Below, piece after piece: positions 1 to 64,000 of a stretch of DNA of 64,000 nt. The DNA comes from Crambe crambe (Eukaryota > Porifera > Demospongiae > Poecilosclerida > Crambeidae): positions 6,896,582 through 6,960,581 of the forward strand of contig OZ004583.1 of the NCBI GenBank assembly GCA_963924555.1, given 5' to 3'. The notes under the pieces were generated by a model. That model did no database searches and had not been told where the DNA came from. It worked only from the letters and a program-made list of their open reading frames with translations. The translations under genes were made by a program, and so were the position numbers. The first letter of the stretch is position 1. Each line of letters starts with the position of its first letter.

Positions 1-970
1 CGTCATAATTATGGTTGGAGCTGAATGGCAAGTAGGGCAGCTAGTGCAGAATACCAGCCACGCTGTTACGCAGCTCGCAAGTTCTGCCTTTTATGCTGGC
101 TACTCTCTGAAAAGCTTGTTGGGTTTGAAATGTGGAATGTGGTCAATGAATATCATTATAGCATGCGCACCGTGTTCAATGAATAATATTAAAATTCTTT
201 TCTGAGAGTAGTTAGTATAAGGACAGAACTCTATACTGTCACATACTCATCTTTCAGTCTGGTCACAACTCCTTTAAAGTGCATTATCAACTTTGCAGAA
301 TCTATATCTAACTTTTCCCTGTAAACACCACCCCAGGCTACAATTACATGCACTGTATCACATTTATAAATCCATGTAAATCGGTCCGTTACCATGGCAA
401 CGGGCTATAATTATGGCTACAGTTTAAGGGTAACTGAAAACTTACCTTCTACAATCCTTGGGTTCATTATCACAGTCAAAATTATAGTGCAAAGTACAAA
501 CATCTTCTATGTTTAAAATAATACATATCAGCTATGATAATAATCAGTACGTGATAATTGAAAAGAAACATTATGGACTACATACAAACACTGAAACTGA
601 GGAAGGACAATGGGTCTATTGAGGTTAGTCTACATAATAACTTTTCTCTTTTATAAGAGTAAAGAATGGAAAAGTGTGAAGTGTTTAGAGTTAGCTGTAC
701 ACGCAATATTATAATAAATCTCCTACTGTGCAGTTTCCATTTCAGGATGGTTGTCCATAAGGAATGAAAAATAGGTAGTGGCTTTCAAGAGCCTGGTATC
801 CATTGTTTACATATGCGCCAATTTTTGAATCATGTAATTAATAAACATGCAAATTTTGACGAGAAGCGTTAAGTACGATATCGTAGAAATTTCAAGGGCA
901 TCTCTCCACTTGGAAGTAACAAGGGCTTCATGGGCACAGAAGAGAAAACTATCTAATCTAACACTGGCAG
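1..970. other. Non-coding stretch, nothing recognised
   Basis: AT-rich DNA with stop codons in all frames at short spacing. I see no exon with paired splice sites, no inverted-repeat element and no similarity to the receptor array that begins at 4.1 kb. The short ORF at 11-205 has no recognisable domain. Confidence 0.5.
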
Positions 971-1190
971 ATGTATAGCGAGGTATTCCTTAGCCACAGC
1001 ATCGATAAAAGTTATTTATGGAGCAGTTGCCTGCTCAAACTGGACTTTGGTAGTTTAGAAGGGTCAGATACAAGTCTACGCTGGACAGTCTCATCCAAAG
1101 TGATTCCAGCAGCTCTTATCAGTTCAGTATGGACCTTTGCCAGTGACGTGACCACCTGGATTCCTACTCCTCGAGTCTAGAGAGAGCACT
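971..1190 (-). pseudogene. Possible decayed coding fragment, minus strand
   Basis: On the minus strand from about 1180 to 1005 there is an open, protein-like stretch of roughly 55 codons (it contains the strings GVGIQVVTSLAKVH and ITLDETVQRRLVSDPSK) ending at a stop, with no flanking splice sites that I can define. I do not recognise the family. It lies just upstream of a helicase fragment on the other strand, so it may be part of a composite dead element. It could equally be chance coding potential. Confidence 0.25.
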
Positions 1191-1289
1191 CATGCTGTGA
1201 CTCTCGGGGTTGAATGGATGGGATAAATTATAGAGCAGTTAAATTAAGATCATTGATGGATGCTAATTTTGAAGAAGCCAGTATGGACT

Positions 1290-1485
1290 TGGAAGGTTAG
1301 GTTTTAGTGATCTCTCCTTAAAGGATGACCAGCGTCTGTCTATCAGAGCCATTTACGAAGGAAGTAGTGTATTCATGTGGCTACCTACATGGCTTTGGGA
1401 AGAGACTGTGCTATCAAATACCTGTATAACCAACTTGGCGATTCCAGAGCTGCACTGTGCTGGTAGTTTCTCCCCTCTTAGATAA
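1290..1485 (+). pseudogene. RecQ-like DNA helicase fragment
   Basis: The plus strand reads a helicase N-terminal segment: a LKDDQRLSIRAIYEG stretch followed by the nucleotide-binding loop LPT-GFGK-LCYQ, interrupted by a one-base insertion (the T at about 1410) that shifts the frame in the middle of the loop. A stop follows soon after, then a remnant of helicase motif Ia (VLVVSPL) near 1456-1476. In intact RecQ-type ATPases these segments bind ATP and couple hydrolysis to 3'-5' unwinding. Only about 60 codons remain of a domain of several hundred residues, so this is a dead fragment, probably carried here by duplication or transposition. Assignment rests on the Walker A context alone. Confidence 0.5.
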
Positions 1486-2159
1486 TCCATCTTTAATTGT
1501 AGCACATTGAAGCATCATCACGCGTCATATAATGCACCGGGTGGCAGAAGTCGCACGTGAAATTTATGATCAGTGTGTACCAGGCTCTCTTTCTTTCCCT
1601 CCCCTTCCGTGCATGTGTGAGAGCCTGGGAATGAGGCTAGGACTTTGGTTAATCATCAGAGCAATGAGTGGAGAGGTAACCAGCATCAATTAGACCAAAT
1701 TCATGGTCCATCACGAAGGGTAGCGTTAACCGGTTGGTAGATAAACTTCTCATTGTAGACTGTCTTGATAGCTATGTGTTGTTCCTTCTTCAAGGAAATG
1801 CCAAGTTTCTCCAAGGAGAAATGAAGAGCAGCAGCAAAACCAAGGAGAAATGAAGAGTAGCAGCAAAACTATCACTAGCAACAGACTGTACTCATTGTGA
1901 AATGCACGCCCATTTATTATGATGATTGTGTAGCAGAACTATGATTCTCACAAAATTGTATCCACCTATTCCCCAAACCTTCCTGACAAGCACCCTGCAA
2001 TGGACAGCAGTGGAGTATTGTGGTTACTATCTTTCCCTGGGACTTCCCTGCATGCATGATTACTGACTGAATGAACCCACAGATGTCACCTGTTGTTTAT
2101 CTACAGGTGACCTCAGTTTACTTTATCTGTGCAGTCCATGGAAAACTGAAAAGAGATTA
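1486..2159. other. Non-coding spacer with small repeats
   Basis: No gene seen. A short segment around 1572-1645 (ACCAGGCTCTC ... GAGCCTGGGAATGAGG) resembles the ends of the CCCAGGC element family found at 3220-3609 and 62097-62415 and may be a small relic of it. Confidence 0.4.
1808..1869. repeat. Two-copy tandem repeat, about 30 bp unit
   Basis: The unit AAGGAGAAATGAAGAG followed by AGCAGCAAAAC occurs twice in direct succession with one base change (GCAGC versus TAGC in the middle). Non-coding; simple slippage or unequal exchange explains it. Confidence 0.7.
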
Positions 2160-2333
2160 CAGTGGATTGCAGTGATCTTGCAACATGAAATTCAGAACAC
2201 CAAACCAAAATTTACATAGCTTCCTTTTAAGTAGCCCAACTCTAAAGCCACAATTAAGTCCTTTGAAAGGAGGCTATGCAAATTTTGGTTTGGTGTTCTG
2301 AATTTCATGTTGCAAGATCACTGCAATCCACTG
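2160..2333. mobile_element. Foldback MITE with TA target duplication
   Basis: The two ends are near-perfect inverted copies of about 54 bp, beginning CAGTGGATTGCAGTG on the left and ending CACTGCAATCCACTG on the right, with a short unrelated centre. TA flanks each end (2158-2159 and 2334-2335). CAGT termini with a TA duplication are the signature of pogo/Tc1-mariner-type elements. It has no coding capacity. The long arms would fold into a hairpin if transcribed. Confidence 0.8.
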
Positions 2334-3219
2334 TACTGTTTAAAAGTTTTCAAGTGAAAATATTTGTACAGCTTTTGTAGCAGAAGGTAACTACAATAAT
2401 GTTTTCACATTTTATTTACAATTATGATTTTTTTAGGCCAATTGTAAAGATTATTATGAAACACCTGTTCCCACATGGGGATTATTCCTTAAAGCTCCCA
2501 AAATACTGTGAATAAAAAAAAATTATCATAACCATTATAGGACAGCATGTTGCATCAATATCAAGCTATAATGTGGAAAAAGCAGGCTAACACACTGTCC
2601 TTGAAATAATGGAAGGAAGAATAGCCGTTATCCATATTAACCAAAGGTGGCCTCTTGCTTATCACATGCAATTATGATGGGAAAGTCCACACCTAATATT
2701 CTGTTAAAGATATTTATTATAATTATGAATTCCATTAGATGACACATGAAAAATGCTGACACACTATATCACACTATTATGGTATAGTACTACATAGTCC
2801 CCTGAATCATAAGACCACCCCTTGACATATCACATGACTTTCAATGTTATTTAAGTATGTAACTCCCAATACACACACATTATTGGGCAGTTTTGTCCCA
2901 GCATTTCCCCAATACAATAGTTATGGTACAAGGCCCTAAATATTTATAGTAGTCCTAGGAATCTCAGGAGCTAAGGACTAAGATGACAGATTATATAGCC
3001 AGTTGCTTCTATAATTCAAAGCTCAAAGCCAGTAGCCACTAGGTCCGGTTATGATGTCACTTTATCTTTATCCAGACAATATTGTAGCCTCATGGGTGGA
3101 GTACGAGGCTAACAAAAAAGGGAGAAGAGTAAAGGATATGCATGGAATGCACATGCATTATTAAGCTAATCACTGTCTTGTCATTAATTGATCACTTGTA
3201 ATCCATGTATATTTACATA
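2334..3219. other. Non-coding spacer
   Basis: AT-rich sequence with no ORF, splice-paired exon or inverted repeat that I can support. Confidence 0.45.
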
Positions 3220-3609
3220 TAGCCTGTTCCCAGGCCCCTCCCACGAAGAAGGGAGAGGGCCTGGTACAGACTGTTTGCGCATGCGCTAACTTTTCCGTAA
3301 ATATTTCAGTAAATTTCTCCGCACATTGTTTAATCTACGTGGATTCAAAACGGAGAAATATTACGGACCACAAATACGGCTTGCCGCGTGATAGCTGGGA
3401 AACCACATGTCAAATCAAGTGGCAAAGAAAGGTCAAAGGTTAAGCTTATCCGTTTGACGTTCGCGACATTAGAAGTTTACTGCTTAGATATGCTGAGTGC
3501 TTTACAAAGATATACGGATTCCCAGATTTTCTGGGAGAATAGAGCATGCGCAAACAGTCTGTACCAGGCCCTCTCCTTCTTCGTGGGAGGGGCCTGGGGA
3601 TGAGGCTAA
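3220..3609. mobile_element. hAT-like MITE, CCCAGGC family
   Basis: Left end TAGCCTGTTCCCAGGCCCCT and right end GGGGCCTGGGGATGAGGCTA are inverted copies that continue inward for about 65 bp to a GCGCATGC core on each side. The 8-bp direct repeat TTTACATA flanks the element (3212-3219 and 3610-3617), as for hAT-type insertion. No transposase is encoded. A relative sits in intron 6 of gene C11 (62097-62415). Confidence 0.75.
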
Positions 3610-3658
3610 TTTACATAACACACTATTTCCCCACAAGTATTGATAATTATTTTGGGGT

Positions 3659-3688
<30 letters not shown>
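3659..3688 (+). repeat. Uninterrupted 30-G homopolymer
   Basis: Thirty consecutive G residues, preceded by GGGGT. Tracts this long are prone to replication slippage and to base-calling error, so the exact length should be treated with caution. Confidence 0.85.
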
Positions 3689-3689
<1 letters not shown>

Positions 3690-3959
3690 TGGACACTACA
3701 ACAACATCAGTTAGTTATTGGCTATGAGTAAGTAAATACTATTTAATTGCTGTGATTTAACTGAGGCAGCATGATATCATGATATTTGGTGATTGTTATG
3801 TAATTAGCACCCACTCTGAATAATAACAAATAGCTAGCTACTATACCTTGAACTTAGCGTTCATGCTGTGTTCTCGCTGTTTCTGGCTGACTGAAGAGTT
3901 AGACTCCACGCTCGCTCGGCAGCTCGGCTTCAAATTAACCCTGTACGTACTAGCAGCGA

Positions 3960-4127
3960 TTATGCCACACCCTGGCCCTATATGCATGCGCCGGAAGTAA
4001 CCAGTCACTGTCCAGCCACGCCCCCTTAATAGACAGCGCGCGTGCGCGTGTCACCCACGCGCGATGACGTAATCTATGGGCCATTTATGGCCCCACCCAC
4101 CTTGCAAATGATTGCTGTTAATCAATA
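3960..4127 (+). promoter_or_regulatory. Promoter region of receptor gene A1
   Basis: The 165 bp before the A1 start carry a GC-box-like CCACGCCCCC (about 4016-4025), a GCGCGCGTGCGCG stretch and a CRE/bZIP-type site TGACGTAA at 4065-4072. The same order of GC box, GC-rich run and TGACGTAA recurs upstream of A3 (13345-13352) and A5 (24713-24720), although these spacers differ elsewhere, which argues for function. Bound factors are inferred from motif class only. Confidence 0.45.
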
Positions 4128-7100
4128 ATGAATCCGGCCATAATGAAAGTCTCAAGCTATCATTATGCAGAAGTCAAACTTATCCTCATATCACTGCCTT
4201 TTATCTTGAGAGGATTATCAAAAGGTCAGAACAAGCTGCTAGTGCTAATAACTAATTTCTTTTATTATTGCAGCTGGTCCAATCCTAACATTGGATTCCA
4301 CCATATCCTCCCATGGAATGGTTTGTCCTCAGGCAACTTTTAACTGTAATGCTACGGACCTACCATCCACCACACTGAGGTGGTTCATCAATGATGACAT
4401 CATTGCATCCTATCCATATGATCCCAGTCACCAATTCCCACAGTCAATATCGACCCACGGAGTGACAATTTGCATACTTCAAGCATCCTTCAGTGCTTCT
4501 AGCATGGACCGTGCTAACTTTCACTCGACTCTGAGTGGTAACCTCTCAGTGATCAGAGAGATGGGAGGACACAGCATCAGTTGTGGTAGTACAGGCACTA
4601 AAAGTAACAATGTTGATCTGGACTCTATACTAATCAGAGGTATTTATAATGCATGCCTGGGTAAGAGGTTAAGCTGTAATGTCATTGAGTGTAATAGCAT
4701 GCTAATTTGTTATGTTATAAATCCTGTATTTCGTCCCTATATAGAATTATGAGAACTTGCTCTTGGGGAAGCTTTGTTAAATAATATACTTTTTGGAGTG
4801 TCCTACACCACCCCTCCCCTTTTAGCTAACTCTTGTAAGTTGTGGAAGCTTAACGGCATAGATAGGTTTGCGTGATCTTTGAAATTTTTTTCCGGTGCAT
4901 GGATCAGAAAGGACCCCTCTTTTTAAAATTCCTGGATCTGCACCTGTGCATGTATCATTAACATTGTCGTTCTTAGAATTTACGCTTCTTTCCATTAACA
5001 CTAGTAATAGTTAATATAAATTCCCTCGCAGCTCCTCCTCCTGCCCCTCCCATCTCCTGCTTCCTCTCTTTCCTCACTCAAAATCTATCGATCGGCTTCT
5101 CATGGTCTCCTTCCTTTACCTCCCAACATGACGTAGAGAAATACCATGTATCAGTCACCCCTAGCCTTCGTCACAATGAACAGGATGTTTCTCCCAGTGT
5201 GGATTATCACTCCCCTGGACTCATTTTAGGGACTACTTATTCTTTCATGGTCAGTGCCTACAACTGCATAAATCAAGAAGGGACAAGGGACACATTTATT
5301 GTCCAACCACAAGGTAATCATGCATGATGGTCATTCTGGATTAACTAGCTAAGTAGTTGCAGTTTTTTAAATGTCAGTAGTATGTACAATAATAATGATG
5401 GTACAGTTTACTGCACATAACCACAATAGCTAAACATACTGTACCTATAGTTGACTCATAACCTCAGCCCCCAAAGACTTTCTGAAATGCAAAATAGTCA
5501 ATTAATGATATCTTGTTTTTGATAAAGTAGAGATATTAACCTTGTGTGTTTGCTCATGATATAGATTATTAGGACTATCGAGGATTGTGTACAGCTACAA
5601 CTAGTAGTTGGTCAGGTCATGTGACTGATGCTCACCGAAGGCCTGACTGACGTATAATGATTGACAAATTGTGCATGCCACAAAATAAAATAATCCCAAC
5701 ATTATCAATTTCAGCATGCAGCAACTGATGTGCTAGCTACGTATTTTGTTCAGTATGCACTCTACCCAAAATTCAGTGGCGGATCTAGAAAAATTAAAAG
5801 GGAGTTTCAACTATTCCGCGTGGCGGGAAATTTTAGTCTGACCACGCCCACTTTTTTGTTTATGTTTAGAAGATCAGCTAGCTAGCCGTTTCTGGACGAC
5901 TGATCTGAATTGAATTAAGGCTCTTTGAAAAGACTCTTGAGCATGCTCAGTACAGACAGGTGGGTATTTAAATAGCGTGCGCTATAGACTGGCCCTCTAT
6001 TGCGCGCGCTAGCACAGCAAAGGGGGTTTCAATGGAAACCACAGAAACCCCTCTGAATCCGCCACTGAAATTGATATTATTTTTGGTTTGCATCATCTTG
6101 TGAAGGTAGTATACACTGCCTTGCCCGTTGATTAATACATGATCGATCCCCCTGTTCACAATAATTAGTTATTTGTATTATAATTTGATCTTACGGAGCA
6201 GAAATTCAAAATGGAGTTATTGGTATCATTCTAAAGCTCTTAATCTGCATGGTTTTTAAACACCATTTTGTTCCTGAGTTATACTTAATTGAATTTTACA
6301 TCTCATGTACATCTTTCTCAAGTACTATCACATTTTATAGCATCTTCCATACCAACTACTACTGAAATCAAAGCAAGCCTGTTTTATAACAATTCCACAA
6401 ACTTTTCACTTTCAACAAATTGGAATATCCATCAAAATGTGAGTTATCTAACTAGCTATGATTTGATCTTGCTCGTAATAATGTGTATTTTACAGAAAAA
6501 TCCTGACTCTATGAAATGCAAATATGTTGTGAACTTCACTTTAAGACTGCTGGAGAATAAAAGGAATGACACTGTTTATTTAAAGCACTTTTCTTCCAGA
6601 TCTGATATCTGTAGCAATGGTAGATGTTCTATTTCTCTTTCCTTGCTCATTTCAAATGAGAGTTACACACTGATACTCCTTGCTGACAGCATGTTCTATC
6701 GATCTCTTACACCTACCATTCCTGCAATGGTCTTTGGTAAGCATGCAGCAATCACATTGGTTAGCTATGCTCTGACATTAATTTTTTCACCCCTCCCAAC
6801 CAAATTGAATAGCTATAGCTACTCAGCTGCCTGTGATTAACATGTGGTTCTCCCTCACTAGGTGGTTCAAGTCATTATTACTTGAGGTATTATTACCTAA
6901 TGGAGAGGACAAGATGTATACCAATCGCCATATGTTCCAGTCCTATGGAACTAGATGGATGCACTATTCAGTATGGAACTGATCCATTTTATAACATGCT
7001 GAGTCAACCCATTCAGGTCCCCCTCAATTCCCCAAAAGTCTTGCCAGCAATGAAGGAGAATACAACATACTATCACCATGTGACTGTAATTGACAACTCC

Positions 7101-7853
7101 ACTACAGTTGCCTTGAGGAGCATTCATAAAGCAGGAAATTGTGAAGAATCTTCTGATGTAAATCAAATAGCTAGCTAAAGCTAGTGCATTAGTGAAATTT
7201 CATAGAGTAACTAGCTATCTTTGCTCCATGCCTGAGAAATCTATTAGCTAGTTGTAGCAAATGCATGCTTTTGATTCTTGTTGACATCTATCTTCTTTTC
7301 ATAGGGATGGAAAACTGGTTTCTTTGCAATCCTTTTCCTATCAGTATGCTTATTCGTCATCATCGTGTCGATATCACTCTTCATAAAATGTGATATCATA
7401 GTCTTAATTACAGGGGCTCCCTCTAATCTTATCCTAACCATCCTTGGGGACCCAAAAAGTGTCCTGATTGGGAGGGTTTCACTTCAGAGGTCAAGATTAG
7501 CAGGAACTCACTTTTTAAAATACTTATTTAAAGCTACTGACTTGAATTATACTCTTTCAGATAAAAAGAAACTTAAGCGAAAAAATATCACTCAGTTGAA
7601 CACTTTTGGAGTTACTGTTCCATCCCACCAGCCTTATGAAGAAGGTAGGGAAGCAGAAACCACAGGATCATCTTTACGATCTCTGAGGCCTGTGATCACG
7701 ACGACTGAGTCTAAAAGTGAGGAGCTACAAGAGAAGCACACTTATGACACTCTTCATATCCCAAACTATGAGAATAACGATATAGATGATATTAATACAA
7801 GTTTGGTCATAGATAACATGCTGTACCTGGAGCACGAATATGAATGTACATAG
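4128..7853 (+). CDS. Receptor A1: Ig-FN3-FN3-like type I membrane protein
   Basis: Predicted cell-surface receptor of 585 aa; ligand unknown. Exons: 4128-4224, 4274-4639, 5032-5313, 6341-6438, 6496-6736, 6862-7157, 7305-7389, 7561-7853, phases 1-1-1-0-1-0-1. Residues 1-32 are a signal peptide (hydrophobic core LILISLPFIL). Residues 33-154 are an Ig-like fold with Cys in TFNC, the core Trp in LRWF and the partner Cys in SISCG. Residues 155-248 are an FN3 domain (FSWSP, YSFMVSAYNC). Residues 249-361 look like a second FN3 fold with three extra Cys. Residues 362-460 are a Cys-rich module with CTIQYGTDP and TTYYHHVTV. Residues 461-488 span the membrane, ending in LFIK. The 97-residue tail has YEEG, YDTL, YENN and YLEHEY, possible SH2 or endocytic motifs. 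Intron 7 (171 bp) is open in frame. Many N-glycosylation sites. Confidence 0.85.
5774..6067. mobile_element. MITE with CAGTGGCGGAT ends in intron 3 of A1
   Basis: Inverted ends CAGTGGCGGAT and ATCCGCCACTG bound a 294-bp non-coding insert, flanked by the 5-bp direct repeat AAATT (5769-5773, 6068-6072). The matching intron of A5 has the uninterrupted site CCCAAAATTGATATT near 26774, which proves the boundaries. Orthologous copies occupy the same position in A3 (15146-15438) and A9 (52243-52538), so it inserted once before those genes separated. Confidence 0.85.
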
Positions 7854-7941
7854 CTAGCTAGTGAGCTACTTCATACACACACGTAGACGGTTACCATATT
7901 ATTAGACTCATCAGCATTGATACATAGCTAAAATTAGACTC

Positions 7942-7947
7942 AATAAA
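7942..7947 (+). promoter_or_regulatory. Candidate poly(A) signal of A1
   Basis: AATAAA lies 89 bp after the A1 stop, in a 182-bp gap before the start of B2. It is conserved after A3 (17329-17334), A5 (28673-28678) and A9 (54401-54406). Confidence 0.5.
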
Positions 7948-7977
7948 CAATCAAGCAGTATGTGCAGAATGAGCTCA

Positions 7978-8034
7978 TCCTAATCGCGCGCGCAGCTGCT
8001 AACCCTGATCTGTAACTAGTTGATAACTGGCGCA
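7978..8034 (+). promoter_or_regulatory. Short promoter region shared by the B genes
   Basis: A conserved block, TAATCGCGCGCGCAGCTGCT followed by GATCTGTAACTAGTTGATAA, precedes the start of B2 and recurs before B4, B6 and B10 (54451-54502). It lies less than 60 bp from the ATG and right after the 3' end of the upstream A gene, so the B promoter must be very compact or overlap the A terminator. Inferred from conservation. Confidence 0.4.
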
Positions 8035-10917
8035 ATGATGAGAGGTTCCAACGATTATCATGCAGTTGAACTCATAGTCATGCTACTGCCCCTTATCTTG
8101 AAAGGAAAACTGCAAGGTACGGAAATGCTGAGCTGGTGAGGATGCAATTACTGCAGTATTAGCTAAATGCTCTGTTTTGTATGTAATGTTGCAGCTCGTC
8201 CCATTTTAGCCTTGAATACTACATCTTCCCACGGAATGGTGTGTCCTCAGGCAACTTTCAACTGTACTGCTACAGATTTACCATCCACTACACTGAGGTG
8301 GTTCATCAATGATGACATCATCGCATCCTATCCATATGATCCCAGTCACCAATTCCCACGAAATATCTCAATGTTGACCCATGGAGTGACGATTCACATA
8401 CTTCAAGCATCCTTCAGTAACTCTAGCATGGACACTGCTAACTTTAACTCAACTCTGAGTGGTAATCTCTCAGTGATCAGAGAGATGGGAGGACACAACA
8501 TCAGTTGTGGTAGTGCAGGCACTAAAAGTAACAGTGTCAATCTGGACTCTATACTAATTAGAGGTATGTACCATATAGCTAGCTGTAATGTGTTACTACA
8601 TTGAGTATTTAACATAAGGTAAAGTGGGGATATTTCAAACGGTGGGTAATTTCAAATTAATTACTGAGACTTCTGAGCTCAATGTTGGTGATCTACTATA
8701 ATAGTAGAATAATATGTCTTTCAAAATAGAGCTCATGAGCTCAAAGAGTTTTGAAAATATTTGATACTTCAGAATAGCCCAGTTTTGCCTTACTGATTTC
8801 GCAGAAGTGTAAGGCCCGGCACTAATTGTGTGAATCCTGCTATGTTGTTATGAAAACTTAATACTCTTGGGGGAGATGATACTATATTTTGGAATGCCCT
8901 ACTCTACAATAACAATGACTGTGGTTACTGTCACGTATACGTACATCTTGAAGTTTAATTTCATTATTACACCTGCTAACTATTTTTCCTCAGCCCCTCC
9001 TCCGGCCCCTCCCATCTCCTGCTTTCTCTCATTCCTCACTCAAAATCTATCGATCAGCTTCTCATGGTCTCCTTCCTTCACCTCCCAATATGACATAGAG
9101 AAATACCATGTATCAGTGAGTCCTAACGTTTGTCACAGTGAACCGGATGTTTTTCCCAACATGGATTATCACTATCACTGCCCTGGATTAATTTTAGAGA
9201 CAAATTATTCCTTCACAGTCAGTGCCTACAACTGCATAGATCAAGAAGGGACAAGGGACACGTTTATCGTCCAACCACAGGGTAATTTTAGACTGATTAA
9301 TCACAGTATGTGTGGCTTGATAGCTCCCCTATCCATTATATTATAGCTACTGTCTGATAATCTGCATAACAGATCATTAAAAACTTAAGGTAATACATTT
9401 TTTATATGTAGCATCTTCCATACCCACTCCTAGTGAAATCAGAACAAATTTATTCTATTATGATAACAATTCCACAAATTTTTCACTTTTAATGAATTGG
9501 AATCTCAATCAAAATGTGAGTTGTGAGCTAATAGACTGAGCTGGATATACCTTATGATTATATAATATTATGTTTACAGCCCAATTTAATGAGATGTGAA
9601 TATGTTGCGAACTTCACTTTAAGACTACTGGAGAACAAAAGGAATGACACTCTATACTCAAAGCACTTTTCTTCCAGATCTGATATATGTAGCAATGGTA
9701 GATGTTCTATTTCTCTTTCCTTGCTCATTTCAAATGAAAGTTACATACTGATACTCCTTGCTGATAGCACGTTCCATCGGTCTCCTACACCTACCATTCC
9801 TGTAATGGTCTTTGGTAAGTACAATTATGAGCTAAAACTGTAGCTGTAACCCAAGTGTGTGTGGGTTAGCTCTACCTTCTATAATCACCCCCTTCCCAAC
9901 TTCCCCTTACTATAGGTGGTTCAAGTCATTATTACTTGACGTATTATTACCTAATGGAGAGGACAAGATGTATACCGATCGCCATATGTTCCAGTCCTAT
10001 GGAACTAGATGGATGCACAATTCAGTATGGAACTAATCCATTTTATAACATGCTGAGCCAACCTATTCAGGCCCACCTCAATTCCCCAAAAGTCTTACCA
10101 GCAATGAAGAGGAATACAACGTACTATCATCATGTGACTGTAATTGACAACTCCACTACAGTTGCCTTGAGGAGTGTTCACAAAACAGAAAACTGTGAAG
10201 AATCTTCTGACGTAAATCATTATTACGTAGCATGTGGATTAGTAAGCATATTTTCATACAATGTAGAGGAATTATCTTTGCTCCATGCCTGAGAAATCTA
10301 TTAGCTAGCTGTAGCAAATGTGCATGCTTTTGATTCTTGTTAACAGCTATCTTCTTTTCATAGGGATGGAAAACTGGTTTCTTCGTAATCCTTTTCCTAT
10401 CAGTGTGCTTATTCGTCATCGTCATGTCGATATCACTCTTCATAAAATGTGATGTCATAGTCTTAATTACAGGGGCTCCCTCTAATCTTATCCTAACCAT
10501 CCTTGGGGACCCAATAAGTGTCCTGATTGGGAGGGTCTCACTTCAGAGGTCAAGATTAGCAGGAACTCACTTTTTAAATACTAATAATTTACTGACTTGA
10601 ATTATACTCTTTCAGATAAAAAGAAACTTAAGCGAAAAAATACCACTCAGTTGAACACTTTTGGAATGACTGTTCCATCCCACCAGCCTTATGAAGAAGG
10701 TAGGGAAGCAGAAACCATGGGTTCATCTTTACAATCTCTGAGCCTGGTCCCAGTGATCACGACGACTGAGTCTAAAAGTGAGGAGCTGCAAGAGAAGCAC
10801 ATTTACGACACTCTTCAGATCCCAAACTATGAGAATAACGACATAGATGATAATAGCTTGAGTTTGGCCATAGATAACATACTGTACATGGAGCACGAAT
10901 ATGAATGTACTAGCTAA
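8035..10917 (+). CDS. Receptor B2: Ig-FN3-FN3-like membrane protein
   Basis: Exons: 8035-8116, 8195-8563, 8994-9281, 9412-9515, 9580-9814, 9916-10211, 10364-10448, 10616-10917; 586 aa. The first ATG of an ATGATG pair is used; the signal core is ELIVMLLPLIL. B genes differ from A genes in exon 4 (FYYDNNSTNF instead of FYNNSTNF), in a shorter exon 5 beginning PNLMRCEY, and in the tail end (AIDNILYMEHEYECTS), which runs three residues past the usual ECT. FN3 has a two-residue insertion (DYHYHCPG). The Ig loop between QFPRN and THG reads ISML. Intron 7 (167 bp) has stops, so it must be spliced. The gene starts 182 bp after the A1 stop. Confidence 0.85.
8617..8790. mobile_element. Probable TA-flanked MITE in intron 2 of B genes
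   Basis: AGGTAAAGTGGGG at the left and the degenerate inverted counterpart CCCAGTTTTGCCT at the right are each bordered by TA. The same block lies in intron 2 of B4 (about 20480-20668), B6 (about 29360-29530) and B10 (about 55090-55250), where the right end reads CCCCACTTTGCCTT and matches better. It is old and shared by the whole B lineage. Confidence 0.45.
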
Positions 10918-11086
10918 TGAGCTACAATATATTGTTTTATACACACACGTATTATTATACACTCATTATAGATGGTTTACACTATTAGGCTCATCAGCAT
11001 TGGTACATGTATAAAAACTTGAGAGCTCATAGAGTTCAATGCCCTGCTTTAATTAGCCTGTACAGTGTCTGGAAGCATAATTACTA

Positions 11087-11123
<37 letters not shown>

Positions 11124-11815
11124 ATGTCAGCTTCTCTTCCTGCGCATGCGCATCGCCAGTGAGTAATCGCTATCCAATTGTGAGAAAAATAATTCATATG
11201 ACGTTATAGAGAAATGAAATTATCTTTCCTATGGTTGTTGTTTGAGACTTTGACGACCATCGGTGAGGGAGTTATGGTGCGAAGAATAACTTCTGGCCGT
11301 TAATCGGTAGGCTACGCTAATTATAATCTTCTAACGATTATAGGCTATGCTTGAATTATTGTATTCTTGGATTCTCATGCTATAGGTAGCTATATCTATT
11401 ACTTATGTTTCCTGGTGTTTAGAGCTAATCTAGTACTGTAGCTAGTTTAAAAGGTAGCTATAATTGTTGCTAACAGAGAAAAGGATGCAGTGCTGCTCTG
11501 CAGCCACTAGATCAAGTTGACGTGTCATGCATGCAAAATGTAGTAATTATTAACATTAAAATTGTTGCTCAATATTACCTCCTTGTAATCGTATCAATAT
11601 ATACAATAGGGTCTACAACATGAAAAATCAACACTTAGAATCTTCAGCATTACCCTCCAGTACAGTACACATAATGCATGTGAAGGCGCTACCAACCAGG
11701 GACGTTCATGCACATGCGCAGTGAGATTCCGTTCCGTGAAATAGGGTCCCAAACTGTTTTATTCCATTCCATAGTATAGTAGCCCATTGTCAACACGCAT
11801 CGTAGCTAATGGCAG
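10918..11815. other. Duplicated AB spacer, first copy
   Basis: No gene. This spacer, with the pogo relic that follows, is almost identical to 22803-23640 after B4, so it belongs to the duplicated AB unit. It contains GCGCATGCGCATCGCCAGT (about 11141), close to an NRF1-type palindrome, but no gene start follows it. Confidence 0.6.
11090..11120 (+). repeat. Uninterrupted 31-G homopolymer
   Basis: Thirty-one consecutive G downstream of B2. The paralogous place after B4 (22976-22988) has 13 G, and after B6 and B10 the same spot reads only GGAGGGGGAG. This is slippage-driven length change at a duplicated site. Confidence 0.85.
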
Positions 11816-12570
11816 CTGCTGAGGGAATAGTAAAAAGTCATGATAGTAGCTAACTTGCTTCTTTCTAATGGTGGGCACATTCATTTAAGTAAGTACTGGG
11901 CAAAGAATTTTTTGTATCGCATGGGTTTTGTCAAACAAAGGGCAAATACTACAGCAAAAGTGACTGTGTCAGATTTAGAGGCTTGTAAATCCCAGTTTTC
12001 TTATATGTTGTTGAAATGGAAGAAATTCCAGTAATTGGGACCATAAGTACCTGTGGGCAACTGGATTATAGAAGGAAGCAAGAGAGTAGAAATTGTTGGT
12101 ATGGACGATAAGAGGCAGATTACTATGTACCATGGAAGATGAGTTTCTGCCACTCCTCAATGCTTACAGTTTCCTAGCTACTGGGACGTCATGTACTCTC
12201 ATAATCACTGCAAATGAATGGACCACAGAAAGTTACATACAAAAAATTTTGATCCCATTCATAGGTGTGCCCTAAACCTCAGCCCTCAGTAATCAGTTCT
12301 TGTATTGTTTGACAGATTCAAAGGTCAATGTACTCGATGCACACAAGGTATACTCTCTTTGCTGGACAAGAATAATATATTATTCTCTATGTGATAGCTA
12401 GTACCTGCCAACTGTACAGATTGCCTCCAATAAGGCAGCCAAGGAGTGTCTTCACATTCCAACAAGGTGTGCCGGGAGTTGCAAAATCAGTTGATAAGCC
12501 ATTCAAGTGTAAAGTGGTTGATTGACTACATCAAGTCATACCCTGAAGTTATGGAATGGATTTAAAGAGC
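11816..12570 (+). pseudogene. Decayed pogo-type DDE transposase, copy 1
   Basis: Fragments of a Tc1/mariner-pogo (CENP-B/Jerky-like) transposase appear in order but in several frames with stops: HIHLSKYWAKNFLYRMGFVK, KVTVSDLEACKSQF, MEEIP, VEIVGMDDKRQIT (1st Asp region of the DDE catalytic fold), TTESYIQKILIPFI, a FKGQCTRCTQG stretch, SLLDKNNILF and ELQNQLISHSSVKW. Intact relatives cut and paste DNA at TA sites. At least five frame breaks or stops are visible, so it is inactive. It lies in the B-to-A spacer and was duplicated with it (second copy 23637-24395). Confidence 0.75.
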
Positions 12571-12834
12571 CTGGAATTCTCCAGAGAAGTGACGATTATG
12601 ATGCACATCTTTAAACAATAATTAAAATTACAGGAAACATGGAGTAAAAGGGACAAAACTACAGCAATATAGTAAATGACAGTCATGCCTGCTTATTATT
12701 GAAGCATATAGCTAACTATAGCTATGTACATTAATTGCTCCAAGGATATGGGTGTAAGCTAGAACACTGCAATGACAATAAAAGCAGTCATTATCCTTAT
12801 GATTTTCTGTGACTTTGACTTTTATTTTCCAACT

Positions 12835-13273
12835 CCAGGGCGTAAGAAGATGTTTTCTAGTGGGGGGGGGGGGGGGGGCGGAAATTTTTATGGCCACGCC
12901 CACTTTGTTTAACCACGCCCATTTTGGATACCTATCAACTGGTTCAGTGGCGTCAAGTATCTGCTATTAAGTCTTCCTGGACTCTACTATAGCACAGAGG
13001 AGAATTCAATCTGATTCAGTTCTCAAATACAGGTAACTATCGATGTAAGCTTGCATGCATTATAATTGTAGTTGCAAGTGATGATGCTGGTCCATCTTCA
13101 GAGACCTCAATCACAAGCACTTCTAGCTAGGTGTTACTAATACTTAATTAACCACTGTGATGTTCTAGTAGGTGTTACTGTGATGTTGAATTTGCATATA
13201 GCTACAGTATAGCTAATGCCTATGTGCAGGTACTATCCATTTTGAGTGGGGGGCCCAGCTTCTTACGCCCATG
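12835..13273. mobile_element. MITE with GGGCGTAAGAAG ends upstream of A3
   Basis: Inverted ends CCAGGGCGTAAGAAG and CTTCTTACGCCCATG enclose 439 bp, with the 4-bp repeat AACT on both sides (12831-12834, 13274-13277). The spacer before A5 has the empty site TTCCAACTCTCTCAG at about 24640, which confirms the insertion happened after the AB units separated. It includes a run of G (about 12861-12878) and two CCACGCCCA boxes. Confidence 0.8.
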
Positions 13274-13315
13274 AACTCTCTCAGCTCTCTTCAGCCAGCA
13301 GATCAGACACCCAGC

Positions 13316-13407
13316 CACGCCCCCTTCTCGTCATCCGCGCGCGCTGACGTAATCTACTCTATGGCCCCACCCACCTTGCAAATGATCGGTACATGCAGTT
13401 GCTGTTA
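13316..13407 (+). promoter_or_regulatory. Promoter region of receptor gene A3
   Basis: CCACGCCCCC (about 13315-13324) followed by CCGCGCGCGC and TGACGTAA (13345-13352) lie within 95 bp of the start codon, matching the arrangement before A1 and A5. It was moved downstream of a recent MITE, yet the motif block is intact. Confidence 0.45.
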
Positions 13408-16400
13408 ATGAATCCGGCCGTAATGAAAGTCTCAAGCTATCATTATGCAGAAGTCAAACTCATCCTCATATCACTGCCTTTTATCTTGAGAGGATTAACA
13501 CAAGGTCAGAACAAGCTCCTAGTGCTAATAGCTAGCTAATTTCTTTTATTATTGCAGCTCGTCCAATCCTAACATTGGATTCCACCATATCTTCCCATGG
13601 AATGGTTTGTCCTCAGGCAACTTTCAACTGTAATGCTACAGACTTGCCATCTACCACACTGAGGTGGTTCATCAACGATGACATCATTGCATCCTATCCA
13701 TATGATCCCAATCACCAATTCCCACGAAATATCCAGTCAATGTCGACCCATGGAGTGATAATTCGCATACTTCAAGCATACTTCAGTGCCTCTAGCATGG
13801 ACCGTGCTAGCTTTCACTCAACTCTGAGTGGTAATCTCTCAGTCATCAGAGAGATGGGAGGACACAGCATCAGTTGTGGTAGTACAGGCACTAAAAGTAA
13901 CAATGTTGATCTGGACTCTATACTAATTAGAGGTATGTATAATGCATGCCTGGGTAAGAGGTTAAGCTGTAATGTCATCGAGTATAACAGCATGCTGATT
14001 TTAGCTAATTTATTATGACTGTTATAAATCCTGTATTTCGTCCCTATAAAGAATTGTGAGAACTTGCTCTTGGAGAAGCTTTGTTAGCTACAGTGATACA
14101 ATAATAAGATAAATAATGTATTTTTTGGAGTGTCCTATGCCACCCCTCCCCTTTTAGCTAACTATCACAAGTTGCGGAAGCTTAACGGCACAGATAGGCT
14201 TGCGTGGTCTTTGAAATTTTTTTTCCAGTGCATGGATCAGAAAGGACCCCCCTTTTAAAATTCCTATAGATCTGCACCTGTGCATGTATCATTAACATTG
14301 TCGTTCTTAGAATTTACGCTTCTTTCCATTGACACTAGTAATAGTTAATATAAATTCCCTCTCAGCTCCTCCTCCTGCCCCTCTCATCTCCTGCTTCCTC
14401 TCATTCCTCACTCAAAATCTATCGATCGGCTTCTCATGGTCTCCTTCCTTCACCTCCCAACATGACGTAGAGAATTACCATGTATCAGTTAGCCCTAGCC
14501 TTCGTCACAGTGAACAGGATGTTTCTCCCAGTGTGGATTATCACTCCCCTGGACTCATTTTAGGGACTACTTATTCTTTCATGGTCAGTGCCTACAACTG
14601 CAGAAATCAGGAAGGGACAAGGGACACATATATTGTCCAACCACAAGGTAATCACGCATGATGGTCATTCTGGATTAACTAGCTATGTAGCTAAATAGCT
14701 AGCCACTGCTAAACTATAGCTATGTCACAGTTTTTTAATATCAGCAGTATGTATAATAATAATGATGGTATAGTTTACTGCATGTAGCTATATCCACAAT
14801 AGCTAAACATACTGTACCTATAGTTGACTCATAACCTCAGCCCCCAAAGACTTTCTGAAATGCAAAATAGTCAATTAATGATATCTTGTTTTTGATAAAG
14901 TAGAGATATTCTTGTGTGTTTGCTCATGATATAGATTATTAAGGATTGTGTACAGCTACAACTAGTAGTTGGTCAGGTCATGTGACTGATGCTCACCGAA
15001 GGCCAGATTTTTCACTGACGTATAATGATTGACAAATTGTGCATGCCACAAAATAAAATAATCCCAACATTATATATCAATTTCAGCATGCAGCAACTGA
15101 TGTGCTAGCTACGTATTTTGTTCAGTATGCACTCTACCCAAAATTCAGTGGCAGATCTAGAAAAATTAAAAGGGAGTTTCAACTATTCCGCGTGGCGGGA
15201 AATTTTAGTCTGACCACGCCCACTTTTTTGTTTATGTTTAGAAGATCAGCTAGCTAGCCGTTTCTGGACGACTGATCTGAATTGAATTAAGGCTCTTTGA
15301 AAAGACTCTGAGCATGCTCAGTACAGACAGGTGGGTATTTAAATAGCGTGTGCTATAGACTGGCCCTCTATTGCGCGCACTAGCACAGCAAAGGGGGTTT
15401 CAATGGAAACCACAGAAACCCCTCTAAATCCGCCACTGAAATTGATATTATTATTGGTTTGCATCATCTTGTGAAGGTAGTAGCTATACACTGCCTTGCC
15501 CGTTGATTAATACATGATCGATCCCCCTGTTCACAGTAATTAGTTATTTGTATTATAATTTTGATCTTACGGAGCAGAAATTCAAAATGGAGTTATTGGT
15601 ATCATTCTAAAGCTCTTAATCTGCATGGTTTTTAAATAAAATTTGTACACCATTTTGTTCCTGAGTTATACTTAATTGAATTTTACATCTCATGTACATC
15701 TTTCTCAAGTACTATCACATTTTATAGCATCTTCCATACCAACTACTACTGAAATCAAAGCAAGCCTGTTTTATAACAATTCCACAAACTTTTCACTTTC
15801 AATAAATTGGAATATCCATCAAAATGTGAGTTATCTAACTAGCTATGATTTGATCTTGCTCGTAATAATGTGTATTTTACAGAAAAATCCTGACTCTATG
15901 AAATGCAAATATGTTGTGAACTTCACTTTAAGACTGCTGGAGAATAAAAGGAATGACACTGTTTATTTAAAGCACTTTTCTTCCAGATCTGATATCTGTA
16001 GCAATGGTAGATGTTCTATTTCTCTTTCCTTGCTCATTTCAAATGAGAGTTACACACTGATACTCCTTGCTGATAGCATGTTCTATCGATCTGTTACACC
16101 TACCATTCCTGCGATGGTCTTTGGTAAGCATGCAGCAATCACATTGGTTAGCTATGCTCTGACATTAACTTTTTCACCCTTCCCAACCAAATTGAATAGC
16201 TATAGCTACTCAGCTGCCTGTGATTAACATGTGGTTCTCCCTCACTAGGTGGTTCAAGTCATTATTACTTGATGTATTATTACCTAATGGAGAGGACAAG
16301 ATGTATACCAATCGCCATATGTTCCAGTCCTATGGAACTAGATGGATGCACTATTCAGTATGGAACTGATCCATTTTATAACATGCTGAGTCAACCCATT

Positions 16401-17240
16401 CAGGTCCCCCTCAATTCCCCAAAAGTCTTGCCAGCAATGAAGAGGAATACAACATACTATCACCATGTGACTGTAATTGACAACTCCACTACAGTTGCCT
16501 TGAGGAGCATTCATAAAGCAGGAAATTGTGAAGAATCTTCTGATGTAAATCAAATAGCTAGCTAAAGCTAGTGCATTAGTGAAATTTCATAGAGTAACTA
16601 GCTATCTTTGCTCCATGCCTGAGAAATCTATTAGCTAGTTGTAGCAAATGCATGCTTTTGATTCTTGTTGACATCTATCTTCTTTTCATAGGGATGGAAA
16701 ACTGGTTTCTTTGCAATCCTTTTCCTATCAGTATGCTTATTCGTCATCATCGTGTCGATATCACTCTTCATAAAATGTGATGTCATAATCTTAATTACAG
16801 GGGCTCCCTCTAATCTTATCCTAACCATCCTTGGGGACCCAAAAAGTGTCCTGATTGGGAGGGTTTCACTTCAGAGGTCAAGATTAGCAGGAACTCACTT
16901 TTTTAAATACTTATTTAAAGCTACTGACTTGAATTATACTCTTTCAGATAAAAAGAAACTTAAGCGAAAAAATATCACTCAGTTGAACACTTTTGGAGTT
17001 ACTGTTCCATCCCACCAGCCTTATGAAGAAGGTAGGGAAGCAGAAACCACAGGATCATCTTTACGATCTCTGAGGCCTGTGATCACAACGACTGAGTCTA
17101 AAAGTGAGGAGCTACAAGAGAAGCACACTTATGACACTCTTCATATCCCAAACTATGAGAATAACGATATAGATGATATTAATACAAGTTTGGTCATAGA
17201 TAACATGCTGTACCTGGAGCACGAATATGAATGTACATAG
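13408..17240 (+). CDS. Receptor A3: Ig-FN3-FN3-like membrane protein
   Basis: Exons: 13408-13504, 13558-13932, 14366-14647, 15728-15825, 15883-16123, 16249-16544, 16692-16776, 16948-17240; 588 aa. Very close to A1 in exons 4-8. The Ig exon is 9 bp longer than in A1, giving QFPRNIQSMSTHG in place of the shorter A1 loop. Its signal peptide uses MNPAVMK, like A1 and A5 only. Start choice: a second in-frame ATG six codons on (MKVSS) is also possible. Intron 3 holds the CAGTGGCGG MITE. Intron 7 is 171 bp with no stop in frame, as in A1, so a longer isoform with 57 extra residues is possible. Confidence 0.85.
15146..15438. mobile_element. CAGTGGCGG-family MITE in intron 3 of A3
   Basis: Same insertion point, AAATT duplication and orientation as the copy in A1; the left end has one change (CAGTGGCAGAT). 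It reached this place by gene duplication, not by a new jump. Confidence 0.85.
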
Positions 17241-17328
17241 TTAGCTAGTGAGCTACTTCATACACACACGTAGACGGTTACTATATTATTAGACTCATCA
17301 GCATTGATACATAGCTAAAATTAGACTC

Positions 17329-17334
17329 AATAAA
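17329..17334 (+). promoter_or_regulatory. Candidate poly(A) signal of A3
   Basis: AATAAA 89 bp after the A3 stop and 90 bp before the B4 start. Confidence 0.5.
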
Positions 17335-17423
17335 CAATCAAGCTGTACAATAACAGAATGAGCTCATCCTAATCGCGCGCGCAGCTGCTAACCCTGATCT
17401 GTAACTAGTTGATAACTGGCGCA

Positions 17424-20400
17424 ATGATGAGAGGTTCCAACGATTATCATGCAGTTGAACTTATAGTCATGCTACTGCCCCTTATCTTGAAAGGAAAACT
17501 GCAAGGTATGGAAATGCTGAGCTGGTGGAGATGTAGTTACTGCAGCATAAAATGCTCTGTTTTGTTGCAGCTCGTCCTATTTTAGTCTTGAATACTATAT
17601 CTTCTCATGGAATGGTTTGTCCTCAGGCAACTTTCAACTGTAGTGCTACAGATTTACCATCCACCACACTGAGGTGGTTCATCAACGATGACATCATTGC
17701 AGCCTATCCATATGATCCCAGAGCTAGTGACCAATTCCCACAAAATATCCAGTCAATGTCCACCTATGGAGTGACAATTCGCATACTTGAAGCATCCTTA
17801 AATGCCTCTAGCATGGACCGTGCTAGCTTTCACTCAACTCTGAGTGGTAATCTCTCAGTGATCAGAGAGATGGGAGGACACAACATCAGTTGTGGTAGTA
17901 CAGGGACTAAAAGTAACAGTGTTGATCTGGACTCAATACTAATTAGAGGTATGTATAATGTGCAATAATAGCATAGCTATAATGTATAATTGAGTATTTA
18001 GACAGGCTATAGGAAAAGGGGGCACTTCACGCAAAAATTTAAAATGGAGTTATTAATACCACGCTATAGCTCATTATCTTAGAATTTCACCGATACTACG
18101 CTTGAGGCTAAATCTTAAACCACCGCGGAGCTATAAGCGCTTGAAGTGCATCACCTCAGAGACTAAGATTGAATAAGCGTTTTGCAATACAGTCTAATCG
18201 CCAGCGTGCATCCGGTTGTATTTACGCAATACAATTTCATTTACATGCTCATCACGCGGAATATACGGACACTGGGATACTAGGAAATTTTTTATGACCT
18301 TGTATCTCTGGATTCTGTCAACATAAATCAACAAGACTTGGGCGGCAGTTTTAGGCCGGCACAGATGACCTTTAGTGTAAATTTGGTACACGTAGCTATT
18401 ACCACTAGAGAGTTATCAAGCCATGTCTCAATTTCAAGTGTATTGTTGGATTATAGGGCCATTTCCTGTAAACAAGTTATTTCATTTTGATACCAGGTAC
18501 ATTCTATAGAGGAATACTTACTGCATGTATATATCCAACAATCATTTCTGTTCAAACATAATAACACAGTATAAATGACACCACATCTTTGCCACAAATA
18601 AATCACAATACACACTATAATGACTACAGTCTTGACAGCTTTGTTTCTTCTTCAGTGCCTGCAGTGATCAATGACAAGTAAAGTACATCGGAGTAAACAT
18701 GGCCCCTGCTACATTTGTGTCATAAGGAGAGCGTGCAGTATACATCCAGAGAATATGGAACAAATGTTAATTTTGGACCCAATGTCAAGCTTGCTATAAC
18801 CGAGTAGCAGGAAATGTAAATTTTCACCCAGGACCGAAGGCCCAAACCAGTAACTACTGGTATATTAAACTGCAATGCAAAACAGGGTCTACAGGCATAC
18901 TAACATAGCCACACCTTCTAACAGGGAAATAACTGGTGGCGTTCACTGTGAATAACATAGTAAACACACTTTCAAGGAACACTACATTCAGGTTTACAGT
19001 ACCTTGCAACTTGCAAGCTCATAGGGAGTGAATGTGTATCAGATCCAACACAGAGAACAGTACTCTAAATATTGCCCATCACCGACATATCAACCCTTAT
19101 TTGAGCCAGATCAGTAATGAACAGTCTACCCTATCAAAGTAGACATGAAAATTATTTGAGACAGATGAAAAATTCTAACTTGAGAATGATTCTAACACTA
19201 CTATGATTATATTAAACATACACTTATATGTACAAACATGGGCCATTTGCTGTAAAATGTAAGTATCAACCTAAAGTATGGACATACATGTTAGAATACA
19301 TACTGACTATATGTTTGTAGTAAGATAACTTCTGTTCATCTCTCTGAAGGGCCCTTAAAAGCCATCTAAACTTCCATGACTCTCAACCACCATGGCTATT
19401 CTATGCTAAAAAGAGTTACTGTTTACTTACATAGCAGATGGTAAGGTAGAATAAGCCTATCACCATCTGTTGAGAATAAACCTACAACCTATAAGGTTTC
19501 TAGTCTGATGAAAAGCCGAGCTCAAGAAATGTACCTCAGCGGCCATTTTCTCAAAAATTATGACGTCATCATGTAATACAAAAAGTATTGTAAATATGTA
19601 CGCTGGCGATTAGACTGAATAAACGGCGTCTAAACATTGAACTTCCGGTCAATACCCAATGCTCCGTAAATCCTTACGTAAGTCCGTATAACGCGGTGAC
19701 ATCATTTAATTTATCTCACCTCGTGTAGCAGCTGTGTGGAGAAGAAGTAGACTTAGCTTTACTACGTTGTTATCTTTGAGCGCTTGGGTTATCTGAGGCA
19801 TGCTAGATATGGAACAAGTTCTGAATAATGATCAGGTAAAGTTTGGGTAGATAGATGTTTGTACATCAGTAGTTTTAATAGTACTTGGAAGTTTTATGAT
19901 CCTATCTCTGCTGTATTGGTTGATTCCTGTGGAAGTGGTGTTAGCCTGAGTTGGAATCTAGACACTGGTAGGATCTGTGCTGTGTTTGACTACTGTCTTG
20001 GGGTTGAAGGAGACATAGAATTCATCCAGCACCTCCATATCTGGATCTTCTGACATATGAAGTTGGATGGCTCCTACCACAACCTCTTCCTATCTGTAGC
20101 TAGCTAAATATCTGTGTAGCTACTTTGTATTCAGTAGAAATCATCAATATGAATTTTTATTGTTGTGTGGGGAATTTCCCTTATTTCCGCGCATTACGCT
20201 CATACATCCTCCGTAATTGAAGATTGAAATTTGGGCACGTAGGATGTGAAATAAGTTCCGGGTGAGTAGCTCACTTCAACTCGAGCGCTTGCCTACTTCA
20301 GCCTTCCCACTTCCTGAAATTTGGCAGGAAGTTAGATAAAGGACTGAAGATACTGTGGAGGCAAGGAAAAAGAAGTGGATAAAAATAATTTTTTTACCTA

Positions 20401-22802
20401 AGGCTAGTTTAAACGCGCATATCTCAAAAATTTATCTTGCGTGAAGTGCCCCCTTTTCCTAAATCGAGTCAATATTAAGGTAAAGTGGGGGTATTTCGAA
20501 TGGTGGATAATTCTATATTGTTCGAACTATTGAGACTTCTGAGCTCAATGTTGGAGGATATAGCTAATCTACTATAAATAGTAGAATATGTCTTTCAAAA
20601 TAGAGCTCATGAGTTCGAAGAGTTTTGAAAATATTTGATACTTTGGAATAGCCCCGCTTTGCCTTACTGATTTCACAGAAGTGTAAGGCCCGGCATTAAT
20701 TGTGTGAATCCTGCTATGTTGTTATGAAAACTTAATACTCTTGGGGGAGATGATACAATATTGGATTGACATAAATAGAAATATCATTTTGGAATATCCT
20801 ACTCTACAATAATAATGACTGTGGTTACTGTCACATATACGTATATCTTGAAGTTTAGTTTCATTATTACACCAGCTAACTATTTTCCCTCAGCCCCTCC
20901 TCCAGCCCTTCCCATCTCCTGCTTTCTCTCATTCCTCACTCAAAATCTATCGATCGGCTTCTCATGGTCTCCTTCCTTCACCTCCCAATATGACATAGAG
21001 AAATACCATGTATCAGTGAGTCCTAACGTTTGTCACAGCGAACAGGATGTTTTTCCCAACGTGGATTATCACTGCCCTGGATTAATTTTAGAGACAAATT
21101 ATTCCTTCACAGTCAGTGCCTACAACTGCATAGATCAAGAAGGGACAAGGGACACATTTATCGTCCAACCACAGGGTAATTTTAGACTGATTAATCACAG
21201 TATGTGTGGCTTGACAGCTCCCCTATCCATTATATTATAGCTACTATCTGATAATCTGCATAACAGATCATTAAAAACTTATGGCAATACATTTTTATAT
21301 GTAGCATCTTCCATACCCACTCCTAGTGAAATCAGAACAAATTTATTCTATTATGATAACAATTCCACAAATTTTTCACTTTTAATGAATTGGAATCTCA
21401 ATCAAAATGTGAGTTGTGAGCTAATAGACTGAGCTGGATATACCTTATAATATTATGTTTACAGCCCAATTTAATGAGATGTGAATATGTTGCGAACTTC
21501 ACTTTAAGACTACAGGAGAACAAAAGGAATGACACTCTATACTCAAAGCACTTTTCTTCCAGATCTGATATATGTAGCAATGGTAGATGTTCTATTTCTC
21601 TTTCCTTGCTCATTTCAAATGAAAGTTACATACTGATACTCCTTGCTGATAACACGTTCCATCGGTCTCTTACACCTACCATTCCTGTAATGGTCTTTGG
21701 TAAGTACAATTATGAGCTAAAACTGTAGCTGTAACCCAAGTGTGTGTGGGTTAGCTCTACCTTCTATAATCACCCCCTTCCCAACTTCCCCTTACTATAG
21801 GTGGTTCAAGTCATTATTACTTGACGTATTATTACCTAATGGAGAGGACAAGATGTACACCGATCGCCATATGTTCCAGTCCTATGGAACTAGATGGATG
21901 CACAATTCAGTATGGAACTAATCCATTTTATAACATGCTGAGCCAACCTATTCAGGCCCACCTCAATTCCCCAAAAGTCTTACCAGCAATGAAGAGGAAT
22001 ACAACATACTATCATCATGTGACTGTAATTGACAACTCCACTACAGTTGCCTTGAGGAGTGTTCACAAAACAGAAAATTGTGAAGAATCTTCTGACGTAA
22101 ATCATTATTACGTAGCATGTGGATTAGTAAGTATATTTTCATACAATGTAGAGGAATTATCTTTGCTCCATGCCTGAGAAATCTATTAGCTAGCTGTAGC
22201 AAATGTGCATGCTTTTGATTCTTGTTAACAGCTATCTTCTTTTCATAGGGATGGAAAACTGGTTTCTTCGTAATCCTTTTCCTATCAGTGTGCTTATTCG
22301 TCATCGTCATGTCGATATCACTCTTCATAAAATGTGATGTCATAGTCTTAATTACAGGGGCTCCCTCTAATCTTATCCTAACCATCCTTGGGGACCCAAT
22401 AAGTGTCCTGATTGGGAGGGTCTCACTTCAGAGGTCAAGATTAGCAGGAACTCACTTTTTAAATACTAATAATTTACTGACTTGAATTATACTCTTTCAG
22501 ATAAAAAGAAACTTAAGCGAAAAAATACCACTCAGTTGAACACTTTTGGAATGACTGTTCCATCCCACCAGCCTTATGAAGAAGGTAGGGAAGCAGAAAC
22601 CATGGGTTCATCTTTACGATCTCTGAGCCCGGTCCCAGTGATCACGACGACTGAGTCTAAAAGTGAGGAGCTGCAAGAGAAGCACATTTACGACACTCTT
22701 CAGATCCCAAACTATGAGAATAACGACATAGATGATAATAGCTTGAGTTTGGCCATAGATAACATGCTGTACATGGAGCACGAATATGAATGTACTAGCT
22801 AA
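17424..22802 (+). CDS. Receptor B4: Ig-FN3-FN3-like membrane protein
   Basis: Exons: 17424-17505, 17571-17948, 20894-21175, 21305-21408, 21465-21699, 21801-22096, 22249-22333, 22501-22802; 587 aa. The Ig loop is distinctive, DPRASDQFPQNIQSMSTYG, two residues longer at its start than in B2. The gene is stretched by a 2.4-kb transposon nest in intron 2, but all exons and splice sites are intact. Exon 6 has a private change (ARATGTACACC coding RCTP) otherwise found only in D8. The tail ends MLYMEHEYECTS as in B2. Confidence 0.85.
18012..20459. mobile_element. 2.4-kb TA-flanked DNA transposon in intron 2 of B4
   Basis: The ends GGAAAAGGGGGCACTTCACG and CGTGAAGTGCCCCCTTTTCC are perfect inverted copies over about 22 bp, bordered by TA (18010-18011, 20460-20461). 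The neighbouring intron sequence matches B2 and B10 on either side. I find no transposase ORF. The element has itself been hit by another (18190-19617). Tc1/mariner-like by target duplication only. Confidence 0.8.
18190..19617. mobile_element. Nested 1.4-kb element with CAGTCTAATCGCC ends
   Basis: Left end CAGTCTAATCGCCAGCGT and right end ACGCTGGCGATTAGACTG are inverted copies, and similarity continues imperfectly inward (ATTTAC-CAATAC). The 4-bp repeat AATA flanks it (18186-18189, 19618-19621). No ORF of note inside. Its CAGTCTA termini and 4-bp duplication resemble the element at 29564-30622. Confidence 0.7.
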
Positions 22803-23636
22803 TGAGCTACAATATGTTGTTTTATACACACACGTATTATTATACACTCATTATAGATGGTTTACACTATTAGGCTCATCAGCATTGGTACATGTATAAA
22901 AACTTGAGAGCTCATAGAGTTCAATGCCCTGCTTTAATTAGCCTGTACAGTGTCTGGAAGCATAATTACTAGGAAGGGGGGGGGGGGGACTTTGTCAGCT
23001 TCTCTTCCTGCGCATGCGCATCGCCAGTGAGTAATCGCTATCCAATTGTGAGAAAAATAATTCATATGACGTTATAGAGAAATGAAATTATCTTTCCTAT
23101 ATGGTTGTTGTTTGAGACTTTGACGACCATCGGTGAGGGTTAATCGGTAGGCTACGCTAATTATAATCTTCTAATGATTATAGGCTATGCTTGAATTATT
23201 GTATTCTTGGATTCTCATGCTATATTACTTATGTTTCCTGGTGTTTAGAGCTAATCTAGTACTGTAGCTAGTTTAAAAGGTAGCTATAATTGTTGCTAAC
23301 AGAGAAAAGGATGCAGTGCTGCTCTGCAGCCACTAGATCAAGTTGACGTGTCATGCATGCAAAATGTAGTAATTATTAACATTAAAATTGTTGCTCAATA
23401 TTACCTCCTTGTAATCGTATCAATATATACAATAGGGTCTACAACATGAAAAATCAACACTTAGAATCTTCAGCATTACCCTCCAGTACAGTACACATAA
23501 TACATGTGCAGGCGCTACCAACCAGGGACGTTCATGCACATGCGCAGTGAGATTCCGTTCCGTGAAATAGTGTCCCAAACTGTTTTATTCCATTCCATAG
23601 TATAGTAGCCCATTGTCAACACGCATCGTAGCTAAT
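22803..23636. other. Duplicated AB spacer, second copy
   Basis: Near-identical to 10918-11815 apart from the G-run length and a few small deletions. No gene. Confidence 0.6.
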
Positions 23637-24395
23637 GGCAGCTGCTGAGGGAATAGTAAAAAGTCATGAGAGTAGCTAACTTGCTTCTTTCTAATGGTGG
23701 GCACATTCATTTAAGTAAGTACTGGGCAAAGAATTTTTTGTATCGCATGGGTTTTGTCAAACAAAAGGCAAATACTACAGCAAAAGTGACTGTGTCAGAT
23801 TTAGAGGCTTGTAAATCCCAGTTTTCTTATACGTTGTTGAAATGGAAGAAATTCCAGTAATTGGGACCATAAGTACCTGTGGGCAACTGGATTATAGAAG
23901 GAAGCAAGAGAGTAGAAATTGTTGGTATGGACGATAAGAGGCAGATTACTATGTACCATGGAAGATGAGTTTCTGCCACTCCTCAATGCTTACAGTTTCC
24001 TAGCTACTGGGACGTCATGTACTCTCATAATCACTGCAAATGAATGGACCACAGAAAGTTACATACAAAAAATTTTGATCCCATTCATAGGTGTGCCCTA
24101 AAACTCAGCCCTCAGTAATCAGTTCTTGTATTGTTTGACAGATTCAAAGGTCAATGTACTCGATGCACACAAGGTATACTCTCTTTGCTGGACAAGAATA
24201 ATATATTATTCTCTATGTGATAGCTAGTACCTGCCAACTGTACAGATTGCCTCCAATAAGGCAGCCAAGGAGTGTCTTCACATTCCAACAAGGTGTGCCG
24301 GGAGTTACAAAATCAGTTGATAAGCCACTCAAGTGTAAAGTGGTTGATTGACTACATCAAGTCATACCCTGAAGATATGGAATGGATTTAAAGAG
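23637..24395 (+). pseudogene. Decayed pogo-type DDE transposase, copy 2
   Basis: The same broken transposase as at 11816-12570, with the same stops and frame breaks, so it was already dead when the AB unit duplicated. Differences are scattered single bases (for example FVKQKANTT here, FVKQRANTT in the first copy). Confidence 0.75.
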
Positions 24396-24659
24396 CCTGG
24401 AATTCTCCAGAAAAGTGACGATTATGATGCACATCTTTAAATAATAATTAAAATTACAGGAAACATGGAGTAAAAGGGACAGAACTACAGCAATATAGTA
24501 AATGACAATCATGCCTGCTTATTATTGAAGCATGTAGCTAACTATAGCTATGTACATTAATTTCTCCAAGGATATGGCTGCAATGCCCCCAAAACCAGTC
24601 ATTATCCTTATGATTTTCTGTGACTTTGACTTTTATTTTCCAACTCTCTCAGCTCTCTT

Positions 24660-24741
24660 CAGCCAGCAGATCAGACGCCCAGCCACGCCCCCTTCTCGTC
24701 ATCCGCGCGCGATGACGTAATCTACTCTATAGCCGCTGTTA
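24660..24741 (+). promoter_or_regulatory. Promoter region of receptor gene A5
   Basis: CCACGCCCCC, CCGCGCGCGA and TGACGTAA (24713-24720) again precede the gene, here only 22 bp from the start codon because about 35 bp present before A3 (CCCCACCCACCTTGCAAATG and neighbours) is missing. Confidence 0.45.
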
Positions 24742-27700
24742 ATGAATCCGGCCGTAATGAAAGTCTCAAGCTATCATTATGCAGAAGTCAAACTCATCCT
24801 CATATCACTGCCTTTTATCTTGAGAGGATTAACACAAGGTCAGAACAAGCTCCTAGTGCTAATAGCTAGCTAATTTCTTTTATTATTGCAGCTCGTCCAA
24901 TCCTAACATTGGATTCCACCATATCTTCCCATGGAATGGTTTGTCCTCAGGCAACTTTCAACTGTAGTGCTACAGATTTGCCATCTACCACACTGAGGTG
25001 GTTCATCAACGATGACATCATTGCATCCTATCCATATGATCCCAATCACCAATTCCCACGAAATATCGAGTCAATGTCGACCCATGGAGTGACAGTTCGC
25101 ATACTTCAAGCATACTTCAGTGCCTCTAGCATGGACCGTGCTAGCTTTCACTCAACTCTGAGTGGTAATCTCTCAGTCATCAGAGAGATGGGGGGACACA
25201 GCATCAGTTGTGGTAGTACAGGCACTAAAAGTAACAATGTTGATCTGGACTCTATACTAATTAGAGGTATGTATAATGCATGCCTGGGTAAGAGGTTAAG
25301 CTGTAATGTCATTGAGTATAACAGCATGCTGATTTTAGCTATTTTGTTATGTTATAAATCCTGTATTTCATCCCTATAAAGAATTATGAGAACTTGCTCT
25401 TGGGGAAGCCTTGTTAGCTACAGTGATACAATAATAAGATAAATAATATATTTTTTGGAGTGTCCTACGCCACCCCTCCCCTTTTAGCTAACTATCGTAA
25501 GTTACGGAAGCTTAACGGCACAGATAGGCTTGCGTGGTCTTTGAAATTTTTTTTCCAGTGCATGGATCAGAAAGGACCCCCCTTTTAAAATTCCTATAGA
25601 TCTGCACCTGTGCATGTATCATTAACATTGTCGTTCTTAGAATTTACGCTTCTTTCCATTAACACTAGTAATAATTCCCTCTCAGCCCCTCCTCCTGCCC
25701 CTCCCATCTCCTGCTTCCTCTCTTTCCTCGCTCAAAATCTATCGATCAGCTTCTCATGGTCTCCTTCCTTCACCTCCCAACATGACGTAGAGAAATACCA
25801 TGTATCAGTCACCCCTAGCCTTCGTTACAGTGAACAGGATGTTTCTCCCAGTGTGGATTATCACTCCCCTGGACTCATTTTAGGGACGACTTATTCTTTC
25901 ATGGTCAGTGCCTACAACTGCGGAAATCAAGAAGGGACAAGGGACACATATATTGTCCAACCGCAAGGTAATCATGCATGATGGTCATTCTGGCTAAGTA
26001 GCTAATAGCTAGCCATGCACTGCTAAACTATAGCTATATGTTGCAGTTTTTTAAATATCAGCAGTATGTACAATAATAATGATGGTATAGTTTACTGCAT
26101 GTAGCTATATCCACAATAGCTAAACACACTGTACCCATAGTTGACTCATAACCTCAGCCCCCAAAGGCTTTCTGAATGCAAAATAGTCAATTAATGATAT
26201 CTTGTTTTGGATAAAGTAGTGTTTACGGTGAGCTCTTCCTTGTGGTGTAACTAGAAATCTAGACAGGCTAGACTAAAGCGAAACGAGTGAGTAGCTAGAG
26301 GCAGGCTCTTAGCTAACTATGCAACAGCTATATTTCACAGTAGGTTTAGCTATCAAAATTCTTAGACTTAGCGACAAGTATAATATTAGTTAAGAGAGGC
26401 AAAAATTACAGAACATTAGTGAAATACATAGCGCAGGGCGCATGGCCCACCACAAAGAGGAAATAACATGACCAAGGGAGGAGCATACTTCAAATTGGGT
26501 CAAAGTACAATAAAGTGAGTGAACAAGTAGAGATATTAACCTTGTGTGTTTGCTCATGATATAGATTATTAGCTACTATCGAGGATCGTGTACAGCTACA
26601 ACTAGTAGTTGGTCAGGTCATGTGACTGATGTTCACCGAAGGCCTGATTTTTCACTGACGTATAATGATTGACAAATTGTGCATGCCACAAAATAAAATA
26701 ATCCCAACATTATCAATTTCAGCATGCAGCAACTGATGTGCTAGCTACGTATTTTGTTCACTATGCACTCTACCCAAAATTGATATTATTTTTGGTTTGC
26801 ATCATCTTGTGAAGGTAGTATACATTGCCTTGCCCATTGATTAATACATGATCGATCCCCTGTTCACAGTAATTAGTATAATAATTTGATAGTACTTGAT
26901 CTTATGGAGCAGAAATTCAAAATGGAGTTATTGGTATCATTCTAAAGCTCTTAATATGCATGGTTTCTAAATAAAATTTGTACACCATTTTGTTCCTGAG
27001 TTATACTTAATTGAATTTTACATCTCATGTACATCTTTCTCAAGTACTATCACATTTTATAGCATCTTCCATACCAACTACTACTGAAATCAAAGCAAGC
27101 CTGTTTTATAACAATTCCACAAACTTTTCACTTTCAACAAATTGGAATATCCATCAAAATGTGAATTATCTAACTAGCTATGATTTGATCTTGTTCGTAA
27201 TAATGTGTATTTTACAGAAAAATCCTGACTCTATGAAATGCAAATATGTTGTGAACTTCACTTTAAGACTGCTGGAGAATAAAAGGAATGACACTGTTTA
27301 TTTAAAGCACTTTTCTTCCAGATCTGATATCTGTAGCAATGGTAGATGTTCTATTTCTCTTTCCTTGCTCATTTCAAATGAGAGTTACACACTGATACTC
27401 CTTGCTGACAGCATGTTCTATCGATCTGTTACACCTACCATTCCTGCGATGGTCTTTGGTAAGCATGCAGCAATCACATTGGTTAGCTATGCTCTGACAT
27501 TAATTTTTTCACCCCTCCCAACCAAATTGAATAGCTATAGCTACTCAGCTGCCTGTGATTAACATGTGGTTCTCCCTCACTAGGTGGTTCAAGTCATTAT
27601 TACTTGAGGTATTATTACCTAATGGAGAGGACAAGATGTATACCAATCGCCATATGTTCCAGTCCTATGGAACTAGATGGATGCACTATTCAGTATGGAA

Positions 27701-28568
27701 CTGATCCATTTTATAACATGCTGAGTCAACCCATTCAGGTTCCCCTCAATTCCCCAAAAGTCTTGCCAGCAATGAAGGAGAATACAACATACTATCACCA
27801 TGTGACTGTAATTGACAACTCCACTACAGTTGCCTTGAGGAGCATTCATAAAGCAGGAAATTGTGAAGAATCTTCTGATGTAAATCAAATAGCTAGCTAA
27901 AGCTAGTGCATTAGTGAAATTTCATAGAGTAACTAGCTATCTTTGCTCCATGCCTGAGAAATCTATTAGCTAGCTGTAGCAAATGCAAGCTTTTAATTCT
28001 TGTTGACATCTATCTTCTTTTCATAGGGATGGAAAACTGGTTTCTTTGCAATCCTTTTCCTATCAGTATGCTTATTCGTCATCATCGTGTCGATATCACT
28101 CTTCATAAAATGTGATGTCATAGTCTTAATTACAGGGGTCCCTCTAATCTTATCCTAACCATCTTTAGGGACCCAAAAAGTGTCCTGATTGGGAGGGTCT
28201 CACTTCAGAGGTCAAGATTAGCAGGAACTCACTTTTTTAAATACTTATTCAAAGCTACTGACTTGAATTATACTCTTTCAGATAAAAAGAAACTTAAGCG
28301 AAAAAATATCACTCAGTTGAACACTTTTGGAGTTACTGTTCCATCCCACCAGCCTTATGAAGAAGGTAGGGAAGCAGAAACCACGGGATCATCCTTACGA
28401 TCTCTGAGGCCTGTGATCACGACGACTGAGTCTAAAAGTGAGGAGCTACAAGAGAAGCACACTTATGACATGCTTCATATCCCAAACTATGAGAATAACG
28501 ATATAGATGATATTAGCACAAGTATAGATAACACGCTGTACCTGGAGCACGAATATGAATGTACATAG
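24742..28568 (+). CDS. Receptor A5: Ig-FN3-FN3-like membrane protein
   Basis: Exons: 24742-24838, 24892-25266, 25686-25967, 27063-27160, 27218-27458, 27584-27879, 28027-28111, 28282-28568; 586 aa. The exon 4 donor is GTGAAT where sister genes have GTGAGT. Intron 3 lacks the CAGTGGCGG MITE (empty site kept) but has a private 305-bp insert. Intron 7 is 170 bp because of a one-base loss (GGGGTCCCTC), so here read-through would shift frame, unlike A1 and A3. The tail is two residues shorter (DISTSIDNTLYLEHEYECT). Confidence 0.85.
26220..26524. mobile_element. 305-bp insertion in intron 3 of A5
   Basis: Relative to A1 (GATAAAGTAGAGATATT) A5 has 305 extra bases between two copies of AAGTAG (26214-26219, 26525-26530), a 6-bp target duplication. 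The ends (TGTTTACGGTGAG and GTGAGTGAAC) show at most a weak inverted match. No coding content; type undetermined. Confidence 0.6.
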
Positions 28569-28672
28569 CTAGCTAGTTTATATTATTTTTTTCATACACA
28601 CACGTAGACGGTTACTATATTATTAGACTCATCAGCATTGATACATAGCTATAATAATATAAAATTAGACTC

Positions 28673-28678
28673 AATAAA
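28673..28678 (+). promoter_or_regulatory. Candidate poly(A) signal of A5
   Basis: AATAAA 105 bp after the A5 stop and 102 bp before the B6 start. Confidence 0.5.
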
Positions 28679-29563
28679 CAATCAAGCAGTACAATAATTA
28701 TGTGCAGAATGAGCTCATCCTAATCGCGTGCGCAGCTGCTAGCCCTGGCATGATCTGTAACTAGTTGATAACTGGCGCAATGATGAGAGGTTCCAACGAT
28801 TATCATGCAGTTGAACTCATAGTCATGCTACTGCCCCTTATCTTGAAAGGAAAACTGCAAGGTATGGAAATGCTGAGCTGGTGAAGATGTAGTTACTGCA
28901 GCATAAAAATGCTCTGTTTTGTATAATTTTGTAGCTCATCCTATTTTGAATACTATATCTTCCCATGGAATGGTTTGTCCTCAGGCAACTTTCAACTGTA
29001 CTGCTACAGATTTACCATCCACCACACTGAGGTGGTTCATCAATGATGACATCATCGCATCCTATCCATATGATCCCAGTCACGAATTCCCACGAAATAT
29101 CCAGTCAATGTCGACCCATAGAGTGACGATTTGCATACTTCAAGCATCCTTCAATGCCTCTAGCATGGACACTGCTAACTTTTACTCAATTCTGAGTGGT
29201 AATCTCTCAGTGATCAGAGAGATGGGAGGACACAACATCAGTTGTGGTAGTACAGGCACTAAAAGTAACAGTTTTGATCTGGACTCAATACTAATTAGAG
29301 GTATGTATAATGTGCAATAATAGCATAGCTGTAATGTGTAATTGAGTATTTTTACATAAGGTAAAGGGGGTATTTCGAATGGTGGTTAATTCCATATTGT
29401 TCAAACTACTGAGACTTCTGAGCTCAATGTTGGAGGATATAGCTAATCTAGTAGAATATGTCTTTCAAAATGGAGCTCATGAGCTCGAAGAGTTTTGATA
29501 CTTTGGAATAGCCCCACTTTACTATTTCACAATCCTGCTATGTTGTTATGAAAACTTAATACT

Positions 29564-30622
29564 CAGTCTACGCTAAGACCACGGTATTGGGCTGACCACT
29601 TCCGGTTGAGATGCAGCAGGCTACAAGGCGGGAAAATGGAGGCAAAACTGAGGCAATTTGTATTTTGATATTTTTGACAGTTATAGATCGTTAGAGTTCA
29701 TATAATTTATCAACCATAGAGAGTAATAAACAAAGTTTCTTTTACAATAAATCAATCTAGTCTAGTGCCAACTTGAGGGCAGGAGAGATCTCGGATATAC
29801 AGGTCACAATTCCTGTACTCGATGACTTCAGTTGACTGCACAGCAAGGAGCCAACTGTAGCCAGGGCTCCATCTCTTGACAGGTGATAGTAGGAAGGTTC
29901 TTGAACACAATATCAGATATTCAAACCACTGGTTCCTTGAGAGTCCAGGATAGATGGCATCAAAAAATGGCTAAATCGGTCGTCTTTGAACTAGATATTG
30001 TGGACCACACAGACTACTCTAGCTAACTAGGACTTATCAATAGTTACTTTCACATTAACTCTACTAAGCACACAGTTTTCACCTTTACTAATCAAACGCT
30101 AGGTAAAATATAGCCTGTTCTATTGAAGAGACTCTATCGACCACCTCGATTTCAGTAGACTGCACAAGTAGGAGCCAAGGGTCGTTGCACGAAGAAACTG
30201 GCTCCACAGGCTAATTGGAGGCCTGACCTAAGTCTAAATGACCTTTTTCAACCAGTAGACCATTACCCGATGAAAATATAGACATGAGAAAACCAATATA
30301 TAATGAAACATTAGGTGAACTTTGGTCAAGTTGCGTGGGTGTTGGGCAATATTTTGGCGACCGCAAACATGAATAAAGGTTCGATTGCAATGACCTAATC
30401 AAGTGAGATGATACCACAGAACTTCAGGAGCAGGATGATTCAGAATATGAAGATAGCTGGAACCCTCAGAGGCTTCAGACATCTCTGCTGTACTTTGGCT
30501 TGTTCGCATATGTGATACAATAATCTAACGTGTGAATTATTAGTAATGATATTCATGCTTGTTGATTGCTGTTAATAGTACATTCCACAATCACTACCAT
30601 ACCGTGGTCTTAGTGTAGACTG
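29564..30622. mobile_element. 1.06-kb DNA element with CAGTCTAC ends in intron 2 of B6
   Basis: Left end CAGTCTACGCTAAGACCACG and right end CGTGGTCTTAGTGTAGACTG are inverted with one mismatch over about 24 bp. TACT is repeated on both sides (29560-29563, 30623-30626). B2 has the uninterrupted AATACTCTTGGGGGAG. No transposase found. Confidence 0.8.
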
Positions 30623-30759
30623 TACTCTTGGGGGAGATAATACAATATTGGATTTACATAAATAAGAATATCCTTTTGGAATGGCCTACTCTACAATAAC
30701 AATGTGGTTACTGTCGCGTATACATCTTGAAGTTTAATTTCATTATTACACCAGCTAAC

Positions 30760-32889
30760 CTTAGATAATTAGACTACGTACACAGGATTGGAAACAGCTC
30801 ACGTGCGCCCATTATGCTAATACAAATCGTTGCGGACGATCCGTGTTGCTATGCGCGAAGGAAAATTGGAAATTTATTCCTTGTTTCTCGAGTATACTTT
30901 TCATGAAAGGAGAATAAACTGGTGAGTTTTAGCATCAAATAAAGGGCTACTTTACAGAGTATGTTCCAGGGATGTGAAATATGTTTCTTAAGTATAGTTA
31001 GTTTGCTCATAAAATAGTTTTCCATGAAGATTTTTATCACCCTAGCAACGGATAAAGTTTTTTTCTTCTTTCATTGCAAAGGCATAATTCCTGTGTCCTT
31101 TTAATGAAGTTTATGTTATTGAGTGATGCTTGCCATACGGAATGGTGTGCATAATATATGTTTTTGTCCTGAATCTTTGATGCTTTCTGGCTTTTTCTGT
31201 GTTTGGAGGTGTATATTTTTGCTTTCTTTCACACAAACGGCACTGTTGCATGAGCAATGAAATTTTGCTGACTGATAAAGTTAGTGCTGCAGTTTGGAAT
31301 AGCATCAATCCCATAAGCTGCAGTGACCAAAATTATAGCTAATGTACATGCTAACTTATCCACATTGATTTATTAGTTACAGCTATGCCAAGGAGGAAAA
31401 AAGCAAACTGTGTGTCAAAAAACATGGAAGTAAGAACATTCTCAAGGTGCCATTATCTTCAAGTCCTGCTTCTAGTATCAGTGATCTTTCAATCACCCTG
31501 GACAGACTTCCATCTAAATGGGTCAGATTGAAAGAGCCCAACCTCACCTTGGTGAAACTCTCAAAATGCCCAAATTCCACAGCAGTTTGTTCACTCTTTA
31601 GTGTTACCATATCATCAAAATTAAGCTAGTATATCAGCAGTAGAAACTTTATAATTATAAAATTATAATACCTACATAATAATTAATTTTATGATAATCT
31701 ATTGAGGGTCTTAGTAGTCTTCCTTATGCCCTTGGTTTTCTGGGTCAATTTCTTAGCTACTTGCCATTTTGAGCTAGCAAAAGCAAAGCCTCGTGTGGTG
31801 ATCCAAAGGTCCACTATCATTTCAATCACCTTGCTCTCCTCTTCATCCCAATCCTCAGAAATTTCAGACTATTTTTGTACATTCCTTCTTTAATACTTTT
31901 CTTAATGTTATCAATGGGCTTTATCAAATGATTCTGAACTTCTTTCTCCATCTCCACCATGAAACTATACATGGAGTTTGAAATGTGGAGTAATCTCCTA
32001 TCGACCAAGTCTATATCCAATCCTCTGATTCTTCATCATCATCATAGTAACAAATCATCAATATAACATATCAAATTTTCTTTCAAGGGTGAGAGGAACT
32101 TTTTAATCTCTTGTGCAGAGCCCTTGGGATGTACCCTGCTGCATACTGCAATGCATTACTCTCTTCGTAATCATAATCATGCTGGGAGGCGGAGCTGAGG
32201 TCACTTGAAATAGGGCAGTTATTAGGAATTACTCGTTCAAATAGCTAACACATCTGTAATTTTCTAGTACAGGAGGGGTGATTGCTATACCAGCTTGACA
32301 AAAAAAAGTCTTTTCAGATTTTCTGAAACTCTGTGGTGGTTCTAATTTTATGGTACTGCCCCCACATAATTCGTTGTGTTTTCTCTAAGGGATGAGGGTC
32401 AAGTAATTTTATTAGAAGCAATTCAACATTTTATAGCTTGAAGGATTTGTGCACCACTCAAGAGCTGCAGTAGCAATTTCTAGAAGAATTGTGTGGATGA
32501 GAGAACATCTTAGTTTTCACAATTTGTTGCAAAACTTGGACAATAATTCCACTAGGATCTATAGTTAAAGCAATTAAGCTCAATGAAGTGGTCATGTAAG
32601 CTTCAGTTAATAGCTAGCTAGCTAGGTCTCTAGCACTGTAAATTAGCAGTAGCCAGCTAGCTGATAGAGCTAGCTAGATCATAGCTAGGTCTCTTAGCAC
32701 TGGCTAGCCAATAACAACACAATTTTACCTTGTAAATCAGGTTTTCTCCAGCTATACAAGCACTAACAAGCCACACACTTAGAGAAACAAACCACACACT
32801 GTAAACAGCTGCAATAATTTGGCGCAACGCGCATGGTCCGCGCGCGAATAATTGTTTCCAATCCTGTGTACGTAGTCTAATTATCTAAG
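30760..32889. mobile_element. 2.1-kb DNA transposon with perfect 37-bp ends in intron 2 of B6
   Basis: The ends CTTAGATAATTAGACTACGT... and their exact inverted copy (last 20 bases ACGTAGTCTAATTATCTAAG) match over 37 bp. AGCTAAC is repeated on both sides (30753-30759, 32890-32896). B10 keeps the empty site ACCAGCTAACTAATC near 55436. Perfect ends mean a recent jump. Inside are broken ORFs: on plus about 31440-31626 (SISDLSITLDRLPSKW) and on minus about 32020-31700 (a KEVQNHLIKPIDNIKK stretch). I do not recognise the transposase family. Confidence 0.85.
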
Positions 32890-34779
32890 AGCTAACTAAT
32901 CATTATTATTTTCCCTCAGCCCCTCCTTCGGCCCCTCCCATCTCCTGCTTTCTCTCATTCCTCACTCAAAATCTATCAATCAGCTTCACCTTCCTTCACC
33001 TACCAACATGACGTAGAGAAATACCATGTATCAGTGAGTCCTAGCCTTCATCACAGCGAACAGGATGTGTTTCCCAGCATGGATTATCACTGCCCTGGAT
33101 TAATTTTAGAGACAACTTATTCCTTCACAGTCAGTGCCTACAACTGCAGAAATCAAGAAGGGACAAGGGACACATTTATTGTCCAACCACAGGGTAATTT
33201 TAGACTAATTAATCACAGTATGTGTGGATTAACAGCTCTCCTATACATTATATTATAGCTACTATAGCTATCTGATAATCTGCACAACCAGATCATTAAA
33301 AACTTAAGGCAATACATTTCTTATATGTAGCATCTTCCATACCCACTCCTAGTGAAATCAGAACAAGTTTATTCTATTATGATAGCAATTCCACAAGCTT
33401 TTCACTTTTAATGAATTGGAATCTCAATCAAAATGTGAGTTGATTGGCTAATAGACTGAGCTGCTTGTAATATCATGCAGATACTTTATGATTGTATATG
33501 TTTACAACAGAATCCCAATTTAAAGAGATGTGAATATGTTGTGAACTTCACTTTAAGACTACTGGAGAATAAAAGGAATGACACTCTATACTCAAAGCAC
33601 TTTTCTTCCAGATCTGACATCTGTAGCAATGGTAGATGTTCTATTTCTCTTTCCTTGCTCATTTCAAATGAGAGTTATATACACACTGATACTTCTTGCT
33701 GATAACACGTCTCTTAAACCTACCATTCCTGTAATGGTCTTTGGTAAGTAGCTAAAACTGTAGCTACATATAAATAGCTCTACCTTTTATAATCACCCTC
33801 TTCCCAACTTCCACACACTATAGATGGTTCAAGTCATTATTACTTGACGTATTATTACCTAATGGAGAGGACAAGATGTATACCGATCGCCATATGTTCC
33901 AGTCCTATGGAACTAGATGGATGCACTATTCAGTATGGAACTGTTATAACATGCTGAGTCAACCCATTCAGGCCCACCGAAAGTCTTGCCAGCAATGAAG
34001 AGGAATACAACATACTATCACCATGTGACTGTAATTGACAACTCCACTACAGTTGCCTTGAGGAGTGTTCACAAAACAGAAAATTGTGAAGAATCTGCTT
34101 ATGTAAATCATATAGTTTGTGCATTTCATAGAGCAATTATCTTTGCTCCATGCCTGAGAAATCTATTAGCTAGCTGTAGCAAATGTGCATGCTTTGATTC
34201 TTGTTGACTAGCTAGCTATCTTCTTTTTATAGGGATGGAAAACTGATTTATTCGTAATCCTTTTCCTATCAGTGTGCTTATTCGTCTTCATCGTGTCGAT
34301 ATCACTCTTCATAAAATGTGATGTCATAGTCTTAATTATAGGGGCTCCCTCTAATCTGATCCTAACCATCCTTGGGACCAATAAGTGTCCAGATTGGGAA
34401 GGTCTCACTTCAGAGGTCAAGATTAACAGGAACTCACTTTTTAAAATAATACTAATAATTTACTGACTTGAATTATACTCTTTCAGATAAAAAGAAACTT
34501 AACCGAAAAAATATCACTCAGTCGAACACTTTTGGAGTGACTGTTCCATCCCACCAGCCTTGTGAAGAAGGTAGGGAAGCAGAAACCATGGGTTCGTCTT
34601 TACGATCTCTGAGGCCTGTGATCACGACGACTGAGTCTAAAAGTGAGGAGTTACAAGAGAAGCACACTTATGACACTCTTCAGATCCCAAACTATGAGAA
34701 TAACGATATAGATGATAATAGCTTGAGTTTGGCCATAGATAACATGCTGTACCTGGAGCATGAATATGAATGTACATAG

Positions 34780-34978
34780 CTAGCAAACTAGCAATATGTT
34801 ATTTTTAATACACACTCATTTATGGTTAGCTACTATTAGGCTCATCAGCATTGATAAAAAATAGAAAACTCATAGAGTTCAATGCCCTGCTGTAATAAGC
34901 CTGTACAGTGTCTGGAAGCGTAATTACTAGGAGGGGGAGTCAGTTTTACATTATAGCTAGCTTCACCCATGCATATGT
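34780..34978. other. B6 downstream spacer
   Basis: Continues the conserved B-gene 3' flank (AGCCTGTACAGTGTCTGGAA) up to the point where the retrotransposon relic begins; the same junction is found after B10. Confidence 0.5.
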
Positions 34979-37012
34979 CCAAAGTCAAAGTCAAAGTCAA
35001 AGTTCATTGTAAAGGCCCAGTGGGCATATAGAGTACAGAATTAAAAGTAAGAGTTCAGAATAGGTTAGCTAAAGAACACAGGTAGCTAGTTAAACAGAGT
35101 TCAGTCAGAGTCAGTGACTACTGTATAGTATAACAAAATTAAAGTTAATAATTTAGCAAACTGACACAGGTAGTCAAATAGGACAGAGTCAGAGTCTGAA
35201 ACTGATGACAGTTCTTGCAAAAGTTCATCCGAGGTGAAGTTGGCATCTACATGTGTAGTGATGACATGAGCGAGCAGGTGGTCCCTTTGAACACTGACAT
35301 TTTCACACACCAGGCACGCAGATGTAGCATGGGAGGGGAAAGCGATCACACGTACCAAGTTCTTCAGCCCATCAACACATCTCTCACCGCCATCCAGTGC
35401 AAGGTCCCATAGCCTCGGCCATCCCACCTCGCTTTCAATCTTCGCCACGATGGCCATGTCCGCCCTACCAGCATGCTTGGTCAGCATCAGGCTGCGATCC
35501 TTCTTCTCGATTACCTCTTTAACCTCCCTAGGGCATGGATGAGGGCCAGCATCCTGGGTTAGCAAAGCTAAAATCTGTGCCAAAGTACTGCTCGAGTTCC
35601 CTGCACTCATGAACCAGGCAGATGGAGCTGATGTCATCAGAGAGAGAGAGAGAGAGTAAGGTCTGGGCACTCAGAGTATCACTATTCTCCAGGGCAGTAA
35701 TTTTGTCAAGGAACTTCAGTTTTCTCACCAGACACAGTGCTCTGGCAGTTCTCAGTCCGACCACGATAGAGGCTGGTGTGTTACAGTACCACTGTGGGAG
35801 TTTGAGGAGCCTCTTTGAGAGTTCCCCAAGGAAGGAGTTCAACATTTGGATGGAGTTTGGTGTCAGACACCAGTTCTCTGCACCATATAAGAGCACAGGT
35901 AGGATGCAGGTGTCCACAACAGACTTCCCCGACACAGGTGAGAGTTGCCCCTGGAAGAGACCCATGCTACCATAGGCAAAGAAAGACTTCCTGGCCTTCA
36001 AGATGTTGTAATCGATTGATGGTTTGGCCGAAAGGTCGTGGTGCCATTTGAAACCGAGGCATTTGGCAGAGCCCCTGGATGGCAGGGTTGTGTTCTCGAT
36101 CTCATAGACAGGGTGTGGGACGTTATTCTTCTGGGCAAAGGAGACAATCTCACATTTACTAGGATTTAGCTGGAGGAAGCTGTTCTTGCAAAATGCGTGG
36201 ACTTCAGTAATCTGCTCTTGAAGAGTGGTGGGTGATGTGGACAGGGTTCTGATATCATCAGCATGCAAGTAGGCACCACCGTACAACCTGTTCACACAGA
36301 GGCCCAAATCCGACGACTCCAAAGATGTCAGCAGCGGGTCCATCACAATATTAAAAAAAGTCAGGGAGAGGACTGCACACCTCTTTCAATAGGGAACACA
36401 CAAGATGAGACTCCATCGACACACACACAGCAAGTCCCATATGCATACCAGTCCTTGATAAGTCTCATGTTTTACCATTGATGCCAATTTGGAAAAGCCG
36501 ATTTAGCAGCACTGGGAACTCAACACTGTCGAATGCTTTCTGGAGATCGAGGAGACACATATGCACAGTGGACCCTTCATTTAGGTATCTCGCAATCAGC
36601 TCCTGGGATGCAAAGATGGCATCAGCACACCCGACGTGCTTACGGAAGGCTGACTGGTTAAGATGTGGGAAACCAGCTTCAGCAAGGCTAGCTTCCATTC
36701 TATGCAGAATCAGGATCTCCAGAAGTTTCGAAAGAACGGAATTCATAGTGATGCCACGATAGTTGGTGGTAAGAGTGGGGTCTCTCCCACCACCCTTGTA
36801 CACAGGGCAGATCAGGCCAGATTTGAACAGGGGGGGTATCTCTTCGAACTCCACAATGGAGTTAAACACCCCCAGAAGCCATAGGAGAAGCGTTTCCCCA
36901 CCCCACCTCAGGTGCTCAGCAATAATACCATCCGGACCCCCGGACTTCCCCAACTTCAGTTTGTTCACATCACCTTGCACCTCTTCGTGAAAGCAACACC
37001 AGAATGTACTGC
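34979..37012 (-). mobile_element. Non-LTR retrotransposon relic, copy 1
   Basis: Minus strand, 5'-truncated. From 36980 down it encodes reverse transcriptase: KLGKSGGPDGIIAEHL, YKGGGRDPTLTTNYRGI, QSAFRKHVGCADAIF, LDLQKAFDSV, then after a frame break the catalytic core HADDI (for the usual YADD) and CKNSFLQLNPSKCEI, then an RT C-terminal region (LLYGAENWCL) and a CxxC...HxxxxH zinc-like motif (CLVCENVSVQRDHLLAH). Breaks near 36465, 36346 and 35600 make it inactive. The 3' end has a short AGTCAA tandem (34979-35003), typical of a non-LTR tail. It sits between B6 and C7, and its 5' end abuts the C7 promoter. Confidence 0.85.
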
Positions 37013-37100
37013 GCCACTGCGCATGCGCATCGCGCGCGCGATATTCCGATTATTAGCCTTATAAGCTTACTGATAGTACTAGTTAGTGCAAGCTGGCGCC
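37013..37100 (+). promoter_or_regulatory. C7 promoter with NRF1-type palindrome
   Basis: TGCGCATGCGCA at 37018-37029 is followed by CGCGCGCGCGATATTCC and then the start codon at 37101. The same block precedes C11 (59792-59803). NRF1-type sites are common core promoter elements in animals; binding here is inferred. Confidence 0.5.
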
Positions 37101-40100
37101 ATGATGAGTGGTTCCAACAAGTATCACGCAGTTAAACTCATAGTCATGCTACTGTCCCTTATCTTGAAAGGAAAATTGCAAGGTACAGAAATGCCATGCA
37201 TGGTGAGCCTGCATGAAGTAAAAAATGCTCTATTTTGTATAATTTTGCAGCTCGTCCTATTTTAGCTTTGAATACTATATCTTCTCATGGAATGGTTTGT
37301 CCTCAGGCAACTTTCAACTGTAATGCTACAGACTTACCATCCACCACACTGAGATGGTTCATCAATGACGACATTATTGCATCCTATCCATATGATCCTC
37401 ATCACCAATTCCCACGAAATATCCAGTCAATGTCGACCCATGGAGTGACGATTCGCATACTTCAAGCATACTTCAGTGCCTCTAGCATGGACACTGCTAA
37501 CTTTCACTCAACTCTGAGTGGTAATCTCTCAGTGATCAGAGAGATGGGAGGACACAGCATCAGTTGTGGTAGTACAGGCACTAAAAGTAACAGTGTCAAT
37601 CTGGACTCAATACTAATTAGAGGTATGTATAATGTGCATAGCTTAGCTGTAAAATGTAGCTAATCGAGTATTTTAACATGCTGATTTCACAGAATAGTAA
37701 GGCCCCGCATTCTAAAAAAGTTTGTTGTGTAAATCCTGTATTGTCACTATAATGAATTATGAGAACATAATTATTTTTTTCCTTTTGGGGAAGGATTGTT
37801 ACAATGATACAATATTGGATTTACATAAATAAATAATTCTCTACTCCACAATAACAAAATGGTTACTCTTATCTTTAAAGTTTAATAATATTACACCAGC
37901 TAATTAACTATTTCCCCATAGCCCCTCCTCCTACCCCTCCCATCTCCTGCTTTCTCTCATTCCTCACTAAAAATTTATCCATCAGCTTCTCATGGTCTCC
38001 TTCCTTCACCTCCCAACATGACATAGAAAAATACCACGTATCAGTGAGTCCTAGCCTTCATCACAGCGAACAGGATGTCTTTCCCAGTGTGGATTATCAC
38101 TGCCCTGGACTCATTTTAGGGACTACTTATTCTTTTACAGTCAGTGCCTATAACTGCAGAAATCAAGAAGGGGCAAGGGACACATTTATTGTCCAACCAC
38201 AGGGTAATAATTAATCACAGTATGTGTGGATTAACAGCTCTCCTATCCATGTACGTATAGCTATCTGATAAGCTATACTGTAAAACCAGATCATTAAAAA
38301 TTATACCAATTTATGGCTACAAAAATTAATGCATATTTTATATGTAGCATCTTCCATACCCAGTCCTAGTGAAGTCAGAACAAGTTTATTCTATTATGAT
38401 AACTATTCCACAAATTTTTCACTTTTAAGGAATTGGAATCTCAATCAAAATGTGAGTTGGCTAATAGACCGAGCTGCTTGTAATATCATACAGATACTTT
38501 ATGATTGTGTATGTTTACAGCCCAATTTTATGAGATGTGAATATGTTGTGAACTTCACTTTAAGACTACTGGAGAATAAAAGGAATGACACTGTATACTC
38601 AAAGCACTTTTCTTCCAGATCTGATATCTGTAGCAATGGTAGATGTTTTATTTCTCTTTCCTTGCTCATTTCAAATGAGAGTTACACACTGATACTCCTT
38701 GCTGATAATACATTCCATCGGTCTCTTACACCTACCATTCCTGTAACGGTCTTTGGTAAGTACAATTAGCTAACAGACTAATGGAGGAGTGCCAAAAATA
38801 ATGAGAGGGAGGGCACTTTCAGAATGAGAACCATGAGCATGCAGTTTCAAAACAACTGTGTAACATGTGTGTTGGTTAGCTCTACCTTCCTATAAGGCCA
38901 ACGTGATTGAAATTCTTTGTTTCCTGTCTACTGCCAAATTTGGCCACCGCATTCAGTTTATTATTATTTGTTAAGCAAGCTTGATTGATTTCTACAGCAA
39001 TTAATTTGTCAGTTGTATGGTGGTTTATCCATTAGCTACACCTTCCTAAGTATGTAGCTGCTTGGTTTGAACCTCCAACAGCTAAATCTTCAGGGGTTGT
39101 GAAACAAGTTGGAGTCTAAAAGCCACATTACCCTAGTATAATAAGTGATGGACAATAGCCTCCCTACCTCCCTCATCAAATTTGAGCAAGTGAAGGACAG
39201 GAAACAAGATACGTATTTAGTCACATTGGCCTAATCATCCCCCCCTATTGATATGTATACTTCTCTCTCACTAGGTGGTTCAAGTCATTATTACTTGATG
39301 TATTATTACCTAATGGAGAGGACAAGATGTATACCGATCGCCATATGTTCCAGTCCTATGGAATTAGATGGATGCACTATTCAGTATGGAACTGATCCAT
39401 TTTATAACATGCTGAGTCAACCCATTCAGGTCCCCCTCAATTCCCCAAAAGTCTTGCCAGGAATGAAAGAGAATACAACATACTATCACCATGTGACTGT
39501 GATTGACAACTCCATTACAGTTGCCTTGAGGAGTGTTCACAAAACAGAAAATTGTCAAGGATCAGCAGCTGTAAATTGAATATTAGCCACCATTATAGCA
39601 TGTATATTCAGCCCCCCCCCCCTGTGTTTCAATAATGTGATGCCTCCATTTTATATAGGGATGGAAAACTGGATTCTTCATAATCCTTTGCCTATCAGTG
39701 TGCACATTTGTCTTCATCATGTCGATAGCACTCTTCATAAAATGTGATGTTATAACAATAACAAGTGTCTTAATACAGTTACAGAAGATTCTGGCCATAT
39801 TGGGGCCCAATAAAGTGTCCTGACTATCAGGGTAGCCTCACTTTAGGAGTTCAAAGCAAAGGGAGCTCATTGTACTTAATGCTGACTGACACTATATATT
39901 TTTTTCAGATAAAAAGAAACTCAACCAAAAAAAGATCATTCAGTTGAACAGATTTGGAGAGGCTGTTACATCCCACCATCCTTGTATGCAAAGCATTGGT
40001 TCATCTTTATCGCCAAGGCATGTGACTACAACTGAGTCTAAAACTGTGGAGTTACAAGAGAGGCACATTTATAACACTCCTCGAATTATACATTATGAGA

Positions 40101-40159
40101 ACAATATCAGTAAAAGAAAGCCCGAGTTGGCCATAACACAATGTAATCTAGTGAGGTGA
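37101..40159 (+). CDS. Receptor C7: Ig-FN3-FN3-like membrane protein
   Basis: Exons: 37101-37182, 37251-37622, 37922-38203, 38348-38451, 38521-38755, 39275-39570, 39659-39743, 39909-40159; 568 aa. Extracellular exons are B-like (FYYDNYSTNF). Transmembrane exon differs (ILCLSVCTFVFIMSIALFIK). The tail is shorter and distinct: it lacks the YEEG site, keeps a first tyrosine as YNTP and the second as YENN, and ends KRKPELAITQCNLVR, missing the terminal YLEHEY pair. Membrane-proximal exon ends CQGSAA rather than CEESSD. Intron 5 holds a 336-bp element. D8 starts 174 bp after this stop. Confidence 0.85.
38896..39231. mobile_element. Harbinger-like MITE in intron 5 of C7
   Basis: Inverted ends GGCCAACGTGATTGAAA and (reversed) TATTTAGTCACATTGGCC extend with mismatches to a TTTCCTGTC / GACAGGAAA pair about 35 bp inside. 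TAA flanks both sides. C11 lacks it and reads CCTATAATTATCC across the site. TWA duplications are typical of PIF/Harbinger elements. Confidence 0.7.
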
Positions 40160-40229
40160 GCTAGTAGTTATAGCTACATAAACACATGTCATCAGCACAA
40201 TTTATAGATTTTTTGTAAAAAATATCATT

Positions 40230-40333
40230 CGCGCGCGCGATATTCCTTAATTCTGTACGCTGCGCGCGCGAGACTAGTATTTTGCACAATTGCCTGCAGG
40301 CAATGATCTGCAGTTAGGGCAATCGATGCAAGG
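40230..40333 (+). promoter_or_regulatory. D8 upstream region rich in GCGC
   Basis: Two alternating purine-pyrimidine runs, CGCGCGCGCGA (about 40231-40241) and GCGCGCGCGAGA (about 40262-40273), lie between the C7 stop and the D8 start. D12 has a shorter CGCGCGCGC at about 63077. Putative core promoter. Confidence 0.35.
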
Positions 40334-43244
40334 ATGAAAGGTTCCAAGCGCTATCATGTAGTTAAGCTCATAGTCATGCTCCTCCTTGACTTGAAAGAAA
40401 AAGTACAAGGTAAGGAAATGTTGAACTAGGCAGCTCTAGCTACAGGCCATCCATGGTGAGCATAATGATTAGCTCTGTTTTGTATAATTTTACAGCTCGT
40501 CCTATATTAGTCTTGAATACTATATCTTCTCATGGAATGGTTTGTCCTCAGGCAACTTTCAACTGTACTGCTACAGACTTGCCATCCACCACACTGAGGT
40601 GGTTCATCAATAATGATATCATCGCATCCTATCCATATGATCCCAGTCACAAATTCCCACGAGATATCCAGTCAATGTCGACCCATGGAGTGACGATTCG
40701 CATACTTCAAGCATCCTTCAGTGCTTCTAGCATGGACACTGCTAATTTTCACTCAACTCTGAGTGGTAATCTATCAGTGATCAGAGAGATGGGAGGACAT
40801 AGCATCAGTTGTGGTAGTACAGGCACTAAAAGTAATGCTGTCAACTTGGACTCAGTACTTATCAGAGGTATAGCTATAACAGCTAGCTATAACAGCTAGC
40901 TATAGTACTGAGCTAGCTACGTATATAACTAACTTTCATGGAAGCTGATAAAAGGTCTTCCTATAGCATTAGTATAATTACCTGTATACCTACTTACATT
41001 GGACTAGAAATGTATGTCAATGGATATCTTCCAAGCCTATTATTATTACATACTCCATTGTGCCAACTCACAGTATAACTCAGTTGTGCATTATATATAG
41101 TTGTACTACCTTCCCATTCCCCTTTCAGTCTCTCCCCCTGCTCCTTCCATCTCCTGTTTCCTCTCTTTTGTCACTCGGAGTTCATTAACAATCTCCTTCT
41201 CGTGGTCTCCTTCCTTCACCTCCCGACATGATGTACAGAGGTATCATGTTGAAGTGAGCCCAAATCCTTGTTCCCGTCAAGATCTTGATCCCATCAAAAA
41301 CTATAGCTGCTCTGGACTAGGTTTAGGGATAAATTATTCCTTCACAGTCAGTGCCTTCAATTGTAGGAACCAGGAGGGAATGAGGGATACATTTATCATC
41401 CAACCACGAGGTAAAGTCATATCTCCAGAAGTAATTATTAACTTTATCTTTTATCTCAGTGGCTTCTTTACCAACTGTTACCAACATCCGAACGAGTTTG
41501 TTATACCCTGACACTCCTTTGAAAAATTTTTCACTCTCAGTTCATTGGGATCTCAGTTGGAAAGTGAGTTAGACATATTGCATGATTTACACAATAAGTC
41601 AATTAATTACTTCATTTGCTTTTCATAACAGCAGCAGCAGAGTCCCAATATGATTGAGAGATGTGAGTATGTTGTTCTCTATGATGTGATACTATTAGAA
41701 AGTGAAGGAAACAGCACAGTTTACTCCAGACACTTCTCTTCCACATCTAAGAACTGTAGTAATGGAGAATGTTCTGTTTCTCTTTCCATGTTTACCTCCA
41801 GTGGACACTACTCACTGATATTTCGTCCTAGTAATGAGTTTTATCAGTCTCTCACGACTGTTATTCCCACAACATCCATTGGTAAGCATTACTTCCTACA
41901 AAGTTCCTTGATTCATTGGTATAGGTATATTTAATAACACACAGCAGTAATTTATGATTGTTATCAAAAGCACAGACCAGTGATATCTCATTGACAGCTT
42001 ATAGGGATTACACGTACAGTATTATTGAGAACTGTAATCATTGGGAATGATTACTGATTGACAGCTGAAGCTTCTAGCTATAATTTGGCTTATTTTTTGT
42101 TAATATTATCTGATGTAATTTACAATTTGAAATTAGAGTACATAGCTAGCTGTGTATTATTGTCTTCATGCATGCATGCTCAATCATAGGTGGTTCAAGT
42201 CATTATTACTTGACGTATTATTACCTAATGGAGAGGACAAGATGTACACCGATCGCCATATGTTCCAGTCCTATGGAACTAGATGGATGCACTATTCAGT
42301 ATGGAACTGATCCATTTTATAACATGCTGAGTCAACCCATTCAGGCCACCCTCAACTCCCCAAAAGTCCTTCCAGCGATGAAGGAGAACACAACTTACTA
42401 TCATCATGTGACTTTAGTTGACAACTCCACTACGGTTACCGTGAAGAGCATTCACAAAACAGAAACTTGTGAAGAATCCACTACAGAAATAGCCGTAAAG
42501 TTTCACATTGCTTTTAGCTAGTGGTTATAATAATTATGAATAGCTACATCTACGTAGTAATGATTTGGTTTTTTTTTCATGAGATAGTCACAGGCTAACA
42601 GCCAATTTTCTATCACATGCAGGGATGGTACAGAATTGGATTTTTTGTGAGCTGTGGTCTGTTAGCATTTGTAATGCTCATATCTGTCGTGTTGTTATCT
42701 CAGCTTATAAAACGTAATGGTGTGCTCTGAAAAATAGCTACTAGCTAAGAGAATACTTATGGGAATGATTATATTATATTTAAAAAACAACAACAAAACA
42801 TCAGACATTATTATTAACATGAAATTTCCCAAAGCACAGTTCACTATTAATGATAGCTATATCTGTTATAATTGCATGCTGAGGAAGGATTCTTTAAGTT
42901 TAAAGCAAGTGTGTATAGTTTATATGATTCTTATTGTTGGGAATGTTTAACTATAATCATTGTTTCCATTAATAGACAAAAGGAAACAAAGAAGGATTCT
43001 TCGACCAAATATAACAAGGGGTTCCATCATGCCAGAAAGACATTCTTATGAGGAAGATGTCAGGATAAGAAACATTGCTGCCACATCTTTACCAGTAAAA
43101 CCTGTTGCCATAACAGAGCCGAAAAGAATGGAGCTGGAAGAGAAGAATATTTATGCTGAGATTGCTGATAATCCTGAAGTTGCGCGCTACGAAAACTCAA
43201 ATTGTTGGGCAGTGCAAGACAACGTATCCTACAAAGAATTATAA
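40334..43244 (+). CDS. Receptor D8: diverged Ig-FN3-FN3-like membrane protein
   Basis: Exons: 40334-40409, 40496-40867, 41129-41410, 41460-41563, 41641-41881, 42190-42494, 42623-42713, 42976-43244; 579 aa. Signal, FN3, second FN3-like, transmembrane and tail exons are clearly diverged from A-C, but the Ig exon and most of exon 6 are nearly identical to them, pointing to gene conversion. The transmembrane span is GFFVSCGLLAFVMLISVVLL. Exon 7 uses a better donor (GTAATG) at the same codon as the weak GTGATG in other genes, confirming the intron. The tail has IYAEI, RYENS and a C-terminal SYKEL. The exon 5 acceptor is ambiguous (CAGCAGCAGCAG). Confidence 0.82.
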
Positions 43245-43424
43245 TTATAGTGTGATACATGTAGGCTCTGTCTATATCGAATTCAAGTGCTGTGATTTTG
43301 TTGACTGTTTTGTTATTATTATAACATTTCTTATTTAGCTTTTAAAATTCATTGTTTGTTTGTTGTTGTTTTTGTTGTTGTTGTTGTTGTTGTTGTTGTT
43401 TTCTTCAAAAATAGGAATCAGATA
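43245..43424. other. D8 3' flank with TTG repeat
   Basis: Non-coding. A (TTG)n microsatellite occupies about 43353-43401. No clear AATAAA close to the stop. Confidence 0.6.
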
Positions 43425-44170
43425 TTGTAGTAGACCGAGTATGCTACCAACTAGAGATCTAGACTACCCAGAATCAGATTAGTAACTATTTTAATCAAAG
43501 GGCTAACAAAACTCTCACTAAAACTCTCTAAAACTCTGAAACAACTCTCAAAAAACTCTGCTACCTACTTTTATACAAAACTCAACTAAGGCCACATCAA
43601 ATTAATTACTTGTTTATCATCCTAATTTCTTCAAAAAATAGGAGAGGGGGGGAGGCTTTTATTTTTATTTTTTATTGGTTTCCATGGCAACTATTTATAC
43701 AGGATCTAAAAAGCAAACGAGTATAAACATGGATATCATTATGGAAATATGCATAAAAAGCTGAATTTTAATAAAAAAAAAGAAGCTGAAGTTCCTGCAC
43801 ACTTTATTATATTTGAGAATAACAAACCATAATTTAATAGCCACCAAAACTAAAATCACATGAAAATCACACCTGAACTTCAAATAGAGCACACCATGCG
43901 CATGCTCAGTAGAAATAATATTAAAAGTCCAGAAGAGCAAAAATTAGGAGAGGGAGGGGATGATAAACAAGTAATTAAGTTGATGTGGCCTAACATGAAA
44001 AAACACGCATTGATACAGAAAAAATCTCGCACACAAATTACAACCACACAGATGACAGGACAGCAGAATACAGAACAGGTTTAGACATGCACAACTAATT
44101 AAACCACACTACAGAATAATAATTTTAACTCACACCTACACACATACAAACTGTCAATGAGTCCATCACA
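43425..44170 (-). repeat. Possible 3' LTR of the Ty3/gypsy fragment
   Basis: On the minus strand a purine-rich tract (AAAGGGGGGAGGAG, about 44171-44184) is followed at once by TGTGATGGACTC, the arrangement of a polypurine tract and LTR start. The far end is uncertain; a TG near 43425 (minus-strand CA) is a candidate. No second LTR is visible in the window, so the assignment is tentative. Confidence 0.4.
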
Positions 44171-44182
44171 CTCCTCCCCCCT

Positions 44183-45690
44183 TTAGACAATAAATTGCAT
44201 ACAGGATAGCGAATCAGCATTAGCATTTTTCTTGCCAGATCTGTGTACCACTGTGAAATCAAAGGGTTGGAGTGCAATGCTCCATCGAGCCAAACGATTG
44301 TTCGAAGTCTTTAGTCTGTCCATCCAGACCAATGCATGATGGTCAGTTTCAATGGTAAACTGTTTTCCCAATAAATACACTAGGAAGGCTTGTACGGCTA
44401 ACTTGATTGCTAAGCACTCTTTCTCGATGGTAGAGTAACGCCTTTCCCGAGGTAGAAGTTTCCTGCTCCAATAGGCAACTGGGTGCTCTTCTCCATTCTC
44501 AGTTTCTGACTCAATACTGCCCCGATCCCAAGATCAGACGCATCTGTCTGTAGCACGAAGGGTGTGTTGAAGTCTGGACTTCTCAGGATAGGAGATGAAG
44601 AAAGGAGCTTCTTTAGCTCTTTGAATGCTGTGTTGCATTCTGGAGTCCAGGAAATTTTGCTTGGCTGAGATTTCTTTGTCAGATCAGTGAGGGGTGCTGC
44701 TATCGCTGAATAGTCATGAATGAAACGCCGATAGTAACCCGCCATTCCCAGAAATGTTCGGAGGTCTTTCTTCGTTTGAGGGACTTTGAAAGATTCAATA
44801 GCTGCTGTCTTTGATTCGATTGGTTTTAGGAATCCACTTCCAACAATATGTCCAAGATACGTACAGTGTGAAGCGCCAAATGTACACTTCGTCGCTTTGG
44901 CAGTGAGCCCAGCTTCTTTGAGCTTGTCCAATACGGTCTTGAGATGGGTGAGGTGTTCTTCCAAAGTTTCACTGAATATAATCAGATCGTCAATGTAGAC
45001 TCCTGCAAACTCCAGTCCATGTAGCACTTGATCCATTAACCTTTGAAAGGTCGCTGGAGCTCCCTTCAATCCGAATGGCATCACGTTGTACTGAAAGAGC
45101 CCAAAAGGAGTCACAAAAGCAGTTTTCGGCTTGTCCTCCACAGCCACAGGCACCTGCCAATATCCTCTAGTCAGGTCCATGGTAGAGATAAACTGGGATC
45201 TTCCTATTCGATCGATTATATCCTCAACTCTGGGCATTGGATATGCATCAAATTCAGATATCTGGTTAAGTCGTCTGTAATCCACACAGAGTATCAATGA
45301 TCCATCTGACTTCTTCACGATTACAAGTGGAAAACTCCATTCACTTCGAGAGGGTTCTATGATGCCATCCTTCAACATCTCGTCTAGTTCAGTTTTCACG
45401 GTTTCGCGATAAGCATGTGGGAGACGATATGGTGGGAGTTTGATTGGAACTGCATCTTTTGTTCGGATATGATGTTCTGCAAGGTATGTACATCCAGGTT
45501 TAGCCTGAAATACTCTTGAGTACTCTCCTAGCAGCTTCTGTATCTGCTCTGCTTGTTTGTCAGTTAACTTCTCCCCCAGTTTGACATTGCCAACCCCAAC
45601 TGGATTGATCTCCTCCCAAGTAGGTATATCATCATGATCCTCTGATAGCTCTTCAGAGTAACGAACTGTAGCAATTGGAACATGCGCGTA
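44183..45690 (-). pseudogene. Ty3/gypsy-type pol fragment (RT-RNase H)
   Basis: Minus strand. From about 45690 there is a pol linker, then reverse transcriptase with VDYRRLN, TMDLTRGYWQVP, FQYNVMPFGLKGAP and the catalytic YIDDLIIF, then the connection (YLGHIVG, FLGMAGYYRRF) and RNase H (LQTDASDLGIGAVLSQ). A one-base frameshift near 44507 separates the rest of RNase H (TIETDHHALVWMDRL, ADSLS), which ends at a stop at 44183. Integrase does not follow; instead a polypurine tract comes directly after the stop. No gag or protease seen upstream. 5'-truncated and inactive. Confidence 0.85.
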
Positions 45691-46551
45691 TGTTGTTCGT
45701 AATAATAATTATGACGTCGACATCACTATGTACCTTGCTGGGCTTGAGGAGTCATTGCTTGAACAGCTTCATCAGCCTTGAGATATCATATATTTTATTA
45801 TAACATCAACATCATGCATAGCCTACCTTATCATATTCCACGTTAGCCACATCCATGTACAATCTTATGACTACCTCGGGGACTAAAACATCCATTACAT
45901 ACCCAAATAACTAGGTATTATATCGTAGATTATGGTAGCTATAGCTATACTTTCCACCTTCATATCATTTGGACAAAATATCTTCAACATTTGTAAAGCT
46001 ACCAGCTCATGTTGCTGTTCCGTTAAGTGGAGTCTAGAGCAGCATAGTTTTAGTGCTGCTATAAAGAGAGAATTTAAATATATAATTATAGCATGTGTAA
46101 ACAAATGATGGGTGGGAGAAAACTTGATGATTACTGTACAACAACTTAATACCCTTTGTACATACCCCTTTTCTTAGGTGGCCCATTTTTAAAGACACTG
46201 TGCCTCCATGAGTAAATCTACAAATTAAACAACTAAGTTATAAATATAAATTTCCTGAGTAGGCTAACTATCACCTTTTCGGCTTTAATATCTAACACAA
46301 CTGGTCGACCTTGGCCAGTAACTCGCATTCCTGATCTACAGAGAAAAAAATAACAAACTAGCTAATGTAGCTGTCATACGACATGGAGGCATATCTGAGT
46401 ATACCTAGCAACATAGAGTTAGCTAGCTTACCGGCCAAAGACATAGCTGACAAGGGGAACGGACCTTCGTTCTTTAATAGGTATGACTAGTTTACTCAAG
46501 GTCATCAAGCAAGCCTAGGAATGTTAGGATGACGTTGTTAGATTCATAATA
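45691..46551 (-). other. Possible short exons on the minus strand, unidentified
   Basis: Three small open segments between plausible AG/GT pairs read on the minus strand: about 46335-46280 (GMRVTGQGRPVVLDIKAEK), about 46220-46175 (FTHGGTVSLKMGHLRK) and about 46060-45950 (AALKLCCSRLHLTEQQHELV). I could not join them in one consistent frame or find the family. They may be the 3' exons of an unrecognised gene or transposon, or noise. Confidence 0.25.
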
Positions 46552-46552
46552 A

Positions 46553-46769
46553 TGTCAGTTTGGAATTTTACTTCTTCAGTTCGGAATTTCACTGCGGAGT
46601 TTTCTTCAGTTCGGAATTTTCACTGCGGAGATTTTTCAGTTCGGAATTTTACTACGGAAAGTTCTTCAGTTCGGAATTTTCGTTTCAGAGGTTTTTCAGT
46701 TCGGAATTTTCACTCTTCAGTTCGGAATTTTCACTGCGGAGGGTTCTTCAGTTCGGAATTTCGTTTCAG
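46553..46769. repeat. Minisatellite of CAGTTCGGAATTT units
   Basis: Seven clear copies of CAGTTCGGAATTT, plus one degenerate copy at the left (CAGTTTGGAATTT), spaced 21-31 bp apart, with variable TCACTGCGGAG filler. Spacing near 30 bp keeps one frame open by chance (SSVRNF repeats), but no start, splice or family supports a protein. Confidence 0.75.
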
Positions 46770-48742
46770 ATCCCAAAATCGCTAGAATTGCCCTTCTCGG
46801 CTTCCATACGGTAGCTATATATATCTGAAATGCAGATTACCTCCACCACACATGTAAGACCACACAACATTAGTATATAGGTACTAATCCCGCCGGCGAG
46901 GGAACAATTTACCCTGGGGAACATGTATCCCTGAGCGCTTTCAAAAAAACGAAATCCAGTGTAATGCGTTCGGGAGAACAGATATCCCTAGAGTTATGCG
47001 TTCGGCGAACACGCGCCACTGGGAAACATAACACCAGTGTCATAGAGGAGGCTGACCCCCCCTTATAATGACCCCCTGTCATTCTACTCTAGTGTACTAT
47101 GACCCCCCAGTCACTCCACACTAGTGTGGAATGACCCCCTAGGTCATCCTCCTCTAGTGTACAATGACCCCCCCCCCCCCTGGGGCTGAATGACCCCAGG
47201 GAGTAAGCCTCCTGGTCCAGAACTCTCCTCAGCATCCCAAACATCACACTGATATGAACTAGTGCCTAATATGAATAACATAATAACAGGTGAGCAAAGC
47301 ATGCCCCCACACAAAATTTTATGATGACTTTTTTAGGTTGAGCATGCACACTTACCCCATAAATGCCCTGCATTACCTTAGATATATACATACATACCAT
47401 TATCATTCTTCTCTAAGTCATGTTTCACGAATGAAGGAAGATCCAGGGGGGGAGAAAGTTGAGGAATAGACTCTTCACTGCTATCTGCATGGCGAGAGAC
47501 ATACAGGGGAGTAGAACTATAGGAGTTTTACTGCTATCTAAATAGAGTAATATCAATATTAAACTGCATGCACACAACATTCTGGTATAGCCATCATACC
47601 AGGCTTTGGGGGTGTTGAAGGAGGAAGGGAATCCTCACTGCTACTGTTGTTTGATGATGAGTGAAGTTGAAATATATCACTGTTGTTGTGGACCGTAAGG
47701 ATGGGAAACTTTTTTCTGTGGTAGCGTTTCAATCTATGAATTAATAGGACTACATGTACCTTTATTAATCAATTATATATCGACCAATAATATTATAACC
47801 TGCATGAATTGTAAGCCTTCTTTAGGATACGACTGATGGATGGATTTTTAAGTCTATAAACACCTTTGCCCATTATGCTCTTCAATCTGGTAGGGTCCTA
47901 ACCAGCACTGAGCTAACTTATCTCCCTTTCGACCATCCCTGGCACTGTTACGTAGGAGTACCATTGCACCCACATCCAGCTCCTACATAAGAAATATTTA
48001 CCCCACATTTTCATTACAATAGACATTATACCTTCTTACGAAGATGTTTCTTATCATAATCCTTCTTATAACGAGCCTGTGCCTTCCTTATGTTGTTTTC
48101 AACTTTAGAGAATAGTTTCTTTTTTAAGTTTACCATTTTAATACAGACTTCTTCCACATCAGGTTCCTCTTCACTAGAATAGTTCTTGTCATGATGGTTA
48201 AGGAGTTCCCATTCAATTGGAAGGATAGGTTTTCTAAACAAATTCATGCAGAATGCAATGCTTCAGACAGAAATAGCATTCTAGCATGATTTTATAGCTA
48301 TAGCTATGTGGAAGCTGTGGAGAAACTGCCCACTAAATCACTATGGCTAGTGAATACTAAGCCATCTAGTAACGTACGTACCTGCAAAACATCAGCTCAA
48401 AAGGACTGATTGCTGTAGACTTTTGCATTGATGTTCTATATGCAAATAATACCCCATCGATGTATTCGTCCCAGTTATTCTGTTCTCTATTGACCAACTT
48501 GATAAGTGATCGTTGCAGGGTTTGGTTAAATCTTTCGACTAGACCATTGGTCTGGGGATGATAGGCAGTGGAAACTCTGTGGTCTATTTTCATTTTTTTG
48601 AATAACTTCTCATTAATTTCATTTACAAATTCCCTGCCTTGATCAGATATGATAATCTTTGTACAACCAAACCTATAACAATAAAATTAATAATAAAACT
48701 TGTACAGGGTCTTTACAACAGAGAACAGTGTGTGTGTGTGTG

Positions 48743-48937
<195 letters not shown>

Positions 48938-48964
48938 TGTACATAGTGAAGATATTATTAGCTA

Positions 48965-49472
48965 CCGTAATCGTATAAATTTTCGGAGGTTTAAAATTTC
49001 GTGATTTCCGGAGCTGTTCCTATAATAAAAAATTCTGCAGGTCTAATTTTCGTAGCAAGCACATGGAAAATAATGCATGCGCATAATAGCTATATCATTG
49101 CCTGCTGCTGGGGCCGAGTGACATGCATGATGGCTACCTTCTCGTGATTCGTGGCTACTACAGAGAAATCTAGATAGTCCCCCAAAAAGAAGAAAAGCTG
49201 GGCTGGCGACGCCAGACTAAAATCTAGACTGCTACGGAAGGCGAGACACTTCGTTGTAGAAGAGAGACAGGTAACGGCCATGATCCCGGTAATGAAGCAT
49301 GATACTTTCGTCTCACGGACTATCTGCTCCAGGTTTTCTTCCAGCTGCAATCGATATCGCATCACGCACGCATGCACATCGTCGTCATAGTACTAAGATT
49401 TCGTTTATTATTTTCGAGGATTCTGATAGACTATGAAAAAAACGAAAATAAAACCCCATCGAACGATTACGG
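48965..49472. mobile_element. TA-flanked element nested in the integrase gene
   Basis: Inverted ends CCGTAATCGT and ACGATTACGG bordered by TA (48963-48964, 49473-49474) enclose 508 bp in intron 3. It contains one 95-codon minus-strand ORF (49090-49377) with no recognised domain, possibly a captured fragment. Confidence 0.65.
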
Positions 49473-50569
49473 TAGTTACAATTAATAGCTATAGCTCATG
49501 CTGATCTTATGATTAGTTATATACCTGCAAATAATTCCATATAGAAATGATGCAACACTCTCAGCCTTTTTGTTTGGTAATGCTGCTGCCTCTGGCCACT
49601 TCGAAAAGTAATCAACAAGGGTAATGATGTACCGATTACCAGATTATGTCAAAGGGAGTGGCCCAATCAAATCTACACCAACCTGCATGGGATTTAGGCA
49701 AGCAAAAGTATATAAACAATGCTTTATTGAATGAGATGTATGCTGGTCAATAACTATGAATTAATAAGCATTAATATGTAATACCTGTCTCCATACTTCA
49801 GGTTTAACTGGTATAGGATGTAGAGCTGCTCCTTGTTTTGAAAATTTGGCATCATTATTTCTCTGACAAATATTGCAAGTTCTGACACATTCTTCCACAT
49901 CATCCCAAAGTAACTTCCAGTAAAATCGTTTGGCTATTTTCTTATAGGTTTTATCACGTCCAAGATGACCTCCTATGAAAAGTGGGCCAATAGTACATCA
50001 TGCACACTAAATAATTATGTACTAACCTTCTGCACTTGAATGACAAGCATTCACTATTCGCTGTTTGTCTTTGGAGCTACGTGGTACTTGCTTAGAAACT
50101 TTACTCCCGTTTTGATGATAATATAGCAGCCCTTTCTTCACTTCATAATTATTCAGTGCCTTTCTTCGAAAATTTCTTTTTTGATTTTTGTTGTAGTCAG
50201 CAGGATATTGGCCATACTGAAGAAAATTGTAGTCTTCTTCTCCAGTAGCCATGGTGTTGAATTTCAGAATAATCATTCCTGCATACATCTTTCTTTTATA
50301 GGTAGCACTCTTAGATAGAAAATAGATGATGGGTTTACGCTGTTCCAGGCGTGAGATTCACAAGTTTAAGTGCGAAAAAAGGCGCGTGAAAGGGGTCATT
50401 CTACACCGGGGAGGTCACCGTGCACTAGTATACAGTGACCCGGGAGACATTCTGCTCTAGTGTAAAATGACCGGGGGGTCATTCTCCACGGGGGGTCATT
50501 CCCCACTCCGACACCGGATGTAATAAAAAGATTTTGTATGCATGATCTGAAGTTAGTCTAATACCAGCA

Positions 50570-53500
50570 ATGATGAGAACTTCCAAGAGTTACCATGTAG
50601 TTAAGCTCATAGTCATGTTACTCTCTCTTGTCTTGAAAGAAAAAATGCAAGGTAAGGGAATATTAAGATAGCTACATGCCATTCATGCTCTGTTTTGTAT
50701 AATTTTGCAGCTCGTCCTATTTTAGCCTTGAATACCATACCTTCTCATGGAATGGTTTGTCCTCAGGCAACATTCAACTGTAATGCTACAGACTTACCAT
50801 CCACCACATTGAGGTGGTTCATCAATGATGACATCATCGCGTCCTATCCATATGATCCCAGTCACCAATTCCCATATGATTTCACCCCCTCCCAGTCAAT
50901 GTGGACCCATGAAGTGACTATTCGCATACTTCAAGCATCCTTCAGTGCTTCTAGCATGGACCGTGCTAACTTTCACTCAACTCTGAGTGGTAATCTCTCA
51001 ATGATCAGAGAGATGGGAGGGCACAGCGTCAGTTGTGGTAGTGCAGGCACTAGAAGTAACAGTGTCAATCTGGACTCAATACTAATTAGAAGTATGTATA
51101 ATGTGCAAAAAAGCGGACCTTGGTATGAGATTAAGCTATAATGTCATTGATCGAATTGAGTAGCTATAATGTAGCATGCTGATTTTAATTAGCTATTCTA
51201 AAAAAGTTAGTTATATAAATTCTGTATTTTGTCACTATAAAGAACTATGAGAACCTGATCATTTTTGTTCTTGGGGGAAGCTTTATTGCAGTGAGATTTA
51301 CATAAATAATTATCCTTTTAGTGTATCCTACCCCATGCATGCATGTATTATTAACATTGTGGTTACTCGCATAAAGAATTGGGTCTGGCTAGCTACATGT
51401 ATAGCTAGTGGTTACTCTCGCTTAGAATTTCCACTTCTTTTTCATTCATGCTAATAATAATTGCATGGCTTTTTCTTCTCAGCTCTTCCTCCTGCCCCTC
51501 CCATCTCCTGCTTCCTCTCATTCCTCACTCAAAATCTATCAATCAGCTTCTCATGGTCTCCCTCCTTTACCTCCCAACATGACATAGAGAGATACCATGT
51601 ATCAATGAGTCCTAGCCTTCATCACAGTGAACAGGATGTTTCTCCCATTGTGGACTATCACTGCCCTGGACTCATTTTAGGGACTACTTATTCTTTTACA
51701 GTCAGTGCCTATAACTGCAGAAATCAAGAAGGGGCAAGGGACACATTTATTGTCCAACCACAAGGTAATCATGCATGATGGTCATTCTGGATTAACTAGC
51801 TACAATGTTGCTAAATAACTAGCCACTATAGCTAGCTATATGTTGCAGTTTTTTAGATATCAGCAGTATGTATAATAATAATGATGGTATGGTTTACTGC
51901 ACATAACCACAATAGATAAACATACTGTACCTATAGTCGACTCATAACCTCAGCCCCCAAAGGCTTTCTGAATGCAAAATAGTCAATTAATGATATCTTG
52001 TTTTGAGATATTAACCTTGTGTGTTTGCTCATGATATGGATTATTAGCTACTATCGAGGATTGTGTACAGCTACAACTAGTAGTTGGTCAGGTCATGTGA
52101 CTGATGTTCACCGAAGGCCTGATTTTTCGCTGACGTATAATGATTGACAAACTGTGCATGCCACAAAATAATCCCAATTTCAGCATGCAGCAACTGATGT
52201 GCTAGCTACGTATTTTGTTCAGTATGCACTCTACCCAAAATTCAGTGGCGGATCTAGAAAAATTAAAAGGGAGTTTCAACTATTCCGTGCGGCGGGAAAT
52301 TTTAGTCTGACCACGCCCACTTTTTTGTTTATGTTTAGAAGATCAGCTAGCTAGCCGTTTCTGGACGACTGATCTGAATTGAATTAAGGCTCTTTGAAAA
52401 GACTCTGAGCATGCTCAGTACAGACAGGTGGGTATTTAAATAGCGTGCGCTATAGACTGGCCCTCTATTGCGCGCGCTAGCGCAGCAAAGACCGGGGTTT
52501 CAATGGAAACCACAGAAACCCCTCTAAATCCGCCACTGAAATTGATATTATTATTGGTTTGCATCATCTTGTGAAGGTAGTATACACTGCCTTGCCCGTT
52601 GATTAATACATGATCGATCCCCCTGTTCACAATAATTAGTTATTTGTATTATAATTTTGATCTTACGGAGCAGAAATTCAAAATGGAGTTATTGGTATCA
52701 TTCTAAAGCTCTTAATCTGCATGGTTTTTAAACACCATTTTGTTCCTGAGTTATACTTAATTGAATTTTACGTCTCATGTACATCAAGTACTATCACATT
52801 TTATAGCATCTTCCATACCAACTACTACTGAAATCAAAGCAAGCCTGTTTTATAACAATTCCACAAACTTTTCACTTTCAACAAATTGGAATATCCATCA
52901 AAATGTGAGTTATCTAACTAGCTATGATTTGATCTTGCTCGTAATAATGTGTATTTTACAGAAAAATCCTGACTCTATGAAATGCAAATATGTTGTGAAC
53001 TTCACTTTAAGACTGCTGGAGAATAAAAGGAATGACACTGTTTATTTAAAGCACTTTTCTTCCAGATCTGATATCTGTAGCAATGGTAGATGTTCTATTT
53101 CTCTTTCCTTGCTCATTTCAAATGAGAGTTACACACTGATACTCCTTGCTGACAGCATGTTCTATCGATCTGTTACACCTACCATTCCTGCGATGGTCTT
53201 TGGTAAGCATGCAGCAATCACATTGGTTAGCTATGCTCTGACATTAATTTTTTCACCCCTCCCAACCAAATTGAATAGCTATAGCTACTCAGCTGCCTGT
53301 GATTAACATGTGGTTCTCCCTCACTAGGTGGTTCAAGTCATTATTACTTGAGGTATTATTACCTAATGGAGAGGACAAGATGTATACCAATCGCCATTTG
53401 TTCCAGTCCTATGGAACTAGATGGATGCACTATTCAGTATGGAACTGATCCATTTTATAACATGCTGAGTCAACCCATTCAGGTCCCCCTCAATTCCCCA

Positions 53501-54181
53501 AAAGTCTTGCCAGCAATGAAGAAGAATACAACATACTATCACCATGTGACTGTAATTGACAACTCCACTACAGTTGCCTTGAGGAGCATTCATAAAGCAG
53601 GAAATTGTGAAAAATCTTCTGATGTAAATCAAATAGCTAGCTAAAGCTAGTGCATTAGTGAAATTTCATAGAGTAACTAGCTATCTTTGCTCCATGCCTG
53701 AGAAATCTATTAGCTAGTTGTAGCAAATGCTTCTTGTTGACATCTATCTTCTTTTCATAGGGATGGAAAACTGGTTTCTTTGCAATCCTTTTCCTATCAG
53801 TATGCTTATTCGTCATCATCGTGTCGATATCACTCTTCATAAAATGTGATGTCATAGTCTTAATTACAGGGGTCCCTCTAATCTTATCCTAACCATCTTT
53901 GGGGACCCAAAAAGTGTCCTGATTGGGAGGGTCTCACTTCAGAGGTCAAGATTAGCAGGAACTCACTTTTTTAAATACTTATTCAAAGCTACTACTTTAA
54001 TTATACTCTTTCAGATAAAAAGAAACTTAAGCGAAAAAATATCACTCAGTTGAACACTTTTGGAGTTACTGTTCCATCCCACCAGCCTTATGAAGAAGGT
54101 AGGGAAGCAGAAACCACGGGATCATCTTTACGATCTCTGAGGCCTGTGATCACAACAACTGAGTCTAAAAGTGAAAAGTGA
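50570..54181 (+). CDS. Receptor A9: mosaic copy with truncated tail
   Basis: Exons: 50570-50651, 50711-51091, 51483-51764, 52807-52904, 52962-53202, 53328-53623, 53761-53845, 54015-54181; 543 aa. The signal peptide exon (MMRTSKSYHVVKL) and its GTAAGG donor resemble the D genes, the FN3 exon resembles C7 (QEGARDTF), and exons 4-8 are A-type: a recombinant. The Ig loop is the longest of the array, QFPYDFTPSQSMWTHE. Exon 2 ends AGA-A rather than AGA-G, making Thr at the Ig-FN3 junction. In the tail a 7-bp duplication (GTGAAAA) brings a TGA at 54179-54181, removing the YDTL, YENN and YLEHEY sites; more indels follow in the dead 3' part. Confidence 0.8.
52243..52538. mobile_element. CAGTGGCGG-family MITE in intron 3 of A9
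   Basis: Third orthologous copy at the same AAATT site as in A1 and A3, 296 bp. Confidence 0.85.
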
Positions 54182-54306
54182 GGAGCCACAAGAGTATGGC
54201 AGCTTCATAGCTATCCCAAACTATGAGAATAACAATATAGCTAGATGATATTAGCACAAGTATAGATAACACGCTGTACCTGGAGCACGAATATGAATGT
54301 ACATAG
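54182..54306 (+). pseudogene. Dead remainder of the A9 tail exon
   Basis: Sequence after the premature stop still aligns to the normal tail (CCCAAACTATGAGAATAAC, CTGGAGCACGAATATGAATG) up to the ancestral stop at 54304-54306, but with several frame-changing indels, so it is decaying freely. Confidence 0.75.
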
Positions 54307-54400
54307 CTAGCGAGCTACTATTATTTTTCATACACACACGTAGACGGTTACTATATTATTAGACTCATCAGCATTGCTATAATGATATAAAATTAGACTC

Positions 54401-54406
54401 AATAAA
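54401..54406 (+). promoter_or_regulatory. Candidate poly(A) signal of A9
   Basis: AATAAA in the conserved GACTCAATAAACAATCAAG context, 97 bp before the B10 start. Confidence 0.5.
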
Positions 54407-54502
54407 CAATCAAGCAGTACAATAATTATGTGCAGAATGAGCTCATCCTAATCGCGCGCGCAGCTGCTAGCCCTGATCTGTGACTGGTTGATAACTGGCG
54501 CA

Positions 54503-57348
54503 ATGATGAGAGGTTCCAACGATTATCATGCAGTTGAACTCATAGTCATGCTACTGCCCCTTATCTTGAAAGGAAAACTGCAAGGTATGGAAATGCTGAG
54601 CTGGTGAAGATGTAATTACTGCAGCATAAAAATGCTCTGTTTTGTATAATTTTGTAGCTCATCCTATTTTAGTCTTGAATACTATATCTTCCCATGGAAT
54701 GGTTTGTCCTCAGGCAATTTTCAACTGTAATGCTACAGATTTACCATCCACCACACTGAGGTGGTTCATCAATGACGACATCATCGCATCCTATCCATAT
54801 GATCCTCATCACCAATTCCCACGAAATATCCAGTCAATGTCGACCCATGGAGTGACGATTCGCATATTTCAAGCATCCTTCAGTGACTCTAGCATGGACA
54901 CTGCTAATTTTCACTCAACTCTGAGTGGTAATCTCTCAGTGATCAGAGAGATGGGAGGGCACAGCATCAGTTGTGGTAGTACAGGCACTAAAAGTAACAG
55001 TGTCAATCTGGACTCAATACTAATTAGAAGTATGTATAATGTGCAATAATAGCATAGCTATAATGTGTAATTGAGTATTTTAACATATAGGGTATTTCGA
55101 ACGGCGGGTAATTCCATATTCAAATTACTGAGACTTCTGAGCTCAATGTTGGAGGATATAATCGTAGAATATATCTTTCTAAATAGAGCTCATGAGCTTG
55201 AGGAGTTTTGAAAATAGTTGACACTTTGGAATAGCCCCACTTTGCCTTGCTGATTTCACAGAAGTGTAAGGCCTGGCATTAATTGTGTGAATCCTGCTAT
55301 GTTGTTATGAAAACTTAATACTCTTGGGAAGATGATACAATATTGGATTTACATAAATAAAAATATCCTTTTGGAATGCCCTATTCTACAATAACAATGT
55401 GGTTACTGTCACGTATACATCTTGAAGTTTAATTTCACCAGCTAACTAATCATTATTATTTTCCCTCAGCCCCTCCTCCGGCCCCTCCCATCTCCTGCTT
55501 TCTCTCATTCCTCACTCAAAATCTATCTATCAGCTTCTCATGGTCACCTTCCTTCACCTCCCAACATGACATAGAGAAATACCATGTATCAGTGAGTCCT
55601 AGCCTTCATCACAGCAAACAGGATGTCTTTCCCAGTGTGGATTATCACTGCCCTGGATTACTTTTAGAGACAACTTATTCCTTCACAGTCAGCGCCTACA
55701 ACTGCAGAAATCAAGAAGGGACAAGGGACACATTTATTGTCCAACCACAGGGTAATAATAATTATTAATCACAGTATGTGTGGCTTGACAGCTCCCCTAT
55801 CCATAGCTACTATAGCTATCTGATAAGCTGCATAACCAGATCATTAAAAATTTAAGGCAATGCATTTTTTATATGTAGCATCTTCCGTACCCAGTCCTAG
55901 TGAAATCAGAACAAGTTTATTCTATTATGATAACAATTCCACAAGCTTTTCACTTTTAATGAATTGGAATCTCAATCAAAATGTGAGTTGGCTAATAGAC
56001 TGAGCTGCTTGTAATAATTATCATGCAGATTGTATATGTTTACAACAGAATCCCAATTTAAAGAGATGTGAATATGTTGTGAACTTCACTTTAAGACTAC
56101 TGGAGAATAAAAGGAATGACACTCTATACTCAAAGCACTTTTCTTCCAGATCTGACATCTGTAGCAATGGTAGATGTTCTATTTCTCTTTCCTTGCTCAT
56201 TTCAAATGAGAGTTACACACTGATACTCCTTGCTGATAACACGTTCCATCGGTCTCTTACACCTACCATTCCTGTAATGGTCTTTGGTAAGTAGCTAAAC
56301 TCTAGCTACATATAACCTGTGTGGGTTAGCTCTACCTTCTATAATCACCCTCTTCCCAACTTCCACACACTATAGGTGGTTCAAGTCATTATTATTTGAC
56401 GTATTATTACCTAATGGAGAGGACAAGATGTATACCGATCGCCATATGTTCCAGTCCTATGGAACTAGATGGATGCACTATTCAGTATGGAACTGATCCA
56501 TTTTATAACATGCTGAGTCAACCCATTCAGGCTCACCTTAATTCCCCGAAAATCTTGCCAGCAATGAAGAGGAATACAACATACTATCACCATGTGACTG
56601 TAATTGACAACTCCACTACAGTTGCCTTGAGGAGTGTTCACAAAACAGAAAATTGTGAAGAATCTGCTTATGTAAATCATATAGTTTGTGCATTTCATAG
56701 AGCAATTATCTTTGCTCCATGCCTGAGAAATCTATTAGCTAGCTGTAGCAGATGTGCATGCTTTGATTCTTGTTGACTAGCTAGCTATCTTCTTTTTATA
56801 GGGATGGAAAACTGGTTTCTTCGTAATCCTTTTCCTATCAGTGTGCTTATTCGTCTTCATCGTGTCAATATCACTCTTCATAAAATGTGATGTCATAGTC
56901 TTAATTACAGGGGCTCCCTCTAATTCGATCCTAACCATCCTTGGGACCAATAAGTGTCCAGATTGGGAAGGTCTCACTTCAGAGGTCAAGATTAGCAGGA
57001 ACTCACTTTTTAAAATAATACTAATAATTTACTGACTTGAATTATACTCTTTCAGATAAAAAGAAACTTAACCGAAACAATATCACTCAGTCGAACACTT
57101 TTGGAGTGACTGTTCCATCCCACCAGCCTTATGAAGAAGGTAGGGAAGCAGAAACCATGGGTTCGTCTTTACGATCTCTGAGGCCTGTGATCACGACGAC
57201 TGAGTCTAAAAGTGAGGAGTTACAAGAGAAGCACACTTATGACACTCTTCAGATCCCAAACTATGAGAATAACGATATAGATGATAATAGCTTGAGCAGA
57301 GCCGCCGGAAGCAATTTTGAGGTGGTCAGGCTGAATATGCGCGCGTAA
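54503..57348 (+). CDS. Receptor B10: tail end rewritten by a MITE
   Basis: Exons: 54503-54584, 54658-55029, 55470-55751, 55879-55982, 56049-56286, 56376-56671, 56802-56886, 57056-57348; 583 aa. The ectodomain is intact and closest to pseudogene B6. Exon 2 ends AGA-A as in A9. The tail keeps YEEG, YDTL and YENN, but a 220-bp MITE lies inside the last exon, so after DDNSLS the protein ends RAAGSNFEVVRLNMRA instead of the LYLEHEYECT end. The ancestral end survives at 57524-57575 as non-coding sequence. Confidence 0.83.
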
Positions 57349-57516
57349 GCGCGCAGAAAAATTTTACTGACCACGCCCACTTTATAACCACACCCGCCTA
57401 TATTAACGGTTGAACACGTGGGCAATTTTTAAATGTTGACGACCATTACCAATGTTGTTCGATCGACGAGTGGTCCGGTTTTGGCCTGACCAGCCGGAGC
57501 GGTTCCGGCGGCCCTG
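57297..57516. mobile_element. MITE inserted in the B10 tail exon
   Basis: Inverted ends CAGAGCCGCCGGAA and TTCCGGCGGCCCTG (one mismatch) with GCTTGAG repeated on both sides (57290-57296, 57517-57523). B6 has the uninterrupted AATAGCTTGAGTTTGGCC. Contains GACCACGCCCACTTT, a string also present in the CAGTGGCGG MITEs. It supplies the last 16 codons and stop of B10. Confidence 0.85.
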
Positions 57517-57523
57517 GCTTGAG

Positions 57524-57785
57524 TTTGGCCATAGATAACATGCTGTACATGGAGCACGAATATGAATGTACATAGCTAGCAAGCTAGCAATATGTTGTTT
57601 TTTATACACACATATTATTATACACTCATTTATGGTTAACTACTATTAGGCTCATCAGCATTGATAAAAATATAGAAAACTCATAGAGTTCAATGCCCTG
57701 CTGTAATAAGCCTGTACAGTGTCTGGAAGCGTAATTACTAGGAGGGGGAGTCAGTTTTACATTATAGCTAGCTTCACCCATGCAT
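57524..57785. other. Former B10 tail end and 3' flank
   Basis: 57524-57575 is the displaced end of the tail exon; the rest is the conserved B 3' flank leading into the second retrotransposon relic. Confidence 0.6.
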
Positions 57786-59788
57786 ATGTCCAAAGTCAAA
57801 GTCAAAGTCAAAGTTCATTGTAAAGGCCCAGTGGGCATATAGAGTACAGAATTAAAAGTAAGAGTTCAGAATAGGTTAGCTAAAGAACACAGGTAGCTAG
57901 TTGAACAGAGTTCAGTCAGAGTCAGTGACTAATGTATGGTATAACAAAACTAAAGTTAAAATAATTTAGCAAAGTGACACAGGTAGTCAAATAAGACAGA
58001 GTCAGAGTCTGAAACTGATGACAGTTCTTGCAAAAGTTCATCCGAGGTGAAGTTGGCATCTACATGTGTAGTGATGACATGAGCGAGCAGGTGGTCCCTT
58101 TGAACACTGACATTTTCACACACCGGGCACGCAGATGTAGCATGCATGGGAGGGGAAAGCGATCACACATACCAAGTTCTTCAGCCCATCAACACATCTC
58201 TCACCGCCATCCAGTGCAAGGTCCCATAGCCTCGGCCATCCCACCTCGCTTTCAATCTTTGCCACGATGGCCATGTCCGCCCTACCAGCATGCTTGGTCA
58301 GCATCAGGCTGCGGTCCTTCTTCTCGATTACCTCTTTAACCTCCCTAGGGCATGGACGAGGGCCAGCATCCTGGGTTAGCAAAGCTGATGCAAAATCTGT
58401 GCTAAAGTACTGCTCGAGTTCCCTGCACTCACGAACCAGGCAGATGGAGCTGATGTCATCAGAGAGAGAGAGAGTAAGGTCTGGGCACTCAGAGTATCAC
58501 TATTCTCCAGGGCAGTAATTTTGCCAAGGAACTTCAGTTTTCTCACCAGACACAGTGCTCTGGCAGTTCTCAGTCCGACCACGATAGAGGCTGGTGTGTT
58601 ACAGTACCACTGTGGGAGTTTGAGGAGCCTCTTTGAGAGTTCCCCAAGGAAGGAGTTCAACATTTGGATGGAGTTTGGTGTCAGACACCAGTTCTCTGCA
58701 CCATATAAGAGCACAGGTACTTCCCCGACACAGGTGAGAGTTGCCCCTGGAAGAGACCCATGCTACCATAGGCAAAGAAAGACTTCCTGGCCTTCAAGAT
58801 GTTGTAATCGATTGATGGTTTGGCCGAAAGGTCGTGGTGCCATTTGAAACCGAGGCATTTGGCAGAGCCCCTGGATGGCAGGGTTGTGTTCTCGATCTCA
58901 TAGACAGGGTGTGGGACGTTATTCTTCTGGGCAAAGGAGACAATCTCACATTTACTAGGATTTAGCTGGAGGAAGCTGTTCTTGCAAAATGCGTGGACTT
59001 CAGTAATCTGCTCTTGAAGAGTGTGGACAGGGTTCTGATATCATCAGCATGCAAGTAGGCACCACCGTACAACCTGTTCACACAAAGGCCTAAATCCGAC
59101 GATTCCAAAGATGTCAGCAGTGGGTCCATCACAATATTAAAAAGAGTCAGGGAGAGGACTGCACACCTCTTTCAATAGGGAACACACGAGATGAGACTCC
59201 ATCGACACACACACAGCAAGTCCCATCTGCATACCAGTCCTTGATAAGTCTCCATGTTTTACCATTGATGCCAATTTAGCAGCACTGGGAACTCAACGCT
59301 GTCGAATGCTATCGAGGAGACACATATGCACAGTGGACCCTTCATTTAGGTATCTCGCAATCAGCTCCTGGGATGCAAAGATGGCATCAGCACACCCGAC
59401 GTGCTTACGGAAGGCTGGCTGGTTAAGATGTGGGAAACCAGCTTCAGCAAGGCTAGCTTCCATTCTATGCAGAATCAGGATCTCCAGAAGTTTCGAAAGA
59501 ACGGAATTCATAGTAATGCTGCGATAGTTGGTGGTATGAGTGGGGTCTCTCCCACCACCCTTGTACACAGGGCAGATCAGGCCAGATTTGAACATGGGGG
59601 GGGGGGTATCTCTTCGAACTCCACAATGGAGTTAAGCACCCCCAGAAGCCATAGGAGAAGCGTTTCCCCACCCCACCTCAGGTGCTCAGCAATAATATCA
59701 TCCGGACCCCCGGACCTCCCCAACTTCAGTTTGTTCACATCACCTTGCACCTCTTCAAGAGTGAAAGCAACACCAGAATGTACTGCGC
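57786..59788 (-). mobile_element. Non-LTR retrotransposon relic, copy 2
   Basis: Same relic, same flanks and same AGTCAA tail as at 34979-37012, so it was copied with the ABCD block. It has extra lesions: a deletion near 58718 removing the stretch around SGKSVVDTC, a short deletion near 59022, and one near 59275-59312 in the RT. It also keeps bases lost from copy 1 (TTTTCACTCTTGAAGAGGTG on the minus strand near 59763), showing that the relic extends to VHSGVAFTLEEVQ. Confidence 0.83.
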
Positions 59789-59874
59789 CACTGCGCATGC
59801 GCATCGCGCGCGCGATATTCCGATTATTAACCTTATAAGCTTACTGATAGTACTAGTTAGTGCAAGCTGGCGCC
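59789..59874 (+). promoter_or_regulatory. C11 promoter with NRF1-type palindrome
   Basis: TGCGCATGCGCA (59792-59803) and CGCGCGCGCGATATTCC as before C7, 71 bp from the start codon. Confidence 0.5.
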
Positions 59875-62800
59875 ATGATGAGTGGCTCCAACAAGTATCA
59901 CGCAGTTAAACTCATAGTCATGCTACTGTCCCTTATCTTGAAAGGAAAATTGAAAGGTACAGAAATGCCATCCATGGTGAGCCTGCATGAAGTAAAAAAT
60001 GTTCTATTTTGTATAATTTTGCAGCTCGTCCTATTTTAGCTTTGAATACTATATCTTCTCATGGAATGGTTTGTCCTCAGGCAACTTTCAACTGTAATGC
60101 TACAGACTTACCATCCACCACACTGAGATGGTTCATCAATGACGACATTATCGCATCCTATCCATATGATCCTCATCACCAATTCCCACGAAATATCCAG
60201 TCAATGTCGACCCATGGAGTGACGATTCGCATACTTCAAGCATACTTCAGTGCCTCTAGCATGGACACTGCTAACTTTCACTCAACTCTGAGTGGTAATC
60301 TCTCAGTGATCAGAGAGATGGGAGGACACAGCATCAGTTGTGGTAGTACAGGCACTAAAAGTAACAGTGTCAATCTGGACTCAATACTAATTAGAGGTGT
60401 GTATAATGTGCATAACTTAGCTGTAATATGTAGCTAATCGAGTATTTTAACATGCTGATTTCACAGAATAGTAATGCCCCGCATTCTAAAAAAGTTTGTT
60501 GTGTAAATCCTGTATTGTCACTATAATGAATTATGAGAACATAATCATTTCTTCCTCTTGGGGAAGGATTGATACAATATTGGATTTACATAAATAAATA
60601 ATGCCCTACTCCACAATAACAAAATGGTTACTCTTATCTTTAAAGTTTAATAATATTACACCAGCTAATTAACTATTTCCCCATAGCCCCTCCTCCTGCC
60701 CCTCACATCTCCTGCTTTCTCTCATTCCTCACTAAAAATTTATCCATCAGCTTCTCATGGTCTCCTTCCTTCACCTCCCAACATGACATAGAAAAATACC
60801 ATGTATCAGTGAGTCCTAGCCTTCGTCACAGCAAACTGGATGTCATAGACTATCACTCCCTTGGATTAATTTTAAACACAACATACTCCTTCACAGTCAG
60901 TGCCTACAACTGCAGAAATCAAGAAGGGACAAGGGACACATTTATTGTCCAACCACAGGGTAATGATTAATCACAGTATGTGTGGATTAACAGCTCTCCC
61001 ATCCATGTACGTATAGCAAGCTATACTGTAAAACCAGATCATAAAAAATTATACCAATTTATGGCTACAAAAATTAATGCATATTTTATATGTAGCATCT
61101 TCCATACCCAGTCCTAGTGAAGTCAGAACAAGTTTATTCTATTATGATAACTATTCCACAAATTTTTCACTTTTAATGAATTGGAATCTCAATCAAAATG
61201 TGAGTTGGCTAATAGACCGAGCTGCTTGTAATATCATACAGATACTTTATGATTGTATATGTTTACAGCCCAATTTTATGAGATGTGAGTATGTTATGAA
61301 CTTCACTTTAAGACTACTGGAGAATAAAAGGAATGACACTGTATACTCAAAGAACTTTTCTTCCAGATCTGATATCTGTAGCAATGGTAGATGTTCTATT
61401 TCTCTTTCTTTGCTCATTTCAAATGAGAGTTACGCACTGATACTCCTTGCTGATAACATGTTCCATCGGTCTCTTACACCTACCATTCCTGTAATGGTCT
61501 TTGGTAAGTACAATTAGCAGGCTAAGGGAGGAGTGCCCACATATCCAATAAATGATGGGTCCAATAAATGAGGGGGGTGGGGCACTTTCAGAACAAGAAC
61601 CATGAGCATGCAGTTTCAAACAACTGTGTAACCTGGTAACCTGTGTGTTGGTTAGCTCTAACCTTCCTATAATTATCCCCCCTTCCCAACTTCTTAACTC
61701 CTCCTCCACTTCTCAGCTGTTTATGTATTGACATGTACTTCCCCTTACTAGGTGGTTCAAGTCATTATTACTTGACGTATTATTACCTAATGGAGAGGAC
61801 AAGATGTATACCGATCGCCATATGTTCCAGTCCTATGGAACTAGATGGATGTACTATTCAATATGGAACTGATCCATTTTATAATATGCTGAGTCAACCC
61901 ATTCAGGTTCCCCTCAATTCCCCAAAAGTCTTGCCAGCAATGAAGAAGAATACAACATACTATCACCATGTGACTGTAATTGACAACTCCACTACAGTTG
62001 CCTTGAGGAGTGTTCACAAAACAGAAAATTGTGAAGGATCAGCAGTTGTAAATTGAATATTAGCCACCATTATAGCATATATTCAGCCCCCCTGTGTAGC
62101 CTCGGCCCCAGGCACTCTTTTGCGACCTGTTTAAAAGAGAGCCTTGTATCAGTTGTTTACATTAGCCTTAGGCTTAATTCTGTATTATTCTTCATACACT
62201 CTCCATAAATCATTGAACAAATAATCTGAGCACAAAACAATAAACCAGCCTATAAAGACAGTCATAAGTAGCTACTGCAGTAGCAAATGGTACAAAAAAA
62301 CTGGACAATAAAGAAAAGGAGAAGGAATCTCACTCAGTAAACTTTCAGGTTATTGCCTGTATACTTCACGCATAGAAACCAGGCTCTATTTTCAATAGAG
62401 CCTGGGGATGAGGTACCCCCCTGTGGTACTTTGTTTTTGATTAAAAAAAATTAGACACTTCAATATTGTGATGCCTTCATTTTATATAGGGATGGAAAAT
62501 TGGATTCTTCATGATCCTTTGCCTATCAGTGTGCACATTCATCTTCATCCTGCCGATAGCACTCTTCATAAAATGTGATGTTATATCTATAGCTAGTGTC
62601 TTAATGCAGTTACAGAAGATTCTGGCCATATGGGGGCCCAGTAAAGTCCTGATTATCAAAGTAGCCTCACTTTAGGAGTTCAAATCAGAGGGAGCTCATT
62701 GCATACTTTAATATTGCTGACTGACACAATTTTATTTTTCAGATAAAAAGAAACTCAACCAAAAAAAGATCATTCAGTTGAACAGATTTGGAGAGGCTGT

Positions 62801-63008
62801 TACATCCCACCATCCTTGTATGCAAAGCATAGGTTCATCTTTATCTCCAAGGCACGTGACTACGACTGAGTCTAAAACTGTGGAGTTACAAGAAAGGCAC
62901 ATTTATAACACTCCTCGAATTATACATTATGAGAACAATATCAGCAAAAGAAAGCCCGAGTTGGCCATAGATAACATAGCACACTATAATCTGAAGCACA
63001 ATACATAG
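59875..63008 (+). CDS. Receptor C11: Ig-FN3-FN3-like membrane protein
   Basis: Exons: 59875-59956, 60025-60396, 60687-60959, 61096-61199, 61269-61503, 61752-62047, 62490-62574, 62743-63008; 570 aa. The Ig domain is almost identical to C7. FN3 has a 9-bp in-frame loss in the middle (DVIDYHSLG) and lacks the Cys found at this place in most B and C copies. The exon 2 donor is GTGTGT. The tail matches C7 up to KRKPELAI, then ends DNIAHYNLKHNT, which looks like the older form because it keeps the DN(M/I) string of the A and B tails; C7 has a frame change there. Intron 6 has a private hAT-like insert. Confidence 0.84.
62097..62415. mobile_element. hAT-like MITE in intron 6 of C11
   Basis: Ends TAGCCTCGGCCCCAGGC and GCCTGGGGATGAGGTA are inverted and match the family at 3220-3609. 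The direct repeat CCCCCCTGTG flanks it; its true length (8-10 bp) is blurred by the C run. C7 lacks it. Confidence 0.75.
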
Positions 63009-63176
63009 TGAGCTAGCGCTACATACACACTGTCATCTGCACAATTTATTTTAATTTTTTGTAGAAAAAATACATTCGCGCGCGCTAATTCTAGACCCCA
63101 CCTAGTACCTACGGCCCAGCCAGGTGATGCATCGATGATCTGCAGTACAGTTAGTGCAATGCCAATAACTGATGGA

Positions 63177-64000
63177 ATGATGAGAAGTTCCAAGAGTTAT
63201 CATATAGTTAAGCTTATAGTCATGCTACTCTTCCTTGACTTGAAAGAAAAAATACAAGGTAAGGAGCTAGCTATATAGTTACATGCCATCCAGTGGTGAG
63301 CATGCGATTAGCTACTGCAGTATAAAAATGCTCTGTTTTGTATATTTTGCAGCTCGTCCTATTTTAGTCTTGAATACTATATCTTCTCATGGAATGGTTT
63401 GTCCTCAGGCAACTTTCAACTGTACTGCTATAGACTTGCCATCCACCACACTGAGGTGGTTCATCAATGATGACATCATTGCATCCTATCCATATGATCC
63501 CAGTCACCAATTCCCACGAGATATCCAGTCAATGTCGACCCATGGAGTGACAATTCGCATACTTCAAGCATCCTTCAGTGCTTCTAGCATGGACACTGCT
63601 AACTTTCACTCGACTCTGAGTGGTAATCTATCAGTGATCAGAGAGATGGGAGGACACAGCATTAGTTGTGGTAGTACAGGCACTAAAAGTAATGCTGTCA
63701 ACTTGGATTCAGTACATATTAGAGGTATAGGTATAATAGCTAGCTATATAACTTTCATGGAATCTGATAAAGTTCTTCCTAGCACTAGTGTAGCTAATTA
63801 GCAACCTACATTGGGCCACAAAATTGCATGCCAATGGATATCTCTCTCACGATATAACAGAGTTGTGCATTATCTATTATAGTTGTATTTCCCCACAGTC
63901 CCTCCCCCTGCACCTTCCATCTCCTGTTTCCTTTCTTTCGTCACTCGGAATTTAATAATATCCTTCTCATGGTCTCCTGGATTCACCTCCCGACATGATG
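63177..64000 (+). CDS. Receptor D12, 5' part only
   Basis: Exons in the window: 63177-63258, 63353-63724, 63899 to the edge. Signal peptide MMRSSKSYHIVKLIVMLL, then the Ig exon, then the start of the FN3 exon (SPPAPSISCFLSFVTRN), which follows D8 and not A-C. Upstream ATG at 63172 runs into a stop at once, so 63177 is the start. The gene begins 169 bp after the C11 stop and continues off the window. Confidence 0.8.

What the first reader, a model, noticed from the sequence alone, without database searches (positions are those of the whole stretch)
4128..64000. Twelve-gene tandem receptor array with nested duplication (A-B-A-B-A-B-C-D, A-B-C-D)
Seen: twelve plus-strand genes share eight exons, identical phases and a signal-Ig-FN3-FN3-like-Cys module-TM-tyrosine tail layout. 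The order and the shared dead elements (pogo relic after B2 and B4; non-LTR relic between B and C in both blocks) show an AB amplification and an ABCD block duplication. Known: tandem, rapidly turning-over Ig-type receptors underlie recognition systems such as Hydractinia Alr and Botryllus Fester/uncle fester. Inference: this may be a sponge self/non-self or immune receptor complex.
Basis: partly seen in the sequence, partly recalled or inferred. Interest (0 to 1): 0.9.

Follow-up and report, generated by a model that had tools for sequence, protein, structure and literature searches.

The report
Twelve receptor genes within giant complex
In what is probably a sponge genome, twelve side-by-side genes for cell-surface receptors turn out to be one branch of a 1.5-million-base complex of about a hundred related receptors whose outer heads are swapped between different membrane anchors and signalling tails, which makes it a testable candidate for a recognition system.

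Summary
The array is real. All 12 plus-strand genes have 8 exons with GT-AG sites; 11 of 12 share identical intron phases. The AB and B-C-D duplications are visible. Corrections: the "Cys module" is predicted to be an FN3 domain; 9 of 12 genes are uninterrupted (B3, A4, B4 damaged); A4 has a C/D-like front on an A-type back; D2 ends at 66024, outside the window.

The array is part of a receptor complex on contig C5, 6.64-8.15 Mb: 100-114 matches on C5 for each of three family exons, 2-3 elsewhere. In fetched DNA, 15 of 21 relatives have three transmembrane exons, 7 of those with FYVE zinc-finger exons downstream; three are one-pass with tyrosine tails. Ig heads move between genes as single exons, and one adjacent three-pass/one-pass pair shares a nearly identical head.

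The logic resembles Botryllus Fester/FcoR; homology is untested. dN/dS shows no diversifying selection between window paralogues, and there are no allele, expression or ligand data, so self/non-self function is a hypothesis. Best reading: a paired recognition-receptor complex, immune or allorecognition.

The parts
4143..7853 (+). Gene A1, intact; exons 4143-4224, 4274-4639 (Ig), 5032-5313 (FN3), 6341-6438 + 6496-6736 (FN3-like), 6862-7157 (FN3), 7305-7389 (TM), 7561-7853 (tyrosine tail)
   Evidence: domains
8035..10917 (+). Gene B1, intact; exons 8035-8116, 8195-8563, 8994-9281, 9412-9515, 9580-9814, 9916-10211, 10364-10448, 10616-10917
   Evidence: stop codon read
13423..17240 (+). Gene A2, intact; exons 13423-13504, 13558-13932, 14366-14647, 15728-15825, 15883-16123, 16249-16544, 16692-16776, 16948-17240
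17424..22802 (+). Gene B2, intact; exons 17424-17505, 17571-17948, 20894-21175, 21305-21408, 21465-21699, 21801-22096, 22249-22333, 22501-22802
24757..28568 (+). Gene A3, intact; exons 24757-24838, 24892-25266, 25686-25967, 27063-27160, 27218-27458, 27584-27879, 28027-28111, 28282-28568
28780..34779 (+). Gene B3, frameshifted in exons 3, 5 and 6 (likely pseudogene); exons at 28780, 28935, 32920, 33331, 33511, 33824, 34233, 34487
34721..37100 (.). Spacer between B3 and C1 with a reverse-transcriptase relic on the minus strand (ORFs 35528-36385 and 36465-37049); repeated at 94% in the second block
37101..40159 (+). Gene C1, open frame, last residues differ from C2; exons 37101-37182, 37251-37622, 37922-38203, 38348-38451, 38521-38755, 39275-39570, 39659-39743, 39909-40159
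40334..43244 (+). Gene D1, intact; exons 40334-40409, 40496-40867, 41129-41410, 41460-41563, 41641-41881, 42190-42494, 42623-42713, 42976-43244; tail with NIYAEI and terminal VSYKEL
50570..54306 (+). Gene A4, chimera: exons 1-2 C/D-like, exons 4-8 A-like; tail cut short by a frameshift in exon 8; exons at 50570, 50711, 51483, 52807, 52962, 53328, 53761, 54015
54503..57575 (+). Gene B4, open through the YENN motif, insertion late in exon 8; exons at 54503, 54658, 55470, 55879, 56049, 56376, 56802, 57056
59875..63008 (+). Gene C2, intact; exons 59875-59956, 60025-60396, 60687-60959, 61096-61199, 61269-61503, 61752-62047, 62490-62574, 62743-63008
63177..64000 (+). Gene D2, intact, cut by the window end (continues to 66024); exons in window 63177-63258, 63353-63724, 63899 onward
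   Evidence: using flanking locus L014

Best explanation
The 12 genes are single-pass recognition receptors (signal-like exon, Ig head, three FN3-type stalk domains, one transmembrane helix, tyrosine-rich tail), a young branch of a complex of about 100 related receptor loci on one chromosome. Shown from sequence: a shared ectodomain exon design; two chassis, three-pass and one-pass with tyrosine tail; tandem and block duplication, damaged copies, gene conversion confined to single exons, and exchange of the Ig head between genes. Inferred: the Ig head binds a ligand, the FN3 domains are a stalk, and tail tyrosines (YDTL and YENN in A/B; YAEI and terminal VSYKEL in D; VEYDEI in neighbour F) recruit SH2 proteins when phosphorylated. 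Three-pass and one-pass receptors with matched heads would read the same ligand with different outputs, or work as partners, as proposed for Botryllus Fester/FcoR. Head swapping would supply new specificities. Whether the ligand is self, foreign tissue or microbial is unknown.
For: 12 of 12 genes with conserved exons and splice sites. Family exons genome-wide (lower bounds): Ig exon 117 matches, 114 on C5; exon 6 103, 100 on C5; third TM exon 102 at E<=0.1, 100 on C5, 94 of the 102 at E<=0.001. All three TM exons in 15 of 21 non-window genes in fetched DNA; one three-pass gene spliced in full except exon 1, 572 codons plus stop, with the window genes' phases for exons 2-5. Neighbours F1, F2 and H144 are one-pass with tyrosine tails. 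Head swap: genes at -68.7 and -41.4 kb are 95-96% identical over the 5.9 kb compared, the match ending 37-39 bp 5' of exon 3; Ig exons are of different types (dS saturated) while dS is 0-0.05 in exons 5, 6 and TM1-3 and 0.18 in exon 3. Matched heads: divergent neighbours G136 (three-pass) and H144 (one-pass) share 97 of 104 Ig residues, dS 0.06, in a 385-bp tract, while exon 3 dS is 0.92 and exon 6 saturated. Gene conversion: D vs A/B/C synonymous difference 0.16-0.25 in exons 2+6 against 0.55-0.61 in exons 3-5, in 12 of 12 comparisons, Fisher p 5e-9 to 6e-13 (pairs are not independent). Trees of exons 3 and 6 group the window genes (100/100; 100/98, with the degenerate D copy at 81 kb).
Against: dN/dS of the Ig exon is 0.00-0.59 in 10 of 10 window pairs, so no sign of diversifying selection on heads among these paralogues; only a few single small exons reach or pass 1 (e.g. 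C1-C2 exon 7; TM3 of up61-up86 and exon 6 of S34-S35), and three classes have dS 0. The window genes all carry one head type. No RNA: gene models, above all the tails of three-pass genes, are inferred. Clearly matched heads are seen in one pair; E1-F1 is partly matched (84 of 106 aa, dS 0.13), E2-F2 is no more alike than F1-F2 (dS 0.34 vs 0.36). The Ig model is weak (pLDDT 75.8, best Foldseek E 0.016). The A/B tails lack the strict ITIM pattern (consensus recalled). Two of 21 fetched relatives have an undetermined C-terminal half.
Confidence: 0.6

Rival explanations
1. Allorecognition complex: the receptors decide fusion or rejection between individuals, with heads binding self or polymorphic partners.
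For: Large clustered complex with turnover, head swapping and matched heads on two chassis, close in logic to Fester/FcoR and in clustering to Alr (PMC12065747, PMC11067881, passages).
Against: No allele data; Ig exon under constraint between window paralogues; a transcriptome study of sponge grafts read in passages does not name such receptors (PMC5450542: 'receptor', 'immunoglobulin' and 'fibronectin' do not occur in its main text).
Confidence: 0.25
2. Microbe- or symbiont-sensing receptors: an innate repertoire expanded by host-microbe conflict.
For: Repertoire size and birth-and-death pattern; Ig and FN3 genes change expression after microbial challenge in sponges and are described as more abundant in some sponge genomes (PMC6208332, PMC4772301, passages).
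Against: No ligand or expression data here; matched heads on two chassis are not required by this model.
Confidence: 0.35
3. Adhesion or developmental signalling receptors with no recognition role, expanded for dosage or cell-type diversity.
For: Ig-FN3 architecture is common in adhesion receptors; constraint on the Ig exon.
Against: About 100 loci, pseudogenes, chimeras and head exchange are unusual for such genes.
Confidence: 0.15
4. Assembly artefact: uncollapsed haplotypes stacked as tandem copies.
For: Some distant segments repeat with equal hit scores at 77-92 kb offsets.
Against: Window copies differ by 5-15% in aligned DNA, with dS 0.036-0.149 within types (A1-A2, A1-A3, A2-A3, B1-B2, B2-B4, C1-C2, D1-D2), distinct spacers and a mosaic order on one contig.
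Confidence: 0.03
5. A mostly decaying array with few working genes.
For: 3 of 12 window genes damaged; degenerate D copy at 81 kb.
Against: 9 of 12 uninterrupted, dN/dS below 1 overall.
Confidence: 0.07

Closest known systems
Botryllus schlosseri Fester family (FF) and Fester co-receptors (FcoR), fuhc locus
   Same: Ig-type receptors in two related chassis, three-pass short-tail and one-pass with tyrosine motifs, clustered; fester exons 8-10 correspond to three predicted TM domains, as here each TM has its own exon; uncle fester shares back exons with fester but has an unrelated front (PMC12065747, passages and section 11; PMC3549757, passages)
   Different: Here Ig plus three FN3-type domains and no sushi domain found; 7 of 15 three-pass relatives have FYVE exons downstream; about 100 loci; sequence homology could not be tested; no polymorphism or function data
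Hydractinia Alr family / allorecognition complex
   Same: Clustered Ig-superfamily receptors with many pseudogenes; Alr1 and Alr2 are single-pass (PMC11067881, passages)
   Different: Alr ectodomains are V-set/I-set-like (PMC11999971, passages); here one Ig plus an FN3 stalk, and most fetched relatives are three-pass
Vertebrate paired receptors such as KIR/LILR (recalled)
   Same: Similar heads on different signalling chassis in one cluster
   Different: Three-pass chassis and FN3 stalk; no homology tested
Sponge aggregation factors (Calx-beta proteins; recalled)
   Same: Clustered recognition candidates in the same genome (Calx-beta clusters)
   Different: Different domains; none of the listed Calx-beta matches is on C5 (list truncated)

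Membership tests
Botryllus Fester/FcoR | Three-pass receptors and related one-pass tyrosine-tail receptors in one cluster | tested here: met
   Of 21 fetched non-window genes 15 are three-pass, 3 one-pass with tyrosine tails, 1 partial, 2 undetermined; 12 one-pass in the array
Botryllus Fester/FcoR | Sushi domain in the ectodomain | tested here: not met
   Pfam scans of A1, D1 and one three-pass protein gave only fn3 above cut-off; exon 6 models as FN3
Botryllus Fester/FcoR | Sequence homology to Fester | not testable with these tools
   No Fester sequence in the collections held
[quoted passage not shown]
   One genome, no reads or functional data
Hydractinia Alr | V-set/I-set-like Ig ectodomain without FN3 stalk | tested here: not met
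   FN3 domains present; most fetched relatives three-pass
Sponge aggregation factor | Calx-beta domains | tested here: not met
   No Calx-beta hit in A1, D1 or the three-pass protein
Immunoglobulin superfamily | Ig fold of the head exon | tested here: inconclusive
   All-beta AF2 model, pLDDT 75.8; top Foldseek hits mostly Ig-type domains, best E 0.016; Pfam Ig_3 below cut-off
Fibronectin type III | FN3 fold of exons 3 and 6 | tested here: met
   Exon 3: Pfam fn3 27.3 bits, cut-off 25. Exon 6: model pLDDT 85.3, nearly all top Foldseek hits are FN3, best E 8e-4
Fibronectin type III | FN3 fold of exons 4+5 | not tested
   Judged FN3-like by eye only
FYVE zinc finger (tails of flanking three-pass genes) | FYVE profile match over cut-off | tested here: met
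   5 of 5 joined exon pairs pass, E 5e-13 to 5e-8; the junction residue is read from DNA for E1 only, inferred for the other four; phase-0 splice sites seen for E1 and E2

The most novel reading that the evidence does not exclude
A sponge possesses a Fester/FcoR-like paired allorecognition complex: about 100 loci in which interchangeable Ig heads sit on three-pass and one-pass chassis, and neighbouring chassis are kept with the same head by exon-sized gene conversion, so that one ligand is read by two signalling outputs. Three-pass members with FYVE tails would couple recognition to endosomal membranes. If homologous to Fester rather than convergent, this receptor design would date to early animals.
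Probability: 0.25. Interest if true: 0.95.

Novelty: new variant of a known kind. Interest (0 to 1): 0.8.

Why it matters
The receptor side of sponge self/non-self recognition is, as far as I recall, not established. This complex gives a mapped, sequence-defined candidate locus for graft-segregation and expression tests. It also shows, in one genome, three-pass and one-pass receptors exchanging single Ig-head exons, including a neighbouring pair with nearly the same head, which is the kind of genetic mechanism a germline-encoded recognition system would need to create and pair specificities. A three-pass receptor with FYVE tails would be an unusual link between recognition and endosomes.

Tried and rejected
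Considered and set aside: an aggregation-factor locus (Calx-beta matches listed lie on other contigs); exon 6 as a sushi-like or separate Cys module (models as FN3); structured RNA or tRNA content (none at threshold); pogo relics (not recovered, partial test); the reading that the window genes are the only one-pass members, held after and dropped when F1, F2 and H144 proved one-pass. What remains is that the A-type tail and D-type tail were found only in this plus-strand array, D also in a degenerate copy near 81 kb; the C tail was not searched on its own. A PDB sequence search with full-length A1 gave nothing significant (best E 0.56). Species identification failed: Rfam rRNA searches of the genome returned no answer. 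The VIA-align library was not available, so fold comparison rests on Foldseek alone.

Literature: the searches (sponge topics; Hydractinia, Botryllus) listed no paper that, from title, abstract start or the passages read, describes this complex. Only listings were seen for most; passages for PMC11999971, PMC4772301, PMC12723187, PMC12065747 (80, and section 11 whole), PMC5450542, PMC6208332, PMC11067881, PMC3549757, PMC12909245. The library holds open-licence papers only, so this does not show absence from print.


Full report
1. The array. The window is G000:C5:6896582-6960581 of a 143-Mb assembly in 119 contigs. Twelve plus-strand genes were found by exon searches and modelled by splice site. 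All 12 have eight exons with AG/GT junctions; phases are 1,1,1,0,1,0,1 in 11 of 12, B3 departing through frameshifts. Nine of 12 (A1, B1, A2, B2, A3, C1, D1, C2, D2) are uninterrupted; C1 differs from C2 in its last residues. B3 is frameshifted in exons 3, 5 and 6; A4 loses its tail; B4 has an insertion late in exon 8. D2 ends at 66024, beyond the window. Exon 1 looks like a signal sequence by eye; no predictor was run.

2. Domains. Exon 3 is FN3 by Pfam. Exons 4+5 look FN3-like by eye and were not tested. The Ig exon gave a weaker all-beta model (pLDDT 75.8); its top Foldseek matches are mostly Ig-type domains, none significant.

3. Duplication and conversion. Self-comparison shows AB repeats and a B-C-D block repeat. 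A4 exons 1-2, introns included, resemble C1 and C2 at about 80%; its exon 1 is nearest to D2 by dN among the pairs compared; from about 51.48 kb it resembles A genes. Between D and A, B or C genes, exons 2 and 6 are far more alike at synonymous sites than exons 3-5, in 12 of 12 comparisons, and in C1 vs D1 the high identity is confined to windows over those exons while windows without exons sit at 0.39-0.54 (120-bp resolution). I read this as exon-sized gene conversion. dN/dS is below 1 in every combined domain class with dS above 0 among 10 window pairs; three classes have dS 0, and one single exon exceeds 1 (C1-C2 exon 7, 0.081/0.056).

4. A much larger complex. Whole-genome searches found relatives almost only on C5 between 6.64 and 8.15 Mb: Ig exon, 77 matches with one query (73 C5, 2 C9, 2 C21) and 117 with another (114 C5, 3 C9); exon 3, 159 matches, 150 of 183 candidates scored and the list cut; exon 6, 103 (100 C5, 3 C9); TM3, 102 at E<=0.1 (100 C5, 2 C9; 94 at E<=0.001). 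Greedy grouping of the listed C5 hits gives 125 groups, 101 with at least two exon types. Some groups are surely fragments, so I say about 100 loci. A gap of 208 kb without listed hits precedes the 8.09-8.15 Mb array.

5. Three-pass relatives. In fetched DNA, 21 non-window genes with exon 6 were examined (the degenerate D copy at 80.9 kb set aside): 15 have all three TM exons, one (L035) has two, three (F1, F2, H144) are one-pass with tyrosine tails, two are undetermined. One three-pass gene was spliced in full except exon 1 and is open over nine exons. No TM3 match lies inside the window array.

6. FYVE tails. In 7 of the 15 three-pass genes an exon pair that matches FYVE when joined lies within about 2 kb of TM3 for its first half. 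The pair with the RHHCRACG signature lies many kb from the nearest TM exons, so its membership in a receptor gene is open. For E1 and E2 the splice sites are consistent and phase 0. E1 has the motif LVYADI further down. Genome-wide the FYVE profile has 40 matches, 6 of them on C5 between 6.70 and 6.86 Mb.

7. Head exchange and matched heads. Genes at -68.7 and -41.4 kb are 95-96% identical over the 5.9 kb compared, ending 37-39 bp 5' of exon 3; their Ig exons are of different types. Genes at 117, 124 and 136 kb show the same contrast more weakly (Ig dS 1.3-2.0 against 0.04-0.41 in exons 5, 6 and TMs, except TM3 of G124-G136 at 0). Genes at -4 kb and L033c share ectodomain exons (dS 0.12-0.32) but not TM exons (1.45, 1.58, saturated), so front and back halves have separate histories. 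Divergent neighbours G136 (three-pass) and H144 (one-pass) share the Ig exon at 97 of 104 residues within a 385-bp tract, the rest diverged. E1-F1 is partly matched; E2-F2 is not clearly so.

8. Reading. This is the anatomy of a recognition-receptor complex with exchangeable heads and two chassis. The closest published logic is Botryllus Fester/FcoR, three-pass receptors paired with one-pass tyrosine-tail co-receptors (PMC12065747, passages and section 11; PMC3549757, passages). The sushi criterion is not met and homology could not be tested, so it is filed as working like, not as a member. Constraint on the Ig exon between paralogues says nothing about alleles. Whether the role is allorecognition, microbe sensing or adhesion cannot be settled from one genome.

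9. Organism. Calx-beta matches are many (150 of 1021 candidates scored, 151 matches, list cut), clustered on C10, C3 and C13. That sponge aggregation factors are Calx-beta proteins is recalled; the paper sought was not held. This fits a demosponge but does not prove it.

Noticed in passing
G000:C5:7.555-7.610 vs 7.647-7.694 Mb, and 7.219-7.225 vs 7.297-7.302 Mb: Pairs of equal or near-equal hits at offsets of about 82-92 kb and 77 kb suggest recent segmental duplications or uncollapsed haplotypes.
   Followed up: no
window coordinates 65608-75729 vs 81580-92000 (outside the window): A further block duplication (78-89%) carrying the D region plus neighbours E (three-pass) and F (one-pass), so the two chassis were copied together.
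   Followed up: partly
window coordinates about -113.7 and -17.0 kb (outside the window): FYVE exon halves with the RHHCRACG signature lie many kb from the nearest receptor TM exons: separate genes or multi-FYVE tails.
   Followed up: partly
window coordinates 103116-107135, minus strand (outside the window): A 1340-codon open frame beside the receptor genes, not identified.
   Followed up: no
window coordinates 108-137 kb, minus strand (outside the window): Three-pass genes followed by open frames rich in repeated YxxL-type motifs such as EYSAL and HYLPL.
   Followed up: partly
G000:C9:2.72, 2.95, 3.04 Mb and C21:3.15 Mb: Outlying relatives of the family; the C9 gene in L035 is close to the C5 gene in L034 (Ig exon dN 0.02, dS 0.09).
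   Followed up: partly
44410-45708, minus strand: Reverse transcriptase with RNase H domain (RVT_1 1e-33, RT_RNaseH_2 2e-17) between D1 and A4, a different element from the B-C relic.
   Followed up: no
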